From positions 62,001-126,000 of the IMG/VR virus record IMGVR_UViG_3300032116_014939: 64,000 bases of DNA. One strand, given 5' to 3'. The stretch is from a virus. The position numbers and the translations under genes were made by a program. The notes under the pieces are model-generated. The model worked only from the letters and a program-made list of their open reading frames with translations. It did no database searches and was not told the origin of the DNA. Below, one piece after another: positions 1-64,000 of this stretch (its first letter is position 1; every line of letters starts with the position of its first letter).

Positions 1-347
1 ATATATTCAGGGACAATACCTAACACATCATATACCTCTTTACTAATCAATGTATTATATCGTAATAAAGTACCAATGGTATAAGCATTATTACTATTTA
101 ATAAAGGTTCTTCAATTACACATCTAACAACACCAACACCTTTATATTCCTCAAGCTTCTTTCTGAATGTTGCAGACTTAAGAAGTAGTTCCTCCATCTT
201 ATTATCGGGTTGAGGTTTCGGTTGTGGTGAAACATGTGTCAACTCTAATAAATCTCTTGAAGATAAATCAAATAACGCAACACCAATAGTTTTAGTTGAA
301 ACGTCTAAACCCAAAATCTTAGGAGAATTTTTTATACTTTTTGCCAT
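1..347 (-). CDS. RuvC/RNase H-fold Holliday junction resolvase-like nuclease (3' part missing)
   Basis: The N-terminal 115 codons are present and the rest runs off the window edge. The translation starts MAKSIKNSPKILGLDVSTKT and continues IGVALFD, which is the first beta-strand of an RNase H/RuvC-like nuclease with its catalytic Asp in LGLDVST. A second acidic strand, VIEEPLLN, follows at about residue 77 and fits the second catalytic carboxylate. In this superfamily the enzymes cut four-way junctions or branched DNA, and a T4-like phage would use one to resolve recombination intermediates before packaging. The start is the ATG at 347, 56 bases after the previous stop. The C-terminal catalytic residues are not visible, so a related RNase H-fold protein is possible. 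Confidence 0.75.
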   Translation of the reverse strand, partial: MAKSIKNSPKILGLDVSTKTIGVALFDLSSRDLLELTHVSPQPKPQPDNKMEELLLKSATFRKKLEEYKGVGVVRCVIEEPLLNSNNAYTIGTLLRYNTLISKEVYDVLGIVPEY

Positions 348-403
348 ATCTAATATTAGTTATTAGATTTAATATTAAAGTAATTAACTTAATTGTAAAT
401 AAT

Positions 404-2575
404 TTAGAAATCTAACTTAACAACTGCTTGTTGTATACCTTGTCTAACTTGAGGTGATTGGAATTTAGATAATACAAGTAAGTTTTTGTTAGCGTCATAT
501 AATCCTATTTCAGACATATAAGGTGTAACACCTTGTGTCCAAGTAGGATTTGATGAATTTACAAATTGAGCGTTTGGTAAATTTATAAGATATCTCATTT
601 CGTAAATTGTTGCCTGAATATCAGTATTAACATTTCCGTAGAAGAAATATTCATCACCAAAATATAATGTTGACGAACTACCACTAATAGTTGGTAATTC
701 TAATTGATTACCTAAATTATATGTTGCCCCATTAGCATAAGTTGTAGGTGTAATTGTAAATGTTGTTGCCGTAAGACCTGATGGATTGATATAACCACCT
801 GATAATGCGGTAGAATAGTTCATTCTAACCCAATTGTTTGGATTAGGTCTATTCTGAGATGTTGTTCCTGTTTGTGCTAAAATGTAAAAGTCAGTTGCAG
901 AAAATCCTTGTGTTGTACCTGTTGTCATACATTTAAATTCGTTTCCAAATTTAACTGTTACGTTTTGTTCAGTTAGACCACATCCAGTAACAGGCCCAAT
1001 TATCTTTTGATAATAGTTACAATGCATCCCTGTCCAAGGACTATCAAAACCATATGTTACCCATACACATTGATTATCATTGTCAAGTAATCCATCAGTT
1101 GATGTATCGTTACAAAGTCCAGGTGCACTATATCCAAGTTTTGGTGCAGGTAGTGTATAGTTTCTATTTGCAACATAAGTCATTGCCGCAATAATTTCCT
1201 CATCATCAAAAACAATTACCTTATCATCAGGAAATACTTTACCAACTCTACTTGGTCTTCCATCAGGATTTGGGTGAGTATCATATAAATGAAAATACCT
1301 AATACCCGGATTATTCATATCAAGATTTTCATTTGATTGAATATAATAAGGTGTTAATAAATCATATCCATCAAACCCTGGAGGGTCAATCCAAAATGTT
1401 TCTCCACTACAACAACTTATTGGATTTTTATGCCACATTAACCAAGGTAGGTTAATTGTAAAATTCCTTGCTTGTCCTGTTGCACCAGGATTTGTTGTAT
1501 CATATGCCTCACAAGCAAATTTCTCACCATAAAAATTAATTATTGTATTGTTTGTATAGTGAACAATTGAAATTGCTTTTTGTTCTTCAGGGGTTACTAA
1601 TATTTGTTCACCGTATGAATTATAATATGTAACACCTGATGTATCTGTTTGTCCACTTGAAGACATATACCCGTAATATTCTTTGGTACTAATATAATCT
1701 TTGGAACCAAATTCACCATATTGACTATATAATGTGGAAATTAATCCCGCAGGACTTTCAGACCACGGAATATTCATATTCCAAATTTTAACTAACCCAT
1801 CTTCAGGTGTACAAACTGATTCATAATTAATAACACTATCACTCCAATAATTCATAGGTGTCGGTAAATCATAACCTGTCATACCTGATGGGTAGAAAAA
1901 TAATCTAGCTTGACCAGTATTACCTGATAAATTAGGTAATAATCTATCAACAACAAGTTGTGTTGTTCCTGAATTCCAACTCTGAACTTGGTAGGTTAAT
2001 ACAGGATAACAAGAATCAATACATCCACATGAACTTCCACCACTCATAAAAATAGTTACAAGAGTTCCCGCAGAAATAGTTGTTGCTGATACAGAATCAG
2101 GACAAGGATTAGAAATAAGTGTTAAAACTGAAGTGTTACCAGTTAATCCTGATAAGTTTACAACATATTCTGAATTATAGGTATATGCACTTGTATGATA
2201 AGGACTAAAACAAGTAGATGCCGTACTCGCGGTTACAAAGAAACCGTTAGGTGATGCAGTATTAAATACTGACTCATCCGAAGATGCCATAAATGGAATA
2301 CCATAAGTTAGTCCTGAAGAACCTTGTAAATAAAAAGGATATTTTACATCATTTTTAGTTGAGTTAGGAACCCCTGTAGAATTTTGAGCATTATATGACG
2401 GTTCAAGTATTTGAAAATTAGTTATATCATAATTTGTAATTGCATTATAATTAACCTCACTATCTCCGATTTGAAAATAAGAAACATTAAAATTACCTTC
2501 AGAAATTTTTTTACGTCCAGTATCCGTTAATCTTGTAATTAATAATCCTTGATTTTCTTTTATAATATATCCCAT
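404..2575 (-). CDS. Tail-collar-like virion protein with a large central insertion
   Basis: Predicted 723-aa structural protein. Residues 10-40 contain LLITRLTDTGRKKISEG followed by FQIGDSEV. This resembles the opening of phage tail-collar fibre proteins (LTdaGr...GDG). Near the C-terminus (about residues 690-710) MSEIGLYDANKNLLVLSKF resembles the EIGLyD strand of the same fold. The roughly 600 residues between are unrecognised, Thr/Ser/Tyr-rich and probably beta-structured. The reading is that the collar fold attaches the protein to baseplate or fibre and the insertion is exposed. It is the last structural gene before the resolvase and lies 26 bases after the SprB-repeat gene. The family assignment rests on short motifs only. 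Confidence 0.6.
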   Translation of the reverse strand: MGYIIKENQGLLITRLTDTGRKKISEGNFNVSYFQIGDSEVNYNAITNYDITNFQILEPSYNAQNSTGVPNSTKNDVKYPFYLQGSSGLTYGIPFMASSDESVFNTASPNGFFVTASTASTCFSPYHTSAYTYNSEYVVNLSGLTGNTSVLTLISNPCPDSVSATTISAGTLVTIFMSGGSSCGCIDSCYPVLTYQVQSWNSGTTQLVVDRLLPNLSGNTGQARLFFYPSGMTGYDLPTPMNYWSDSVINYESVCTPEDGLVKIWNMNIPWSESPAGLISTLYSQYGEFGSKDYISTKEYYGYMSSSGQTDTSGVTYYNSYGEQILVTPEEQKAISIVHYTNNTIINFYGEKFACEAYDTTNPGATGQARNFTINLPWLMWHKNPISCCSGETFWIDPPGFDGYDLLTPYYIQSNENLDMNNPGIRYFHLYDTHPNPDGRPSRVGKVFPDDKVIVFDDEEIIAAMTYVANRNYTLPAPKLGYSAPGLCNDTSTDGLLDNDNQCVWVTYGFDSPWTGMHCNYYQKIIGPVTGCGLTEQNVTVKFGNEFKCMTTGTTQGFSATDFYILAQTGTTSQNRPNPNNWVRMNYSTALSGGYINPSGLTATTFTITPTTYANGATYNLGNQLELPTISGSSSTLYFGDEYFFYGNVNTDIQATIYEMRYLINLPNAQFVNSSNPTWTQGVTPYMSEIGLYDANKNLLVLSKFQSPQVRQGIQQAVVKLDF

Positions 2576-2601
2576 TGTTTATAATTATCTTTGTTTCATT
2601 T

Positions 2602-4632
2602 TTATTGTGTGTTTTCTTCCGGTGGTGAAGGAGCACTTGGATTACAAATAAGTGACGTATTAGTTAGTGTAATTGGAATTGGTGGTGATGTTTTATTATA
2701 CCTCATATGAACAGTAGATGTTCCAATAGTATAAGTAGGAGGTATGGTTATACAACACTGAGCCCCACTAGGAGTGATTGAATACATTTGAACTGTTACA
2801 ATACCTCGTACATCTTTATTACTACAAAGACCGGATGGATTATTAAATACCCATGCAAAACCACAATTATTTATTTGAATTGTTGACCCAAAAACATTTA
2901 GTGTATAATTTGTTGACTCGTAAACTTTAGTATAAATTACATATGGTGGACAATTACCAACCGCAGGTTGTGTTGTTGATTGGTCAATAATTAAGTTCCA
3001 AGTACCCGATGGTAATAATGGCGATATCCCAATACTTGCCGTGGCACCAGAGTAAAAATATTGATAAGTAATTCTAACTTTACCAATTAGTTGACACGAT
3101 GAAGGTATATTAGATATTACAGTTTTAAAATTCCATTTTTGATTACCACCTGTATTCAAATTAACAAGAGCCCCAGCAGAAAATGCACAATTTGAATACG
3201 TGATAGTTGAAGGTGTTGTTGATGTAATATTAAATGAAACAATATCACTTAAATTACCATCACCGTCTATTACTTGAGCTGTGTGTCCCCCACTACATAA
3301 TCCAAAAAATACAGGTGAGTTTTGTTCAACATCATCAACAAAATAAATATATGGCCCACCAAATGATGAACTAGGTATTAAAGTTACACCACCTTGACAC
3401 TGTGTTGAATTATCACAATAATTTTCAACTTGTACAGTTAATGTAGGTGTTATTGCCGAGCAAACACCTGAAGTCACAATAATTGATGATATACTTGGCC
3501 CAGGTGTAAATGTACCTGAACCGTACCAACCACTATCTTGTGGTTTAATCGCAAAAGGATTTTGAATAGTAAATGAAGAAGTTTGTTCTTGTTGACACTG
3601 TGTTGGTATTGGTAATGGAGCATTATGGTTTTCAACTGAACTTACCCAACTTGTATCCCAAAATAAACTCATTCCTGTAACAGAAATCTCAGAAGGATTA
3701 TCAAGAGTATATAACGGTCTTAAATTGTAGGTTGATGCACTTGTAAAATTCAAATAAAACTCAACACCACAATAATCAAAATTCATACATAATTTATCAG
3801 GATAAATTATCTCAGCAGGATTCTCAACCAAACAAGATGTTGTTGCAGTTTGTGAATAAATTCCAATACCACTATCAACAACAGTTATGTTGTATGTTCC
3901 AGCACTTAAATTAGTAAGTGGTAATGTTATAGAAGAACCTGAGTAATAGTAATTATATGGTGGTGTTCCACCTGTAACATACAATGTTAAACTACCATCA
4001 TTAAATCCATTAATAGTAGGATTTGTAACCTGACACTCAGCATAAATGTTATCAGGTAACTCAGGAATAACACAATCAATAGTTTGTACATTATCACCAT
4101 AATAGTCCGCAACTATTGTTGAGTATGTACCAGGTATAACATCATTATAAAGTAAATATGTATTATTTGTTGGCTCTATAGCTTGACCAATTTGAGTTTC
4201 AGTTCCCGCACTATAAAAACTATATGGTGGTGTACCACCTGTAACAAATAAACTAACTGAACCAGTTGTTGACCCGTCTAATGTTGGGAACACACTATCA
4301 CATTCAACATAGAATGGAAAAATTGTTTTAACAGTACATTCATTTACTGTTGTAAAAATACCTGTACTCTGACTACCAAAATCAATTGTAATACCTGTTG
4401 GACAAGGATTTAATAAAATACAATTAGCACAAGATGTCTGTGCAGTCATACCAACTAAATCATAAATCAAAGGTTCATAAAATAATTCAGGTAATTCAAC
4501 GTATGTTCCACATAACGTATCACCTTGTGTTGTTTCAATATAATAAATTTCATATTCTGAAACAGAACCAGGTATACCATTTACATAGAAATAGTCCTCA
4601 ATATCACAACAATTTTGAAATCCAAAAGCCAT
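2602..4632 (-). CDS. SprB-repeat/Ig-like adhesin, probable tail protein
   Basis: 676 aa. Two clear SprB-type repeats, at about residues 110-192 and 198-270, each contain VTGGTPPYxxY and end in a GTYxxxVxD strand. SprB repeats occur in the large surface adhesins of gliding Bacteroidota, where they form Ig-like beta modules. The N-terminus is Cys-rich (NCCDIEDYF, CANCILLNPC). The C-terminal two thirds has further beta-rich segments, regularly spaced Cys residues and a Pro-rich tail. No signal peptide is apparent, which fits a virion component rather than a secreted protein. The TATTTAT motif at 4638-4644 lies 5 bases upstream of the ATG. Receptor recognition is inferred from the fold and position. 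Confidence 0.65.
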   Translation of the reverse strand: MAFGFQNCCDIEDYFYVNGIPGSVSEYEIYYIETTQGDTLCGTYVELPELFYEPLIYDLVGMTAQTSCANCILLNPCPTGITIDFGSQSTGIFTTVNECTVKTIFPFYVECDSVFPTLDGSTTGSVSLFVTGGTPPYSFYSAGTETQIGQAIEPTNNTYLLYNDVIPGTYSTIVADYYGDNVQTIDCVIPELPDNIYAECQVTNPTINGFNDGSLTLYVTGGTPPYNYYYSGSSITLPLTNLSAGTYNITVVDSGIGIYSQTATTSCLVENPAEIIYPDKLCMNFDYCGVEFYLNFTSASTYNLRPLYTLDNPSEISVTGMSLFWDTSWVSSVENHNAPLPIPTQCQQEQTSSFTIQNPFAIKPQDSGWYGSGTFTPGPSISSIIVTSGVCSAITPTLTVQVENYCDNSTQCQGGVTLIPSSSFGGPYIYFVDDVEQNSPVFFGLCSGGHTAQVIDGDGNLSDIVSFNITSTTPSTITYSNCAFSAGALVNLNTGGNQKWNFKTVISNIPSSCQLIGKVRITYQYFYSGATASIGISPLLPSGTWNLIIDQSTTQPAVGNCPPYVIYTKVYESTNYTLNVFGSTIQINNCGFAWVFNNPSGLCSNKDVRGIVTVQMYSITPSGAQCCITIPPTYTIGTSTVHMRYNKTSPPIPITLTNTSLICNPSAPSPPEENTQ

Positions 4633-4637
4633 TACTT

Positions 4638-4644
4638 ATAAATA
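4638..4644 (-). promoter_or_regulatory. TATTTAT motif, candidate late promoter element
   Basis: The coding strand reads GTTATTTATAAGTA directly before the ATG at 4632, a gap of 5 bases. It is one of ten copies upstream of gene starts that are not coupled to the preceding gene. Confidence 0.4.
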
Positions 4645-4678
4645 ACAAAAAAACTGTTTTTATCCACACTTAATTTAT

Positions 4679-4900
4679 TTAACATGAAAGTATTTGAGTT
4701 GTTTCACAAGAATTACCATCAATAACTTTACAAAACACTGTTGTTGACCCTGTAAGAGATATAGGTAAATTAACAATAACAGGCCAATAAACAGGGTCAT
4801 ATTCCGTTTGAACCAAAGAACAATTATTACCCGCGAAATCACATAAATAAATTTGAAAGGGAGGTGTTCCATTAATATTGGATATTTCAACGTATGTCAT
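4679..4900 (-). CDS. Small stand-alone SprB-like module protein
   Basis: 73 aa, beginning MTYVEISNINGTPPFQIYLC. It aligns along its length with the N-terminal ~75 residues of the 334-aa protein at 35773-36777 ([20 protein letters not shown]). The shared pattern is GTPPxxIxxCD, a central Pro-containing strand, then KxxDxxxCxxTQ near the end. It therefore looks like a single Ig/SprB-like domain encoded alone. A competing ORF in another frame over the same bases lacks this similarity. The gene starts 9 bases after the stop of the glycine-rich gene at 4910. Function is unknown; it may be a structural adaptor or a remnant of a longer chimeric gene. Confidence 0.65.
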   Translation of the reverse strand: MTYVEISNINGTPPFQIYLCDFAGNNCSLVQTEYDPVYWPVIVNLPISLTGSTTVFCKVIDGNSCETTQILSC

Positions 4901-4909
4901 ATTATATAA

Positions 4910-5788
4910 TTACCAACAAGTTACAATTACTAATCCATTTCCACCTCTCCCACCTGTTCCACCTGTGGTTCCAGCACCTCCACCACCTCCACCACTACCA
5001 GGTCCTCCATCACCACCATTACCACCAGCAACGTTTGCCGAACCTCCTCCTGTACCACCAAGAGATACAAAAGGTTTCCACATAAACATACCGTCAATAC
5101 CTCTACCACCATCTGCTGCACCACCTGCGACATTTTGAACAAACCCTGCACCTGTAATAGAACCTCCAGCTGAGGTCACGTTACCTGCGGTACGACCCGC
5201 ACCTCCACATCCCGAACCAAGTGGGACTACCCCTGTCCCGTATGTGTTTACAGTAGGAACACCAGTTGCACTACCCGCAATACCATTAATACCCGCCCTT
5301 GCAACAAATTCACCTAAGGATGTCATGGCAGCTATGTTAGCCGCTGTGCCAGTACCCCCATTACCTCCTGTACCACCCGCACCTACAGTTCCAGGGTTTC
5401 CACCTGAACCACCGTTAAGACTAATTAGTAGATACGTTTGTGCGTTTCCAACACCTCCAACATTTGTTGCAATTGAAGTTGAACCTCCGTTAGAACCAAC
5501 AGTATTTGCAGCACCTCCAGCCCCACCAGCGCCAACAGTAACTATTAAATTATCAGTTAAAAATATCCTTGGAATAATAATACGGTTAATCGCACCTGAA
5601 CCTCCACCTCCACCACCACCAGCAGCTCCAGTTGCATCTGTAAAACCTCCACCACCACCACCGCCTGGACTTATTAAAACAACATGTACCATAGAAACAC
5701 CGTTAGGTAATGCACAATTATGAACACCCGCACTACTGAAGATTTGTACTTTATGACCAATATTTGTTAAATTATATGCAAAATCCAT
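4910..5788 (-). CDS. Glycine-rich tail adhesin, paralogue 1 of 3
   Basis: 292 aa. The N-terminal ~35 residues (MDFAYNLTNIGHKVQIFSSAG) form a short conserved leader, followed by dense glycine runs (GGGGGGGFTDATGAAGG) and a conserved end, GGRGGNGLVIVTCW. The next two genes share this layout. Gly-rich strings of this type occur in phage receptor-binding tips; the S16/T2-type gp38 adhesins fold as packed polyglycine-II helices with variable loops. By analogy the glycine runs would be scaffold and the segments between them would contact the receptor. The gene follows its paralogue by 10 bases. The homology to gp38 is structural analogy, not established from sequence. Confidence 0.65.
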   Translation of the reverse strand: MDFAYNLTNIGHKVQIFSSAGVHNCALPNGVSMVHVVLISPGGGGGGGFTDATGAAGGGGGGGSGAINRIIIPRIFLTDNLIVTVGAGGAGGAANTVGSNGGSTSIATNVGGVGNAQTYLLISLNGGSGGNPGTVGAGGTGGNGGTGTAANIAAMTSLGEFVARAGINGIAGSATGVPTVNTYGTGVVPLGSGCGGAGRTAGNVTSAGGSITGAGFVQNVAGGAADGGRGIDGMFMWKPFVSLGGTGGGSANVAGGNGGDGGPGSGGGGGGAGTTGGTGGRGGNGLVIVTCW

Positions 5789-5798
5789 AGTTATATTT

Positions 5799-6686
5799 TT
5801 ACCAACACTGTATTATTACCAAACCATCACCACCTCTTCCACCAACACCTCCAACACCTGTGGGTGAAGTACCTGCACCACCTCCTCCACCACCACATCC
5901 AATATTACCATTACCACCAGCACCACCTGAAACAGGAGTTGTTCCTCCACCACCACCTCCACTTCCTCCGACAGAATAAAATGGTGTTAATGAAAATACA
6001 CCAGGTGTCCCATCAGATGTTATAGTATTTCCAATACCGCCAGGATTTGTTGGTACAAAACCACCACCTGTCAAATTACCACCGTTTGTTGCCGTAGTCG
6101 CACCTGCTGCCATACCCCCTCCACCAGCACCTGATGTGAATGGTAACCCAATAGTCGCACCATAAGTAACTGAAGTGCCATTTGTAGTTGTTCCGTTACC
6201 ACCACCTTGACCTCCAAGAGCAAACCATTGTCCTAATGTTGAATATAAAGCTTGAGCAACGTTAGCCGCGGTCGCACCAACTCCCCCTGTCGCACCAACA
6301 CCACCTGTTCCCCCTGAAGCAACAACAACAAAAGTAGATACACCATTATTACGTGGAACTGGCATATCAACAGACGTGTTACCTCCCACACTACCTGAAC
6401 CTGCACCTGAGGCTCCACCTGCCCCTCCTAAACCAATATTTATTATAAGTGAATCTGTTACAAACATTTCAGGAATTATTACTCTTGTAATCGCACCTGA
6501 ACCTCCACCTCCACCACCTGACCTTGCGTTAGCGGATGTGTTTGTCGCACCACCAGCACCACCACCTCCAGCACCAATTGCCGTGATAGATAACATAGTT
6601 ATACCAGGTGGTTTTATCCAACTACCCGACTGATAAAACACACTCGTTTTATACGTTGTATCCGCTAAATTATATAAAAAACTCAT
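5799..6686 (-). CDS. Glycine-rich tail adhesin, paralogue 2 of 3
   Basis: 295 aa. It has the leader MSFLYNLADTTYKTSVFYQS, then WIKPPGITMLSITAIGAGGG, several glycine tracts, the conserved RVIIPEMFVTDSLIINIG segment, and the terminal GGRGGDGLVIIQCW. The corresponding segments in paralogue 1 (RIIIPRIFLTDNLIVTVG) and paralogue 3 (RLTIPAIFLTDSLEITVA) fix the alignment. Divergence is concentrated between the glycine tracts, as expected if those loops recognise receptors. Lying 11-12 bases from both neighbours, it is probably co-transcribed with them. Tandem duplication is the simplest origin. Confidence 0.65.
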   Translation of the reverse strand: MSFLYNLADTTYKTSVFYQSGSWIKPPGITMLSITAIGAGGGGAGGATNTSANARSGGGGGGSGAITRVIIPEMFVTDSLIINIGLGGAGGASGAGSGSVGGNTSVDMPVPRNNGVSTFVVVASGGTGGVGATGGVGATAANVAQALYSTLGQWFALGGQGGGNGTTTNGTSVTYGATIGLPFTSGAGGGGMAAGATTATNGGNLTGGGFVPTNPGGIGNTITSDGTPGVFSLTPFYSVGGSGGGGGGTTPVSGGAGGNGNIGCGGGGGGAGTSPTGVGGVGGRGGDGLVIIQCW

Positions 6687-6698
6687 ATTATATACTTA

Positions 6699-7607
6699 TT
6701 ACCAACATGTAATTATTACCATACCAGGTCCACCATTTCCACCTGTTCCACCTGTGGTTCCAGCACCTCCACCTCCACCTCCACTTCCAATCTCACCCTT
6801 ACCACCAGAACCTCCAGTACCACCAGCAACAGAACCACCACCAGCTCCACCAACACTATAAAAACCTTTTAATCTAGAAGTTCCGCTACCACCATTTTGA
6901 GCACCTCCAGCACCTCCACCTGTACCACCCACAGATGAAGGCATAAATAAAACACCTGAAACATTACCACCATTAAAATTTCCGTTAGCTGCACTTTTTC
7001 CACCTCCAGCGGCTCCTCCTGATACAGTTGTACTATTACCGTTAATTGTCACACTACCACCTATTGCCGCGTTAGCACCTGCGGCACCCGCCTGACCTGC
7101 GATAGATAAAAAAGTCCCTAATGCTTGATAAACAGCGTTAGTCTGTGCACCAATAGCCCCTGCACCACCTCCAGCCGAAGCACCTCCCGCAACACCTACG
7201 TTACCACCTTGACCACCATTAGCCTGTATTACTCTTGTTGCCGCAACGTCACTACCTCTAGCACAATCAACAAAAGTATTACCCGCAGTTGCTCCTCCAC
7301 TACCTCCAGAGCCACCAATACCACCCGCAGCGACAGTTATTTCTAAACTGTCGGTTAAAAAAATCGCAGGAATAGTAAGTCTTGTTATAGCCCCCGAGCC
7401 ACCACCTGAACCACCAGACGCAGCGGTACTAACAGATGAGTTACCTGAACCACCTCCACCACCAGCACCAATTGCCGTGATGTGTATCATGGTAATACCT
7501 CTTGGTTTAATCCAATAAAAAACGCTTGAAGCGGTATTATTACCAATAGGTCCAATAAAGACTTGGTCTTTATATTGATTATCCGCTAAATGATAATAAT
7601 CTATCAT
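6699..7607 (-). CDS. Glycine-rich tail adhesin, paralogue 3 of 3
   Basis: 302 aa, the longest and first-transcribed of the three. It begins MIDYYHLADNQYKDQVFIGP, contains WIKPRGITMIHITAIGAGGG and RLTIPAIFLTDSLEITV, and ends GGNGGPGMVIITCW. The N-terminus has about ten extra residues relative to paralogue 2 before the WIKP motif. Both neighbours are within 12 bases. It probably acts as a host-contact protein at a fibre or tail tip. Whether the three are assembled together or are alternatives cannot be told from sequence. Confidence 0.65.
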   Translation of the reverse strand: MIDYYHLADNQYKDQVFIGPIGNNTASSVFYWIKPRGITMIHITAIGAGGGGGSGNSSVSTAASGGSGGGSGAITRLTIPAIFLTDSLEITVAAGGIGGSGGSGGATAGNTFVDCARGSDVAATRVIQANGGQGGNVGVAGGASAGGGAGAIGAQTNAVYQALGTFLSIAGQAGAAGANAAIGGSVTINGNSTTVSGGAAGGGKSAANGNFNGGNVSGVLFMPSSVGGTGGGAGGAQNGGSGTSRLKGFYSVGGAGGGSVAGGTGGSGGKGEIGSGGGGGGAGTTGGTGGNGGPGMVIITCW

Positions 7608-7613
7608 AATACA

Positions 7614-7802
7614 TTACGCCCATGATGGTGTTACTTTACGTGGTGGCGAATATTTAAATCTATATCCATACGGACCTTCTATAACTAAAGTGTTACCACT
7701 TAAATCAGTTAATCTAAGTAACTCGGTACCTTCATTATTTAACTCTTGGTATCCTTCACTTACAGGACTACCGTATTCAAAAACAATTTCATAGTATATC
7801 AT
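7614..7802 (-). CDS. Small protein, translationally coupled to the upstream gene
   Basis: 62 aa, MIYYEIVFEYGSPVSEGYQE to a Pro/Lys-rich end (KYSPPRKVTPSWA). A longer reading from 7865 is possible, but its extra residues fall within the end of the upstream gene and are unusually Arg/Ser-rich. The ATG at 7802 shares one base with the upstream stop (TAATG), and AGGAGGAG lies 7 bases before it. This is the best Shine-Dalgarno sequence I found in the window, although it also encodes the last Gly-Gly-Asp of the upstream protein. No family is recognised. It may be a small virion or fibre assembly factor. Confidence 0.6.
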   Translation of the reverse strand: MIYYEIVFEYGSPVSEGYQELNNEGTELLRLTDLSGNTLVIEGPYGYRFKYSPPRKVTPSWA

Positions 7803-8221
7803 TAGTAATCTCCTCCTATAACTGTAGCTTGTATTCCCGCAACAACTGCTGTACCTATGGTACAATACATAATATATCCGGCAGGTAATGCAAAGTTTAA
7901 TGGTAATTCATAGTTTGTTGACGCACTAGTTTGAGACGCAGTATTTGCAGCAATTGTGATTTCATCCCAAATTGTGCTGTTATTGGGAGTTGCCAAAGCG
8001 CCTCCATTATTTATAAAAACCCTAGCCATTGTAGCGGCATTATTCGTGTTAGTGGACTGATGTCTAAATCTTATCTTTTGAACATAACTTCCGTTAGTAT
8101 TCGCACTAAAAACCATATATGAAGTTCCCGCAGACAAGTTACCTGTATTGGCAACCGTCATATTAGTCGTCCACATAATCTCAGGTGTTAGTGTAAAAAT
8201 TGGAGCTGTATTTGCTGGCAT
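7802..8221 (-). CDS. Small beta-rich structural protein of unknown family
   Basis: 139 aa, MPANTAPIFTLTPEIMWTTN onward. It is Thr/Asn/Ala-rich with alternating hydrophobic strands (TSYMVFSANTNGSYVQKIRF; ALPAGYIMYCTIGTAVVAGI), suggesting an all-beta fold such as a small tip or head-decoration domain. There is no signal peptide or membrane segment. It follows the giant fibre gene and overlaps the next gene by one base. The TATTTAT motif at 8251-8257 may give it its own promoter. The structural role is inferred from context only. Confidence 0.55.
   Translation of the reverse strand: MPANTAPIFTLTPEIMWTTNMTVANTGNLSAGTSYMVFSANTNGSYVQKIRFRHQSTNTNNAATMARVFINNGGALATPNNSTIWDEITIAANTASQTSASTNYELPLNFALPAGYIMYCTIGTAVVAGIQATVIGGDY
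7810..7817 (-). promoter_or_regulatory. Strong Shine-Dalgarno sequence for the 62-aa gene
   Basis: The coding strand reads AGGAGGAG seven bases before the ATG at 7802. It is notable because most starts here lack a Shine-Dalgarno sequence. It supports the short start at 7802. Confidence 0.55.
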
Positions 8222-8250
8222 ATTATTATATTAGTTTAATTTCTTTTATT

Positions 8251-8257
8251 ATAAATA
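8251..8257 (-). promoter_or_regulatory. TATTTAT motif, candidate late promoter element
   Basis: The coding strand reads AATATTTATAATAAAAG just after the stop of the 2636-aa fibre gene, 29 bases before the ATG at 8221. Confidence 0.4.
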
Positions 8258-11200
8258 TTATATATAGTTAAAATTGTTTGCAGTTGTATAAACAAGTCCT
8301 AAAGTGAACGAACCACCCGCCGCTCCATCAACACCACTTGTTCCTGATGAACCTGAACCAGAACTTCCTGATGAACCACTTGAACCAGAACCTGATGTTC
8401 CTGATGAACCAGCAGTACCTGAAGAACCACTTGAACCAGAACCTGATGTCCCAGATGAACCCGCGGTACCTGAAGAACCACTTGAGCCAGAACCTGAAGT
8501 CCCCGATGAACCCGCAGTACCTGAAGAACCACTTGAACCAGAACCTGATGTTCCTGATGAACCAGCAGTACCTGAACTACCTGATGAACCCGAACTACCT
8601 GAAGTACCTGATGTTCCAGATGAACCGCTAGTACCACTACTTCCATTTGACCCTGAAGTTCCCGATGAACCTGAAGTACCTGATGACCCTGAAGTTCCCG
8701 ATGAACCACTAGTTCCTCTTGAACCCGTACTACCCGATGAACCAGAGCTTCCTGATGACCCACTTGAACCCGAACCAGATGTTCCTGAAGAACCTGAACC
8801 TGATGACCCACTTGAACCAGATGTTCCACTAATACCATCTAGACCACTTGTTCCTGAAGAACCTGAACCTGAACTTCCTGATGACCCAGCACTTCCTGAT
8901 GTTCCCGAAGAACCGCTAGTTCCTGATGAACCTGAACCAGAACTTCCCGATGACCCAGCGCTTCCTGATGTTCCTGAAGAACCACTTGTTCCACTACTTC
9001 CTGTGATACCCGACGAACCAGAACTACCTGATGAGCCAGCACTTCCTGATGTTCCTGAAGAACCACTTGTTCCACTTGAACCAGAACTACCCGATGACCC
9101 AGCGCTTCCTGAAGTTCCACTTGTACCGCTAGAACCTGAAGTTCCCGATGAACCACTGGTACCTCTTGACCCTGTACTTCCTGAAGAACCTGAACTTCCA
9201 CTTGAGCCTGATGAACCTGATGTTCCCGAAGAGCCGCTAGACCCACTTGAACCTGATGAACCTGACGAGCCACTCGAACCAGATGTTCCTGATGAACCGC
9301 TAGTCCCCGAAGAACCTGAACCTGAACTTCCTGATGACCCAGCACTTCCACTTGAGCCAGAGGTACCCGAAGAACCTGACGTTCCGCTACTACCTGTAAT
9401 ACCCGATGAACCAGAACTTCCTGATGAACCACTACTACCTGATGTTCCTGAACTACCACTAGTTCCACTACTTCCTGTAATACCTGAAGAACCTGAACTA
9501 CCACTACTTCCTGATGAACCACTAGTTCCACTACTTCCTGTAATACCTGAAGAACCACTACTTCCTGATGAACCACTAGTTCCTGATGAGCCAGACGTTC
9601 CCGAAGAACCAGTATTTCCACTAGAACCTGAAGAACCACTTGTACCCGATGAACCCGATGTTCCACTAGAACCCGATGAACCACTTGAACCAGTGCTACC
9701 TGAAGAACCGCTAGTTCCTGATGTACCTGATGAACCTGAAGTTCCTCTTGAACCTGTACTTCCTGAAGAACCAGAACTTCCGCTTGAACCTGATGACCCA
9801 CTTGAACCTGAAGTTCCTGATGAACCACTAGTTCCTGATGAGCCAGCACTTCCTGATGACCCTGAACTTCCTGAAGAACCTGAAGTCCCTGAACTACCAC
9901 TAGTTCCACTACTTCCTGTTAAGCCTGAAGACCCACTACTTCCTGAAGAACCACTTGTTCCTGATGAACCTGATGTACCAGAACTACCTGTATTACCTGA
10001 ACTCCCACTTGAACCTGAACTTCCTGAAGAGCCTGAAGTTCCAGAACTACCACTTGTACCCGAAGAACCTGTATTACCCGAACTTCCACTTGAACCAGCA
10101 CTACCTGATGAACCGCTAGTTCCAGAAGAACCTGATGTGCCAGAACTTCCAGTAATACCTGATGAACCTGAACTACCACTTGAACCTGAGCTCCCTGAAG
10201 TTCCAGAACTTCCACTAGTACCCGATGAACCTGTATTTCCACTTGAACCTGAACTACCCGCACTTCCACTTGAACCCGATGTTCCTGAACTTCCACTTGT
10301 TCCTGATGAACCTGTATTACCCGAACTTCCGCTACTTCCTGAAGAACCACTTGACCCTGAAGTACCCGAAGAACCAGATGTTCCTGAACTTCCACTTGAA
10401 CCAGAAGAACCGCTAGTCCCTGATGTACCTGAAGAACCACTTGTTCCTCTTGAGCCCGTACTACCTGATGACCCTGAGCTTCCACTTGAACCTGAGCTTC
10501 CTGAAGTTCCAGAAGAACCACTTGTTCCACTACTTCCAGTATTACCTGACGAACCTGACGACCCACTTGAGCCAGAAGAACCTGAAGTTCCAGAAGAACC
10601 ACTTGTTCCACTTGAGCCAGCACTTCCGCTAGACCCCGAACTACCTGAAGAGCCAGAAGAACCTGATGTTCCACTTGACCCAGAAGTTCCTGATGAACCA
10701 CTATTACCCGAAGAACCTGAGCTTCCACTTGAACCAGAAGAACCTGATGTTCCTGAAGAACCTCCAGTACCACTTGAGCCAGTACTTCCACTACTACCTG
10801 ATGAACCCGAACTTCCTGATGTACCTGAACTACCACTAGTCCCTGAAGAACCTGTATTTCCACTTGAACCCGAACTACCCGAAGAACCCGATGAACCTGT
10901 ACTACCTGAACTTCCACTTGAGCCTGAAGACCCTGATGTTCCACTACTACCCGATGTACCTGAGCTTCCACTAGACCCTGACGAACCACTTGAGCCAGAA
11001 GAACCTGATGTTCCAGAACTTCCACTAGTACCGGATGAGCCAGTGTTTCCGCTTGAACCTGAACTACCCGAGCTTCCTGAAGAACCACTTGTACCTACTG
11101 AACCTGAAGTACCAGCACTACCGCTAGAACCACTACTTCCACTTGAACCTGATGAACCTGAGCTTCCACTAGAACCAGAACTACCTGATGTACCAGAACT

Positions 11201-14200
11201 TCCGTTAGAACCTGATGTACCTGAACTTCCTGATGTTCCTGATGAACCACTAGTTCCTCTTGAACCCGTACTACCTGATGAACCTGAACTTCCAGTTGAC
11301 CCTGACGAACCACTTGAACCAGAACTACCAGATGTTCCTGACGAACCACTAGTACCCGATGAACCTGTATTTCCACTTGACCCTGAACTACCACTTGAAC
11401 CAGAAGAACCTGATGTACCAGAACTACCATTAGAACCTGAAGTTCCAGATGAACCTGATGAACCTGAACTACCGCTTGAGCCAGCACTTCCCGATGTTCC
11501 TGAACTACCGTTAGAACCTGATGTTCCACTTGAACCACTACTACCTGATGAACCTGTGCTACCACTTGAACCAGATGAACCACTTGTTCCAACACTTCCG
11601 CTAGACCCTGAACTACCCGAACTTCCTGATGAACCACTTGTACCTGATGACCCAGAAGTTCCTGACGAGCCAGATGAACCTGATGAACCAGCACTTCCCG
11701 AAGAGCCACTTGTCCCTACTGAACCCGATGTTCCGCTTGACCCTGTAATACCTGATGAACCCGAACTACCTGAAGACCCACTTGAACCTGATGTTCCTGA
11801 ACTTCCACTAACACCTGATGAGCCTGAACTTCCACTAGAACCTGATGACCCTGAAGTTCCTGTTGAGCCAGATGTTCCTGAACTACCACTAGAACCAGAT
11901 GACCCTGAGCTTCCTGATGACCCACTTGTTCCCACACTACCACTAGTTCCTGAAGAACCCGTACTACCACTTGAGCCAGAAGAACCTGAACTTCCTGAAG
12001 TACCTGTTGAGCCAGATGTTCCTGAACTACCACTCGTACCTCTTGAACCTGTACTACCTGAACTTCCGCTTGAACCTGATGAACCGCTACTACCTGATGA
12101 ACCACTTGTTCCAGAAGAACCTGATGTACCAGAACTTCCGCTTGAGCCAGATGAACCAGCACTACCACTTGAGCCAGATGTCCCTGATGAACCACTCGTT
12201 CCACTTGAGCCAGTATTACCTGACGAACCAGAACTACCCGAACTTCCGCTAGAACCACTTGTACCCGATGTTCCTGAAGAACCACTAACACCTGATGACC
12301 CCGAACTCCCACTACTTCCACTTGAGCCAGAGCTTCCTGATGTACCACTTGAACCTGATGTTCCTGAAGACCCTGTACTACCACTTGAACCAGAAGAACC
12401 TGAACTACCCGATGTTCCAGCACTACCACTACTACCACTTGAACCTGATGTTCCAGCAGACCCCGATGTACCAAAACCTGATGACCCCGAACTTCCTCCC
12501 GAACCTGAGCTTCCACTAGAACCTGAAGTTCCTGAACTACCGCTAGTACCTGAAGAACCTGATGTTCCACTAGAACCAGATGAACCACTACTACCTGAAG
12601 AGCCAGATGAACCAGCACTTCCAGATGTACCAGAAGACCCTGAACTACCGCTAGAGCCTGAGGTACCACTTGTACCTACTGAACCTGATGTACCAGAACT
12701 TCCAGATGTCCCTGAAGTACCTCTCGACCCTGTTGAGCCTGAACTACCTGAAGACCCTGAACTTCCAGATGAACCTGATGTTCCGCTACTACCTGAAGTA
12801 CCGGCAGAACCTGAACTTCCTGAACTACCATTAGAACCTGATGTTCCACTAGAACCTGCACTTCCCGAACTTCCACTTGAACCTGATGTTCCTGCAGAAC
12901 CCGATGCACCACCTGTTCTATAATAAGTTTTACCTGTATTATCTACAACAACAAATTTTGTTTGATTATCATCTTGAGTAATTTGAGCAATTGTTAATTC
13001 ATTTGTTGTTGTTGCCGATGCAGTTATTTGATTAACATTAAATAAATCATTCCCTCCTAATCCTAAATCACCTGTCATTTGTCTTCCACCATCAACTAAA
13101 AGATATTGTTGGTGGTCATCAGCAGTTAAACCTAACAAATTACCGTGTACCGATGTCGCGTTAACACCACTTGACTTAAAACCAATTACAGGTCTAATAT
13201 CCTCAATTTGAACAATACCTCCAAATCCTTGTTGGATATAAACAGACGCAATTGATACCACACCATCCGTAAAATAATCAGGAGGTAATGGTAATGGAGC
13301 CGCCTCAGCTTCAACAAGAGTCGCATATTCTTGTTGACCTAAAACTAAAAAGTATTCTTCATTAATACCTTCACCGACAACATATAATGTATGTTTAGTA
13401 TAATACGATGTGGTTAATGCTGATAATGAATTTTCATTTTTATTATATTGAAAATTATTTACAAACGTAGTTGCACTTCTTGTCCAATTTGTACCATTGT
13501 TCCAATATTGTGTAAAACTTATTGGTGTTCCACCTGTTGGTGTAAAATTATTTTCTGATAACCAATAACTACCAGATGTCACATCAAGAGTAAATGATGT
13601 TGAACCTGTTGTAACAATAGAACCTGTTGAATAAACTGGACCTAACGCTTGTCTGTTAAAGCTTGATAATAAATTTGCAGTATGTTGAGCGTTGTATGGC
13701 GCAGCATCAATCAATTCAATACCTGTCGCGTTTGTAACTACTCGACCCATAATAATATTATAGAATGGGTCAGGTAATCCTGAATTTGCAACTAACGTTC
13801 CGTTATTTGAAATATAAATGTAGTTATCAGTTTCAGCACTTAATGTTAACTGACCATCAACCCAATCATATCTTTTAATAATACTATTATCTGTTTGGTC
13901 AGCTAAATATCCAAATCCTGCAGATGTATTGATTGTTCTACCACTAACAATAGTAATTGTACCACCACTTAATAATCCCATTGGACTACCTTGAAAAATC
14001 AGTGTAGAAGCATCTGTATGTGTTCCATCTGCGAAAGTAACCGATAACTTTCTTGTTACGTCGTTCTCACCATCCGTATCATCCAAGAAGTTCCAATAAA
14101 AGTCCTCACTTGCTGTAATTATTTTTGAGTGGTCTGAAATACCCTGAAATCTACCTATTGTCGATGCGTTTTCAATTAAAAAGTCATTAGTAATTGAATC

Positions 14201-16168
14201 GTGAATCATGGTACCAACCATTCTAAAAGTAGGCCCACCACCTGTATTTGGTACGTAAACGGCAATATCCCATTCTTGAATATCCATACCTGTTCCTTCC
14301 AATACCGCAGAGTCTGATAACACAAATGCGGTTGAACCTGTTAGTAATGCACCTTCAAAAGTACACCCGTTGAACGATAAAAGTGTTCCAGAGCCAGTAC
14401 CGCTATTACCAATAACATCATCATATGTTGGGAACAAGAAATAGTTTTCCATATTACCCAACGCCTGAAACCCATTAGTTGCTTCAACTTTTAATCCGTA
14501 ACTAAACTCACCATTAACATCGACATATTCACCATAGAACTTGGTATCTTGTGTTGATGATTTTATCCATACACCAATATCTGAATCATATATTGAAATC
14601 TTATGAGCTTGTCCAAAATCACCGATATCATCACAGTGAATTGCCGCATATCCTGCACCAGCACCTGATAATGTTAAAAACGATACTTCGTTATTAATAC
14701 CTATATTAATAATATGTTGAGTAGAACCCGTTGGGACAATTTGTGTAGTTTGAATATTACTACCCTCAATACTCACATACGGTTTTCCAGTTAAATTAAT
14801 TTGTCCCTCAGAAAATAACCCAGGTCCAACTCTAACCAAAAAACGATTATTAATTGACGAACCTGTAATCCAATCAACTGCACTCTTAATAGATGTAAAG
14901 TCACCACCTTTTTTAGCGACCGTAATAACTCTTGGGTCTTGGTTAACTTCATATAACGGAGCGTCAATCGGTATTGTAGTTTTTAAGAATGTATCAGTAC
15001 CTTCAATTTTACCTGTTGCAGTTGGATGTTCAACTAATACGTCTTGAGTATTATTTTCAAAGTTAAGAGCCGAACCAAATATACTTGGAGCTGAGCCCGT
15101 GTTTGGAGCATATATCGCAGTTACCCATCGTTGGAAATTAACTGCCGTTAATCTTAACGAACCTCCGTTTTCAACCCAAAATCCTGTTCCTGCCGCAACC
15201 CCAACAGCCTTTGTTAATAAACATCCGTTAACAATAAACGTACAACCTGGTTGGTCTGCCTTTGCAAATATTAATCCTGATGTCGTACTAACACCTCCAT
15301 TAGTAGATGTAACGTTTCTAAGTTGCATCCTACCAATACCACTACCATCATTTGTAACATAGAAACCTATAGTAAATGGATATCCACCATACTTAACGTT
15401 AGAACACTGTATGATACAGTTTCCACCACCTGTTCCAACAACTTTTGCGTGAGTATAGTTTGTACCAAATCTTACGTTTTCAACATATGCAATTGCATTA
15501 GTTTGAGGAGTTGTCGATGATGAATAAACAATAGACGACGCACTTGTTCCTGATGAACCTTGAATTTGCATGTCCTGAACCATTGATTGGTCGGCCATGA
15601 TGAAAACACTATTATTAGGATTACTTGCTTGTAGGATAGTTGTTGTACTATCACCACCTCTAACCGTAATCCATGATTTCATTGTGATGGTATCTTCAAT
15701 ATATAAACCAGGATAAACTCTAACTTCCCAAGTACTATTTGGAGTTGCACCTGTTATACTATCTACCGCATCTTTAACGGAATTAAAGTCTGTTGAACTA
15801 CCACTTAATCCAACAGTTACATAATTTTCTATAATTGTATTAAAATTATAACTTAACGATGTCCAATTTGTACCATCACTAGTTATTTGAATTGAATCAT
15901 TCTGAATTAATGTAACCGTAGTACTCCCATCTATAGTTTCACTACCATTTGGGTCAACAGTTATTGTACCGGTACCATTATTTTTAATTACATATAATTT
16001 ACCCTGCACACCTACCGCAGTAGGTAAATTAATAGTAAAAGTACCACCAGAGACAGCGACCATATAGTCGTCATCAGTAATCGTATATGTACTACCAATT
16101 GTTACTTGTGGATATGTTATACCACCTAAGGATATTATACCCCTTCTCGCAACAAACTCATTTGCCAT
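8258..16168 (-). CDS. Giant collagen-like tail fibre with beta-helix domains (2636 aa)
   Basis: Residues ~1-110 form a beta module (SGGTFTINLPTAVGVQGKLY) also found inside the 1370-aa fibre. Two tandem pectin-lyase-like right-handed beta-helix units follow at ~115-395 and ~410-680; each opens with an FxSxKxAVDxITG helix and a VRVxPGLxxE strand. Residues ~700-1085 hold a linker domain with the tail-fibre motif LTADDHQQYL. Residues ~1086-2611 are an almost uninterrupted array of Gly-Ser-Ser and Gly-Thr-Ser triplets with hardly any proline. A 25-residue end (AAGGSFTLGLVYTTANNFNY) follows. The role is probably a long trimeric host-contact fibre, with the beta-helices resembling polysaccharide-binding or -cleaving fibre domains. 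The gene has its own candidate promoter after the upstream terminator. Confidence 0.8.
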   Translation of the reverse strand: MANEFVARRGIISLGGITYPQVTIGSTYTITDDDYMVAVSGGTFTINLPTAVGVQGKLYVIKNNGTGTITVDPNGSETIDGSTTVTLIQNDSIQITSDGTNWTSLSYNFNTIIENYVTVGLSGSSTDFNSVKDAVDSITGATPNSTWEVRVYPGLYIEDTITMKSWITVRGGDSTTTILQASNPNNSVFIMADQSMVQDMQIQGSSGTSASSIVYSSSTTPQTNAIAYVENVRFGTNYTHAKVVGTGGGNCIIQCSNVKYGGYPFTIGFYVTNDGSGIGRMQLRNVTSTNGGVSTTSGLIFAKADQPGCTFIVNGCLLTKAVGVAAGTGFWVENGGSLRLTAVNFQRWVTAIYAPNTGSAPSIFGSALNFENNTQDVLVEHPTATGKIEGTDTFLKTTIPIDAPLYEVNQDPRVITVAKKGGDFTSIKSAVDWITGSSINNRFLVRVGPGLFSEGQINLTGKPYVSIEGSNIQTTQIVPTGSTQHIINIGINNEVSFLTLSGAGAGYAAIHCDDIGDFGQAHKISIYDSDIGVWIKSSTQDTKFYGEYVDVNGEFSYGLKVEATNGFQALGNMENYFLFPTYDDVIGNSGTGSGTLLSFNGCTFEGALLTGSTAFVLSDSAVLEGTGMDIQEWDIAVYVPNTGGGPTFRMVGTMIHDSITNDFLIENASTIGRFQGISDHSKIITASEDFYWNFLDDTDGENDVTRKLSVTFADGTHTDASTLIFQGSPMGLLSGGTITIVSGRTINTSAGFGYLADQTDNSIIKRYDWVDGQLTLSAETDNYIYISNNGTLVANSGLPDPFYNIIMGRVVTNATGIELIDAAPYNAQHTANLLSSFNRQALGPVYSTGSIVTTGSTSFTLDVTSGSYWLSENNFTPTGGTPISFTQYWNNGTNWTRSATTFVNNFQYNKNENSLSALTTSYYTKHTLYVVGEGINEEYFLVLGQQEYATLVEAEAAPLPLPPDYFTDGVVSIASVYIQQGFGGIVQIEDIRPVIGFKSSGVNATSVHGNLLGLTADDHQQYLLVDGGRQMTGDLGLGGNDLFNVNQITASATTTNELTIAQITQDDNQTKFVVVDNTGKTYYRTGGASGSAGTSGSSGSSGSAGSSGTSGSNGSSGSSGSAGTSGSSGTSGSSGSSGSSGSSGSTGSRGTSGTSGSSGTSGSVGTSGTSGSSGSSGSSGTSGSAGSSGSSGSSGSSGSSGTSGSSGTSGSSGTSGSSGSSGSGGSSGSSGFGTSGSAGTSGSSGSSGSAGTSGSSGSSGSSGSTGSSGTSGSSGTSGSSGSSGSSGSSGSSGVSGSSGTSGTSGSSGSSGSSGSSGNTGSSGTSGSSGTSGSSGSAGSSGSSGSSGTSGSSGTSGSSGSSGSSGSSGSSGSTGSRGTSGSSGTSGSTGTSGSSGSSGSSGSTGSSGTSGSVGTSGSSGSSGSSGSSGSSGTSGSTGTSGSSGSSGSSGSSGVSGSSGTSGSSGSSGSSGSSGITGSSGTSGSVGTSGSSGSAGSSGSSGSSGTSGSSGTSGSSGSSGSSGSSGSVGTSGSSGSSGSTGSSGSSGSSGTSGSNGSSGTSGSAGSSGSSGSSGSSGTSGSNGSSGTSGSSGSSGSSGSSGNTGSSGTSGSSGTSGSSGSSGSSGSTGSSGSSGSTGSRGTSGSSGTSGSSGTSGSNGSSGTSGSSGSSGSSGSSGSSGSSGSSGSAGTSGSVGTSGSSGSSGSSGSSGNTGSSGTSGSSGTSGSSGSSGSSGSSGSSGTSGSSGTSGSSGSSGSSGSTGSSGSSGSSGSSGNTGSSGTSGSSGTSGSSGSSGSSGSTGSSGTGGSSGTSGSSGSSGSSGSSGNSGSSGTSGSSGTSGSSGSSGSSGSSGSAGSSGTSGSSGTSGSSGSSGSSGSSGNTGSSGTSGSSGTSGSSGSSGSSGSSGSTGSRGTSGSSGTSGTSGSSGSSGSSGTSGSSGTSGSSGSSGSSGSSGNTGSSGTSGSSGTSGSSGSAGSSGSSGNTGSSGTSGSSGTSGSSGSSGSSGSSGITGSSGTSGSSGTSGSSGSAGSSGSSGNTGSSGTSGSSGTSGSSGSSGSSGSSGNTGSSGTSGSSGTSGSSGSSGSSGLTGSSGTSGSSGTSGSSGSSGSSGSAGSSGTSGSSGTSGSSGSSGSSGSSGSSGSTGSRGTSGSSGTSGTSGSSGSTGSSGSSGSSGTSGSSGTSGSSGSSGNTGSSGTSGSSGTSGSSGSSGSSGITGSSGTSGSSGSSGSSGSSGITGSSGTSGSSGTSGSSGSSGSSGSSGITGSSGTSGSSGTSGSSGSAGSSGSSGSGSSGTSGSSGTSGSSGSSGSSGSSGSSGSSGTSGSSGSSGSSGSSGSTGSRGTSGSSGTSGSSGTSGTSGSAGSSGSSGSSGTSGSSGTSGSAGSSGSSGSSGITGSSGTSGSSGTSGSAGSSGSSGSGSSGTSGSSGTSGSAGSSGSSGSGSSGTSGLDGISGTSGSSGSSGSGSSGTSGSGSSGSSGSSGSSGSTGSRGTSGSSGTSGSSGTSGSSGTSGSNGSSGTSGSSGTSGTSGSSGSSGSSGTAGSSGTSGSGSSGSSGTAGSSGTSGSGSSGSSGTAGSSGTSGSGSSGSSGTAGSSGTSGSGSSGSSGSSGSGSSGTSGVDGAAGGSFTLGLVYTTANNFNYI
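8335..12913 (-). repeat. 9-bp-periodic collagen-like coding repeat array
   Basis: About 4.6 kb encoding (Gly-X-Y)n with X and Y mostly Ser or Thr. Synonymous codons vary strongly, so the DNA repeats are imperfect. A higher-order 27-residue (81-bp) unit recurs, of the form NTG-SSG-TSG-SSG-TSG plus four SSG triplets. The triplet phase breaks at several GSGSSG sites near the C-terminal end of the protein. Confidence 0.9.
8385..8588 (-). repeat. Four tandem 51-bp repeats
   Basis: Four consecutive near-identical 51-base copies begin at about 8385, 8436, 8487 and 8538. Each encodes a 17-residue unit, GTAGSSGTSGSGSSGSS, containing one break in the Gly-X-Y phase. Copies differ by a few, mostly synonymous, bases. 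Confidence 0.8.
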
Positions 16169-16223
16169 TTATTCTTTCCTTTTTTCCCTATCCAAAAGAA
16201 AATTCTTCTATGTTTATTTGTTA

Positions 16224-16252
16224 ATAAATATACTTGAAAAGTATTCTGTCAA
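16224..16252 (-). promoter_or_regulatory. Promoter candidate for the 2636-aa fibre gene
   Basis: The coding strand reads TTGACA at 16252-16247, then TATATTTATTAA beginning at 16232. The latter contains the recurrent TATTTAT word (16224-16230). It lies just downstream of the terminator hairpin and about 55 bases before the ATG at 16168, so a new transcript probably starts here. Confidence 0.5.
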
Positions 16253-16262
16253 TCCTAAAATG

Positions 16263-16296
16263 AAAAAACCATCACATTTATTATTATGTGATGGTT
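16263..16296 (-). terminator. Intrinsic terminator after the 1998-aa fibre gene
   Basis: An 11-bp perfect stem (16267-16277 with 16286-16296; AACCATCACAT in the minus-strand RNA) with an 8-base loop is followed by six T on the minus strand. It lies 23 bases beyond the stop at 16319. The plus strand also has a T-rich tract after the stem, so it could act in both directions. Confidence 0.8.
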
Positions 16297-16318
16297 CATG
16301 TTTTTATATATTTTAATA

Positions 16319-19300
16319 TTAAATTGTAATTCTTGTTGATATACTAATGTTCCAACTACCTTTATTCACATCAGCCCAAAACTCAACATTACCACCTGAC
16401 ACCGTAACCCTTAACTCAATACCCAAAGTAGAGTCATTTAAGTCAGGAGTTGATATATCAACATAAGTAGCGTTAGATGTGTCCCAAATACTCATTACTT
16501 GGCCACCTCTTGTTGCAGTTGTGGTTGGATTATTAACCCAATAATCAAAAATTGCACTACGTCCTAATGATGTACTAAATGAACAAATACGTGTTGATGC
16601 GGTAATACTTGTACCACTACAAGAAGTTAAAGATTGTTTTCCATATTCAACAGTATCACCTGTAATACCTAAAGTTGTACCATCAAAAGTTAATTTACTT
16701 TGAGCAATCGCACTATTTGTAGAGGTACCTGAAGCAGTTAATATTCTGTAATCAGCAGGATTAGCAATTGTATTGAAACCTGTACCTGATGTACCAGCAC
16801 TACCGCTAGAACCCGAAGTTCCACTTGAGCCGGATGAACCTGAACTGCCAGAAGACCCTGATGTTCCTGAAGAACCACTTGTACCCGAACTTCCTGAGGT
16901 ACCACTTGAACCTGACGAACCACTTGACCCAGATGAGCCAGAACTTCCGCTAGAACCAGATGTACCCGAACTTCCTGAACTACCACTACTACCTGAAGAC
17001 CCTGATGTACCACTTGAACCAGAAGTTCCTGTAGAACCGCTAGACCCTGATGAACCTGATGTTCCTGAAGACCCACTACTTCCCGAAGTACCTGATGAAC
17101 CACTTGACCCACTTGACCCACTAGTACCAACCGACCCAGAAGAACCGCTTGTACCAACACTTCCTGAACTTCCACTACTACCTGATGAACCAGACGAACC
17201 TGAAGTTCCAGATGAACCACTAGTACCAACACTACCTGACGACCCAGAAGAACCCGAGCTCCCTGATGTCCCACTTGAGCCCGATATTCCTGAAGAACCG
17301 CTAGTACCTACACTACCGCTACTTCCACTTGAACCAGATGTTCCTGTAGAACCGCTAGACCCTGATGAACCACTACTACCCGATGAACCTGAAGAACCAC
17401 TTGTTCCTGATGTACCCGCACTTCCTGAAGAACCGCTACTACCTGAAGAACCAGAAGAACCACTAGTACCAGATGTACCTACGCTACCACTACTACCAGA
17501 AGAACCACTACTACCGCTAGACCCTGAACTACCTGATGTTCCACTTGAGCCAGATGTTCCAACACTTCCACTAGACCCTGAACTACCCGATGAGCCAGAA
17601 GACCCTGATGTTCCGGAACTTCCTGAAGAACCGCTACTACCACTAGTACCAGAACTTCCCGTAGAACCAGATGTTCCGCTACTACCTGATGAACCAGAAG
17701 TTCCAACACTACCACTAGAACCAGAACTTCCTGAACTCCCACTACTACCTGATGTTCCGCTTGACCCAGATGTTCCAACTGAACCTGATGAGCCAGAGCT
17801 TCCTGAACTGCCACTTGAACCAGAAGAACCTGATGTTCCACTACTTCCCGATGAACCACTACTACCGCTAGTTCCTACACTACCTGAAGAACCTGAACTT
17901 CCGCTTGTTCCCGAAGAACCAGTTAGACCTGAAGAGCCTGAACTTCCACTACTACCACTAGAACCACTTGTTCCTGAAGAGCCACTTGTACCTACACTAC
18001 CGCTACTTCCACTTGAACCAGAAGAACCTGATGTACCAGTTGACCCAGATGTTCCTGTACTACCCGAAGAACCGCTACTTCCACTTGAACCTGATGACCC
18101 TGAAGTTCCTGATGAACCAGTTAATCCCGAAGAGCCTGAACTTCCACTAGACCCACTTGAGCCAGAAGTTCCAACACTACCGCTACTTCCACTTGAGCCA
18201 GAAGTACCTACACTACCACTTGAACCAGAACTTCCTGAAGTACCTGTTGACCCAGATGACCCTGAAGTTCCTGATGAACCACTTGTACCAGCACTTCCCG
18301 AAGTTCCAACCGAACCCGATGAACCACTAGAGCCCGAAGAACCACTACTACCTGATGTGCCACTTGAACCTGAAGAACCTGTTGACCCTGAACTTCCACT
18401 ACTACCACTTGTTCCAGAAGAGCCAGTTAAACCTGAAGACCCAGAACTTCCACTACTACCCGAAGAACCTGAAGTTCCTACCGAACCACTACTACCTGAT
18501 GTTCCAGTACTCCCCGAACTTCCACTTGAGCCTGCACTACCTGATGAACCTGATGTTCCACTAGAACCCGATGAACCACTTGACCCAGTGCTACCTGAAG
18601 TACCACTAGACCCACTTGAGCCAGAAGTCCCAACACTACCGCTACTTCCAGATGAACCTGAACTTCCACTTGAACCAGAACTTCCTGAAGTACCTGTTGA
18701 CCCAGATGTTCCAGAACTTCCTGTAGAACCCGATGAACCTGAACTACCCGATGAGCCACTTGTACCAGCACTTCCTGAAGTCCCAACCGAACCCGATGAA
18801 CCACTTGAACCTGAAGAACCTGATGTTCCAACACTACCAGATGAACCAGAACTTCCTGAAGTACCAACAGAACCACTACTACCTGAGCTTCCACTTGTTC
18901 CCGAAGAACCAGTTAGACCTGAAGAGCCTGAACTTCCGCTACTTCCTGATGTTCCAGAACTTCCTGTAGAACCCGATGAACCTGAACTACCTGATGAACC
19001 ACTTGTACCAGAAGTTCCAACACTTCCACTTGAACCAGATGAACCGCTAGAACCTGATGTTCCTGAAGACCCTGTTAAACCCGAAGAACCACTTGACCCT
19101 GAAGTACCAACACTACCTGATGTACCTGAAGAACCAGAACTACCACTAGAACCTGAACTTCCTGATGAACCAGAAGAACCACTACTACCACTAGTTCCTA
19201 CACTACCAGATGAACCACTTGTACCACTAGAACCTGTACTTCCACTTGAGCCAGAACTTCCACTAGTACCTGTTGAGCCAGAACTTCCACTTGAACCAGA

Positions 19301-22300
19301 AGAACCCGATGTACCAACACTACCTGAACTACCACTAGAACCTGAACTTCCTGATGAACCACTAGAACCTGAAGTTCCAGATGTACCAGAAGAACCTGTT
19401 ATTCCAGAACTTCCACTTGAACCTGACGAGCCTGAAGACCCTGATGTACCGACACTACCACTAGAACCAGACGTTCCACTTGAACCTGTACTTCCGGATG
19501 AACCTGAACTACCTGAGGTACCCACAGAACCTGATGTTCCTGAACTACCTGAACTACCTGATGTACCCGCAGAACCTGAAGAACCACTTGTCCCCGATGT
19601 ACCTGAGCTACCACTATTACCTGAAGTTCCGCTAGTACCATTAGTACCGTCAACACCACTCAAACCTGAAGAACCCGATGTTCCAACACTACCTGAACTA
19701 CCACTACTACCACTTGACCCCGCACTTCCTGAAGAGCCACTTGTACCAGCAGTTCCTGAAGTACCAACAGAACCAGAACTACCACTTGAACCCGAAGAAC
19801 CTGATGTTCCAACACTACCAGAACTTCCTGAAGAGCCTGTACTTCCACTTGAACCTGATGTTCCTGCAGAACCAGAACTTCCTGAAGAGCCTGTGCTTCC
19901 ACTTGAACCTGATGTTCCTGAACTACCTGTTATACCACTTGAACCTGAACTTCCTGAGGAACCAGAAGAACCTGATGTTCCCGAAGAGCCAGTTAGTCCT
20001 GAACTTCCACTACTACCACTAGACCCTGTACTTCCTGAAGAACCTGAACTACCAGAAGTTCCAGATGTACCAGTACTACCTGATGTCCCTGAAGAACCAT
20101 TAACACCAGAACTTCCTGATGAACCTGTACTTCCACTACTTCCTGATGTCCCACTTGAACCTGAAGTTCCACTTGAACCTGAAGTTCCAGCAGAGCCAGA
20201 GCTACCACTTGAACCTGAGCTACCAGCACTTCCGCTTGAACCTGATGTTCCTGAGCTACCGCTTATTCCACTTGAGCCTGATGAACCAGCACTGCCACTT
20301 GAGCCTGATGAACCTGATGTTCCTGTACTACCTGATGACCCCGTACTTCCACTTGAACCAGAACTTCCAGATGTTCCAGATGAACCTGTTAAACCTGAAC
20401 TACCCGATGAACCCGAAGAACCTGTGCTACCTGACGTTCCTGAACTACCACTAGTGCCTGAAGAACCTGTGCTACCTGACGTTCCGCTAGTACCTGAACT
20501 TCCAGTTAATCCACTACTTCCAGAACTTCCACTTGAACCTGATATTCCTGAACTTCCTGATGAACCCGTACTTCCACTTGAACCTGACGAACCAGCACTA
20601 CCTGATGTACCAGAAGAACCTGTTAACCCACTTGAACCTGATGACCCTGATGAGCCTGAAGAACCCGAAGAACCCGAAGAACCCGAAGAACCCGATGTAC
20701 CACTTGAACCTGTACTTCCTGAAGAACCACTTGAGCCCGAACTTCCTGATGTACCTGAACTACCAGTAATACCACTTGACCCACTAGAACCTGAAGAGCC
20801 TGATGTACCACTAGAGCCTGAAGACCCTGATGTTCCTGAAGTTCCAACACTTCCCGAAGAACCACTTGAACCTGAAGAACCAGATGTTCCTGAAGTTCCA
20901 ACACTTCCCGAAGAACCACTTGAGCCCGATGAGCCACTTGAGCCTGAACTACCTGATGAGCCAGACGTACCTGAAGTTCCAGATGAACCTGAGCTACCTG
21001 AAGAACCACTTGTTCCTGATGAACCTGAGGTACCACTTGAACCTGAGGTTCCAGCACTACCACTACTTCCTGATGTTCCTGAACTACCACTTGTACCAGA
21101 ACTTCCTGATTCACCTGATGAACCAGAACTTCCTGAAGAACCATCCGCTCCATTATGAATCCAAGAAAATGTATATGTGCTACCACTTGTTAAATTACCA
21201 TTACAAGTAAAAGGTATGTCTAAAGTAATATCCCAATAAGGTCCATTATTAACTATAGTTAAAATTTTGTAAATACCTAATATAGGAAAATTACCAACTT
21301 CTTCAATCTGTAAATAAACTTCTTGACTTAAATTGATAGAATCTTGAATTGCGGTTAACCAATTATCATAATTAATATTATAAACATCATTATCTGCAAT
21401 AGATATATAATTTACTGAACATAACTCATTAATGTTTGTTGCAAAAAACCCTTGGTTAGGGTCATTTGGGGTAACTATAGATGATGTCCATAACCATCTA
21501 CCGCTATTAGCACCGTCATTACCACTATATCCACTTGAGCCAGATGTACCAGATGTCCCACTAGCACCATCAACACCGTTTATACCACTTGTTCCAGCAC
21601 TACCACTTGAGCCAGAGCTACCCGATGTACCCGAACTTCCTGAAGAACCGGCGGAACCTGAACTCCCTGACGTACCGCTAGTACCATCACCACCTGAAAC
21701 GGTAATACCTGTAACACTTACAACGGTACCATCACTATTATATAATTCTAAAGTGCTTGTACCTGAAAAGAACGTACCACCAGTTAATTCTGTTCCTTGA
21801 GCAAAAACTCTCCATCTCGCATCATTTCTTGATGTTCCACTAACACCTTCAATTGTTGAACCTGTCCAAGCGTTAATAAATGCCTGTCCTTCAGGTGTAT
21901 TATTTTTTACAATTGTCTCATAAGATAATTGAGTAACAGAATTAGCACTTACCGCAGCGTCCCATAAATCGTTATAGTTGTCTATTTGAAATTGGTATGC
22001 CGTTTCAGTTTCATTAACCCAAACAATCATACCTAACCTTCTTCTACCTGATGAAAAATTATCAGAGTTAAGGGTTAAATAAGTCGGCATAAATGTACCA
22101 TTACCAATTGTGATATTAATTGGGATAGTATTTGCACTAAGTTGTTGTTGTCCCTTCCCACTAAATGACAACCCTAAATTAGTAAGGTAAGCGGCTTCTT
22201 GCCAACCCCCAACATTTAAGACGTTAAAGTTGGTTCCGTATGGACTTGTTCTTGCTACACTGAAAGGTCCTGTTATTTGGGACGCACTTATTGGATTTTG

Positions 22301-22315
22301 ATACGGTATTGCCAT
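16319..22315 (-). CDS. Giant collagen-like tail fibre (1998 aa)
   Basis: Residues ~1-190 are an N-terminal module shared with the 1370-aa fibre: MAIPYQNPIS against MSFPYKNPIS, and the common NxSSGRRRLGM motif. It is probably the attachment domain to the tail. A short collagen-like block follows at ~208-266, then a globular insert (~267-388; GRWLWTSSIVTPNDPNQGFF). A long Gly-Ser-Ser/Gly-Thr-Ser array spans ~390-1845, and a C-terminal domain of ~150 residues (GTGFNTIANPADYRILTASG to the end) also has a relative in the 1370-aa fibre. The protein lacks the beta-helix units of the 2636-aa fibre. Length, modularity and position indicate a long host-contact fibre. It ends at a clear terminator. Confidence 0.8.
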   Translation of the reverse strand: MAIPYQNPISASQITGPFSVARTSPYGTNFNVLNVGGWQEAAYLTNLGLSFSGKGQQQLSANTIPINITIGNGTFMPTYLTLNSDNFSSGRRRLGMIVWVNETETAYQFQIDNYNDLWDAAVSANSVTQLSYETIVKNNTPEGQAFINAWTGSTIEGVSGTSRNDARWRVFAQGTELTGGTFFSGTSTLELYNSDGTVVSVTGITVSGGDGTSGTSGSSGSAGSSGSSGTSGSSGSSGSAGTSGINGVDGASGTSGTSGSSGYSGNDGANSGRWLWTSSIVTPNDPNQGFFATNINELCSVNYISIADNDVYNINYDNWLTAIQDSINLSQEVYLQIEEVGNFPILGIYKILTIVNNGPYWDITLDIPFTCNGNLTSGSTYTFSWIHNGADGSSGSSGSSGESGSSGTSGSSGTSGSSGSAGTSGSSGTSGSSGTSGSSGSSGSSGTSGTSGSSGSSGSSGSSGSSGSSGSVGTSGTSGSSGSSGSSGSVGTSGTSGSSGSSGTSGSSGSSGSSGITGSSGTSGSSGSSGSSGSTGSSGTSGSSGSSGSSGSSGSSGSSGSSGLTGSSGTSGSAGSSGSSGSTGSSGSSGISGSSGSSGSSGLTGSSGTSGTSGSTGSSGTSGSSGTSGSTGSSGSSGSSGLTGSSGTSGSSGSSGSTGSSGSTGTSGSSGSSGSAGSSGSSGISGSSGTSGSSGSAGSSGSSGSSGSAGTSGSSGTSGSSGTSGSSGSTGSSGSSGVNGSSGTSGSTGTSGTSGSSGSSGSTGSSGSSGSSGLTGSSGTSGSSGSSGSSGSSGITGSSGTSGSSGSTGSSGSSGSAGTSGSSGSTGSSGSSGSVGTSGSSGSSGSSGSVGTSGTAGTSGSSGSAGSSGSSGSSGSVGTSGSSGLSGVDGTNGTSGTSGNSGSSGTSGTSGSSGSAGTSGSSGSSGTSGSVGTSGSSGSSGSTGSSGTSGSSGSVGTSGSSGSSGSSGSSGITGSSGTSGTSGSSGSSGSSGSSGSSGSVGTSGSSGSSGSSGSTGTSGSSGSSGSTGSSGTSGSSGSVGTSGSSGSSGSSGSSGSSGSSGSSGTSGSVGTSGSSGSSGLTGSSGTSGSSGSSGSSGSVGTSGTSGSSGSSGSSGSTGSSGTSGSSGSSGSSGLTGSSGTSGSSGSSGSVGTSGSSGSSGSVGTSGSSGSSGSSGSVGTSGSAGTSGSSGSSGSSGSTGSSGTSGSTGTSGSSGSSGSSGSSGSSGSVGTSGSSGSSGTSGSTGSSGSSGSSGTSGSSGSAGSSGSSGSTGTSGSSGSVGTSGSSGSSGSSGSSGLTGSSGTSGSSGSSGSTGSSGSSGTSGSSGSSGSSGSSGSVGTSGSAGTSGSSGTSGSSGSTGTSGSSGSSGSVGTSGSSGSSGSVGTSGSSGSSGSSGSSGLTGSSGTSGSSGSSGSSGSSGSTGTSGSTGTSGSSGSSGSSGSVGTSGSSGTSGSSGSSGSSGSSGLTGSSGTSGSSGSSGSVGTSGSSGSSGSSGTSGSSGSSGSSGSSGSSGSVGTSGSSGTSGSSGSSGSSGSSGSVGTSGSSGSSGTSGSTGSSGTSGSSGSSGSSGTSGSSGSSGSSGSSGSVGTSGSSGTSGSSGSSGSSGSSGSSGSVGTSGTSGSSGSSGSSGSSGSAGTSGTSGSSGSSGSSGSSGSSGSTGTSGSSGSSGSVGTSGSSGISGSSGTSGSSGSSGSSGSVGTSGSSGTSGSSGSSGSSGSSGSVGTSGSSGSVGTSGSSGSSGSSGTSGSSGSSGTSGSSGSSGSTGTSGSSGTSGSSGSSGSSGSSGTSGSSGSSGSSGSSGSSGSSGTSGSSGTSGSSGTSGSSGSSGSSGSSGTSGSSGSAGTSGTGFNTIANPADYRILTASGTSTNSAIAQSKLTFDGTTLGITGDTVEYGKQSLTSCSGTSITASTRICSFSTSLGRSAIFDYWVNNPTTTATRGGQVMSIWDTSNATYVDISTPDLNDSTLGIELRVTVSGGNVEFWADVNKGSWNISISTRITI
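16785..21145 (-). repeat. 9-bp-periodic collagen-like coding repeat array
   Basis: About 4.4 kb of (Gly-X-Y)n coding DNA, mostly SSG and TSG triplets with scattered SVG, SAG, LTG and ITG. A perfect short run of the nonamer CCCGAAGAA (plus strand) occurs at about 20655-20695; elsewhere the synonymous codons are mixed. Confidence 0.9.
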
Positions 22316-22343
22316 TTTGTTACTTACTAATAATTATCTTTTT

Positions 22344-23549
22344 TTAGGTTTTATATACCCCTTTGAAGTAGTAATTATTTTTATCAGGAAGTTTTGGTGG
22401 TAACAATCCGTCATTAGATAAGTATAAAATTCTATATGTTCCCGCAGGTATTGAACCACCTGAGGTTATAACATCCCCAACCGAAATTTTAGGGTCAGGA
22501 GTTGCTAAAATGTCAAAGTCACAAGGTTGTGACTGATAGCCCACATTTACACTCATATTATTCAAAGTTCCTCCGACACCATCAAGTGGTATCCAAATCG
22601 TATACATGTACTGTAAACTAGTATTAATATCACTATTATTAACTTCAATAGTTTCAAATGTGTATTGGTTAATCAAACATCCAAAACTATCTTTAATCGT
22701 ACTTGGGAACTGATTTAAAGCACCTTTTAAGTTTGTAGGTTGTACAAAGTTTCCTGTTCCACCTGTAAATCCTGAGTATGATGCGTATTTGTTCATCATA
22801 TAACTGTAATTTGGACTTGTTGGTAATGGAAGCGCTCCTGAATTACCCCATCCGTACCAACTAACATTAGTGTCAGGTGTTACACCATCCGCTAAGTAAT
22901 ACATATAACTTCCTAATCCAAACAACGAACCACCTGCAGAAGAATCTTGAGGTTCTGCAAATACGTAAGCATAATACAAAGGTTTTGTAATAGATGGTGT
23001 TGGAGTAAATGTTGGTGTTGTAGTAACTGTTGGTGTAACAGTTTGTGTAACACTTGGTGTAAGAGATATTGTTGGTGTAACACTTGGGGTAATTGATGGT
23101 GTCGGTGTTGGTGTCGCTGGTAGAGCCGGCGCATTACAACATGGTCTATCAATAATGTAAGGATTATTAGTCGGATAAGAGTAAGAATTTAAACTAAAAC
23201 TACTTAAAACACTTATATATAATTTTTCAGGTAACGGTATGATAACAATCCCCTGAGATGACTGTTTTAAAAACTGAACTAAAAACTTACCTTCATTTTT
23301 TGTTTCTCTACTTGTGAATTGATAATTCACATAATAAGTAATATCTAAAGGATTTACTGTAGACGCACTTGTTGTAATATAACATTCTTTGGATGCAACA
23401 ATATATTTTTTATTAACTTCGTCATATACCGAAATTAAAATTGTATTACCCGAAATATTTTCATCTAAACCAAAATCACTTCTTCCGTTTTTTGATACCT
23501 CAACTTGGAAAACTGGTAACGTTGAATTTTTCTTAATAAACCATTCCAT
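22344..23549 (-). CDS. Chimeric tail/adhesin protein with Thr-Pro linker
   Basis: 401 aa from the ATG at 23549 (MEWFIKKNSTLPVFQVEV). An upstream ATG at 23576 lies in the preceding gene and is not conserved. Residues ~1-115 match the complete 122-aa protein encoded just upstream (23551-23919). A Thr/Pro-rich linker of about 45 residues ([15 protein letters not shown]) follows. The last ~220 residues resemble the C-terminal domain of the 334-aa protein at 35773-36777; both have [20 protein letters not shown], MNKYxxxSG, and a YYFKG/LYFRG end. It is a two-domain virion protein assembled from modules used elsewhere in the genome. The molecular role is unknown. Confidence 0.65.
   Translation of the reverse strand: MEWFIKKNSTLPVFQVEVSKNGRSDFGLDENISGNTILISVYDEVNKKYIVASKECYITTSASTVNPLDITYYVNYQFTSRETKNEGKFLVQFLKQSSQGIVIIPLPEKLYISVLSSFSLNSYSYPTNNPYIIDRPCCNAPALPATPTPTPSITPSVTPTISLTPSVTQTVTPTVTTTPTFTPTPSITKPLYYAYVFAEPQDSSAGGSLFGLGSYMYYLADGVTPDTNVSWYGWGNSGALPLPTSPNYSYMMNKYASYSGFTGGTGNFVQPTNLKGALNQFPSTIKDSFGCLINQYTFETIEVNNSDINTSLQYMYTIWIPLDGVGGTLNNMSVNVGYQSQPCDFDILATPDPKISVGDVITSGGSIPAGTYRILYLSNDGLLPPKLPDKNNYYFKGVYKT
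22990..23121 (-). repeat. Thr-Pro linker coding repeat
   Basis: Short imperfect repeats of the type GGTGTAACA (plus strand) encode TPT/TPS units that separate the two domains of the protein. Similar linkers lie at 30534-30680 and 36325-36555. Confidence 0.75.
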
Positions 23550-23550
23550 A

Positions 23551-23919
23551 TTAGATAGATACGTAACTATTACCAATTTTTATCGTTAGTTTTTCTCTGA
23601 TTGGTAAAATGTAAGTTCCTGTATCAGTAATAAAAACAAACTCCCCTTCATAAAGACCTTCTCTACTTGTATCACTTGAAGTGAATTTATAATAAACATA
23701 ATATTCTGTCTCAGCGTTTGGGTCAACAAATGTCTTCTCAACAAACCCTCCTTTCTTATTCAGAATCTTATATGCTCCCGTTTTAACATCTATCATGGAA
23801 AAGTAAATCAACGAGTTTTCGATTATTGACATGAACTCTGTTATGTCAGCAATACCATCTTTAACCACTTGCATTTTAAGAACAGGTAGTGTTGCACCTT
23901 TGTTAATAAAAAATTCCAT
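23551..23919 (-). CDS. Stand-alone N-terminal anchor-like module
   Basis: 122 aa, MEFFINKGATLPVLKMQVVK. It is homologous to the N-terminal ~115 residues of the next gene. Shared features include the MExFIxKxxTLPV start, the central YYVxYxFTSxxTxxEG motif and an LPxxEKLxIxI end. It appears to be a compact beta domain, perhaps an attachment module comparable to baseplate upper-protein N-terminal domains; that comparison is a guess. The gap to the next start is one base, so the two are co-translated neighbours. The TATTTAT motif at 23934-23940 lies 14 bases upstream. Confidence 0.65.
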   Translation of the reverse strand: MEFFINKGATLPVLKMQVVKDGIADITEFMSIIENSLIYFSMIDVKTGAYKILNKKGGFVEKTFVDPNAETEYYVYYKFTSSDTSREGLYEGEFVFITDTGTYILPIREKLTIKIGNSYVSI

Positions 23920-23933
23920 TAATAGTTTTTTAA

Positions 23934-23940
23934 ATAAATA
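23934..23940 (-). promoter_or_regulatory. TATTTAT motif, candidate late promoter element
   Basis: The coding strand reads TTGATATTTATTTAAAAAAC, ending 14 bases before the ATG at 23919. It follows the stop of the last glycosyltransferase gene, so it would restart transcription of tail genes. Confidence 0.4.
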
Positions 23941-23948
23941 TCAAAAAA

Positions 23949-25619
23949 TCAACATTCTTTCCTTAAATTACTATCATAATGTTCAAATCTATCATGTTCG
24001 GTAGGTGTGAGTAGTAAAATACCAGGTTTTAACTTACCTTTAATTGTGTTTTGGAAGTTGTGAGACATCAAAGTTTGTTCATATGGGTGTTGATATTTTG
24101 TCTCCAAATAACATTTATAACTCCCACTTTTAGAAAGAATAATTGGCCAGTTACATAAATAAATTTCCCCTGACGCATATGGAATACCCTTATGTGTTTT
24201 TATCTCGTTGAACTTTGTTTTTGGTGCGTTTGGGTCTAAACCATGTTGTGGTAATCTTGGGTTTTTTGGCCAATGTTGTTCTCTGAAATTTTGTGGGACA
24301 TTATACCAACTCCATTGTGTACTATTATCACCATAAAATTCTGTGAAATTTAATTTTAGGAAATCAAAGTTTTCTTTATTAACTATCTCTAAACTTTTCT
24401 GATATAGATTACTTACATATCTATTAAACCCATTTCTACACACTTCATTTTTTTGTGAGTAAAAAAACATGTCGTCCTCAAAAAATAACATATAGTCCAA
24501 CCCTGTTTCATCAAAATGTTCAGCAATCCATTGTCTTCCACCTGTAATACCTATATTATCTTTTTTAATATGTTCAAAATCATATTCTTTACAAAGTCTT
24601 AAATATTCTTCGGTTGTTGATAGGTCGGTTGAGTTATCCAATAAAAACTTTTTTGGTTTATCTAAAAAATCTCTATCGTATTCAATCATGGATTGAATTA
24701 ATGTTTCAAATTGTTTTGGTGAATTAAATGTTATTACATATAACGCAACTTTATCAATATCTAAATCGTTTTGGATTTTAACAAACTCTGTCTTTTTAAC
24801 TAAAACATCATCTTTTAAATTTTCGAAGAATTTTCCAAATAAACCGTTATAATCGATTTCAAAATAATTTATATATTCTTTTAACTTATAAACCATTATT
24901 GAAAATATTGATTCCTCAGTTCCCATGTACCCACTCGATAGTGTATCATTCAATAGATTATAATATTCACCATTCATCTGTGATATGGTTTCTTTCGGTC
25001 CACCAAAAAATCCTCCACGAGCAACTTTCTTTACATCATCTTCAGCCCATTCGTTAATCTTTGGGTATGAAAATCCGTGTATCTCATTATTAGCGTCATA
25101 TGGGAAACAAACGAATGTAAACTTATCAATATACTTACTTAAATTATTTAAAACCTTATCGTGTGTGAAATATCCTGGATGAACTGTATTTGTAAGTCCA
25201 GCATCAATCCAAAATAAAAACTCTGAATTAAATCTGTCAAAAATCCTTGCGTCGTTTAACAAAAACATTTTAGACATAACAAGAGGATTATACATTTCTA
25301 ATCTACCTTGTGTCGATTCTTTTAACCAACCTGATTGATTATACCATTCAGGGTTATTTCTAATTTCTTGTATCTTATTATAAAAGTCATTTTCAACAAA
25401 CCAACTCTTATCTCTTAAAATAAATTGAGTATTACTTTGGTCTCTTCTTTCCCAAACAAAATCCTCTAATTCTTTTTCACCAAAAATTATTAAGTTTTCC
25501 TCAACCTTTAATAGTTGTTCAAATTTTTCTAAATAATGTGAAAAAGAACGAGACCAACCTTCTTCAAGGTTTTCTCTACCAATATTCCACAATCCTGTAA
25601 CTAATGTAATATTACTCAT
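23949..25619 (-). CDS. Two-domain glycosyltransferase: HtrL/YibB-like plus GT2-like
   Basis: 556 aa. The N-terminal ~270 residues look like the HtrL/YibB (WlaTC) family: FWIDAGL at ~134-140 and GGFFGG at ~200. The 287-aa protein at 26172-27035 has the same two motifs at nearly the same spacing. The C-terminal half begins YVITFNSPKQFETLIQSM (~285), includes FLLDNSTD and, at ~378, FFEDDMFF. This is the acidic metal/nucleotide-sugar site of a GT-A (GT2-like) fold. It may add two sugars in succession, or one domain may only bind. Its ATG overlaps the stop of the preceding gene (ATGA). Donor and acceptor are unknown. Confidence 0.65.
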   Translation of the reverse strand: MSNITLVTGLWNIGRENLEEGWSRSFSHYLEKFEQLLKVEENLIIFGEKELEDFVWERRDQSNTQFILRDKSWFVENDFYNKIQEIRNNPEWYNQSGWLKESTQGRLEMYNPLVMSKMFLLNDARIFDRFNSEFLFWIDAGLTNTVHPGYFTHDKVLNNLSKYIDKFTFVCFPYDANNEIHGFSYPKINEWAEDDVKKVARGGFFGGPKETISQMNGEYYNLLNDTLSSGYMGTEESIFSIMVYKLKEYINYFEIDYNGLFGKFFENLKDDVLVKKTEFVKIQNDLDIDKVALYVITFNSPKQFETLIQSMIEYDRDFLDKPKKFLLDNSTDLSTTEEYLRLCKEYDFEHIKKDNIGITGGRQWIAEHFDETGLDYMLFFEDDMFFYSQKNEVCRNGFNRYVSNLYQKSLEIVNKENFDFLKLNFTEFYGDNSTQWSWYNVPQNFREQHWPKNPRLPQHGLDPNAPKTKFNEIKTHKGIPYASGEIYLCNWPIILSKSGSYKCYLETKYQHPYEQTLMSHNFQNTIKGKLKPGILLLTPTEHDRFEHYDSNLRKEC

Positions 25620-26179
25620 TCTGTATCTCTAACTTTATAGATTATATAATCAACAAATTCACTTTCAAACATTTGTCCTATCTCTTCATAAAAAATAACA
25701 TCTCCAAAAACATCTTCTTGAAACATCGGTAAATTATGTGTGTTTGGAATCACACCCATACATTTACCTACATTACCTCTTGTGAAATCTTTTAATTTCC
25801 AATTAACATCACCTAACCAATTGTGTTTGAATATGTATAACTTGTTTTTATCTTTAACACTTTCTTTAATTACTTTGAATGCTTCTTCAGTGTATCTATC
25901 ATCATCATCGGCAAACATTATAAAATCACCTTCTAATGAATTAATGTTCTCATTAATTAATGGATGTCCGTATTTCCACTTTTGTTCCCCTTGATTTAAT
26001 ATATGATTAACTTTGAATTTAAACTCATATCTTGATAATACTTCTGAAACAAAGTCGTGATTAATATCAGAGATTATTGTAAAAATATCTGTTGGGTCTA
26101 ATTGGTCTTTGAATGACTCAATTAATCTTGGCAGTGTTTCTCTCCCGATTGAAGTACAAACAATATTAAGACTAAACAT
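25616..26179 (-). CDS. Small GT-A glycosyltransferase-like protein
   Basis: 187 aa. It starts MFSLNIVCTSIGRETLPRLI, a typical first strand and helix of a family-2 glycosyltransferase. At residue ~85-91 it carries FADDDDR, the acidic DxD-type metal-binding motif. The length is short for the family, covering essentially the nucleotide-sugar half, so the acceptor site may be minimal or supplied by a partner. It overlaps its neighbours at both ends (8 bases upstream, ATGA downstream), indicating co-translation. The substrate is not predictable from sequence. Confidence 0.65.
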   Translation of the reverse strand: MFSLNIVCTSIGRETLPRLIESFKDQLDPTDIFTIISDINHDFVSEVLSRYEFKFKVNHILNQGEQKWKYGHPLINENINSLEGDFIMFADDDDRYTEEAFKVIKESVKDKNKLYIFKHNWLGDVNWKLKDFTRGNVGKCMGVIPNTHNLPMFQEDVFGDVIFYEEIGQMFESEFVDYIIYKVRDTE

Positions 26180-27035
26180 AACATTTCTCCCTTACATATT
26201 TTGTTTCATCATAAATGTCTAAAATTTCTAAAAACGCTTTTTGTAAGTCTAACCAATCACCAAATTCAAAAGCGTGACATTCATCCGAATGTTTACCTGT
26301 AATAGCCGTGAGAACTTCTTGTTCACTAATAAGTTGGTTATGTGTTGTTAAGTATTGATTAAAAATGTCTAAATATCCATTTAAAATATGTCTAACTTTT
26401 TCTGATGTTCCACCGAATAGACATCCAGGAACAACCTTTAATTCAACACCAAATAGTTGATTGAATTTAGAAACTGTTTCATAGTTCATCACAATTGAAT
26501 TACCTTTCAAATGAATAAACCCGTGTTGGTTTATTTTATCAACCACCTTATCCAAAAAGTTTTTTGAATTAATTAGTGGAGCCATATAATCTCTCCACCC
26601 ATCATGACAAGACGTTCCAATCAAACCAGCATCAATCCAAAAGATATTATCACAATCATGTGATTCATCAATTAAGAATTTAAGTTTATTTAAAACAACT
26701 TCTAAATAATTGTTAACACAATAAATTCTATCATAGTTAATTCCACCCGATAATTCTTGAGTTCTAATTCTATCAATTAATTCACAAGTTTCAGAAGTAT
26801 TTAATTCTTTAAATTTAAATTCAACATTTGGAAAATTAAATTCATACTTTAAATTGAACTTATCATATGAATTTTGGTCAGTATAAATTACGTAACGATA
26901 TTCAGGATAAATTATGTTTTTAATTGTTGCAACCAATAATGAAAAATTTTTATATCTCTCACTATTAATTCCTTCAACATATTTTAATTCATAAATCGCC
27001 GAAATTATTTTAGTACCATTTGTCATGTTCTGCAT
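26172..27035 (-). CDS. HtrL/YibB-like putative glycosyltransferase
   Basis: 287 aa. FWIDAGL at ~130 and GCLFGGTSEKV at ~200 match the equivalent motifs in the N-terminal half of the 556-aa protein, so the two are paralogues. The HtrL/YibB family is associated with surface-polysaccharide loci and is thought to be GT-A-like. The start is MQNMTNG; ATG codons at residues 1 and 4 both lie inside the end of the preceding gene, giving a 17- to 26-base overlap. It is the middle gene of a five-gene cluster. Enzyme activity is inferred from family and context. Confidence 0.6.
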   Translation of the reverse strand: MQNMTNGTKIISAIYELKYVEGINSERYKNFSLLVATIKNIIYPEYRYVIYTDQNSYDKFNLKYEFNFPNVEFKFKELNTSETCELIDRIRTQELSGGINYDRIYCVNNYLEVVLNKLKFLIDESHDCDNIFWIDAGLIGTSCHDGWRDYMAPLINSKNFLDKVVDKINQHGFIHLKGNSIVMNYETVSKFNQLFGVELKVVPGCLFGGTSEKVRHILNGYLDIFNQYLTTHNQLISEQEVLTAITGKHSDECHAFEFGDWLDLQKAFLEILDIYDETKYVREKCYV

Positions 27036-27720
27036 ATATTATATTTGATGCTTTATAAGCATTATTTTTTATTTCAATTCCATTCAATAATGCCGAGAAA
27101 CACATCTCATCTATGTTACCAGCGGGTATGTTTCTTAAACCTTTTTCTTTTTTATATTCAATACACTTGTCCCAAGTATCTAAAAAACTATTAAACTTAT
27201 CTTCATCAATACTCAAGTATTGAATACAATCTTCAGGCATAACCTCCAACTTATCTTTATCAACCTCATGATTGAAATACTTTTCATACTCAAGTAATCG
27301 TCTACCTAATTCACTATTGGTATGAACTTGTTCGTTAAAATTATATGTTACAGGCCCTGATAAACAATTTTCATCAAACGCCCCCAAAATCTTTTCTTGA
27401 TTAAAAAAAGATGGGTTAACTCTCATATCACAATCAACTAATATGATTTTAGTAAAACCAATACTTAAAGCAGCTCTTAACGAATATCTTTTAACTGAAA
27501 AATCAAAGTCATAGTAGTTTTTAGCATACTCCAAATAATTTGGATTAAAATCATTAATGTTAAAAGTGTGGACAAATTCTTGATTATTAATCTTACTTGG
27601 GTCATCAGTAATGACAACCAAATTTGTTTTATAATCTGATTCTATGATATCACCAATAAATCTATTAACTTGGTTATAATATCTTTCACCAAAACAAAAA
27701 GTAGCAAATGTAAATTTCAT
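27010..27720 (-). CDS. GT-A-like glycosyltransferase
   Basis: 236 aa. The start MKFTFATFCFGERYYNQVNR, the KRYSLRAALSIGFTKIILVDCDMR segment (shown in pieces: ALSIGFTKIILVDCDMR at ~80-96) and its DxD motif are typical of nucleotide-sugar-dependent GT-A enzymes. The remainder, with CLSGPVTYNF and a C-terminal KASNIIYAEHDKWY, would form the acceptor side. It starts 3 bases after the GT60-like gene. The exact family is not recognised; it could belong to the glycogenin/GT8-like or an unassigned phage group. No signal peptide is present, so it would act in the host cytoplasm. Confidence 0.6.
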   Translation of the reverse strand: MKFTFATFCFGERYYNQVNRFIGDIIESDYKTNLVVITDDPSKINNQEFVHTFNINDFNPNYLEYAKNYYDFDFSVKRYSLRAALSIGFTKIILVDCDMRVNPSFFNQEKILGAFDENCLSGPVTYNFNEQVHTNSELGRRLLEYEKYFNHEVDKDKLEVMPEDCIQYLSIDEDKFNSFLDTWDKCIEYKKEKGLRNIPAGNIDEMCFSALLNGIEIKNNAYKASNIIYAEHDKWY

Positions 27721-27723
27721 ATC

Positions 27724-28968
27724 TTATAAATTTCCTGTTATTCTATCACACCATCCTTTAGATTCCGAGTGTGGCCAAACCACCCAATATTTAGGTTTTG
27801 AATCAGTTAAGAACTCTCTCCAAACTTTACAATAACCATCAGGGTCTCTTAGCATTCTATCAACTTCACCTTTATCAGCATCTTGTCTGTAAATGGTTTC
27901 ATCTAATTCATTATGGAACGCAACAACCCAAAAGTCATAATCCTTTTCAGGTACTTGAGTAAACCCAATATCAATACAATGTTTGAATACTGATGTAAAT
28001 GATTTTAACCATTCTTCTTCTGAATTGAAGTTATTTGGATTAGGTGGATAACCTTTATCTAATGTATATTGTTGAACGGCTCTCTTTGAAAAGAGTAGTC
28101 CTGAATATTTTTCATAATCTCTTAAACTTCTAACTTTACCAAAACCATATTTTCCGTGATTCATATTTTCCTCACCATCCATACCAAATAGAGAACGATT
28201 TTTCTTGTGAGCAAAATTATTCTTATCCACCCATTGTTTATCGTCGTCCCATTGTTTGGTTCTACCTTTGCGAGTATATTCATGCCAAATCAAAACTTTG
28301 TGTGGGTGGAATAAATCATATCCGTGAGTGTAAGCTCTTGCGGCAATTGAAATCTCTTCTCCGTGAAAATAAAACTCAGGGTCGTGTTGAACTTCTTTAG
28401 CGAACTTACCAAGAGTAAAACAGAAGTGAGCGGAATAAAATCTTGCGGTAACAGGTTCAGTTAGATTTTGCCAACCAGGAATTGTTTCAGGTAAAAAGAA
28501 AACCGCACCTTCAGGAATAAATCTATCAAACGCCATTCTCCACGGCTCGTTAACACGTAAACTTGGGTCATTGTCAGGGTCAAATGATGAAACATATCCT
28601 GTCAATAAAGGTTTCTTATATCCTTTCTTTTGAAGTTGTTTAATCATCTTAATCATCTCATCATCCCAATCTTCAGCAAACCTCATGTGTGAGTCAATTT
28701 GAAGAGTGTAATTTTCCTTATCATACACTTGTTGTATTTGATTTCTCGCCCAACATGCTCCTCTAGATTCATAATAAGGAATATCAATTATTCTAAATCT
28801 TTCATCATCTCTATATTCATCTAAATTATCAAAATTATCATCGCGATGATACTGACGAGCAATACCGAAAACTAAGTTTTCAGGTCGTTTAGCATTTTCT
28901 AATGCAGATTTTATAGTTGGGATTAACTGTGGGTCTCTATAAGACGCAACTTGTATAAAAATTTTCAT
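27724..28968 (-). CDS. GT60-type GlcNAc-transferase-like enzyme
   Basis: 414 aa. It starts MKIFIQVASYRDPQLIPTIK, followed by RPENLVFGIARQ, QIDSHMRF at ~89-96 (a DxH metal site in place of DxD), and FYFHGEEISIAARAYTHGYD at ~196-215. This order and these residues are characteristic of the GlcNAc family (GT60), whose known members include the Dictyostelium Skp1 polypeptide GlcNAc-transferase acting on hydroxyproline. It would use UDP-GlcNAc or a similar donor and probably a protein acceptor. It is the first gene of a five-gene glycosyltransferase run set between collagen-like fibre genes, which makes phage fibres plausible acceptors. The family call is firm; the acceptor is inference. Confidence 0.8.
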   Translation of the reverse strand: MKIFIQVASYRDPQLIPTIKSALENAKRPENLVFGIARQYHRDDNFDNLDEYRDDERFRIIDIPYYESRGACWARNQIQQVYDKENYTLQIDSHMRFAEDWDDEMIKMIKQLQKKGYKKPLLTGYVSSFDPDNDPSLRVNEPWRMAFDRFIPEGAVFFLPETIPGWQNLTEPVTARFYSAHFCFTLGKFAKEVQHDPEFYFHGEEISIAARAYTHGYDLFHPHKVLIWHEYTRKGRTKQWDDDKQWVDKNNFAHKKNRSLFGMDGEENMNHGKYGFGKVRSLRDYEKYSGLLFSKRAVQQYTLDKGYPPNPNNFNSEEEWLKSFTSVFKHCIDIGFTQVPEKDYDFWVVAFHNELDETIYRQDADKGEVDRMLRDPDGYCKVWREFLTDSKPKYWVVWPHSESKGWCDRITGNL

Positions 28969-29021
28969 GTAAACGTTTTACCCAAAATGTATTAATTTTA
29001 AATAAAAATTAAAGAAATAAA

Positions 29022-29828
29022 TTAATAAGTTTGAGCAGTTTGATATGTTTGTCTTGCAACAGTTGCAGTAAAGTTATTTACAGTATGTAGCGTAGTCCAT
29101 GTTGTTCCATTATTACTACCCGCAATAGTCCATGATTTAGGGTCTCTACTTTCAGCATCATTTGCGGTAGCCCATCTATATCCATTAAATGTTTTAGCAG
29201 TTGAGAACTGAAATATAAAATTAGTAACATTTCCGTTTGAGACAAAGTTTAAATCTAATCCTTTTGTTGCCAAATTACCATCAATTAATTTTGAGGGTTC
29301 TTCACCTACAGGATTACTACCACCAGGATTTGTAACGGTAACACCCGTCATACTTTGGTCAACACCATTTAACCTAAAAACAAATTCAGCAGCCTGTACA
29401 GCATTAGCATCAGGTGGCGATGTCTTTGTTTGAGTTATTTGCCATCTATAATAAGTAAATGAACTAACATAAGATGTCCAATATCCTGATGAGTTCAACC
29501 ATGTTTTAGCCGCGGATGCACTTGCAAATGTTTGTGGTGTTCCCGTAAAACTTGATACGTACTGAGACAAACTAATAAAGTTATTATCTGTCTTACCTGA
29601 TGTTCTCCAAAAACCAATATAAGCAGGAACTCCAACAGGATTTGGTTGTGTTCCTGATGGAACAGTATGAGCAATCACATAACCCAAATCTTCATCAGGC
29701 CCATTCCACCATCTTAAACCTGTGGATGTAAACCCACTTGTTGGTGTACCAATAGCAATACTTCCGACTTGTTCTGTCCCTGATATTGTTGAACCTGTGT
29801 TATATGCGAAGGGTCTTGATGTTGCCAT
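29022..29828 (-). CDS. Tail protein with discoidin-like (F5/8 type C) domain
   Basis: 268 aa. The C-terminal ~140 residues resemble a galactose-binding, discoidin-like fold: a YYRWQITQTK strand, EPSKLIDGNLATKGLD, FNGYRWATANDAESRDPKSW, then TIAGSNNGTTWTTL. Those are the signature strands of F5/8 type C/CBM32 domains, which often bind glycans. The N-terminal ~120 residues (RPFAYNTGSTISGTEQVG; GLRWWNGPDEDLGYVIAH) are a separate module of unknown family, perhaps for tail attachment. It lies between the lectin-like LamG gene and the glycosyltransferase cluster. A role in binding host surface sugar is inferred. Confidence 0.65.
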   Translation of the reverse strand: MATSRPFAYNTGSTISGTEQVGSIAIGTPTSGFTSTGLRWWNGPDEDLGYVIAHTVPSGTQPNPVGVPAYIGFWRTSGKTDNNFISLSQYVSSFTGTPQTFASASAAKTWLNSSGYWTSYVSSFTYYRWQITQTKTSPPDANAVQAAEFVFRLNGVDQSMTGVTVTNPGGSNPVGEEPSKLIDGNLATKGLDLNFVSNGNVTNFIFQFSTAKTFNGYRWATANDAESRDPKSWTIAGSNNGTTWTTLHTVNNFTATVARQTYQTAQTY

Positions 29829-29833
29829 TTTAT

Positions 29834-31651
29834 TTATAATCCATATTTTGATTTAGTATTATTATAGTTTGTTGTTACATCACTGGCGGTTAATCCTGTG
29901 GTATAAAAATAACAGGCACCTATTTTACCATTTAAATAAAGTGATGATATACCAGTACCAATGTAACCCAAATAAAGAGGGTTAGTTTCACTATATGTAT
30001 CAGTACCATGAGCGGTTGTTATATATTCGGTATTATTAATATACACTTTGGTGGTATTAGCAGTTGAGGTAATTCGTGAAACAAATGTAAATAAATACCA
30101 AGTATTAATTGAAACGGTTAACGTAGAGTCGGATATTTTTTGAACCCCCGTTCCATTTGTAACTACCCTCACAACGCCAGCATTCGAGAATAACCCACCC
30201 CAATACCCATCAAATCCAAATGAACTGGATAGTTTTCCAAAGACCGGAACTTGTTGACCTGAACTAGGTAAAACGTCAAATTTAACCCAAACTTGTATTG
30301 TTCTTTGGGTTGTAGTATTTAAACTAAGATTAGCAGTATGAGGTATACTTATTGTATTACTAGTCCCATTTAAATCAAAAATACCTCCGTCAGTAGACAA
30401 CCAAGTGGCACCATTTATAGTTGCGTTATTCCCATTCCCCGTTTCATCAGTCCAAGTACCACTAACATAATTAGTTGCATCTAACTTCATAAATAAATTA
30501 CTACTAATTACCCCACCCTCACTTGTTGATGACGGAGTAATTGTTGGTGTTGGTGTAATTGTATTTGTTGGGGTTTGTGTTGGTGTTGGAGTATTAGTTT
30601 GAGTGTTAGTAGGTGTAATTGTTGGTGTTATTGAAGGTGTTGGAGTTTGAGTATTAGTTGGAGTTGGAGTAGGTGATGGTGAAATAAATCTTGATGAAAA
30701 TGAATTAAAGTTTGTTAACACTTCTGTTGAACTTAAAACTCTATTGTAAGTCATTGCAATTGAAACTCTACCATTTAATAAATTACCTCCTGCGCCATAA
30801 GAACCAATCCTTGTAGAACCATTACCACTTACAGGTGTTTTTTGAGCAGTATATGTACTATCCTGAACACCATTAACATATAGAATGAAACCATTTGTTG
30901 TGTCAAAAGTAAGACATGCATTATACCAAACACCATTACTAAAACTTGTTGTTGAGGGATAAACACCATAATTACCCCAATTTGAGTGTCCACAGTATAA
31001 TTTATTTGAACCTGCAAAATACATAAAGTGTCCACCCGTATCGCTACTTAATAAGTTGTTATCAGCAGTTGAGTTTAGGTAAAACCAAACGTTTTTAGTA
31101 TATGCTGTTATTCCAACAGGAGTACCTGCAACGTTAACATATTGATTACTTCCGTTAAATGTAAGGTATCCATTATTACTTGAACTGAATGTCGGAGTAT
31201 TAATTAATGTTCCGTTGTTACCACTAAAACTTAAATCATCCCATCGTGAACCACTTCTTGGATATGATGAAACATAACCAGCATCAAGTAATAATGTTAA
31301 TCCATTAGTTACAATATCAGGATAATCAAGGTTAACACAAATAAGTCCTGTTTGACCTGTATACCATCCTAACGCTTCGTTAGCGGTACTAAATGTTTGA
31401 CCTGCAAATCCTTGAGTAAACCCAATAAGTTCTGAGTCGTTTTGAGCAACCACTATGGATGGTCCGGCAACAGCCTTGTTTCCATACATGGTATAACCAC
31501 CTGATGGTGGTATAATAGAATTCCAAAATCCTGTAACACTTGTTGGCCCGTATTCCGCACCTTCATTAATACCTAAAACCCAATCCTTAACTTTAATCGT
31601 ATTAGGATGAAAGGACGTTGAGTATTTTATTTTATTTGGTGGTATTGGCAT
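29834..31651 (-). CDS. Tail protein with two LamG/ConA-like domains
   Basis: 605 aa from the ATG at 31651, which overlaps the stop of the 1370-aa fibre gene (TAATG). A longer start at 31681 lies within that gene and is disfavoured. Residues ~1-100 form an N-terminal module (VLGINEGAEYGPTSVTGFW). A LamG-like jellyroll follows at ~105-290 (GNNGTLINTPTF, YLTFNGSNQYV, RIGSYGAGGNLLNGRVS). A Thr-Pro linker occurs at ~325-375, and a second LamG-like domain at ~380-605 (NGNNATINGATWL, KIGACYFYTTGL). Such domains commonly bind carbohydrate, so this is a candidate receptor-binding protein. The assignment is from motif order and not a search. Confidence 0.7.
   Translation of the reverse strand: MPIPPNKIKYSTSFHPNTIKVKDWVLGINEGAEYGPTSVTGFWNSIIPPSGGYTMYGNKAVAGPSIVVAQNDSELIGFTQGFAGQTFSTANEALGWYTGQTGLICVNLDYPDIVTNGLTLLLDAGYVSSYPRSGSRWDDLSFSGNNGTLINTPTFSSSNNGYLTFNGSNQYVNVAGTPVGITAYTKNVWFYLNSTADNNLLSSDTGGHFMYFAGSNKLYCGHSNWGNYGVYPSTTSFSNGVWYNACLTFDTTNGFILYVNGVQDSTYTAQKTPVSGNGSTRIGSYGAGGNLLNGRVSIAMTYNRVLSSTEVLTNFNSFSSRFISPSPTPTPTNTQTPTPSITPTITPTNTQTNTPTPTQTPTNTITPTPTITPSSTSEGGVISSNLFMKLDATNYVSGTWTDETGNGNNATINGATWLSTDGGIFDLNGTSNTISIPHTANLSLNTTTQRTIQVWVKFDVLPSSGQQVPVFGKLSSSFGFDGYWGGLFSNAGVVRVVTNGTGVQKISDSTLTVSINTWYLFTFVSRITSTANTTKVYINNTEYITTAHGTDTYSETNPLYLGYIGTGISSLYLNGKIGACYFYTTGLTASDVTTNYNNTKSKYGL
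30534..30680 (-). repeat. Thr-Pro linker coding repeat
   Basis: Imperfect short repeats encode [20 protein letters not shown]-type sequence joining the two LamG-like domains. It is related in style to linkers at 22990-23121 and 36325-36555. Confidence 0.75.
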
Positions 31652-34600
31652 TATCTTGCAACTTCTGTTATTCTTAACCACATTGATGTAGCCCCATTTA
31701 CTATTGTAATACTATCATCCGCAGAATCTCTACGACACGCAACAACTACTGATTTTGCAGTAGTGTTAGAGTTAGTATATCTTCCCGTTAATGGAAACAA
31801 TACACCACTACGATTACCATTTACAGTACTTTGTTTTGAATATGTTATTTCACTACCATCAATTTTTATTCTAGAAAAATATGAGTCATTACCTGTACCA
31901 CTAGCAAAACTATAATCCGCTAAATGATAATGTATCACTAAATAACTTGTAGAACTTAATGGTGTATAACTATAAGTAACAAAATCAGTATCCGAAGTAC
32001 TGGTAGCAATAGTTGTAGTACTAACAGTTACCTCAGTATTACTCAAAATAATATCGTTAATTACCTGACCGGCTCTCCATGCATTAGCCTTTATAAATCC
32101 TGTAAATACCACATTACCTGAAGTGTCTACGGCCATCTTTACAGCCCCACCAGTTTCATTTAATTTATTTGTGATACGAACTAACTGTCCACTTAAAACA
32201 TCAAATGAACCGTTCCAACTATCAATACCATAGTTTGAATTATTAGCATAATAAAACAAAACACCCGGAGTATCTGTACTATTATTATCAAGAATAACAT
32301 CACCAGTAGCTGACCCCGCCCTTGTAAATGTTCCGTTACCAAGAGAGGTTACACCTGTAGTACTTATATTACCAGTAATAGTCGTGGAACCAATAATTGT
32401 TGTATCACCTGTTACCGCCAGTTTAATTCCATCAAAAGTCATTTTAGCTTGAGCAACCGCAGCGTTAGCTGTTCCATCAGATGTTAATATTCTATTACTA
32501 CCCGGACTTGTAATTGTAGTAAATCCAGTACCTGATGTTCCAGCAGAACCTGAACTACCCGATGAACCTGATGTACCAGAACTACCTGACGTACCAGAGC
32601 TACCACTCGTTCCTGATGTACCCGAAGAACCTCTTGAACCTGATGTACCACTACTTCCACTTGACCCTGAAGAACCTGATGTTCCACTTATCCCATCTAA
32701 ACCACTTGTTCCCGATGAACCACCATTACCTGAGGTACCACTACTTCCTGACGTTCCTGAAGAACCCGATGAACCACTACTACCACTAGTACCTGAACTA
32801 CCCGAAGACCCTGATGTCCCACTACTTCCACTTGAGCCCGAACTTCCCGAAGAACCACTAGTTCCAGATGTACCTGAAGTTCCGTTAACACCACCTGTCT
32901 GATAATATGTATTACCACTAGTATCAACAACAACATAACGAGTATTTCCTGTTGAACTTGTAATTCCTGTAACAGTTAAACTACTTGTTGTTGTTCTACC
33001 TGAACCATTAAAATGAATTCTATCAATACCTGAACCATCTTGAATAACTAACACATTGTCGGCATCCGACGCACTACCTCTTCTAAAAGTAATTCCATCA
33101 AGAGTTGAGTTAGTTGTTATTTCTGGTTCAGATGAGTTGTTATATGCTTGTTGTAATGTAGTTGTCGCAACACCTCCCGCAGAACCTACAGTTTCACCAA
33201 ATTTTGATGCAAAAAAGAATTGAGCTTTAGATGAATCACTTAAATCAGTTGCAGTACTTACAACTGATAAAACACCAATTAAAATACCATTACTTGTAAA
33301 ATTACTAAACGTATTAAATTGTTCAGTTGCAAGACCAGCGATTGCTGCAGATAACTGATTATATTCTGTTTGACCATATTGAACTCTAAATTGACCATTT
33401 TGAACCAAATAAATTCTTTGGTTGGTTGCCTTTGTTCCTGTAAGAGGAGTAACAACTCCACCAACATCATAATTTAACGGGTCAATAAATGTTGTATTTG
33501 ATGCGGTACCACCTGTTTGTGTTCGATATTGAAAAGTACAAGGACTTGTACCTGTAACATATAACGCGTTTGGAGTTAGTGTACTTGACGCAAAATTAAT
33601 ACCTAAACCATAAAGATATCCTGCACTTGTATTAAAACTTAAATTAACACCATTAGCTGACGGATATATTCCACCATTTATAAGATTAATAGGAACAAAC
33701 ATGTCCCTGAGTTGAGCTAATGGAGATAGTACAAAATCAGGTTGACTGAACGCGTTAATAATATTTGTTTTGTTTGCATGACCTAATTTACCTAAAAATA
33801 TATTTTGTCTTCTTTGTTGTTCCGTTAGTTCAATATTTGATTGAGCAATAGTCGACCCACTTGTAAGATATACCCAAGTCTCAGTATCAGTATTAACATA
33901 TATTGCAGTATGAGTACCACCACTATAATCAACATAATAGATTTGAGGACTTAATGGATTTGTTGTATCATCAACTATCCACCCTTTAACAGGTGCAACT
34001 CTAAACGTTGTTGTGGATACAATTGATAATCCTGTAAATACAAATACACCTGTTGAGTTATTAACAGTACTTCTATCTTGTCCTAAAATTACCCATTGAG
34101 AACCATTACTCACAAGTTGTGCGGCGTTTGTTTCACTTAGAATTAATAAAGTTTTATCGTCAATCTTTTCACTCCCATAGGGTAGAATAGTTACCGCACC
34201 TCCACCATTATTTTTGATAGCTAATAGTCGACCTTGAATACCAACTGCGGTTGGTAATTGTACATTAAAGGTACCACCAGTAATGTCCACCATATAATCT
34301 GAAGGTGTAATATTATATGTACTAGTAACGGTTTTTTGAGGAAATGTGATACCACCTGTAGATGTTATCCCACTAGTCTGAGTTAAACCTGTAACAGTTA
34401 AAGTACTAGCGGTTAATCCGCTTGTAAAATAAGTATTACCATAAACAGTTCCACCAGTTAATGGTAAGTAATCACCACTAACACCTCCACCACCTGGTAT
34501 GGTAACTGTAACCGCAGGACCTCCTGTTGCATTAACACCTGAGCCAACAAAATCAATAGATGTTACCCCTGATGTTAATAAACTACCTTCGTTATAAATC

Positions 34601-35763
34601 GATATAGCGTTTCCTGATATACCACTACTTCCTGAACTACCAGAAGAACCCGGAGAACCTGTTGGACCTGAAGTACCCGATGTACCAGAACTTCCTGATG
34701 ACCCACTACTACCTGATGAACCTGAACTACCATTTGTACCAGTACCTCCACCTCCACCATTAACAGGAATAACTGTAACAATCAAAGAAGGGATTGCCGG
34801 ATGTAACGCAGTTGCCGCCTGAGCATATAAAGATATATTAGTATTATCTGTCGCCCACATTAATTCAACATATGTTCCAGCGGTAACTGTAACCAAGAAG
34901 TCCCAAGCCGCAACAACATATCTATTATTAGTTTGAACTGTAACTTGAGTATCAGTATAAGGAACGTCAACACCATTTTGCCTTAACCATATATCAACAT
35001 CTTCACCCGAACCACCACCTCCATTATTACTTAATTGAACTGAAAATTGGATGTCATATGTTCCCGCACTTGCGAAAGTAATCTGACTACCCGAAACAAT
35101 TGTGATACCACTAGCCTCAGCGACACTATTTAACCTCATTGGATAAGCGGTATTAATCAAAGAAGCGGTTTGTCCTGAAGTATCATAGAATGAACCATAA
35201 GCATTCGCTCCCGTAACACCACCTGACGAACCCGTTACAAACTTTCTCCATACCGCAGTAGTATATGTTGCCCCACTAACATCTTCAATAGTGTTAGCCG
35301 TCCAAGAATTAATAAACGACTGACCCGCAGCCGTTTTATTATTTATTGTTGTTCCAAAATTAGAAACCTGAGCACATCCCGTACTAGCAGTCGCAGCATT
35401 AAATAACGTCTCGTAATCATTAATATGGTATTGATAAACTTGGTCAACCTCATAAACATAAGCCAACATACCAAGTCGTCTTCTACCTGATGAGATGTTA
35501 TCTGAAGCCAAAGTAATTACATCAGGTGACCAAGCATCTCCCGTTCCTTTTGTAAACTCAATAGGAATAGTATTACCCGAATATTCAATACTTCCCGTGG
35601 TACCTGATGGTATTGTATAATAGAGGTCAGATAAACTGAACACCTCCATGTAACCACCCGTATTATTAACACTGAAAGTAGTACCATACGTATTGTTTCT
35701 TGGTACAGTTTGTGTTCCATTTGCTTGGATAGATGATATTGGGTTTTTATATGGGAAACTCAT
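31651..35763 (-). CDS. Collagen-like multidomain tail fibre (1370 aa)
   Basis: Residues ~1-180 form the N-terminal attachment-like module shared with the 1998-aa fibre (NPISSIQANGT, DNISSGRRRLGMLAYV). A C1q/TNF-like jellyroll lies at ~180-335 (YPMRLNSV, ITFASAGTYDIQFSVQLSN, VELMWATDN). A short collagen-like block covers ~340-384. A long beta region follows at ~400-955 and includes a copy of the SGGTFxxxLPTAVGxQG module of the 2636-aa fibre. A second collagen-like block spans ~958-1078. The C-terminal ~290 residues start GTGFTTITSPGSNRILTSDG, as in the 1998-aa fibre. It is probably a trimeric fibre that presents its C-terminal domain to the host. Confidence 0.75.
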   Translation of the reverse strand: MSFPYKNPISSIQANGTQTVPRNNTYGTTFSVNNTGGYMEVFSLSDLYYTIPSGTTGSIEYSGNTIPIEFTKGTGDAWSPDVITLASDNISSGRRRLGMLAYVYEVDQVYQYHINDYETLFNAATASTGCAQVSNFGTTINNKTAAGQSFINSWTANTIEDVSGATYTTAVWRKFVTGSSGGVTGANAYGSFYDTSGQTASLINTAYPMRLNSVAEASGITIVSGSQITFASAGTYDIQFSVQLSNNGGGGSGEDVDIWLRQNGVDVPYTDTQVTVQTNNRYVVAAWDFLVTVTAGTYVELMWATDNTNISLYAQAATALHPAIPSLIVTVIPVNGGGGGTGTNGSSGSSGSSGSSGSSGTSGTSGPTGSPGSSGSSGSSGISGNAISIYNEGSLLTSGVTSIDFVGSGVNATGGPAVTVTIPGGGGVSGDYLPLTGGTVYGNTYFTSGLTASTLTVTGLTQTSGITSTGGITFPQKTVTSTYNITPSDYMVDITGGTFNVQLPTAVGIQGRLLAIKNNGGGAVTILPYGSEKIDDKTLLILSETNAAQLVSNGSQWVILGQDRSTVNNSTGVFVFTGLSIVSTTTFRVAPVKGWIVDDTTNPLSPQIYYVDYSGGTHTAIYVNTDTETWVYLTSGSTIAQSNIELTEQQRRQNIFLGKLGHANKTNIINAFSQPDFVLSPLAQLRDMFVPINLINGGIYPSANGVNLSFNTSAGYLYGLGINFASSTLTPNALYVTGTSPCTFQYRTQTGGTASNTTFIDPLNYDVGGVVTPLTGTKATNQRIYLVQNGQFRVQYGQTEYNQLSAAIAGLATEQFNTFSNFTSNGILIGVLSVVSTATDLSDSSKAQFFFASKFGETVGSAGGVATTTLQQAYNNSSEPEITTNSTLDGITFRRGSASDADNVLVIQDGSGIDRIHFNGSGRTTTSSLTVTGITSSTGNTRYVVVDTSGNTYYQTGGVNGTSGTSGTSGSSGSSGSSGSSGTSGSSGSSGTSGSSGSSGSSGTSGSSGTSGNGGSSGTSGLDGISGTSGSSGSSGSSGTSGSRGSSGTSGTSGSSGTSGSSGTSGSSGSSGSAGTSGTGFTTITSPGSNRILTSDGTANAAVAQAKMTFDGIKLAVTGDTTIIGSTTITGNISTTGVTSLGNGTFTRAGSATGDVILDNNSTDTPGVLFYYANNSNYGIDSWNGSFDVLSGQLVRITNKLNETGGAVKMAVDTSGNVVFTGFIKANAWRAGQVINDIILSNTEVTVSTTTIATSTSDTDFVTYSYTPLSSTSYLVIHYHLADYSFASGTGNDSYFSRIKIDGSEITYSKQSTVNGNRSGVLFPLTGRYTNSNTTAKSVVVACRRDSADDSITIVNGATSMWLRITEVAR
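32530..32890 (-). repeat. Short collagen-like coding repeat
   Basis: About 360 bases encode Gly-Ser-Ser/Gly-Thr-Ser triplets with rare GLD and GIS units. A second, shorter block lies at 34610-34745. Confidence 0.85.
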
Positions 35764-35772
35764 TTACTATAA

Positions 35773-36777
35773 TTATATATCAACCTTACTTCCTCTAAAA
35801 TAAAGGTCGTAAGTATTATCCAATTCAAATGTATTTGATGGGTATGTAGTATAAACTCTATAAGTTGTTTTTGCAATAGTATTACCCGTATAAGTAAATG
35901 TATTAGTATAAATTGTCGGTTCCATCTTTACACTTGTAAAGACATTTGGATTTACAATTCCTAAATCAATCTCAATCTGATATTGGTTATTTGTTAAATT
36001 AGTCGGTATTATCCAAGTGTACCATGCTTTACATCCAATAGTATTTTCAGGTACTTTAACTGTTGGGAAATTATATCGAATATACGGATTACCATATGTA
36101 TCAAATCCCCCACTTGTTCCTGGCACAATTTGTTTTATAATACTTGGAAACAATCCTGTTGTCCATCCCGAAAAATTAACATATTTATTCATGTCCAAAT
36201 CAAATGTACTCGCTGAACTACTCGGTTGTGTAGTATTTGTAAACCCATAAAAACTTGAGCCAAGTGAGTTCATGTATGAACCAATACTTGATGAACCTGA
36301 ATACGGTTCAATGAATAAATAAGCGTAAATAGGAGTTTCAGGTGTCACAGTTGGAGTAGGGGTTCTTGTAACAGTTGGAGTAATTGTCTGAGTTGGGGTA
36401 TGAGATGGTGTAACTGTTTGTGTAGGTGTAATACTTGGTGTTATACTCGGTGTCGGTGTAAATGATGGAGTGATACTTGGTGTTGGAGTATTTGACGGAG
36501 TTAAAGAAATTGTTGGAGTAACACTTGGAGTAATACTTGGTGTTGGTGTTGGTGTTACACATATATATTCTTGTGTAAAAACACATCCTGTTGAATCAAC
36601 TATTTTAATTAAAACTTTTGGTGCCGATGAATATGGACTCGGAATATTAAAACTAACAGATGGTGGAATATAATCATATATAGTTGTCACAGTTTGACAA
36701 GAATATTGAAATATATCACAAACTGAAATAACATAAGGAGGTGTTCCTCCCAAACTATCTATTGTTACTAAACTCAT
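35773..36777 (-). CDS. Chimeric adhesin: SprB-like domain, Thr-Pro linker, C-terminal domain
   Basis: 334 aa. The N-terminal ~75 residues ([20 protein letters not shown]) match the complete 73-aa protein at 4679-4900. A Thr/Pro linker of ~75 residues ([20 protein letters not shown]) follows. The C-terminal ~185 residues are related to the end of the 401-aa protein at 22344-23549. The protein is thus a recombination of two modules found separately elsewhere in this genome. The TATTTAT motif at 36784-36790 lies 6 bases upstream of the ATG. It is probably a virion surface protein; its partner and receptor are unknown. Confidence 0.65.
36325..36555 (-). repeat. Thr-Pro linker coding repeat
   Basis: The longest of the three Thr-Pro linkers, made of TPT, TPS, TQT and TNT units. 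Part of its amino-acid order is shared with the linker at 22990-23121, but the codons differ, which indicates old homology or convergence. Confidence 0.75.
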
Positions 36778-36783
36778 TTAATG

Positions 36784-36790
36784 ATAAATA
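36784..36790 (-). promoter_or_regulatory. TATTTAT motif, candidate late promoter element
   Basis: The coding strand reads AAACTATTTATCATTAA directly before the ATG at 36777, a gap of 6 bases. Confidence 0.4.
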
Positions 36791-36804
36791 GTTTTTCAAC
36801 TATT

Positions 36805-38985
36805 TTAAGTACGACAAGATATACTATAATCTATTCTTACAGATATAGTTAATACTTCATCTTTATAAACTTCAACACCACCAACAACATCTGATTCAAT
36901 ACTAATTGTATTTGTCAGTAAATTAACCTCGTAAGATTTAATATCAGGTATAGTATTGATTAAAGCGTCAATTGCCGTTTTAAATACTGTTACTGTCGGT
37001 GAATTAGATAAAGATGTTGTTGTAAAGAAAGTACCGGAATAAACCGTTCCGGCAAGTTCTATATCACAATTAAATTTAGCGTATTTAAGTTTACAATCTT
37101 CATGTCCTGTCGTTAATGACAAATACCCCTCATTTAACATTTTTGTAAAATTAAATATTGATGAAGGTAAATATGTTTTATCACCAATTGTATATTTGTA
37201 AGTTGAACTAGCGGTTCTTAATGGGTTACAACTAATATCAATTGATTTAGTTGTTTCACAATTACTTGTACCGCTAACAGTTAATACATAAGTACCCGCA
37301 GTTAAACCTGTAATATATGTACCACTTTGACCATTAACATTATCACTCCAAATAAAATTAAAAGGCCCAATACTTTCATTCAATAACACACTTATTGTCC
37401 CACCACTACCATTTATACAATCAGTGCCGTATAATGCAAATTGGTAAGGAGCTAAATAATCAATTGTAGTTGATGTAGTTTGAGTACATCCTGAAAGATT
37501 TTGAATGGTTACGTCGTAATCACCCGAAGGTAAATTAGTAAAGGTGTATGTTGTTGACGTTGTTGGGTATGAACTAGCCCCATTTGATAATGAATACGTA
37601 TAAAATGTTGAAGATGTATAACTTGGAGTTACTGATATATTAATAGACCCATCATTAAGACCACAATAAGTACTGTTTCCTGTAATAGAAAAATTAAATG
37701 ATGTATCATTTAATACTGTAATATTATTAGTATAAGTACAAGCACTACTACTATCATTAATTGTTAAAGTATATGTACCTGATTCTAAACTGTTAAATGT
37801 ATTGGTTTGAAGTATCGAGGTATTAGTTGTTGTTACACCACTATTATTACTTAAAGAATAAATAAATGGAGGAGTACCACCTAATAATGTAACAGTTATT
37901 GACCCACTATTATATGAACATTGTGAGTTTGAAACTGTTTCAGAAACTAATGAAAAACTTCTTGGGACTAAAAAATCAACCTCCGTTGAAAAACTACATA
38001 ACGAAACATCAGTTACTGTTAGAGTATAACTTCCTGACCCAATATTATTAAATGTTACAGATGTACCATATGTTGTAACTGAATCACCATTACTTAATAA
38101 GTAAAAATACGGAGCCGTTCCACCTGTAATATTAAATGTTATACTCCCGTCAGCATTAAAACAAGTCGGTGGTGTAGTAGTATAAGATATGAATGATATC
38201 GGTTCAGCATTTGTAATAGTTGTTGTTTTAGTTAAACTACATCCATTTGCGTCTATTACAGTTAAATTGTACGAGCCTTGAGTTAATCCAGTCACAAATG
38301 TATCACCAGTACCACCGACAGTAGGTGACCACTCATATATAAATGGTGAAACTCCAGTAATTCCTGTGACATAAATTTTACCACTTTGTTGTGAACAAGA
38401 TGGATTGTTAATAACATAAAATTCAAAATCTAATGTATTTGGATTAGTATGTATTATGACCGACTCTGTTTCACAAGGACAATTACCGTCACCTGTAACT
38501 TCAGCATAATACATACCTTCAGATAAATTTAAAAAAGAATATGAAGTGTTAACTGAAGTTGCTGAAGCATAATAAACATAATCTTTATATAAATTAATTG
38601 TTGCACCAACAAAAGTACCCAATGGATTTTGAATCACACCATTTGTGGTACCTGTAGTAATAACTGTTAAATAAGCACTATCCGGTTGACAAGTTACAAA
38701 TTCTGAAGTTTCAATGTAAGCAGTACTTGCAGAAACAATATTAAAATATATTGGCCCAATAACTTCATTTGTCGGGAATGTTGAAGCGGTAATACTAAAC
38801 CCATAAGTACCCGCGCTTAATCCTGTAACAGAATAAGAACTCGTAGAAAAAGTTGAGGATGGTAATACGTTATTTTCCCAACCAATCGTATAAGGACTTG
38901 AACCAACTAAATTAATAAGTGCGGAACCTGATGATGTGTTTGAACAATCTCCCGTTAAATTTATTGTATAAATAGTATTTGCCAT
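36805..38985 (-). CDS. SprB-repeat virion protein (726 aa)
   Basis: About six or seven consecutive Ig-like SprB-type repeats cover residues ~1-590. Each has a C-x-DGSIxxxxxGGTxPYxYxxS core and a GxYxLTVxDxxxC end, for example CFNADGSITFNITGGTAPYF. The last ~135 residues (KYTIGDKTYLPSSIFNF to the end) form a different, non-repeated domain. SprB repeats are typical of gliding-motility adhesins in Bacteroidota, so the phage shares an adhesin architecture with its probable hosts. The start overlaps the upstream stop (TAATG), with AAGGA just before it. It is likely part of the baseplate periphery or of a side fibre. Confidence 0.7.
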   Translation of the reverse strand: MANTIYTINLTGDCSNTSSGSALINLVGSSPYTIGWENNVLPSSTFSTSSYSVTGLSAGTYGFSITASTFPTNEVIGPIYFNIVSASTAYIETSEFVTCQPDSAYLTVITTGTTNGVIQNPLGTFVGATINLYKDYVYYASATSVNTSYSFLNLSEGMYYAEVTGDGNCPCETESVIIHTNPNTLDFEFYVINNPSCSQQSGKIYVTGITGVSPFIYEWSPTVGGTGDTFVTGLTQGSYNLTVIDANGCSLTKTTTITNAEPISFISYTTTPPTCFNADGSITFNITGGTAPYFYLLSNGDSVTTYGTSVTFNNIGSGSYTLTVTDVSLCSFSTEVDFLVPRSFSLVSETVSNSQCSYNSGSITVTLLGGTPPFIYSLSNNSGVTTTNTSILQTNTFNSLESGTYTLTINDSSSACTYTNNITVLNDTSFNFSITGNSTYCGLNDGSINISVTPSYTSSTFYTYSLSNGASSYPTTSTTYTFTNLPSGDYDVTIQNLSGCTQTTSTTIDYLAPYQFALYGTDCINGSGGTISVLLNESIGPFNFIWSDNVNGQSGTYITGLTAGTYVLTVSGTSNCETTKSIDISCNPLRTASSTYKYTIGDKTYLPSSIFNFTKMLNEGYLSLTTGHEDCKLKYAKFNCDIELAGTVYSGTFFTTTSLSNSPTVTVFKTAIDALINTIPDIKSYEVNLLTNTISIESDVVGGVEVYKDEVLTISVRIDYSISCRT

Positions 38986-41948
38986 TATCCTTGTATCTGT
39001 ATATTATATAATATGTTTATATCACTTATAACAACATCATCAAATCCGCATATTGTTGATATTAATTGTAATTGACTTGTATTACTATCATAAACTATTT
39101 GTACACCAGCATCATTATTAATTCCACTGTTTGCAAAATATACTAATCCTTGATTAATTGTGTTAACCCATTGTGTTTCTGTTGGTAGGATAGAAGTGTA
39201 ATAGTAGGTTGGCCCATTATTATACTCAAATGTATATTCTTCACCTGTGTCAACGTGAGTTAATGTAAAACCAAATCCATAAGTTGCACTAACAATAGTA
39301 TACCCTGCGGTAAACCCTTGTTCAGTAGCCAACTGTTGTGCAACAATATTTAAACCATCCCCAATATTTTGAATTGATGGTATATCAATATTAAACGTAT
39401 ATGAGTCACAACCATTAGTTTGTAAAGTTCCCGTTGTAACTGGCCCTACAACTTCTTGTAATACCAATTGACAACCTCTTTGCATTCGATAAATAAACTT
39501 CTGTCTATGGAATATTGAATTTTCAAACTTTGTTCCTGTATTCCAAATAGTTGTTGCTGGGACAAATTGTTCAATTAATTTAATCCAAAAATCACCTAAT
39601 CCATTAATATACTCAATCATATTTTGATAACCAAAATTATCATTAGTTAATCCTGTATCTTGATACATTGTAAGGTATTTCCAAAATAGTGATTGTAATG
39701 TTGGATAACCACTTGTTTTTCCGTCGGATGAAAATTGTCGATTTCTAACATTTATCATGTTTAACCAAAATGTTTTATAAAACTCATAAAAAGTTTTATT
39801 TTGTGGTTGTGGGTTAATAAAAGTCCAATCAATACCACCTATCTGTGGATATGGTGTAGATAATCCTGTGTAAGGTATTGGGTAATTTTTGGTTGACGAA
39901 ACATACCAAACATCATAAGCAAGAGCTTGAGCTGGATTTAAGAATATTTCAATATTCTTAACATTAAGTAATAACCTATCAGTTGATATTGGGTAATAAG
40001 CATTAAACAAATTATCAATATTTTTTCTTAATCCAACATCTTCATTAGTCCAACTCTTTTTATTATCCTGAACTTTTTTAAGATTAAATCCCATATCCAT
40101 GAATGGGAAATTTCTAAATCTATCTAAGAATTTTTGACCATATGTGAATGGTTCTAAGCTAGTCTGAATGTTAACATTTTGTCCTGTATATACACTTGTA
40201 TTATAATTAATTTCTTCAGGTGCTCTATGTTGTACTGTAGATTCAATCCAACCAGCACCTTTTTGGAAATAAAAACTTGGTCTACTTGTTGTTCCTTGAG
40301 TAAACGCAGGATTTACAGGATAACCCTCACTGTCAATAGGATAATCAGATAATGTTGTATTTGTCGGAATTGTAACACCTGATTGTGTAAATGCGGTATA
40401 TGTTACCCCTTGGAAATTATACGTATTACCACTATTTAAAACCGTAAACTGTGGGGTATATGTTCCACCTGAAATTTGGGAATACAATAAATTAAATCTT
40501 TCAATATTAATGTTTGTATCCGCCAAATAAACGTTTTCATTAAATTCAACAAGAGCGTTAGGTGCTCCAATAAAACCCAATAAAAATTCAATCGCCTTTC
40601 TTGTACCTTTAGACCTATATAAATAAGATGAATTAAGAATTAAATTTCTAAAATATTGATTGTTTAAATCTTGTTTTGTTTGACTTGTAGAGTAAGCAGG
40701 AAACGCATTATCAGTTGTACCATAAACCGACTCTAAAAAGTCAGCATTTGCAATCGGTGACATTCTGATTGACCAACCAAGTGTTTGGGCTAAATTAGTT
40801 ACTAAACCTGAAGGTATGTCATTTCCAATATTATAATTTACGGAATTAACATATTGTATACCATCAATATATTTTTTAGTCTCATCGAAACTTCTACCAT
40901 AAATTTTTAAAGTCTTATCAACCTTCTCATCTACAGTATCAAATTCCTTTAACGCATTTGTTGTGTAAAATCTAGATACTAAATTTGTTTTATTTTCATC
41001 ATAACTTGCACCTAATATCTGTAATTCAGATATATAATTTTCATATCCAAAAGAACTAATATCAATATTCCATACACCACCTAATGGCCAAGTAATTGAG
41101 CGTACAACATTTGAAATGTAACCATCATCCGATTCAGATGGTGTTTGATATTGGTACGTATATATTGGGTTAGAGTATCTATTTAATAACGCTTCTTCAA
41201 TTTCTCCTAACTCAAGATTAAAAACTTCATTTACTATAGTATCATTTGGTCTAACAACAAAATTTTGAGAAAATGTTGTTAATCCACTAAATGGGTTACC
41301 TTTAACATATATTGTTAGGTCGGTTGAAAAATCAGAGGTTGTATCAATATAATTTAACTCATAACTTTGCCCGCTAAGAAATAATGAATAACTTCTAAAT
41401 TGATTTGTTAAATTTCTATATTTTGAAACAGGAAATCCTAAACTACTAATAAAAACAGTGGCATTAATTCTATAATCAATATTAAAAGGATTACTTATTG
41501 TTTGCCAAGGAATAGTTAATACAGTTTCATCTAAATTACCATTATAACTAATATTAACCGCAGTATTTGCAGTTGTTGAACCTGATGTATAATTTCTTAT
41601 TTCTAACGCCGCTGGAAAATAATTTAAGACATTATTAATCGCAACTTCTAATCGTTTACTTAATGAACCATAGGATACAAAATTTGTAACATCAGTTTCA
41701 TCAAAATTTGGGTATAATCTGAAATTATTGTTATAAACAGATGCCGCTAATTCAGGTGTTAAATTTAAATCATCATTATTAAATAATGATGAAAATGTAC
41801 CAGTTTCAAAATTTCTATTAACTTTTTCCGTAATACTTGTTGAAAATTCAAAAGTACCAAGCGTAAGTCCCCCACCATCAGTCAGTTGTAAACCAACAAG
41901 ATTATCCGAAAAGTTTCTATTTTGTGGTGGACATTTATAAGTCGCCAT
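38985..41948 (-). CDS. Large baseplate/tail structural protein
   Basis: 987 aa, MATYKCPPQNRNFSDNLVGL. No family is firmly recognised. A segment at ~445-470, YLYRSKGTRKAIEFLLGFIG, resembles the GTxxAIxxLLxxxG motif of P2 gpI-like baseplate proteins, but this is weak. Residues ~300-400 include KIYGRSFDETKKYIDGIQ, and the C-terminal ~150 residues carry a small beta-domain (TNGCDSYTFNIDIPSI). It is translationally coupled at both ends by TAATG overlaps, within the run of baseplate genes that follows the gp6-like gene. A connecting role between baseplate and fibres is inferred from order. Confidence 0.6.
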   Translation of the reverse strand: MATYKCPPQNRNFSDNLVGLQLTDGGGLTLGTFEFSTSITEKVNRNFETGTFSSLFNNDDLNLTPELAASVYNNNFRLYPNFDETDVTNFVSYGSLSKRLEVAINNVLNYFPAALEIRNYTSGSTTANTAVNISYNGNLDETVLTIPWQTISNPFNIDYRINATVFISSLGFPVSKYRNLTNQFRSYSLFLSGQSYELNYIDTTSDFSTDLTIYVKGNPFSGLTTFSQNFVVRPNDTIVNEVFNLELGEIEEALLNRYSNPIYTYQYQTPSESDDGYISNVVRSITWPLGGVWNIDISSFGYENYISELQILGASYDENKTNLVSRFYTTNALKEFDTVDEKVDKTLKIYGRSFDETKKYIDGIQYVNSVNYNIGNDIPSGLVTNLAQTLGWSIRMSPIANADFLESVYGTTDNAFPAYSTSQTKQDLNNQYFRNLILNSSYLYRSKGTRKAIEFLLGFIGAPNALVEFNENVYLADTNINIERFNLLYSQISGGTYTPQFTVLNSGNTYNFQGVTYTAFTQSGVTIPTNTTLSDYPIDSEGYPVNPAFTQGTTSRPSFYFQKGAGWIESTVQHRAPEEINYNTSVYTGQNVNIQTSLEPFTYGQKFLDRFRNFPFMDMGFNLKKVQDNKKSWTNEDVGLRKNIDNLFNAYYPISTDRLLLNVKNIEIFLNPAQALAYDVWYVSSTKNYPIPYTGLSTPYPQIGGIDWTFINPQPQNKTFYEFYKTFWLNMINVRNRQFSSDGKTSGYPTLQSLFWKYLTMYQDTGLTNDNFGYQNMIEYINGLGDFWIKLIEQFVPATTIWNTGTKFENSIFHRQKFIYRMQRGCQLVLQEVVGPVTTGTLQTNGCDSYTFNIDIPSIQNIGDGLNIVAQQLATEQGFTAGYTIVSATYGFGFTLTHVDTGEEYTFEYNNGPTYYYTSILPTETQWVNTINQGLVYFANSGINNDAGVQIVYDSNTSQLQLISTICGFDDVVISDINILYNIQIQG

Positions 41949-42853
41949 TAAGCTGTGATATTATCAAAATTTTTAGTTGTATCAATATTACTTCCTCTAT
42001 TTTGTCTAACCTCATATAACAACTCATTAAATTGACTTCTAATTTCATACAAATTGTATTGTTTGTAAATGTTGTTATTTGTGTCATAAATGGTGTATAT
42101 ACCATCTTCAATAGATTTAGTTTGATTACCATAAAGAGCAATTGCCAATGTTGAGATATCATTTTCAACAATTTCAACTTCAATCATTATTGGGTCAAAA
42201 AAAGTATTTGTTAAAATAATATTTTGTCCCGCAGCTCCAATATAAGGTGTTGCATTTGGTTTGTTTGAGGGTGATGAACTTGGTGAAACTGTACAAAATA
42301 AAAGATTAGTTTCACCATCACTATAAACCCATCTTTGTGCTTTATCTGATGTATTATTAGTATTTGCAACTACCGCCTCACAATAAAATGAAGAAGTAAT
42401 TATTCTAAAAAAATTAGTATTTTTTGTACCATCACTATTCAAATATTCTATTCGATAACCCACCAATCCTTGTGGAACAAACCTGTTTAAAAATTCTTGG
42501 GGTACATTTGTTAAATCGATAATAATACCCTTAACATTTGGTAATGCTTGTAATACCCCACAATCAAGAATTTCAGTTCTAATTTGAACTGGTCTAATTA
42601 ATAGGTTATAAATTCCAAGATTATTAAATTCTGAAGATGGTAATTTTAAATTATACATCCCACCTAAAATTTCATTTGTTTGCCCACCAATCGCAGGATT
42701 ACTAAAATAAGGTTGTAACAACTCAAGAGCATCTAATTTTTTCAAGATGAAATTATTAGTGAAATCTCTTGATGGTGTATAATTCATTATTATTTCCACA
42801 TCAGCTGGACTTACATCCGCCAATCTTACTGTTCCATAATTACCTGTTGCCAT
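41948..42853 (-). CDS. Baseplate-associated structural protein, unknown family
   Basis: 301 aa, beginning MATGNYGTVRLADVSPADVE and followed by EIIMNYTPSRDFTNNF. The central part (NLLIRPVQIRTEILDCGVLQ; GIIIDLTNVPQEFLNRFVPQ) is beta-rich and the C-terminus (YEIRSQFNELLYEVRQNRGS) is probably helical. No signal peptide or membrane segment is present. The start has AAGG six bases upstream and a TATTTAT motif 16 bases upstream. Its stop overlaps the next ATG. It occupies the place of small wedge proteins such as gp8/gp9 in T4-like gene order, but I see no sequence match to them. Confidence 0.55.
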   Translation of the reverse strand: MATGNYGTVRLADVSPADVEIIMNYTPSRDFTNNFILKKLDALELLQPYFSNPAIGGQTNEILGGMYNLKLPSSEFNNLGIYNLLIRPVQIRTEILDCGVLQALPNVKGIIIDLTNVPQEFLNRFVPQGLVGYRIEYLNSDGTKNTNFFRIITSSFYCEAVVANTNNTSDKAQRWVYSDGETNLLFCTVSPSSSPSNKPNATPYIGAAGQNIILTNTFFDPIMIEVEIVENDISTLAIALYGNQTKSIEDGIYTIYDTNNNIYKQYNLYEIRSQFNELLYEVRQNRGSNIDTTKNFDNITA

Positions 42854-42869
42854 TTTTTACCTTATTAGT

Positions 42870-42876
42870 ATAAATA
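42870..42876 (-). promoter_or_regulatory. TATTTAT motif, candidate late promoter element
   Basis: The coding strand reads TTAATATTTATACTAATAAG, 16 bases before the ATG at 42853. A possible ribosome site AAGG lies between motif and start. Confidence 0.4.
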
Positions 42877-42889
42877 TTAATTTTTAATT

Positions 42890-43975
42890 TTATTGACTGT
42901 TTTGTATGTTGAAAAAATTATATCCGTAATTTACCAAATCCGACATTGTTGAAACTTCACCAATTCTTCTGAAGTTTTCCAACGCAGAGTTTTTACCTCG
43001 TTCAACAAAAACACTTGAAAATAATTGAGGTTGGTCTATTACATTCATAAGAACTTCATTCTTTGTAATAGCACTTTGAACTAACATATCTGAAGTTAAT
43101 CCTGAAGAAGCCACAACAAAAATTGATGTCCCACCCGAAAAGTCAATATAGTCAGTATTGTTTATAGTATATCCTGTTTGTTGTGACGTTAAATAATTAA
43201 CAACACCATACCCACCTCCAGGTAAATTAACCGTCTGCCCCACTTGGTATTGTGTCGGCCCATACAATGATAAATCCTCTAATCTTGACGTTGTTACCCC
43301 TGTAATAAAATAAGGTACTTGTCCATAGTATGAACCTATTTGATACGCAATTTCATTATATGAATCCGCAGTGTAAATAAAATTATATGTTTGAGGACTG
43401 GCACTCCAACTTCCACTTGTATTTGCAAAAGTCACAGTTCCATATGGATTTGAGTTGTCCACAGGTGAATAAGGAACATTAACTGTTTTTGTTGTCGTAA
43501 CAGTCCCCCACATGTTTTCTTGTCTTAATGTAATGGTGTAACTTGTTGGGTTAGGTAAAGGATTTGCATAAGTGTGATTTATAAATTCAGGATAAAAAGA
43601 ATTTATAACTTGTGAACTCCCATCACCCCAATCTATTGTATATGTTGAGTCAATTAAATAAACTGCACCCTCACTTGAGTTATTAAATAAACTAACAGTG
43701 TATGGACTTTCAGTTGACGCAGTAAATGAAAAGTTTGCAGAAATAACTTGTTGTGTAATATTCCCATCAAATCCATCATAGTAACCAATGTCTTGATACT
43801 TTTGTTTTAATAAAATAGGAAATGTAAGTCCTGTAAGTAATGATGTTCCACCAGTATTACCTTGTAATATACTTGTCAATCCAGTATATACTCCAAAAGT
43901 ATACCCACTAGATGTTACTTGTACAATATCTGATTCTAAAAATTCAGGAGATATTTTAATTTTAATTATTTCCAT
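42890..43975 (-). CDS. PKD-domain structural protein
   Basis: 361 aa. Residues ~95-170 form a PKD-like Ig fold: YTIDWGDGSSQVINSF, then HTYANP and SYTITLRQENMWG, the usual WGDG and HTY strands. The N-terminal ~90 residues (MEIIKIKISPEFLESDIVQV) and the C-terminal ~150 (VFVERGKNSALENFRRIGEV near residue 330) are not recognised. PKD domains mediate protein or glycan contacts in surface proteins, and Ig-like additions are common in tailed-phage virions. The gene sits two bases after its neighbour in the baseplate run. Its precise place in the virion is unknown. Confidence 0.6.
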   Translation of the reverse strand: MEIIKIKISPEFLESDIVQVTSSGYTFGVYTGLTSILQGNTGGTSLLTGLTFPILLKQKYQDIGYYDGFDGNITQQVISANFSFTASTESPYTVSLFNNSSEGAVYLIDSTYTIDWGDGSSQVINSFYPEFINHTYANPLPNPTSYTITLRQENMWGTVTTTKTVNVPYSPVDNSNPYGTVTFANTSGSWSASPQTYNFIYTADSYNEIAYQIGSYYGQVPYFITGVTTSRLEDLSLYGPTQYQVGQTVNLPGGGYGVVNYLTSQQTGYTINNTDYIDFSGGTSIFVVASSGLTSDMLVQSAITKNEVLMNVIDQPQLFSSVFVERGKNSALENFRRIGEVSTMSDLVNYGYNFFNIQNSQ

Positions 43976-43977
43976 TT

Positions 43978-44733
43978 TTATACTGTAGGTGGATTTTTAT
44001 ACTCATACCAATTATTCGTTGAAAGTGGATTTTGTGTATCAATATTATTTATTGTATATGTTTGTTGAGTAAAATTAAAATTAACTTCTCTCATAAAATA
44101 ATCAGTCGTCAATCGATATGGTGTCGATGAATCGGTCTGTTTTTTTGTTGTAAATGTTGTAAAAGTTCCATCCGAACCATCAAAAAATTTAACAGTCATA
44201 TACAATTTTGTTAAATTTAATATTTCAGGATTTTCAAACCAATAAAGGTAAAAACCTTCAGGATTAGTTAATGGGTTCAAACTATAACTAGGTATTGATA
44301 GTTTACCCGTTCCTTGATTATTTCCTAAATCAACATCTGTAGTATCATTTTTTTTGTTTAAAATAACAGTTAGAAAATTTCTTCTTCTTAAAGTATTTTG
44401 ACTATCGTAGAAATCAATCTTGAAAAATGATTTCATAAATGCAGTTGTCTTATTTAAAACTTGAGGTTGTGTAAATCTTCCTGATTCAACATAACTATTT
44501 ACCCAATCAGTATCACCACTGTTTTTAAAATTAAAAACATACTTAAAAGGATATGGATATGAAAATCTTGCGGTTTCATAATTTTCAGGTTCACCAATTA
44601 TTTCAGTAATAATTTGTTCCTCATACAAATTAAGAGCATCTTCTCTATCCAAAAAGTCCCAATTCATATTGATTGGGATATTAATACCCTTATCAATATT
44701 TGTTTTTAATATTTTAAAATTATTCACAACCAT
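43978..44733 (-). CDS. Structural protein sharing an N-terminal motif with its neighbour
   Basis: 251 aa. It starts MVVNNFKILKTNIDKGINIP; the next gene upstream starts NDNFQILKGTARYASAPDID. The shared N-x-NFxILK opening, followed in both by an INI/INVT strand, suggests a common attachment peptide or a duplicated domain. The rest is beta-rich (FSYPYPFKYVFNFKNSGDTD; RRRNFLTVILNK) without a recognised family. It overlaps the upstream gene by 14 bases. It is probably a baseplate wedge or periphery component, by position only. Confidence 0.55.
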   Translation of the reverse strand: MVVNNFKILKTNIDKGINIPINMNWDFLDREDALNLYEEQIITEIIGEPENYETARFSYPYPFKYVFNFKNSGDTDWVNSYVESGRFTQPQVLNKTTAFMKSFFKIDFYDSQNTLRRRNFLTVILNKKNDTTDVDLGNNQGTGKLSIPSYSLNPLTNPEGFYLYWFENPEILNLTKLYMTVKFFDGSDGTFTTFTTKKQTDSSTPYRLTTDYFMREVNFNFTQQTYTINNIDTQNPLSTNNWYEYKNPPTV

Positions 44734-46522
44734 CTGTAATTGGGTCGTTAACTTGTGTAGTGTTTATATTATTAACATTACTTCCTTCAGGTATTAATCT
44801 AAAAATGAAGTTTTCATGCACATAATGTTTGTTATTTAAAAAAGGTCTATCAACACCTCGTCCAATATCATCAATGAAACCATAAGGATATATATCTCTC
44901 CATCTGAAATCATTATTATAACTTGAGAAGAAAGCGTAAGTAGGTAAATTAACTAAAGGAAAATTTTGAGGATTACTTTCGTCACTTTGTTCTACATAAT
45001 CAGAAAAAACTCTTATTTGAAACTTATAATGTGGTTTATAGTAATAACCTTCAGTATTTGGATTCGATTCACCAATAGGTGATGTTTTAAATATTTTTTG
45101 ATTAAAATTTATTTTTTGGTAATATTCAGACAAAACAGTTTCAGTTTGTGTCATATCATTCCATTCACAAATATCCCCATCAAGAGTATCTCCAACATTA
45201 TATGGTAAATTGTAATAAAATCTTAAAGTGGTACCACCAGGTGATGTTTTATCATAAAAACTAGTTTGAACGTTTGTTAACGCTAACGTGTTTGTATCGT
45301 TCCACCATGTATTTAAATTTGGCCCGAGATTAAACTCCCATCCCTGTTTTAACCCCACCCCATTAACAATTGGTTTATTAAAAAATCCAAAATATCCTCT
45401 GTTTACTACTGTAGTATAAAATTCAGTGACAGGTCTATTTAAATTATCTAAAAGGTTATTTATATCAACATCGTTTTTAAATGATAAGTTATAACTTTGT
45501 GAACCCTCTTTTATTGAAATTCTTGGACTCAAGTTTGGAGTTAATGCCTTTGACTCATATTTTGTATTTGTACCAAATGGATTATTTTCAAAACCTGTTT
45601 TTGTTAATTCTGATTCATTGTAACTTGTAATAACTTTGTGTCTTCTTACGTAATATTTTGATTTTGATTCAGGATTACCTTTAGTTGTAATTCGTTTCAT
45701 TAATCCAATTGCACCATCATAAAAATTACCACAATCAGCATAACCTAAATTATATATTGTGAATATTCTATCTTGATTATTCGCATATGAATCACCTAAA
45801 GTATAAACATCAAAGGTATTATTAGTGTTACAAGAAATTGTTAATTCAACACTATCACCTTCACTTAAATTATGATTAAATGGACACGTAAATTGAATTA
45901 CAGGTTTACCATTTATAAATTCATTACTTACTACAAATGGAATTCCATTCCCAATAATCCAATCAAAAGTATTACCATCATCTAATAAAATTTGTAATTG
46001 TTTTGTATAATCACTTTCAAAAGGATATGTTAGATAAAAAAACCAATTGTAAAACGTTGCCTCTAAAGTATTAAATGGTACATGTGGAGTTTGGTTATTT
46101 TGAATGGTTGTATATCCAGGAACATTATAATCCGTTCTTATAAACTCAAACTCATGATATTGTGGTAAACCAGCCCAAGCAATTTCAAAACTAGGGTCAG
46201 GATTACTATTTTGTAAAATTCTATACGTTTCAGGACTTATATAATATAAGTTCCTATTAATTGGTGAATACGGATTTGTAATTGGTTGTGTTAAACCAGA
46301 ATAAGCATTTTCAAAAAGAAGGGTAAACTTACAAGTAAAATTAAAAATTGTTGATTGTTGCCTTTCGGTGTCAAACCTTAAAGCCAAATCAATTCCTAAA
46401 TTTCTTTCATACTCGGTGAGTTCCTTTAGAGTACTATCCAAAGTAACATTAATTTTAGTATCAATGTCAGGAGCACTTGCATATCTTGCAGTACCTTTTA
46501 ATATTTGAAAATTATCATTCAA
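44720..46522 (-). CDS. Baseplate-region structural protein (600 aa), TTG start
   Basis: No ATG fits the beginning of this reading frame. The first codon is TTG at 46522, overlapping the end of the 1859-aa gene (TTGAATGA). The translation is NDNFQILKGTARYASAPDID after the initiator. It is Asn/Tyr/Phe-rich, with many beta strands and no recognised domain. RKHKV-type basic stretches (YYVRRHKVITSYN) occur near residue 285. Its place directly after the largest baseplate gene, and its N-terminal similarity to the 251-aa protein, make a wedge or tail role probable. Translation is likely coupled to the upstream gene. Confidence 0.55.
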   Translation of the reverse strand: MNDNFQILKGTARYASAPDIDTKINVTLDSTLKELTEYERNLGIDLALRFDTERQQSTIFNFTCKFTLLFENAYSGLTQPITNPYSPINRNLYYISPETYRILQNSNPDPSFEIAWAGLPQYHEFEFIRTDYNVPGYTTIQNNQTPHVPFNTLEATFYNWFFYLTYPFESDYTKQLQILLDDGNTFDWIIGNGIPFVVSNEFINGKPVIQFTCPFNHNLSEGDSVELTISCNTNNTFDVYTLGDSYANNQDRIFTIYNLGYADCGNFYDGAIGLMKRITTKGNPESKSKYYVRRHKVITSYNESELTKTGFENNPFGTNTKYESKALTPNLSPRISIKEGSQSYNLSFKNDVDINNLLDNLNRPVTEFYTTVVNRGYFGFFNKPIVNGVGLKQGWEFNLGPNLNTWWNDTNTLALTNVQTSFYDKTSPGGTTLRFYYNLPYNVGDTLDGDICEWNDMTQTETVLSEYYQKINFNQKIFKTSPIGESNPNTEGYYYKPHYKFQIRVFSDYVEQSDESNPQNFPLVNLPTYAFFSSYNNDFRWRDIYPYGFIDDIGRGVDRPFLNNKHYVHENFIFRLIPEGSNVNNINTTQVNDPITDGCE

Positions 46523-49500
46523 TTACTTCTTCTGTATTTACGTATTTTATTAAAAATCTATCTAACGCACTTCCACCTCTCTTTAAACCAAAATAGAAGT
46601 GGTTTGGCGCACCTACTAAAAATTGAGGATTAAAGTTTTGTGTCGGTATCGTATCTGTCGGTATATTATTTGAATCAAAGTTTATTAAAGTCCCTCTATA
46701 ATTAGCCGCCAAGTTACCATCCACTTGGAAATATCGACTAGCGTTATTAAATCTATCTAATTTTTGGTACTTATATTGGAAAAATGAGTTATTAAACTCA
46801 CCTGTTGAGTCAGGATAATTTGTAACCCAATTGTTATTTTGTGAACCAAAAATTGTCCCATAGTCCATTGGTTGTCCGTTTTCATTATTCATCTTAATTA
46901 ATTTCCATAAATAAAATGGTACCTCTTGTGTCTTAACAGGAATTTCCGTAAAGTTGTATTGTGGAGGTGTATCAATTGTTGCCTGTGGATTCCATATAGT
47001 TCTTCTTGGTGAGATGTAATCCCTGTCTTGAGTATTTCCAGTCAATAACAAACCAAAGAATGGGAAATTATTTTCATCCCCCAAAATTACAGGTTGATAA
47101 ATAGACGTTAAAGGTTGAGCGTAGTTTGAAACACTAAATGGTGAAATTCCAAACTCAGAATTTACTGATATCATTTGAGCGTAATCGGCATCAACTAAAG
47201 CAGGTACTGTACTACTATTATTATTTTCCCATCGTCTGTTTTTAAAAAATCCTCTTACAGTTGGGTCATCAGTACCTTCATTAACACCCGGAGTTGTCGG
47301 TATTAAAAATTGTAAAAAGTTAGGATTTACTAAACGACTTAAAATAAACAAATTAAGAATTTCAGAAACATTGTTATAACTCGTAGATTTAATTTTAGAA
47401 ACAATGTAACCATCATAATCATCGTTATTAACTAATTCCTGAATAAAGTAAGCCTTTGGCCCTAAATCTAAAATTGTTGTAGGTGATTGTAAAAATTTAT
47501 AATTACCAAAATCAATAGTATTACCAAAAGTTGTATTATTTTTACCGATAAATCCTTCAGTCACCGACCAAGGAGAACTTCTATAATAAAAGTTATTACT
47601 TGTTTCATGGAAATATATTGTATCTCTACAAAAAATACTGTACGGTCTATTATCAGTTCCTGTAAAAACTCTTTTATTATTAAACGGATACGCATATAAT
47701 GTACCATTTATCCACTGATTAGAAAATGAATGTGAAAACACATTAAAACATACCGCATTATTAACTTTAACTCTTTGTGACCATTCAACAATTGACCTTA
47801 TATCGTCAGGAATAGTCGCAATTAATTTTGATACCAAATTATAACATCCTGTACCGTAATTAAAGAATTTTTTATTACTTGAAGTTGGATTCATTAATTC
47901 TTCACAATCAGGTTTTATTGTAGGTACACCATTAATTAACTCATAACATTTTAACATTACCGCCTTTTCACAATCAGCAAGTGAATCCGCAACTTCAGCG
48001 TAAGGTAAAAATTGATTAGTACTGTCATTAATTGAAAATGCCTGTTGTGTTACATTAGTTAATTCTGATTGTTCACCAGTATCATCATATTGGAAAATTG
48101 CAAATGTCGGGTTTTGATGCATAAAATAACTATTACCACCATTGATAGATTCAGATGTTGACGTTGGTAACCTGTCAGTTCTAACTACAATTTTATTTTT
48201 ATTAACAATATTAATGTTTGTAAATATTGAGTATCCATCAGTATTTGAATTGGCAAATGAGTTTGTACTATTGTATGATGGTGAAATAAAACCTTTATTA
48301 GATAAGTAAAACGCTCGACTACAAGGTTCGTTAGAACATGATTCACATGAATCATCATAAAGTCCACTAATTCCAAAATTTAAAAAGTAAAATGATTGAC
48401 CTTCAAAGGTTGAGTAAGGTGAATAATATGCAAATGTTGTATCGGGGAAATTCCATCTATTAAAAGTAATAACCGTTGTAGTAGGTTTTGGTAGTACACA
48501 GTTTCCTTGCCCACTACCAGGACAATCATGACTAACATCAAAATAACCACCCATAAAATTAATGTTCAAGTTATTCCTAACATAACCCGCCGAAAAATCT
48601 AGGTATAACGGATTATAATCATTTGTTGAGAATTGTGGAGGTATTTGACCCGCCGCAGCACTTTGACCAAATGTTGTTCTATCAAATGATGAATAATAAT
48701 TCATCATGTTAGTAGTATAAGGTGAAAATAAATTTTGAGTATATGAAAAAGCGTAACTATCATAAAACACAGTACCACCATATTGGTCAGCATCATTATT
48801 AGTACCCAATTGATTATGCCTCACACAATGATAAGTTGAATATAAATTTGGTTGTAATGGTACATTTAATTTATAATAACCCTCAATATAAAAATTAGGG
48901 TTATTGAAAGTTTGATTTATCGTAGGTAAAGAACCATTACCATTAACATATCCAGCCCCTCCATAAGGTTGGATTTGGAAAAATGGTTCCATATATATTC
49001 TTTGTTTAACTCTTGGTGAATGGACATCAACACCTCTCATTAAAATAACAATTTGATAATCATCAATATTTGTTATCAAATCACTTATACCCTCAATATT
49101 TTGAGGATTATCAAATCTCCTTACTCTTTGTCTATAACAACTAAATGTTTCATCCATAGTTGCCCATTCATAATGAGACATATTATAATTCCAAAAATCA
49201 GCAAATTTTGGAGCGTTATTATTTCCAAGTACGTCTGATGCAATTTGTTTATATTCTCCAATTGTCCAACCTGTTATTACTTGATAGTATTCAATATCTG
49301 ATGGAAATCCTGTCGTTTTAGGTAAACTATCAAATCCTGATATATTATATGTTGTCATCATCTGACCAGCCGTTTGAGGATTTGTCCATCTTATATTAAC
49401 ATGTGATAAATTACTAGTAGTACCAGTCGCATATATCTCTCTTTGTTCTGAAAAATAATTTGGGTCATTAGACATGTCCCTATCTTGGAATGAGACTATT

Positions 49501-52094
49501 TTACCAGTTTCTAATGGAGAAGCTGTCGGGTCAATCAACAATACCGTAAAATTATCCATATGGTATTTTGTTTGAGGATTGTTCAAATCAGGCTCAATTG
49601 ACACTATCATTCTTGTTGAGCCGTAAAACAGATTAAAATTACCAAAATCAGTTTCAATATCAATACCCGTAAAATATCTTCCCTTATTGTTCCAAGAATT
49701 TAAAACTTCAGAGAAAGGTATATTAGTTGAAAAATGGTTGTTTGAAATTTGTTTAATGTCAGTTTCATTATTATTAACCTCAACTTCAACCTCAATGTCT
49801 GAGGTCACAATTGGAAATCTATCATATAAAAAGTATTGATTTGGATTTACATTTCCTGCATAAATCCCTGAAACATAGTCAGATTCAATATTATCACTTT
49901 GATATATACTAAAATCTGTTGAGTCAATTAAAATACTTGTATTTAATAATGTAAATAAATTAGGTTGTCCAATCGCATCAAAATTGGCTCTTTGGTCATC
50001 TAATCGACAATTACATCTTTCACATCCATCTTCAGTATAAAGTAATAATGGTAATCCAAGATTTTTAAAAGGATTACCCGCAAATAAACTAGACACATCT
50101 ATAGGTGTTAAACATGGTCTTTCAGGTCTACCTAATCTTCGTCTTATCCAATTTAATCCAATACATATACCACGTACAACACTCTGTATTAATACGATAA
50201 TACCCGCCAAAATTGGGCCAACAACTAACCATAAAAATCCTAAAATGTGAGCAATAATCATTAAAATCATTGCAATATATCTAAAAATTTCAAAGAATAT
50301 GTTATATACTATATATGTAAAATTAACTCTAAAAAACGCATCATTAGTTGGGAATTTATTATATTCCCCAGTACATTTATCATCTAAAATATTTTTAATA
50401 CCTGTTGTATTCCAAGGTCTCCTTTCCGAAACATATCTATCCATCAACTGACTGACAGTATAAACTTTATTATACTGAAGTTCCATAAATGTGTCTTCAC
50501 AATTTATTGCCGCTGATATATTCGCATAGTCAGTCCAATCTAAACTAAATGCATATGATTGTTCAAGTAAAAATCTATCCTCATCAATTTTCAAAAAGTT
50601 AATAATAGCGTCCGAGCCATTGTCTATCCTATCATAAACAAAATATAAAGATGCAAAATCTTCTGGATATATATTTTGTGAAAGATATTGAGTACCGTTT
50701 GAATAGAATATTTGGAAGTTTTCGACGTTTAATGTATTAGTTAGTCTATACACCTTATTAGTTTCAAATTCATTTAAATATTCTGATAAGTAAACATATT
50801 CCCCATTTTCGTTAGGGGAATTTGATGGGATATTTACAGATACAGGTATTCCTATTTGTTGATTAAAATTACTATCTAAATAAGGGTCGTCTGAATTAGT
50901 CCATCCATATTCTTTAATATTTGGAACTAAGAAATAAGCTCTTTTAGTACTTTCAGAAAGTTCAGGCCCTTGTTCCCATTTTACCTTAAATCTATACTTA
51001 CCTTTTGTCGGTATACCAACTTCAGGATTTTGAGTTATTTGTTGATTACCCTCTTCATCGGTATACACATAGTCAAGATTCATTGGAACCTCTAATAGCC
51101 AAGTTCCATTCTCATCAATTACTTTACCTCCATTTTCTAACTCAACTGTTTCTAATATAGGTAACCCATCACTATCAGTTCTATAACTTTGTCTAATCGC
51201 CAATATTTGTCCTGGCCCTGAAGTTAAGTCACACAAGTCACCCATAGTTTTTGGGATTTTACATTTGTCGTAAACGTTGTTATAACCTAATTTAGTTTCA
51301 TCAACTGTAGAAACCAATGAACCCATAAAAACTGCAGTAGGTGAAATAGTAACTTGAGCTTCAGCAGTTAAGTCAAAGTCAGTTCTTGCAATATAATAAT
51401 CACAAGTTTCTTGTTCACCATAAAATGGTGCAACTTGTACTGTTTTTGATATTGTTACAATTTGTGGTAATTCACTATAATTTTCAGAAAACTTAAACTG
51501 TGCTCCGTTGACTTGTGATTCGGTTGCTCTACCAATTCTAATTAAATCCGCCGGTGTAAATGAAAACTCACCAATATCAGACAAGTCAACTTGCATGAAT
51601 AAAGTGTGTTGTCCGGGTGGTACACCTAAAATCATAAAGTCACCTGAACCATTTGTGGTAACAACAAACTTAAAATACTTGTCGTAAACCTGAATTACTG
51701 ACTTATTAGTTAAAGCATCATTTCTATCAGGAAAAGTCCCAACAGGAATGTGTCCTGTGTAAGAGGGTGTGTAAGGTAATAAATTGTATTTGTAACCATC
51801 TTCATTAACGTCATTAATTGTTCTGTATGGGTATAATGTACTAATTACAGTATCATTGATGTCTGCCTCATCTAAAGCAATAAAAATAGATATTTTAGCG
51901 TTAGGTAGACCAAATCCGTTATTACAGAAAACTCTACCAACAACTACTCCGTAGTCCGCACAAGCTCTAATGTAAGTGTCGTTTGGATTAATTGATAATG
52001 ATAATAATTCAAGTGTATCAAAATTTTGTTCAAGTTTTACCTGAATTACTTTATCAATCCCTAACTCTGTTCTAATTCTATAAGATGAAGACAT
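46515..52094 (-). CDS. Giant baseplate protein with a hydrophobic membrane-like segment (1859 aa)
   Basis: N-terminal residues ~1-175 include MSSSYRIRTELGIDKVIQVK and a carboxypeptidase-regulatory-like beta domain (VVGRVFCNNGFGLPNAKISI; GDFMILGVPPGQHTLFMQVD). Residues ~588-643 are strongly hydrophobic (IFRYIAMILMIIAHILGFLW, then VVGPILAGIIVLIQ), enough for two membrane helices, followed by the basic RRRLGRPERP. A Cys cluster (CERCNCRLDD) follows at ~685. The remaining 1150 residues are unrecognised and rich in Asn, Tyr and aromatic residues. The position directly after gp25-like and gp6-like genes corresponds to gp7 in T4, but the protein is far larger. The hydrophobic segment is unusual for a baseplate wedge. 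Confidence 0.65.
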   Translation of the reverse strand: MSSSYRIRTELGIDKVIQVKLEQNFDTLELLSLSINPNDTYIRACADYGVVVGRVFCNNGFGLPNAKISIFIALDEADINDTVISTLYPYRTINDVNEDGYKYNLLPYTPSYTGHIPVGTFPDRNDALTNKSVIQVYDKYFKFVVTTNGSGDFMILGVPPGQHTLFMQVDLSDIGEFSFTPADLIRIGRATESQVNGAQFKFSENYSELPQIVTISKTVQVAPFYGEQETCDYYIARTDFDLTAEAQVTISPTAVFMGSLVSTVDETKLGYNNVYDKCKIPKTMGDLCDLTSGPGQILAIRQSYRTDSDGLPILETVELENGGKVIDENGTWLLEVPMNLDYVYTDEEGNQQITQNPEVGIPTKGKYRFKVKWEQGPELSESTKRAYFLVPNIKEYGWTNSDDPYLDSNFNQQIGIPVSVNIPSNSPNENGEYVYLSEYLNEFETNKVYRLTNTLNVENFQIFYSNGTQYLSQNIYPEDFASLYFVYDRIDNGSDAIINFLKIDEDRFLLEQSYAFSLDWTDYANISAAINCEDTFMELQYNKVYTVSQLMDRYVSERRPWNTTGIKNILDDKCTGEYNKFPTNDAFFRVNFTYIVYNIFFEIFRYIAMILMIIAHILGFLWLVVGPILAGIIVLIQSVVRGICIGLNWIRRRLGRPERPCLTPIDVSSLFAGNPFKNLGLPLLLYTEDGCERCNCRLDDQRANFDAIGQPNLFTLLNTSILIDSTDFSIYQSDNIESDYVSGIYAGNVNPNQYFLYDRFPIVTSDIEVEVEVNNNETDIKQISNNHFSTNIPFSEVLNSWNNKGRYFTGIDIETDFGNFNLFYGSTRMIVSIEPDLNNPQTKYHMDNFTVLLIDPTASPLETGKIVSFQDRDMSNDPNYFSEQREIYATGTTSNLSHVNIRWTNPQTAGQMMTTYNISGFDSLPKTTGFPSDIEYYQVITGWTIGEYKQIASDVLGNNNAPKFADFWNYNMSHYEWATMDETFSCYRQRVRRFDNPQNIEGISDLITNIDDYQIVILMRGVDVHSPRVKQRIYMEPFFQIQPYGGAGYVNGNGSLPTINQTFNNPNFYIEGYYKLNVPLQPNLYSTYHCVRHNQLGTNNDADQYGGTVFYDSYAFSYTQNLFSPYTTNMMNYYSSFDRTTFGQSAAAGQIPPQFSTNDYNPLYLDFSAGYVRNNLNINFMGGYFDVSHDCPGSGQGNCVLPKPTTTVITFNRWNFPDTTFAYYSPYSTFEGQSFYFLNFGISGLYDDSCESCSNEPCSRAFYLSNKGFISPSYNSTNSFANSNTDGYSIFTNINIVNKNKIVVRTDRLPTSTSESINGGNSYFMHQNPTFAIFQYDDTGEQSELTNVTQQAFSINDSTNQFLPYAEVADSLADCEKAVMLKCYELINGVPTIKPDCEELMNPTSSNKKFFNYGTGCYNLVSKLIATIPDDIRSIVEWSQRVKVNNAVCFNVFSHSFSNQWINGTLYAYPFNNKRVFTGTDNRPYSIFCRDTIYFHETSNNFYYRSSPWSVTEGFIGKNNTTFGNTIDFGNYKFLQSPTTILDLGPKAYFIQELVNNDDYDGYIVSKIKSTSYNNVSEILNLFILSRLVNPNFLQFLIPTTPGVNEGTDDPTVRGFFKNRRWENNNSSTVPALVDADYAQMISVNSEFGISPFSVSNYAQPLTSIYQPVILGDENNFPFFGLLLTGNTQDRDYISPRRTIWNPQATIDTPPQYNFTEIPVKTQEVPFYLWKLIKMNNENGQPMDYGTIFGSQNNNWVTNYPDSTGEFNNSFFQYKYQKLDRFNNASRYFQVDGNLAANYRGTLINFDSNNIPTDTIPTQNFNPQFLVGAPNHFYFGLKRGGSALDRFLIKYVNTEEVIE

Positions 52095-52106
52095 GTGTGT
52101 TTTTTA

Positions 52107-52113
52107 ATAAATA
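52107..52113 (-). promoter_or_regulatory. TATTTAT motif, candidate late promoter element
   Basis: The coding strand reads AAACTATTTATTAAAAAAC, 12 bases before the ATG at 52094. It sits between the hexamers GTGTGT and ACACAC, which could pair. Confidence 0.4.
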
Positions 52114-52145
52114 GTTTACACACGATTTTCAAAAAATAAATGATG

Positions 52146-54017
52146 TTAACTGAAATTAACTGTTGTTAGATTTTTAATCGACACTTTAATGTCTTTATCA
52201 GGGAATCTAACATTAAAAATCTGATTTGGTTCAGCGTAAATAGTATCCTCTATAACCTTAATTTCTTTTGTTGTTGTATTAGAATATGATTGAGAAACTT
52301 GTGATGATGAATATAATCCACCAACTCGGTTATAAACATTTATAGATGCAACAGTAATAACACCTTCCTCACTTTGTATTAATGCTCTCAATTGTGATAT
52401 ATAAAGATTTTCACCCATACCTCGATTACTTGGACTCATATAGGTATTAATCTTTGATATAATATTTGAAATTACAACGCCCTGATTTTGTGAACTATTA
52501 AGAACAATAAAAATATCAAATGCTAAATCAATAACTTGAGCCGGAAGAACCTGAATATAATCATTCATCATTCTGTAATTTGACAAATAGGTAGCAATGT
52601 TAGTTTTTAATGTATTAGAAATTGTTTCAGTCAATGCTCCATTTGAATCATAGGATAAAATCTGAACATTTATTTTATTATCGACTTCAGTAATCGCAAC
52701 TTTTGCAGGTGCTCCAAATCTTGAAGGCATTTTTCTAATTATAGCCTCGTAGTCATTAATCGTTACTGCTCTGTTTTGTGCCGCAAAGTTAAATGTGATT
52801 AAATTTCTAATTTCTTCAATACTTGGATAATTTGCCCCTCCAATCGCAGGTAATACATTATTACAAGATAAAGAATTAATTACCGCAGTAACTTTATTTT
52901 GGTCACTACCATATACATTAAAGTTTACAGTTCCAAGTTGAGTAATTGAGCCTGGCCCAAGATTACTCACCAATCCACCTCCAACACGATACTGAACAAA
53001 TAATGTGGAATTACCTTTAAGAGTTGAACCTAAAGAATAGTTATTTTGATATTTTGAAATATCTAAAGGAGTTCCATTAGTGGTAAATTGTCTTAGTAAT
53101 TCATCTGAAGATGTGTTTCCTCCACCAAAAGTTAATTTTAAAAATCCTTGTGGAGTATATTCAGTAATAAACTTTTGATTTGTTTTATAATAACGACCAA
53201 CTTTAACACCTGTTTCATCCTGTGGTTTTGTTGGGTCTTCAATAAAAATACTATCTTGAGCTAAAGCTTCAACTTCAAACCATTTGTTAGTTAAGTTTGT
53301 AGTATCCATAAACTCTTGAGCTGAAGGAATATTGTTGTAATTCGTACCATCTTTTAGAATAACACCTGTTACACCTAATACATTTTTTTCAGGTAAGAAA
53401 AATTCAAAAAATGGTCTTGTTTCAGGAGTATTAATAACTCTTTTGAATACTTTTGTAATACCATTAATAACAACTTCTCTTTTTGTAATTGTATAGTTAA
53501 TTAATATATTGTTAGCATCAAAGTTAGGAATTACAGTTCTATTAACAATCCCTTCACTATTAAAGTCATTACCAAAATCAACATCGTATAAAGTTTCAAA
53601 AGTTTGTCCAGCACCAATCACCTGACTACCTTTAGCTAAAATTCCAAAATAAGCAGAGTCTGGTGGTTGTAATGTACCTGTGCTAGATTGTACTGCCGGA
53701 GCGTCACCAAATGGTGGAACTTGTACTGAGAAATCAACCAATGAAATTGAAGGTCTCATTCCAGGAATTTTTAAACCATAGGTTCGAGCAATATTATAAA
53801 GTGAACTTGGTTGTTGTGCAAATTGTAAAACAGTTTCTTGTAAACTTCTATCAATGTGATAATTTAAGTTATCGGTAACCGCAGCATTTAAATCAAGTAA
53901 AACAGAAAAAACAGATGCATCATTTACGTTTTGAATTAAATCAGGATAATAAGTTCTAACATAGTTTATTAACTCTAATCTAATTGCCTGAAAATCTCTT
54001 GTAGTATATGATATCAT
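52146..54017 (-). CDS. Baseplate wedge protein, gp6/J-like
   Basis: 623 aa. The N-terminus (MISYTTRDFQAIRLELINYV, DLIQNVNDASVFSVLLDLNA, NYHIDRSLQETVLQFAQQPS) is the classic opening of T4 gp6 and the P2 gpJ superfamily. Further family features are IRNLITFNFAAQNRAVTIND and YEAIIRKMPSRFGAPAKV at ~410-445, preceding the C-terminal dimerisation region. In T4, gp6 forms the inner ring of the baseplate wedge and changes shape on contraction. The length is close to T4 gp6 (about 660). It starts 4 bases after the gp25-like gene, the typical pairing. Confidence in the family is high. Confidence 0.88.
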   Translation of the reverse strand: MISYTTRDFQAIRLELINYVRTYYPDLIQNVNDASVFSVLLDLNAAVTDNLNYHIDRSLQETVLQFAQQPSSLYNIARTYGLKIPGMRPSISLVDFSVQVPPFGDAPAVQSSTGTLQPPDSAYFGILAKGSQVIGAGQTFETLYDVDFGNDFNSEGIVNRTVIPNFDANNILINYTITKREVVINGITKVFKRVINTPETRPFFEFFLPEKNVLGVTGVILKDGTNYNNIPSAQEFMDTTNLTNKWFEVEALAQDSIFIEDPTKPQDETGVKVGRYYKTNQKFITEYTPQGFLKLTFGGGNTSSDELLRQFTTNGTPLDISKYQNNYSLGSTLKGNSTLFVQYRVGGGLVSNLGPGSITQLGTVNFNVYGSDQNKVTAVINSLSCNNVLPAIGGANYPSIEEIRNLITFNFAAQNRAVTINDYEAIIRKMPSRFGAPAKVAITEVDNKINVQILSYDSNGALTETISNTLKTNIATYLSNYRMMNDYIQVLPAQVIDLAFDIFIVLNSSQNQGVVISNIISKINTYMSPSNRGMGENLYISQLRALIQSEEGVITVASINVYNRVGGLYSSSQVSQSYSNTTTKEIKVIEDTIYAEPNQIFNVRFPDKDIKVSIKNLTTVNFS

Positions 54018-54021
54018 AGTT

Positions 54022-54474
54022 TTATATATTAATAATTACAAACCCCGGTGTATTAAATACATTATTTGTAATATTATAATTTATTCTTACTTTAGCAGTG
54101 TACTCAACTTCAGGAGTGTTAGTAAAATTAAATTCAGTCGCCGACTCATTATTAATTTGTAAAGTATCTTGAGTAGCGACCGCAGGTTCAATTTTAACTG
54201 AAGTAATAGTTAATCCTGGTATGTAAGTCTCAACCGCTTCTTTTATTTCTGTTTCTATTTGGTCAAAAGTAGGACTATCAAGTGGTTCAAAAATAAACTC
54301 ATATAATCTTGTCCCAAAGTTTGGCATAAAGTATCTACTACCCTTTCTTGTAAGTAATAAATGTATTAAACTACTTCTAATTTCTTCTTCACTTGTGTCC
54401 GATAAATCCAAAAATTTACCATTTAATGAATCTTTAAAAGGAAAAGTAATACCGTATGTTACACCATTTGCCAT
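54022..54474 (-). CDS. Baseplate wedge protein, gp25-like
   Basis: 150 aa. GITFPFKDSLNGKFLDLS, then IRSSLIHLLLTRKGSRYFMP and NFGTRLYEFIFEPLDSPTFD, are the hallmark motifs of the gp25/W-like baseplate family. The conserved GxRxxxPxFG pattern is present as GSRYFMPNFG. In contractile tails gp25 lies at the inner wedge, next to the first sheath ring, and forms the core wedge bundle with gp6 and gp7. The C-terminal ~60 residues are beta-rich. The TATTTAT motif at 54480-54486 is 5 bases upstream, so this is probably the first gene of the main baseplate transcript. Confidence 0.9.
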   Translation of the reverse strand: MANGVTYGITFPFKDSLNGKFLDLSDTSEEEIRSSLIHLLLTRKGSRYFMPNFGTRLYEFIFEPLDSPTFDQIETEIKEAVETYIPGLTITSVKIEPAVATQDTLQINNESATEFNFTNTPEVEYTAKVRINYNITNNVFNTPGFVIINI

Positions 54475-54479
54475 ATCAA

Positions 54480-54486
54480 ATAAATA
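54480..54486 (-). promoter_or_regulatory. TATTTAT motif, candidate late promoter element
   Basis: The coding strand reads CAGTATTTATTTGAT before the ATG at 54474, a gap of 5 bases. It would start the baseplate transcript. Confidence 0.4.
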
Positions 54487-54500
54487 CTGAAAAATTAAAT

Positions 54501-54743
54501 TTATATCAAAACAATAATTTTACCCTCAATAGTTTTTGGAGTTTCATTATCATATTCAAATTCTACAAATTCTTGTTTAAGTAGATATTCGTTTATAAAA
54601 TCATTAATAGGGTAATAACTTATACAATCAATTATTGGTTTCCCTTTGGGGGAGTACCTATAATAACCAATTTCATAATCCCATATCGTCAATAAATTTT
54701 TTGTGGGATTTTTTGTAAGAAGATTTGCTTTCGTCATAAACAT
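54501..54743 (-). CDS. Small ORF overlapping the flavoprotein gene
   Basis: The reading frame between the flavodoxin-like and gp25-like genes encodes ...WDYEIGYYRYSPKGKPIIDC... and ends IEGKIIVLI. The 3' 170 bases lie outside any other gene and remain open, which argues for real coding. The start is uncertain. ATG at 54743 (80 aa) or 54803 would overlap the upstream gene by 71-131 bases, whereas a TTG at 54689 (62 aa) gives a 17-base overlap. No family is recognised and no hydrophobic or signal sequence is seen. Confidence 0.4.
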   Translation of the reverse strand: MFMTKANLLTKNPTKNLLTIWDYEIGYYRYSPKGKPIIDCISYYPINDFINEYLLKQEFVEFEYDNETPKTIEGKIIVLI

Positions 54744-55440
54744 CAGTAGTGTACTGCCAATTCCAATATAGTTTCTTATTAGGTTCAAATCCATAGAACT
54801 CATGTACTTTCATTTGAGTTTTAGTTACATCCTCACCATTCCAGTTCTGACCAACACAGATAAACCCTGTCTCAATACCTTCAACAATATTTTTCTCACC
54901 TAAAGTAGCATGTCTATTCTCAATCCAAGTTAATCTTTCAATTAAATTTTGGTAGAACATATTTGCCTGTCCCCATCTTACAGAACTAAAAAATACTACA
55001 GCGTCTGCTTCAAAAAGTTCTTTAGAAATTTTCCAAAGTTCATCTGTCTTATTATTTAAACTAGCCCAACATCTATGATATCCTGAAGGATTTTTTTTAT
55101 CATCTTTAAGTAAAGATTTTAAAATACCACAACTATTACCTTCTTCCCTTGACACATTCCCTTCACAAGGAAATATTTTTAATTCAGAAACATCAATAAA
55201 AACTGACTTATCACCAAGTTCTTCATTTAAGTACATTGCTAAGATTTTAGATTTAGGAACATCTATATTTTTCTCATCCCAATTATATCTATTTGAACAA
55301 CTTAATAATAAAACTTTCTTTTTCTTTTTTAGAATGTCTAAAGTTTGTTTTAACTTTTTTTCACCCCCCTCTTGAACCATGTTCTCTGAGAGCATCATTT
55401 TTCTTATTTTTTGAATTTCTTCTTGTATGATATTAGACAT
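54673..55440 (-). CDS. Flavodoxin-fold NAD(P)H/FMN oxidoreductase-like protein
   Basis: 255 aa from the ATG at 55440 (MSNIIQEEIQKIRKMMLSEN). A 5' extension to 55494 would translate through the terminator and is rejected. After a ~40-residue helical leader, KKVLLLSCSNRYNWDEKN and DKSVFIDVSELKIFPCEGN give the first strands of a flavodoxin-like fold. ADAVVFFSSVRWGQANMFYQ at ~150-170 is the family's phosphate/flavin-contact loop followed by NLIERLTW. Such proteins bind FMN and transfer electrons from NAD(P)H. Six or so Cys residues are unusual. It is transcribed just after the ribonucleotide reductase genes but separated by a terminator, so a link to NrdAB reduction is only a possibility. Confidence 0.65.
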   Translation of the reverse strand: MSNIIQEEIQKIRKMMLSENMVQEGGEKKLKQTLDILKKKKKVLLLSCSNRYNWDEKNIDVPKSKILAMYLNEELGDKSVFIDVSELKIFPCEGNVSREEGNSCGILKSLLKDDKKNPSGYHRCWASLNNKTDELWKISKELFEADAVVFFSSVRWGQANMFYQNLIERLTWIENRHATLGEKNIVEGIETGFICVGQNWNGEDVTKTQMKVHEFYGFEPNKKLYWNWQYTTDVYDESKSSYKKSHKKFIDDMGL

Positions 55441-55444
55441 AATA

Positions 55445-55451
55445 ATAAATA
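55445..55451 (-). promoter_or_regulatory. TATTTAT motif, candidate late promoter element
   Basis: The coding strand reads GAGGTATTTATTATT immediately before the ATG at 55440, a gap of only 4 bases. It lies 11 bases downstream of the nrdA terminator, where a new promoter is expected. If used, the message would be nearly leaderless. Confidence 0.5.
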
Positions 55452-55461
55452 CCTCTTTAAA

Positions 55462-55487
55462 TAAAAAATCCCGACCTAGCTCGGGAT
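55462..55487 (-). terminator. Intrinsic terminator after nrdA
   Basis: A 7-bp GC-rich stem, ATCCCGA/TCGGGAT (55468-55474 with 55481-55487), with a 6-base loop is followed on the minus strand by TTTTTT. It lies 24 bases past the nrdA stop and separates replication genes from structural genes. Confidence 0.85.
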
Positions 55488-55510
55488 AACACATCGGATA
55501 TTGTTAATTA

Positions 55511-57943
55511 TTATGATGAACAACCAAAACAATCAAATTCACTATTTTCAGGTTTTGGTGGTAAATTCATATAACTATAATCTACTTTTGGAGGTTCAGG
55601 GGTTGGTTTTGGTTTGTTAATTTTTGATACGTCCATAGCCAAGTGTTTAGCTCCCGTTGAGATTGCTCTTGTTCTAACGTAGTAACAAAGTGTTTTCAAT
55701 CCTTTTTCCCATCCGTAAAAATGTGATGATGAAATCTTAGACAATGTTGGGTTTGACATGTATATATTCATTGATTGTGATTGGTCAATAAATGGAGCTC
55801 TATCTGCCGCCATCTCAATCAATTCTCTTTGTGAAATCTCCCAAATTGTTTTGTATTTCTTAATTAAATGTTCAGTTCTTTTAACTTTGAAGTTATATCT
55901 CTTATCTTCTTGGTCAAGGTAGTTATTGAAATTAATGTTTTGAATTGAACCTTCGTTCATAATGATTTCATTCTTTAAGTCCTCAGACCAAATTCCAATC
56001 TTTTCAAAATCACTAATCAAATACTTGTTAACAATCATAATCTCACCACCAACTACACGTCTGTTAAAGATTGCTGAGTGAGCTGGTTCTGTCATTTCAT
56101 ATGAACCTGTAATCTTTGCCGACGATGCCACAGGCATTTGAGCGGTAAATAATGAGTTACAAACTCCATACTTACTAACATTCTCTTTCAGAGTTGACCA
56201 TGGCCATCTTCCTGATAATTCATTTTCGTTTAATCCCCACATATCAAATTGGAATACTCCTTGTGACATTGGTGACCCTTTAAAGTAAGCATACGGTTCA
56301 TACTTACCATCCATACACAATCTGTTACTTTCAGTGATTGCCGCAAAATAGATTGTTTCAAAAATTTCTTTGTTCAATTTACGAGCTTCTTCAGATGTGA
56401 AGATGTAATCCATTAAATAAAATACGTCAGCAAGACCTTGTGTACCAATAGCGATTGCTCTTTGTAGTAATCCACCAGTATGACCTTTTTCAGTTGAGTA
56501 ATTATTGATATTAACAACTTTGTTCAATGCTCTTACAACCTTACGGGTTTCGTCATATAATCCTTGGAAATCAAACTCACCATCTTTTACATAGTTCTTT
56601 AATACCATAGATGATAAAGTACAAATAGCAGTAGTTTTCTCATCTGTGTATTGATAGATTTCGTTACAAAGATTTGATTGTTTGATAACACCAATGTTCT
56701 GATGGTTTGTCTTTCTGTTAGCACTATCTTTAGAACATAAATATGGAACACCTGTTTCAACTTGTGATTCAATAATCTTATTCCAAATTTCCTGAGCCTT
56801 AACTTTCTTACCAAGACCTAACTCAACTGCTTTGTTGTAGTTAGATTCGTACTCATCACCATAACTTTCTTGTAATGGTTTGATACCCGCCTTAATAATA
56901 TCGTTAGGACAAAACAAATACCAATCGTCATTGTTCTTAACTGCGTTCATAAAGTTGTCAGGAATCCAAAGTGCGGTAAACAAATCACGAGCTCTTAATT
57001 CTTCAGCACCTGTGTTCTTTTTAATCTCCAATAGGTCAAAGATATCTTTATGCCAAGGTTCTAAGTAAATCGCCGCAGAACCAGGTCTACGTCCTTGTTG
57101 ATTAAAGAAACGAAGTGACTCATTTACAATTTTTAAATACTTTAAAAGCCCACCCGCATATCCACCTGAAGATGAAATACGACTCTCCTTACTACGAATA
57201 TTAGACATTGATAGTCCAATACCCGCAGCGTCAGATGAATAGGTTGAGATATCTCTCATGGTGTTTAACAAACCTTCTCTTGAATCCGAATCATTGTAAT
57301 GAAGAACACAAGAAGCAAGTTGTGGTGTTTTAGTACCAGCGTTAATCATGATTGGTGTTGCCGGAGATATTCTTTGTGTTGATAAAGCTTGGTAGTACTC
57401 AACCGCTTCCTCAAATGTATTAGTTACCCAAAGAGCAACTCTCATATACATGTGTTGTGGTCTTTCAACTACTTTACCTTCCGACAATTTCAAAAGATAC
57501 ATTTCAGAAAGTGACCTCCAAGCAAAATAGTCGAAGTTATAATCATTATCGTGATTGATAACTCCATCAATTTTATCAGGTCCGTAAGACTCAATAATTT
57601 CAATTAATTTATCATTGATGATACCTTCACCATGTAACAAATTCATTGTGTTTGAAAAACTTGGGTCAGTTTCTTTATGATAAGATGAAATAGCAACTGA
57701 AGAAGCTAATCTTGAGTAATCGTGATGACTACCTGTAAATGCCGCAGCAATTTCATAGATTAACTTATCTAATTCTTTTGTTGTAATAATACCTTCAGTT
57801 GGTACTGAAGTGATAACTTTAATAAAGATTTCATCGGAGTTGACACTCAACCCCTTTGAAGCTCTTTTAATACGGTTATAAATTTTTTGTGGATTAAATG
57901 ACGCATCATCTCCACCTCTCTTTTTAATTTTAAGTGACATCAT
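55511..57943 (-). CDS. nrdA: Ribonucleoside-diphosphate reductase, large subunit (class I)
   Basis: 810 aa. Residues ~1-95 form an ATP-cone allosteric domain (KKRGGDDASFNPQKIYNRIK). Catalytic features are visible in order: SCVLHYND with the first redox Cys (~211), SNLCNEI with the Asn-Cys-Glu radical and acid residues (~424), AICTLSS with the second redox Cys, and LCYYVRTRA with the two radical-transfer Tyr near residue 750. The C-terminal tail ends CFGCSS, the Cys pair that passes electrons from thioredoxin or glutaredoxin. It reduces ribonucleotides to supply phage DNA synthesis. It lies 20 bases after nrdB. The initiator is one of two consecutive ATG codons (57943 or 57940). Confidence 0.95.
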   Translation of the reverse strand: MMSLKIKKRGGDDASFNPQKIYNRIKRASKGLSVNSDEIFIKVITSVPTEGIITTKELDKLIYEIAAAFTGSHHDYSRLASSVAISSYHKETDPSFSNTMNLLHGEGIINDKLIEIIESYGPDKIDGVINHDNDYNFDYFAWRSLSEMYLLKLSEGKVVERPQHMYMRVALWVTNTFEEAVEYYQALSTQRISPATPIMINAGTKTPQLASCVLHYNDSDSREGLLNTMRDISTYSSDAAGIGLSMSNIRSKESRISSSGGYAGGLLKYLKIVNESLRFFNQQGRRPGSAAIYLEPWHKDIFDLLEIKKNTGAEELRARDLFTALWIPDNFMNAVKNNDDWYLFCPNDIIKAGIKPLQESYGDEYESNYNKAVELGLGKKVKAQEIWNKIIESQVETGVPYLCSKDSANRKTNHQNIGVIKQSNLCNEIYQYTDEKTTAICTLSSMVLKNYVKDGEFDFQGLYDETRKVVRALNKVVNINNYSTEKGHTGGLLQRAIAIGTQGLADVFYLMDYIFTSEEARKLNKEIFETIYFAAITESNRLCMDGKYEPYAYFKGSPMSQGVFQFDMWGLNENELSGRWPWSTLKENVSKYGVCNSLFTAQMPVASSAKITGSYEMTEPAHSAIFNRRVVGGEIMIVNKYLISDFEKIGIWSEDLKNEIIMNEGSIQNINFNNYLDQEDKRYNFKVKRTEHLIKKYKTIWEISQRELIEMAADRAPFIDQSQSMNIYMSNPTLSKISSSHFYGWEKGLKTLCYYVRTRAISTGAKHLAMDVSKINKPKPTPEPPKVDYSYMNLPPKPENSEFDCFGCSS

Positions 57944-57963
57944 AGTTCTATAAAAATAATAAA

Positions 57964-58923
57964 TTAGAAATCGTCAGTAAAGGACAATGTTTCATTCAAT
58001 TTAGCTTTTTGGTATTCAACAGTTCTTGACTCGAAGAAATTACCTTTTGTTTCAACCGCAATTTGTTCCATGAACTTAAATGGTTGTTCAACATTAAATT
58101 GTTTTTTACATCCAAACTTTACCAATAGACCATCAACAACAAACTCAAGATATTGTTTCATTAAGTTTTGGTTCATACCAATTAAAGAAACAGGTAGTGA
58201 TTCAGTGATGAATTCTTTTTCAATCTCAAGAGCTGAAAGTAGAATTTCTTTAATTCTTTTTTCACTTGGTTTGTTTTCAACGTGATTGTTTAACAAGTGA
58301 ATTGCGAAGTCACAGTGTAGGTTTTCATCTTTGAAAATCAAAGCGTTAGCATTACACAATCCTTGCATAATACCTCTTGATTTTAACCAAAAGATAGAAC
58401 AGAATGAACCTGAAAAAAAGATACCTTCAACTGCCGCAAACGCAACCAATCTTTCTTGAAACGATGCATTTTCAATCCAATCCAAAGCCCATTTAGCCTT
58501 TTTCTGAACCGCAGGTAAATTATCTAACGCAGTGAAACATTTATTCTTTTCTTCTTCATTTGATACGTAAGTATCAATAAGAAGAGAATACATTAAACTA
58601 TGAATGTTCTCCATAGCAAGTTGCATACCATAGAAAAATTTAGCTTCAGGATATTGTACTTCTCTATAGAAATTTTCAGCTAAGTTTTCATTTACGATAC
58701 CATCTGATGCTGCGAAAAACGATAAAATATTTTTTACAAAATATTGTTCATTTTCTGATAAGTTTTCCCAGTCACGTAGGTCACCGCTTAAATCAATTTC
58801 TTCTGCCGTCCAAAACGCGGCTTGATGCATTTTATAATATTCCCAAATATCGTTGTATTGTATTGGAAAGATTACAAAACGATTTGGATTTTCTACTAAA
58901 ATTTTTTCCATTTTTTGTTCCAT
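57964..58923 (-). CDS. nrdB: Ribonucleoside-diphosphate reductase, small subunit (class I)
   Basis: 319 aa. The diiron and radical site is complete: AEEIDLSGD (first Asp), [13 protein letters not shown] with Glu, His and the radical Tyr (~110-122), [11 protein letters not shown] with a Glu, and [10 protein letters not shown] with Glu and His. The C-terminus (SLSFTDDF-type; TLSFTDDF) is the tail that docks to NrdA. Length is usual for class Ia NrdB. It forms the tyrosyl radical and works as the partner of the downstream nrdA product. The gene starts 14 bases after the helicase gene. Confidence 0.95.
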
Positions 58924-58936
58924 ATTGTTTTAATAA

Positions 58937-60307
58937 TTATACTGTTTGTTGTTTTCTTTTCTCCATAATTTCTTTAATCCTGTTTCTATTTCTTTCTTCC
59001 TTTTGTTCCTCAAGTCCTAAGAATGTTGTAGTACTTTCTGTGTCAATTTCTAACATTTCATTATTGAACTTACAGTTTTCAAATACCACCCCGTCTTTAC
59101 CAATTCTTGACTTTGTAATCGCAATAGTCGCAAGATTCAATTCTTTTTGTTGTAGTGATTTTGCCACCGTGATGATGACGTGTCCTACTTGAGCTTTCTT
59201 AATAGAACCACCCATTTGGTCAGTTGTTACTACATCAGATGAAATAGAACTTCTATTACCCTGTGTCGCTGTCCAACCTGCAATGTCCAATTCATGACAC
59301 ATTGATTCAAATGCTCTCATAACTGAACCTTCAGATTTCCATTCGTCTTCCATCATTTTCTCAGGTGTAACACAATCAATATAGTCTAAAATAACCATAT
59401 CAATCTTTGTCCCATCAGCAATCATTTTTCTAATCTGATTTTTAATCTGATTCATAGTTAATGTGTCAGAAGGTAACTTCTTCATTACTAATTTGTTTGG
59501 CATTGTTTCTTTAATTTCAGCAACCTTTGCCAACACTGTTTCTTTATGATTACTTAATTCATCAGGTGCAATACCTGTCCAACATGTAAAATGTTTTCTT
59601 TGAATAATCTTATAATTATCCTCAAAGAAGATTTGTAAAACATTAAATCCTAAATTAAAAGCGTGATTAGCAATCTTTGTTGTTAATGTTGATTTACCAA
59701 CACCTGTGGGTGCTAATATAACACCAATTTCTCCTTTTGCCAAACCACCTTTCAAAAGATTGTCAATACCCGGTATTCCCATTGGGATTGGATGTCTGTA
59801 ATCATCCGCTAATACCTCATCTAAGTCTTGAAACACATCCCCTGTTCCTCTATCCACGTTTCCAACCTGTAAAGCTTCTCTAACCATTTCTTCCAAAGTG
59901 TCGTAGTTTTCAAACTCACCGTGGTCAATAATTTTTTTAGCTTTATCCATAACCTTTTGAAGTTCTTGTTGTTTACAAAACTTCAAAGCCTTTTCCTGAA
60001 CAAACTGAGTACCCTCTTCGGTAACATTTTGTATATCAGAAATAGTGTCAAGAGTTATCTTTAATAATAACTCCTGACTAATTTCACTTTTAGCTTTTTG
60101 TTGAATTGTCTCAAAACTAGGACTGTGTTCAAACTTTGAATAGTATTCTTTAACCATTTGAACAAATAATCGGAAGTATTTGTTTTCAAAATAGTTAGGT
60201 TCAATCACCTCAATAATTGAGTGTGAAAAGTCCTTATCAACTATCATTTGATTAAGAAGTTGTAATTGGAAGGTCTCTCCCAAATAATCAAAATTTTTGT
60301 CAGCCAT
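58937..60307 (-). CDS. Replicative DNA helicase, DnaB/gp41-like
   Basis: 456 aa. The Walker A motif APTGVGKST lies at ~200 after GLAKGEIGVIL, the Walker B strand MVILDYIDCV at ~300, and TATQGNRSSISSD, the sensor and loop region, at ~360. The N-terminal ~150 residues (FSHSIIEVIEPNYFENKYFR; KYYSKFEHSPSFETIQ-type) are helical, as in the N-terminal domain of DnaB-family helicases. It would form a hexamer that unwinds DNA at the fork, as gp41 does in T4. Neither a primase domain nor a separate primase gene lies in this window. The TATTTAT motif precedes it by 18 bases. Confidence 0.88.
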   Translation of the reverse strand: MADKNFDYLGETFQLQLLNQMIVDKDFSHSIIEVIEPNYFENKYFRLFVQMVKEYYSKFEHSPSFETIQQKAKSEISQELLLKITLDTISDIQNVTEEGTQFVQEKALKFCKQQELQKVMDKAKKIIDHGEFENYDTLEEMVREALQVGNVDRGTGDVFQDLDEVLADDYRHPIPMGIPGIDNLLKGGLAKGEIGVILAPTGVGKSTLTTKIANHAFNLGFNVLQIFFEDNYKIIQRKHFTCWTGIAPDELSNHKETVLAKVAEIKETMPNKLVMKKLPSDTLTMNQIKNQIRKMIADGTKIDMVILDYIDCVTPEKMMEDEWKSEGSVMRAFESMCHELDIAGWTATQGNRSSISSDVVTTDQMGGSIKKAQVGHVIITVAKSLQQKELNLATIAITKSRIGKDGVVFENCKFNNEMLEIDTESTTTFLGLEEQKEERNRNRIKEIMEKRKQQTV

Positions 60308-60325
60308 ATTATGTTTGTTTTTTCA

Positions 60326-60332
60326 ATAAATA
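60326..60332 (-). promoter_or_regulatory. TATTTAT motif, candidate promoter element
   Basis: The coding strand reads TTGATATTTATTGAAAAAAC, 18 bases before the ATG at 60307. It precedes a replication gene, so the motif may not be strictly late. Confidence 0.35.
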
Positions 60333-60785
60333 TCAACGAGCTAGCTGATAACCCATGTATTCGTGTGTTAAATTTCTAGATGACAACACGTCAGTAAGAC
60401 CAAAAAGGATACCTTTTAGGAACGGGCGTATGTCTACGGTGTATCTCACCTTCGGTGGATAAAGTTTAGCATCAAATGAATAATGACACATTGTCGTATC
60501 ACCATTTTTGATATAGATGTTAAACGACTCAGGCCCATCAGTAAATGATGTGTTCAACACCTCAGGGTCTTCACTAATCTGATATTGATTATCCAACATG
60601 TAGTTTACAGTTTTCATCTTGAAATTTTCTTTCAAATCTGAAATGAAACCATCCATCAAATCAATCAACTCAGCTGAGTTTTGAGCCTTTGGGTTATACC
60701 CTTTAACGTTAAAAAAACGTTGTACGATAAAATTGTTATTTACCGTCATCAAGAATTCCAGTTTGGTAATGTCTTGTTCTTTCAT
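60333..60785 (-). CDS. Conserved-looking small protein in the replication module
   Basis: 150 aa, MKEQDITKLEFLMTVNNNFI followed by VQRFFNVKGYNPKA. It has mixed alpha/beta composition, with YSFDAKLYPPKVRYTVDIRP in the centre and LTDVLSSRNLTHEYMGYQ near the end. No catalytic motif is recognised. Its position between the flap exonuclease and the helicase, 8 and 25 bases from each, suggests a replication accessory role. Assignment to a named T4 gene is not supported by what I can see. Confidence 0.6.
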   Translation of the reverse strand: MKEQDITKLEFLMTVNNNFIVQRFFNVKGYNPKAQNSAELIDLMDGFISDLKENFKMKTVNYMLDNQYQISEDPEVLNTSFTDGPESFNIYIKNGDTTMCHYSFDAKLYPPKVRYTVDIRPFLKGILFGLTDVLSSRNLTHEYMGYQLAR

Positions 60786-60793
60786 AATTTATT

Positions 60794-61798
60794 TTATTTT
60801 TTGTTTGTTTTTGTTTTTTCTTTTCTTGTTAACTTCATAAATGGTTGGATGAAGTATGTCCAAGCATCATCACCTTTTGGTAGGTATTTGAACAACCCGT
60901 CTTCAACCATATACTTAATTAAGTTCTTGTAACTTCTACCTTCGATATCCAATTTTTCAGTAACGATTGACTGTATTTCTTCTTTGTCTTCATCCCTCAA
61001 TAAAGGATTAGATAAGTCCACAATCTGTTCATTAACTTGGAAAAATTCTTGTTCAAAGATGCCTGATTTTGTTTTACCTGTTAAAAGATTCTTTAGAGTT
61101 TGATTGTCTTTTTGTTCTTTTAACAAATCTTCAGCTCTTGTTAAAATATCGTTATAAGAAACTTCTTTTTCAAGTATCTCAGGGAAAAATTTAACTAAAG
61201 TTTTTTCACCCAAAAGATAGATACCTTCAATATTATCTGACTTATCACCAGTTAATATCTTTAAAGTTTTTACGTTATAGTGTGGGAACTCAAAATTATC
61301 AAATTTAATCTTATCCCCGTGTTTAAACGTAGCTTTAACTGATGGTGAGTATATGGATACATTTTCAGAAATAAGTTGTGTTAAATCTCTGTCTGACGAA
61401 AAAATTAATTTGTCTTCATTTTCAGATACTTGACAATAATAAGCAATTAAATCATCGGCCTCTCTACCACTAATTTCTAATTGTCTTATATAGACTTCTT
61501 CCAAATATTGTTTGATACGATTTTTTTGTTTTAGGTAAGACATAAAGATTGCGTCCTCCATAACCAATCGTCGGTTTTGTTTGTATTTGGGGTAAAGAAT
61601 TCCACGTAAACTCGTAGAATCTTCACCATCCCAAAATACTACTACCTTGTCAAAGTTATGCTCACTGATAAACTTACGAAGTGTATTCATAAAATGATAC
61701 AAAGCTCCGATATGTTCTCCATTGTGGAAGTAATCCTTCACACCATGAAATCCAATCTTCATCAGATTATTTCCGTCAACAAGTAGTGTTTTTTTCAC
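60794..61798 (-). CDS. 5'-3' flap exonuclease, T4 RNase H-like, GTG start
   Basis: 334 aa. The start codon is GTG at 61798 (MKKTLLVDGNNLMKIGFHG). Active-site acids appear in family order: LLVDGNN (Asp 8), VFWDGED (~60), SGREADDLIAYY (~112-122), FSSDRDLTQ (~135) and LTGDKSDNIEG, the helix-hairpin-helix entry, at ~180. T4 RNase H (gene rnh) removes RNA primers and flaps on the lagging strand; this protein is of similar length (T4: 305 aa). The ORF lies 9 bases after the uvsX-like gene, within the replication operon. An upstream in-frame ATG is absent. Confidence 0.85.
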   Translation of the reverse strand: MKKTLLVDGNNLMKIGFHGVKDYFHNGEHIGALYHFMNTLRKFISEHNFDKVVVFWDGEDSTSLRGILYPKYKQNRRLVMEDAIFMSYLKQKNRIKQYLEEVYIRQLEISGREADDLIAYYCQVSENEDKLIFSSDRDLTQLISENVSIYSPSVKATFKHGDKIKFDNFEFPHYNVKTLKILTGDKSDNIEGIYLLGEKTLVKFFPEILEKEVSYNDILTRAEDLLKEQKDNQTLKNLLTGKTKSGIFEQEFFQVNEQIVDLSNPLLRDEDKEEIQSIVTEKLDIEGRSYKNLIKYMVEDGLFKYLPKGDDAWTYFIQPFMKLTRKEKTKTNKK

Positions 61799-61807
61799 GA
61801 ACTAAAA

Positions 61808-62806
61808 TTAAAATTGTTCGTTTTCGTTTGCAAAAGTTTCTTCAGTCTCATCAAGGATTAACTCCCCTGTCCCTGAAAGAATTGCGTTCCAATATTGTGA
61901 ATACTCTTTTTTATATTTTTCAAGAGCATCTTTATCGTCAGCAATATATCCTTGTGGTGTTGCAATAATCTTACCATCTTTATATCCTAATCCATTGATA
62001 TGATTCTTTAAAACAGAAATTTTTGTTCTGATAGCATAAGATACTGTTCTACCATTTTTAGTTGCCGTAATGTGATTAATACCAGCATTTTTCTGATTAC
62101 CAAACAAGAATACAAGAGCCGATGCCAACCAAAGAGCCTCACCACCTTTTGCCTTAATTGTTGGTTGTCCAAATGGATTGTCAGGTAATTCAACCCACGG
62201 TTGATTAACTACCACTAGTGTATTTGTATATGGATAGTCTTCTTTACGAGATTTGGTAATACGAGCTTGGATACCCATACCAATCTTATCTGCTAATACA
62301 GATGCGTTATGTTGTTTACCACCTTTACCATCAAAGGTCATCTTACAAGGAACTGAACCAACAGAATCCCAAAGGAAACAAAGAGAATAAGGAATATTAC
62401 CTTTTTCTTGTTCGTCTAATAATTCGTTGATGTAGTCTGTAACCTGTTCGATGTAATCAAAATTATCATTAAAAATAAATTGTCCGTCCCACTCACCGTC
62501 AACCATCTCAGCCTTAAGACCAAGTTCTACTGCGTGGTTCCAACTCCATTTTTTCTCGGTGATAATGAAAACAGGCAAATGCCCCTTCTGCTGAGTAGAC
62601 ACAGCGGCTTTGACAAGCGCGGTCGTTTTTGAAGAGTTCGAGTGACCCAAGAACATGTTGATGTTACCCAAAGCAGGGCCAGGTAAACCGCAACTATTAT
62701 GGAAAGCTTCACCGACTTCATAAAAGTCTGTTTCTTTATATTTTGTCTTGGTTGAATATTTGTCTTTGATTGCATCTAACGAAAATTCTTTTTTCTTTAT
62801 TGCCAT
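61808..62806 (-). CDS. RecA/UvsX-like recombinase
   Basis: 332 aa. The Walker A region is GNINMFLGHSNSSKTTALVK at ~41-60; the P-loop GHSNSSKT is degenerate (Ser where Gly normally precedes Lys), as in T4 UvsX (GPSKSFKS). CFLWDSVGSVP at ~150 is Walker B, and NTLVVVNQPWVELPDNPFGQ carries the DNA-binding loop L1 region and the conserved Gln. It would form filaments on ssDNA for strand exchange, recombination-dependent replication and repair. It lies immediately after the gp32-like gene, with which UvsX cooperates in T4. The C-terminus is acidic (ETEETFANENEQF-like). Confidence 0.88.
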   Translation of the reverse strand: MAIKKKEFSLDAIKDKYSTKTKYKETDFYEVGEAFHNSCGLPGPALGNINMFLGHSNSSKTTALVKAAVSTQQKGHLPVFIITEKKWSWNHAVELGLKAEMVDGEWDGQFIFNDNFDYIEQVTDYINELLDEQEKGNIPYSLCFLWDSVGSVPCKMTFDGKGGKQHNASVLADKIGMGIQARITKSRKEDYPYTNTLVVVNQPWVELPDNPFGQPTIKAKGGEALWLASALVFLFGNQKNAGINHITATKNGRTVSYAIRTKISVLKNHINGLGYKDGKIIATPQGYIADDKDALEKYKKEYSQYWNAILSGTGELILDETEETFANENEQF

Positions 62807-62847
62807 AAATGTCTATGCGTTTAAATTGTTTGTTGTTTAAAAATAGC

Positions 62848-62886
62848 AAAGGTTGGACACTTTGTGTATATTAGTGTCCAACCTTT
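62848..62886 (-). terminator. Long hairpin after the gp32-like gene
   Basis: A perfect 14-bp stem (62848-62861 with 62873-62886; AAAGGTTGGACACT) encloses an 11-base loop, beginning 6 bases past the stop. The minus-strand U-tract is interrupted (TTTGCTATTTTT), so it may be a partial terminator or an mRNA-stabilising hairpin that gives more gp32 message than uvsX. Confidence 0.65.
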
Positions 62887-62892
62887 TATAAA

Positions 62893-63732
62893 TTAGAATG
62901 GTAAATCACCATCCGGCTCAGCCTCAGCCTGTGGGTCAACATATGAACCACCGATAGTACCTTCATCAGATGAACTATCACCGTAAACATATTTACCTAA
63001 ATCAGATGACCATCTTGGAGTTTCTCCACGAGCAATTGCCTCCAAGTACTCAACAGGTTTTTTAGAGTAAACATCTGCCCAAGTAAGTGGGTCTTCAATC
63101 CATGACTTAGCCGTTTCAGCATCTGTGTGAACAGGTGATGGGTCGTCATGCATAACTGTTTGAATAACTGTATAAGTTGCCCCTTTTGGAGTCTTAGCCT
63201 TTGTTAACTCAATGATAAGGTCACGTCCATTAACAGGGTCAGTGATATCACCTTTAGCTTTCCAAATCGGAATAATTTTGTCAAGGATACCTTCGTTCTT
63301 GTAATTGTGTTTAAAACGCCAGAACTTAACTCCGTCCGCTTCATTATCACGGTCAATTACTTTAACGATGTAAAATTTACGAGGTTTGTAAGACTTTGCG
63401 AGTTCTTTATCAGACTCTTTACCTGTTGACATTAATTCATCATGAATTTCAGTCAAAGGTGAACGCTCGTTGTCGTTCTTTCCTGGGTCATAGATTTTAT
63501 TCCATTTACCCTCAACTTGTACTTCGTGATACCATACTTCTTTGAAAGGTGATGACCCATCAGGTGTAGGTAGAATACGAAGACGTTTCTGTCCTGAGTT
63601 CTCATTTTGCGTTAAAATTGCTGCAAAATATTTTTTCATTCTGTCTTCTTGAGACATTTTGTTTGCAGAGTTACCTCCACTTTTCGCTTTTTCGTACTGA
63701 GCGAGTACAGCATCTAAGGAATTTGTCGCCAT
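62893..63732 (-). CDS. Single-stranded DNA-binding protein, gp32-like
   Basis: 279 aa. The N-terminus has LAQYEKAKSGGNSANK, a basic cooperativity-type segment. The OB-fold core includes KRLRILPTPDGSSPFKEVWY, FYIVKVIDRDNEADGVKFWR and GRDLIIELTKA. The C-terminus is a Ser/Asp/Glu-rich tail ending PDGDLPF, the acidic tip that in SSB proteins recruits partner enzymes. Length is close to T4 gp32 (301). The classic gp32 zinc-binding Cys/His cluster is not visible. It protects ssDNA and organises replication and recombination. It has its own candidate promoter and a hairpin at its 3' end. Confidence 0.85.
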   Translation of the reverse strand: MATNSLDAVLAQYEKAKSGGNSANKMSQEDRMKKYFAAILTQNENSGQKRLRILPTPDGSSPFKEVWYHEVQVEGKWNKIYDPGKNDNERSPLTEIHDELMSTGKESDKELAKSYKPRKFYIVKVIDRDNEADGVKFWRFKHNYKNEGILDKIIPIWKAKGDITDPVNGRDLIIELTKAKTPKGATYTVIQTVMHDDPSPVHTDAETAKSWIEDPLTWADVYSKKPVEYLEAIARGETPRWSSDLGKYVYGDSSSDEGTIGGSYVDPQAEAEPDGDLPF

Positions 63733-63761
63733 TTTGTGTATATAATTTATTAGTTAATATT

Positions 63762-63792
63762 CAAGTATAAGTGTGTCAGCCGTGATAATCAA
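63762..63792 (-). promoter_or_regulatory. Bacteroidota-type promoter candidate for the gp32-like gene
   Basis: The coding strand has TTG (63792-63790), a 20-base spacer and TATACTTG (63769-63762). This is one mismatch from the Bacteroidota TAnnTTTG -7 element at nearly the usual distance from a TTG -33 element. The gene starts about 30 bases downstream at 63732. Confidence 0.5.
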
Positions 63793-63801
63793 ATTTGAAA
63801 T

Positions 63802-64000
63802 TTAGAATTTCAAAGGTTTGTATTGTGTTTCTTCTCCGTAATCGTTAAAAGTTGTTTTAATTTCTGAAGGAGTGAAATCTTCAACTTCATCAGTTGTTAA
63901 AATATATTCATTTTTTCCTGATTTTTCAATATCTTCTTGTTTGTCAACAAAAAAATCAGTTAATTTTTGATTAAATGGCCCTGAGTCTAAACTTCTTAAT
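63802..64000 (-). CDS. C-terminal end of an unidentified protein
   Basis: The last 66 residues are present; the 5' end lies beyond the window. The sequence reads LRSLDSGPFNQKLTDFFVDK, then a charged region (EDIEKSGKNEYILTTDEVED) and the end YGEETQYKPLKF. The high Asp/Glu content and lack of strong hydrophobic stretches suggest a soluble nucleic-acid-processing or regulatory protein. In T4 the genes next to 32 are 59 and 33, but no similarity to either is discernible in this fragment. Confidence 0.6.
   Translation of the reverse strand, partial: LRSLDSGPFNQKLTDFFVDKQEDIEKSGKNEYILTTDEVEDFTPSEIKTTFNDYGEETQYKPLKF

Follow-up and report, generated by a model that had tools for sequence, protein, structure and literature searches.

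The window, a stretch of 64,000 nucleotides, carries a block of minus-strand genes in which collagen-like fibre genes, genes for other virion-type proteins and a run of glycosyltransferase (GT)-like genes lie close together (Table 1). The sequence-only reading had described three fibres of 2636, 1998 and 1370 aa with proline-poor, Ser/Thr-rich Gly triplets, and coordinates, composition and Pfam Collagen matches all agree with this. The fibres contain 487, 507 and 58 Gly-x-y triplets, from which proline is nearly absent, and Ser or Thr occupies the x and y positions ~900, ~930 and 97 times in fibres 1, 2 and 3, respectively. Synonymous codons are mixed within the repeats, indicating that the repetition exists at the protein level and is not a simple DNA repeat. 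In the arrays of the two long fibres the Ser:Thr ratio is ~5:1. Thr was found mostly at X (119 X vs 33 Y in fibre 1, 122 X vs 38 Y in fibre 2), so that fibres 1 and 2 do not show the preference for Thr at Y of the BclA-like Gly-Xaa-Thr pattern that had been cited as a precedent.

Table 1. Features of the fibre and glycosyltransferase block, with positions in the window
Feature	Position	Strand	Basis
Collagen-like fibre 1, 2636 aa (acceptor proposed by the sequence-only reading)	8258..16168	-	PF01391 E 2e-186
Collagen-like fibre 2, 1998 aa (acceptor proposed by the sequence-only reading)	16319..22315	-	PF01391 E 1e-205
Mucin-like Thr/Pro linker (proposed acceptor) of the 410-aa protein encoded at 22344-23576	22968..23135	-	composition
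122-aa protein, possible baseplate-attachment domain (by eye)	23551..23919	-	kept in 89/148 GT60 loci
556-aa fusion of an HtrL_YibB domain to a second GT-A domain, proposed tandem enzyme for core extension	23949..25619	-	PF09612 E 2.7e-13; C-terminal TAGT/phrog_842 match below threshold
Small GT2-like protein, 187 aa	25616..26179	-	PF00535 E 9e-5, just under cut-off
HtrL_YibB-like accessory GT, 287 aa	26172..27035	-	no Pfam match; profile match to HtrL domain 96.5%, E 8e-10
236-aa accessory GT-like protein with a putative DxD motif (DCDMR)	27010..27720	-	no Pfam match; motif read by eye
414-aa polypeptide O-glycosyltransferase of the GT60 family, proposed to initiate	27724..28968	-	PF11397 E 2.7e-68; phrog_24687 E 7.6e-171; DSH motif; predicted fold
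F5/8 type C (carbohydrate-binding-like) virion protein, 268 aa, directly upstream of GT60	29022..29828	-	PF00754 E 5.8e-6, below threshold; phrog tail protein E 5.5e-8
Mucin-like Thr/Pro linker (proposed acceptor) of the LamG-domain protein encoded at 29834-31681	30500..30724	-	LamG PF13385
Collagen-like fibre 3, 1370 aa, short arrays	31651..35763	-	PF01391 E 1e-19
Mucin-like Thr/Pro linker (proposed acceptor) of the 334-aa protein encoded at 35773-36777	36316..36582	-	composition

The five GT-like genes at 23949-28968 are real and co-directional; the run had been placed between the three fibres, but it sits between fibres 2 and 3 only. Firm Pfam matches were obtained for two of the five genes (HtrL_YibB, E 3e-13; GlcNAc/GT60, E 3e-68). 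The GT60 protein matches PF11397 over its full length (231 bits, cut-off 21), and its DSH motif corresponds to the DxH metal motif of GT-A enzymes with a distal His: D92, H94 and H229 are invariant in 20 sequences including bacterial ones, and S93 is nearly so. The best 28 PDB fold matches of its structure model (pLDDT 91) are all polypeptide GalNAc-transferases, and a sequence search found no relatives with solved structures. The HtrL fusion was found in 126 of 148 GT60 loci, and its model gave tandem GT-A fold matches with low TM. The sole match of the 236-aa protein in profile comparison was a second family from related GT60 loci (98.8%). The accessory set in the GT60 loci of relatives also includes a GT10 fucosyltransferase, a GT25 enzyme and an O-methyltransferase.

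Three virion-type proteins with mucin-like Thr/Pro linkers, unmentioned in the sequence-only reading, are encoded in the same block. The linkers consist of 40% Thr, 21% Pro and 6% Ser, and the window encodes Thr/Ser/Pro-rich candidate acceptor domains together with the putative initiating enzyme, as expected of a mucin-type system. The LamG-domain linker protein is encoded 0.9 kb from GT60; the immediate upstream neighbour of GT60 within the window's clade is the gene of the linker-less 268-aa protein, and the linker gene is one further. By eye, the N-terminus of the 410-aa linker protein resembles its 122-aa neighbour.

Co-occurrence was counted in records unselected for GTs (50 with mucin-like linkers, 50 with Gly-Ser/Thr-Ser (GSS) arrays and 31 neutral ones). 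GT60 (PF11397) was present in 15 of 50 mucin-like records but in 1 of 50 GSS-array records (Fisher p 9e-5), a frequency no different from that in neutral records (0/31), and in the sole array record that carries GT60 a mucin gene is its immediate upstream neighbour. HtrL was likewise found in 1/50 array records, while among mucin-like records it was confined to GT60-positive ones (10/15 vs 0/35). Mucin-like linkers were found in all 25 long GT60 records, where a backward control pattern gave 2 matches overall; GSS arrays were found in 7 of these 25 records and in 7 of 64 GT60 clusters. Among 13 named, mostly complete phage genomes, two carry both GT60 and mucin-like linkers and 11 carry neither (2/2 vs 0/11). 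Adjacency followed the same pattern. A mucin-bearing gene lies immediately upstream of GT60 in 44 of 92 loci, where 6.3% of other genes are mucin-bearing, and in 41 of 54 further GT60 loci. Upstream proteins were clustered with their Thr/Pro repeats masked; unmasked repeats join unrelated genes. After dereplication at 90% identity a mucin-bearing upstream gene was found in 38 of 64 clusters (expected 6.8 +- 2.3), and at 80% identity, where single linkage left only 14 clusters, adjacency was not significant. Thus, the Thr/Pro linkers and not the GSS arrays show the co-occurrence and adjacency expected of a target.

These data bear directly on the earlier proposal that the phage O-glycosylates its fibres. 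One part of it holds, since the GTs resemble enzymes that glycosylate proteins and are linked to genes of virion adhesins; the target, in contrast, does not appear to be the GSS fibres. Related phages that as a rule have the fibres and no GTs, or the reverse, had been named as evidence against a fibre target, and the counts came out this way. The PF01391 domain is present in all three window fibres, but such phage fibres show as a rule no linkage to GT60 or HtrL, which rules them out as a general main target. Glycosylation of the Gly-Ser-Ser/Gly-Thr-Ser fibres, whether to stabilise or to shield them, is also quite improbable for the window itself: the arrays do adjoin the GTs here and in the closest relatives, and the fold matches of the HtrL tandem GT are headed by collagen-modifying enzymes (LH3, COLGALT1) and include mimivirus R699, at a low TM of ~0.26, but the arrays are Ser-dominated and carry Thr mostly at X rather than Y. 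The few hundred Thr residues in the arrays may be modified additionally.

It is very unlikely that the Thr/Pro stalks are ordinary, unmodified linkers that merely co-travel with GT60 in one phage group. Linkers without GT60 in 35 of 50 mucin-like records (some of them fragments) would fit this idea and show that the stalks do not require GT60. Many UvsX-family contigs, used as an unselected control, also have linkers with no GT60 seen, although they are mostly short fragments and uninformative on absence. Adjacency above chance after dereplication argues against mere co-travelling, as does the same pairing in the gammaproteobacterial phages XacN1 and RAS14 (~45% identity) and next to some GT60 genes of bacteria. 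In most cases a bacterial GT60 gene lacks a mucin-bearing neighbour, hence the family is not mucin-specific, and part of the association between GT60 and linkers may come from shared ancestry.

This large lake-type phage, like many relatives, has a GT of a mucin-chain-starting family beside virion proteins with Thr/Pro stalks. The block probably encodes a mucin-type system that O-glycosylates the virion adhesins of the phage itself, with the sugars most likely placed on the Thr/Pro stalks and not on the collagen-like fibres. From gene content, conservation, adjacency, co-occurrence, predicted fold and catalytic motif we infer the reaction, acceptor, sugar, cell compartment and benefit as follows. 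GT60 would add the first sugar, likely alpha-GlcNAc from UDP-GlcNAc, to Thr in the Thr/Pro-rich stalks of the three baseplate/tail-type proteins. This step would probably take place in the cytoplasm of the host, ahead of assembly. Extension of this sugar would fall to the conserved HtrL tandem GT, and the variable accessory GTs would cap the chain. This would yield stiff stalks coated with sugar, which keep lectin-like tips off the baseplate and whose surface sugars may differ between strains.

The proposed enzyme has PF11397 in common with the GT60 polypeptide alpha-GlcNAc-transferases (T. cruzi TcOGNT-2, Dictyostelium Gnt2, Skp1 Gnt1). Known GT60 enzymes transfer alpha-GlcNAc onto mucin Thr (acceptor KPPTTTTTTTTKPP; PMC3769586) or onto Skp1 hydroxyproline, after which a two-domain GT acts (PMC6939170). 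Initiation on a Thr/Pro-rich protein is likewise proposed for the phage enzyme. As Skp1 Gnt1 is followed by the two-domain PgtA, the phage GT60 is paired with a conserved two-domain GT, but this is the HtrL fusion and not PgtA. Unlike its counterparts, the phage GT60 is phage-encoded and clustered with putative acceptor genes, its acceptor and sugar being predictions.

Phage DNA and the host surface had been offered as alternative targets, but the GTs instead resemble protein-glycosylating enzymes tied to virion adhesin genes. Members of the HtrL, GT25 and GT10 families also occur in LPS synthesis, which the Pfam title of GT25 names, and both these ties and the variable accessory GTs would fit enzymes that alter the polysaccharide of the host surface (capsule or LPS) in the course of infection, for instance to block superinfection. 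GT clusters of jumbo cyanophages have been interpreted as host-surface modifiers (PMC7824862). We consider this explanation unlikely here, since it predicts neither the tight placement of the GTs directly downstream of mucin-stalk virion genes, nor the polypeptide-GalNAcT-like fold of GT60, nor the finding that GT60 and mucin-like linkers strictly co-occur in named genomes. Glycosylation of phage DNA is extremely unlikely. The C-terminal domain of the HtrL fusion is weakly like a TET-associated GT and an HMC-alpha-glucosyltransferase family, and a carbamoyltransferase adjoins GT60 in XacN1, but the GTs lie within the virion block and not beside replication genes. A dCMP-hydroxymethylase/thymidylate-synthase family gene (PF00303, ThyA superfamily), found in 7 of 25 GT60 records, is absent from the window's own, possibly incomplete 242-kb record, and a single-sequence search revealed no homologues of T4 gp42, alpha-gt, beta-gt or gp56, which likewise disfavours DNA glucosylation.

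Glycosylation of virions by phage enzymes has precedents. In mycobacteriophages, phage GTs are described as modifying the C-termini of capsid and tail-tube subunits (Freeman 2023, as cited in PMC12619734). As in the window, the GTs are phage-encoded, and virion proteins are the targets proposed here, but in the window GT60 goes together with adhesins of the tail/baseplate type that have long Thr/Pro stalks. For the cultured Xanthomonas phage XacN1, at least two virion glycoproteins are reported (PMC5852040). Of its GTs ORF328 and ORF334, the latter is a GT60 homologue (47%). XacN1 also has T/P-rich virion candidates, and unlike the window it carries GT9 and a carbamoyltransferase beside GT60. 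The serine-rich-repeat adhesin systems (GtfA/GtfB) similarly combine a low-complexity Ser/Thr adhesin with adjoining GT genes and a variable accessory GT set, but the window linkers are Thr/Pro and not Ser repeats. The Pfam scan of the five GTs gave HtrL, GT2-like and GT60 only, with no GtfA/GtfB-type match, and no dedicated secretion system of the serine-rich-repeat kind was seen for the window phage. The literature searched, mostly open-access papers, contained no report of a mucin-type system in phages.

More broadly, the chances seem evenly balanced that large aquatic phages of a widespread family possess a self-contained cassette for cytoplasmic mucin-type O-glycosylation, dedicated to their own mucin-like adhesin stalks, with a GT60 initiator, an HtrL tandem extender and strain-variable capping enzymes. 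Virions would thereby acquire variable sugar coats, and the cassette would be the equivalent, in a virus of prokaryotes, of mucin O-glycosylation in eukaryotes. If this is true, hundreds of environmental phages would possess their own mucin-type protein glycosylation, accounting for both a puzzling low-complexity stalk type and a phage GT family of unknown function, and would offer a compact enzyme set to make Thr-linked glycans in bacteria. How and why phages sugar-coat their tails would be directly testable in the cultured phages XacN1 and RAS14.

The minus strand of the window, which spans bases 62001-126000 of an IMG/VR record comprising 242,064 bases, carries T4-like replication and baseplate genes and then a set of genes for virion proteins and adhesins. 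The three collagen-like fibres and five glycosyltransferase (GT)-like genes that the sequence-only reading had described are present, and all three fibres match Pfam Collagen. Overlooked by that reading were three proteins, set among the fibres and GT genes, that bear mucin-like Thr/Pro-rich linkers. They show features of virion adhesins: one possesses LamG domains and another an N-terminal part resembling a 122-aa neighbor. Two further linker genes lie elsewhere in the record. Thr makes up 40% of the linkers near GT60 and Ser just 6%; in the collagen-like arrays, by contrast, Ser dominates.

Features of the window (GT-like genes are located as a group)
Feature	Position (strand)	Length (aa)	Remarks
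Collagen-like fibre	8258-16168 (-)	2636	
Collagen-like fibre	16319-22315 (-)	1998	
Collagen-like fibre	31651-35763 (-)	1370	
GT60 protein	within 23949-28968 (-)	414	strong PF11397 match
HtrL fusion protein	within 23949-28968 (-)	556	HtrL_YibB domain joined to second GT-A-like domain
GT-like protein	within 23949-28968 (-)	187	GT2, borderline
GT-like protein	within 23949-28968 (-)	287	HtrL relative by profile comparison
GT-like protein	within 23949-28968 (-)	236	sole match is another family from the same loci
Mucin-like linkers, one in each of three proteins	22968-23135; 30500-30724; 36316-36582		
Antisense open frames opposite Gly-Ser-Ser arrays	8304-12923 (+); 16773-21158 (+)	1539; 1461	unlikely to be genes; probably arise mechanically from repeat codons free of stops
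Three tandem paralogous glycine-rich proteins	4910-7607	~295	PF21722 in the one scanned; homologues near fibres of relatives
Gene flanked by a gp25-like and a ribonucleotide reductase gene	54673-55494		flavodoxin/NADPH-dependent FMN reductase likeness by eye; overlaps start of 100-aa frame
SprB repeats (Flavobacteria gliding-adhesin type) in virion-type proteins	36805-38985; 2602-4632		latter sub-threshold

The SprB repeats, together with a gp6-like protein whose closest cultured matches are in Flavobacterium phages, hint at a Bacteroidota host.

The sequence-only reading had proposed that the GTs O-glycosylate the collagen-like fibres, and had suggested looking for co-occurrence of GT60/HtrL with Gly-Ser/Thr fibres. 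We scanned the viral collection with DNA patterns blind to GTs, then took 50 long linker records and 50 long array records and looked for GT60 in them. GT60 was found in 15/50 linker records vs 1/50 Gly-Ser-Ser array records (Fisher p 9e-5) and in 0/31 records of a neutral-pattern set. HtrL occurred in ten of the 50 linker records, all ten GT60-positive, and in one of the 50 array records, the same one that carries GT60; there, a linker gene sits directly upstream of GT60. For the arrays, the expected co-occurrence failed to appear. Fibre glycosylation is disfavoured as the main function of the GTs and may be an extra one. GT60 was not seen in 35/50 linker records, whose stalks may be served by other enzymes or by none. 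As most viral records are fragments, counts of absence are to be read as lower bounds.

A GT60 search of IMG/VR yielded 80 loci, 72 with Thr/Pro linkers; long Ser/Thr-rich Gly-x-y arrays were nearly confined to the closest relatives. All 25 long GT60 records showed the linker pattern and seven the array pattern, although for eight the linker is a given, as they were originally found by it; the remaining 17 comprise the parent record of the window and records reached by way of GT60. The main statistical worry is that linkers and GT60 are simply co-inherited, which is opposed by their adjacency. After addition of 54 loci and dereplication of GT60 at 90% identity, the gene directly upstream was linker-bearing in 38/64 clusters vs 6.8 ± 2.3 expected for genes drawn at random from those loci; arrays occurred in 7/64. 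At 85% identity the upstream gene was linker-bearing in 13/33 clusters vs 3.4 expected; single linkage at 80% reduced the set to 14 clusters, in which there was no significant excess (2 vs 1.2).

Co-inheritance is also opposed by phages XacN1 and RAS14, which encode GT60 homologues of ~45% identity and ~20 linker matches each. The other members of this 13-genome comparison (T4, PA5oct, Phosso, CBB, Atu_ph07, GAP32, SNUABM_12, S-SKS1, immuto_3-5A, Mel-JY01 and the uncultured 484-kb LR756508) had neither GT60 nor linkers. At least two glycoproteins are reported in the XacN1 virion, which its authors suggest were made by XacN1 GTs (PMC5852040). Directly downstream of its GT60 homologue, ORF333 (locus L095, 16409-18706) encodes a carbamoyltransferase (PF16861/PF02543) that possibly tailors the same glycan. 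Among bacteria, mucin-like Thr/Pro-rich genes lie beside some GT60 genes (loci L498 of Jiulongibacter sediminis, L491, L500, L514 and L570); Paraburkholderia and cyanobacterial GT60 loci usually have no such adjoining genes.

Modification of the host surface, previously proposed for jumbo-phage GT clusters (PMC7824862), is an unlikely role here, and glycosylation of phage DNA, for which a hydroxymethylcytosine pathway was not found, a highly improbable one. For linker glycosylation, characterized GT60 enzymes offer precedents. Trypanosoma cruzi GT60 starts mucin-type O-glycans on Thr (acceptor KPPTTTTTTTTKPP; PMC3769586); elsewhere in the family, the hydroxyproline of Skp1 is modified and a two-domain GT then adds the next sugars (PMC6939170). 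The phage GT60 protein keeps the DSH motif and distal His, and the best 28 PDB fold matches of its model (pLDDT 91) are polypeptide GalNAc-transferases. The second conserved enzyme is the HtrL tandem GT (126/148 GT60 loci), whose model is of modest confidence (pTM 0.52) with fold matches at low TM-scores. Its companions change and include GT25, a GT10 fucosyltransferase and a rhamnosyl-O-methyltransferase-like gene. In the phage system the acceptor, probably the Thr/Pro linkers, is inferred, as are the sugar and linkage. Phage-encoded virion glycosylation is already known; the literature searched appears to contain no description of a mucin-type cassette in which GT60 goes with Thr/Pro stalks. 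The cassette proposed here looks like an initiator of O-glycans (GT60), an extender (the HtrL tandem GT) and variable caps (accessory enzymes changing between loci).
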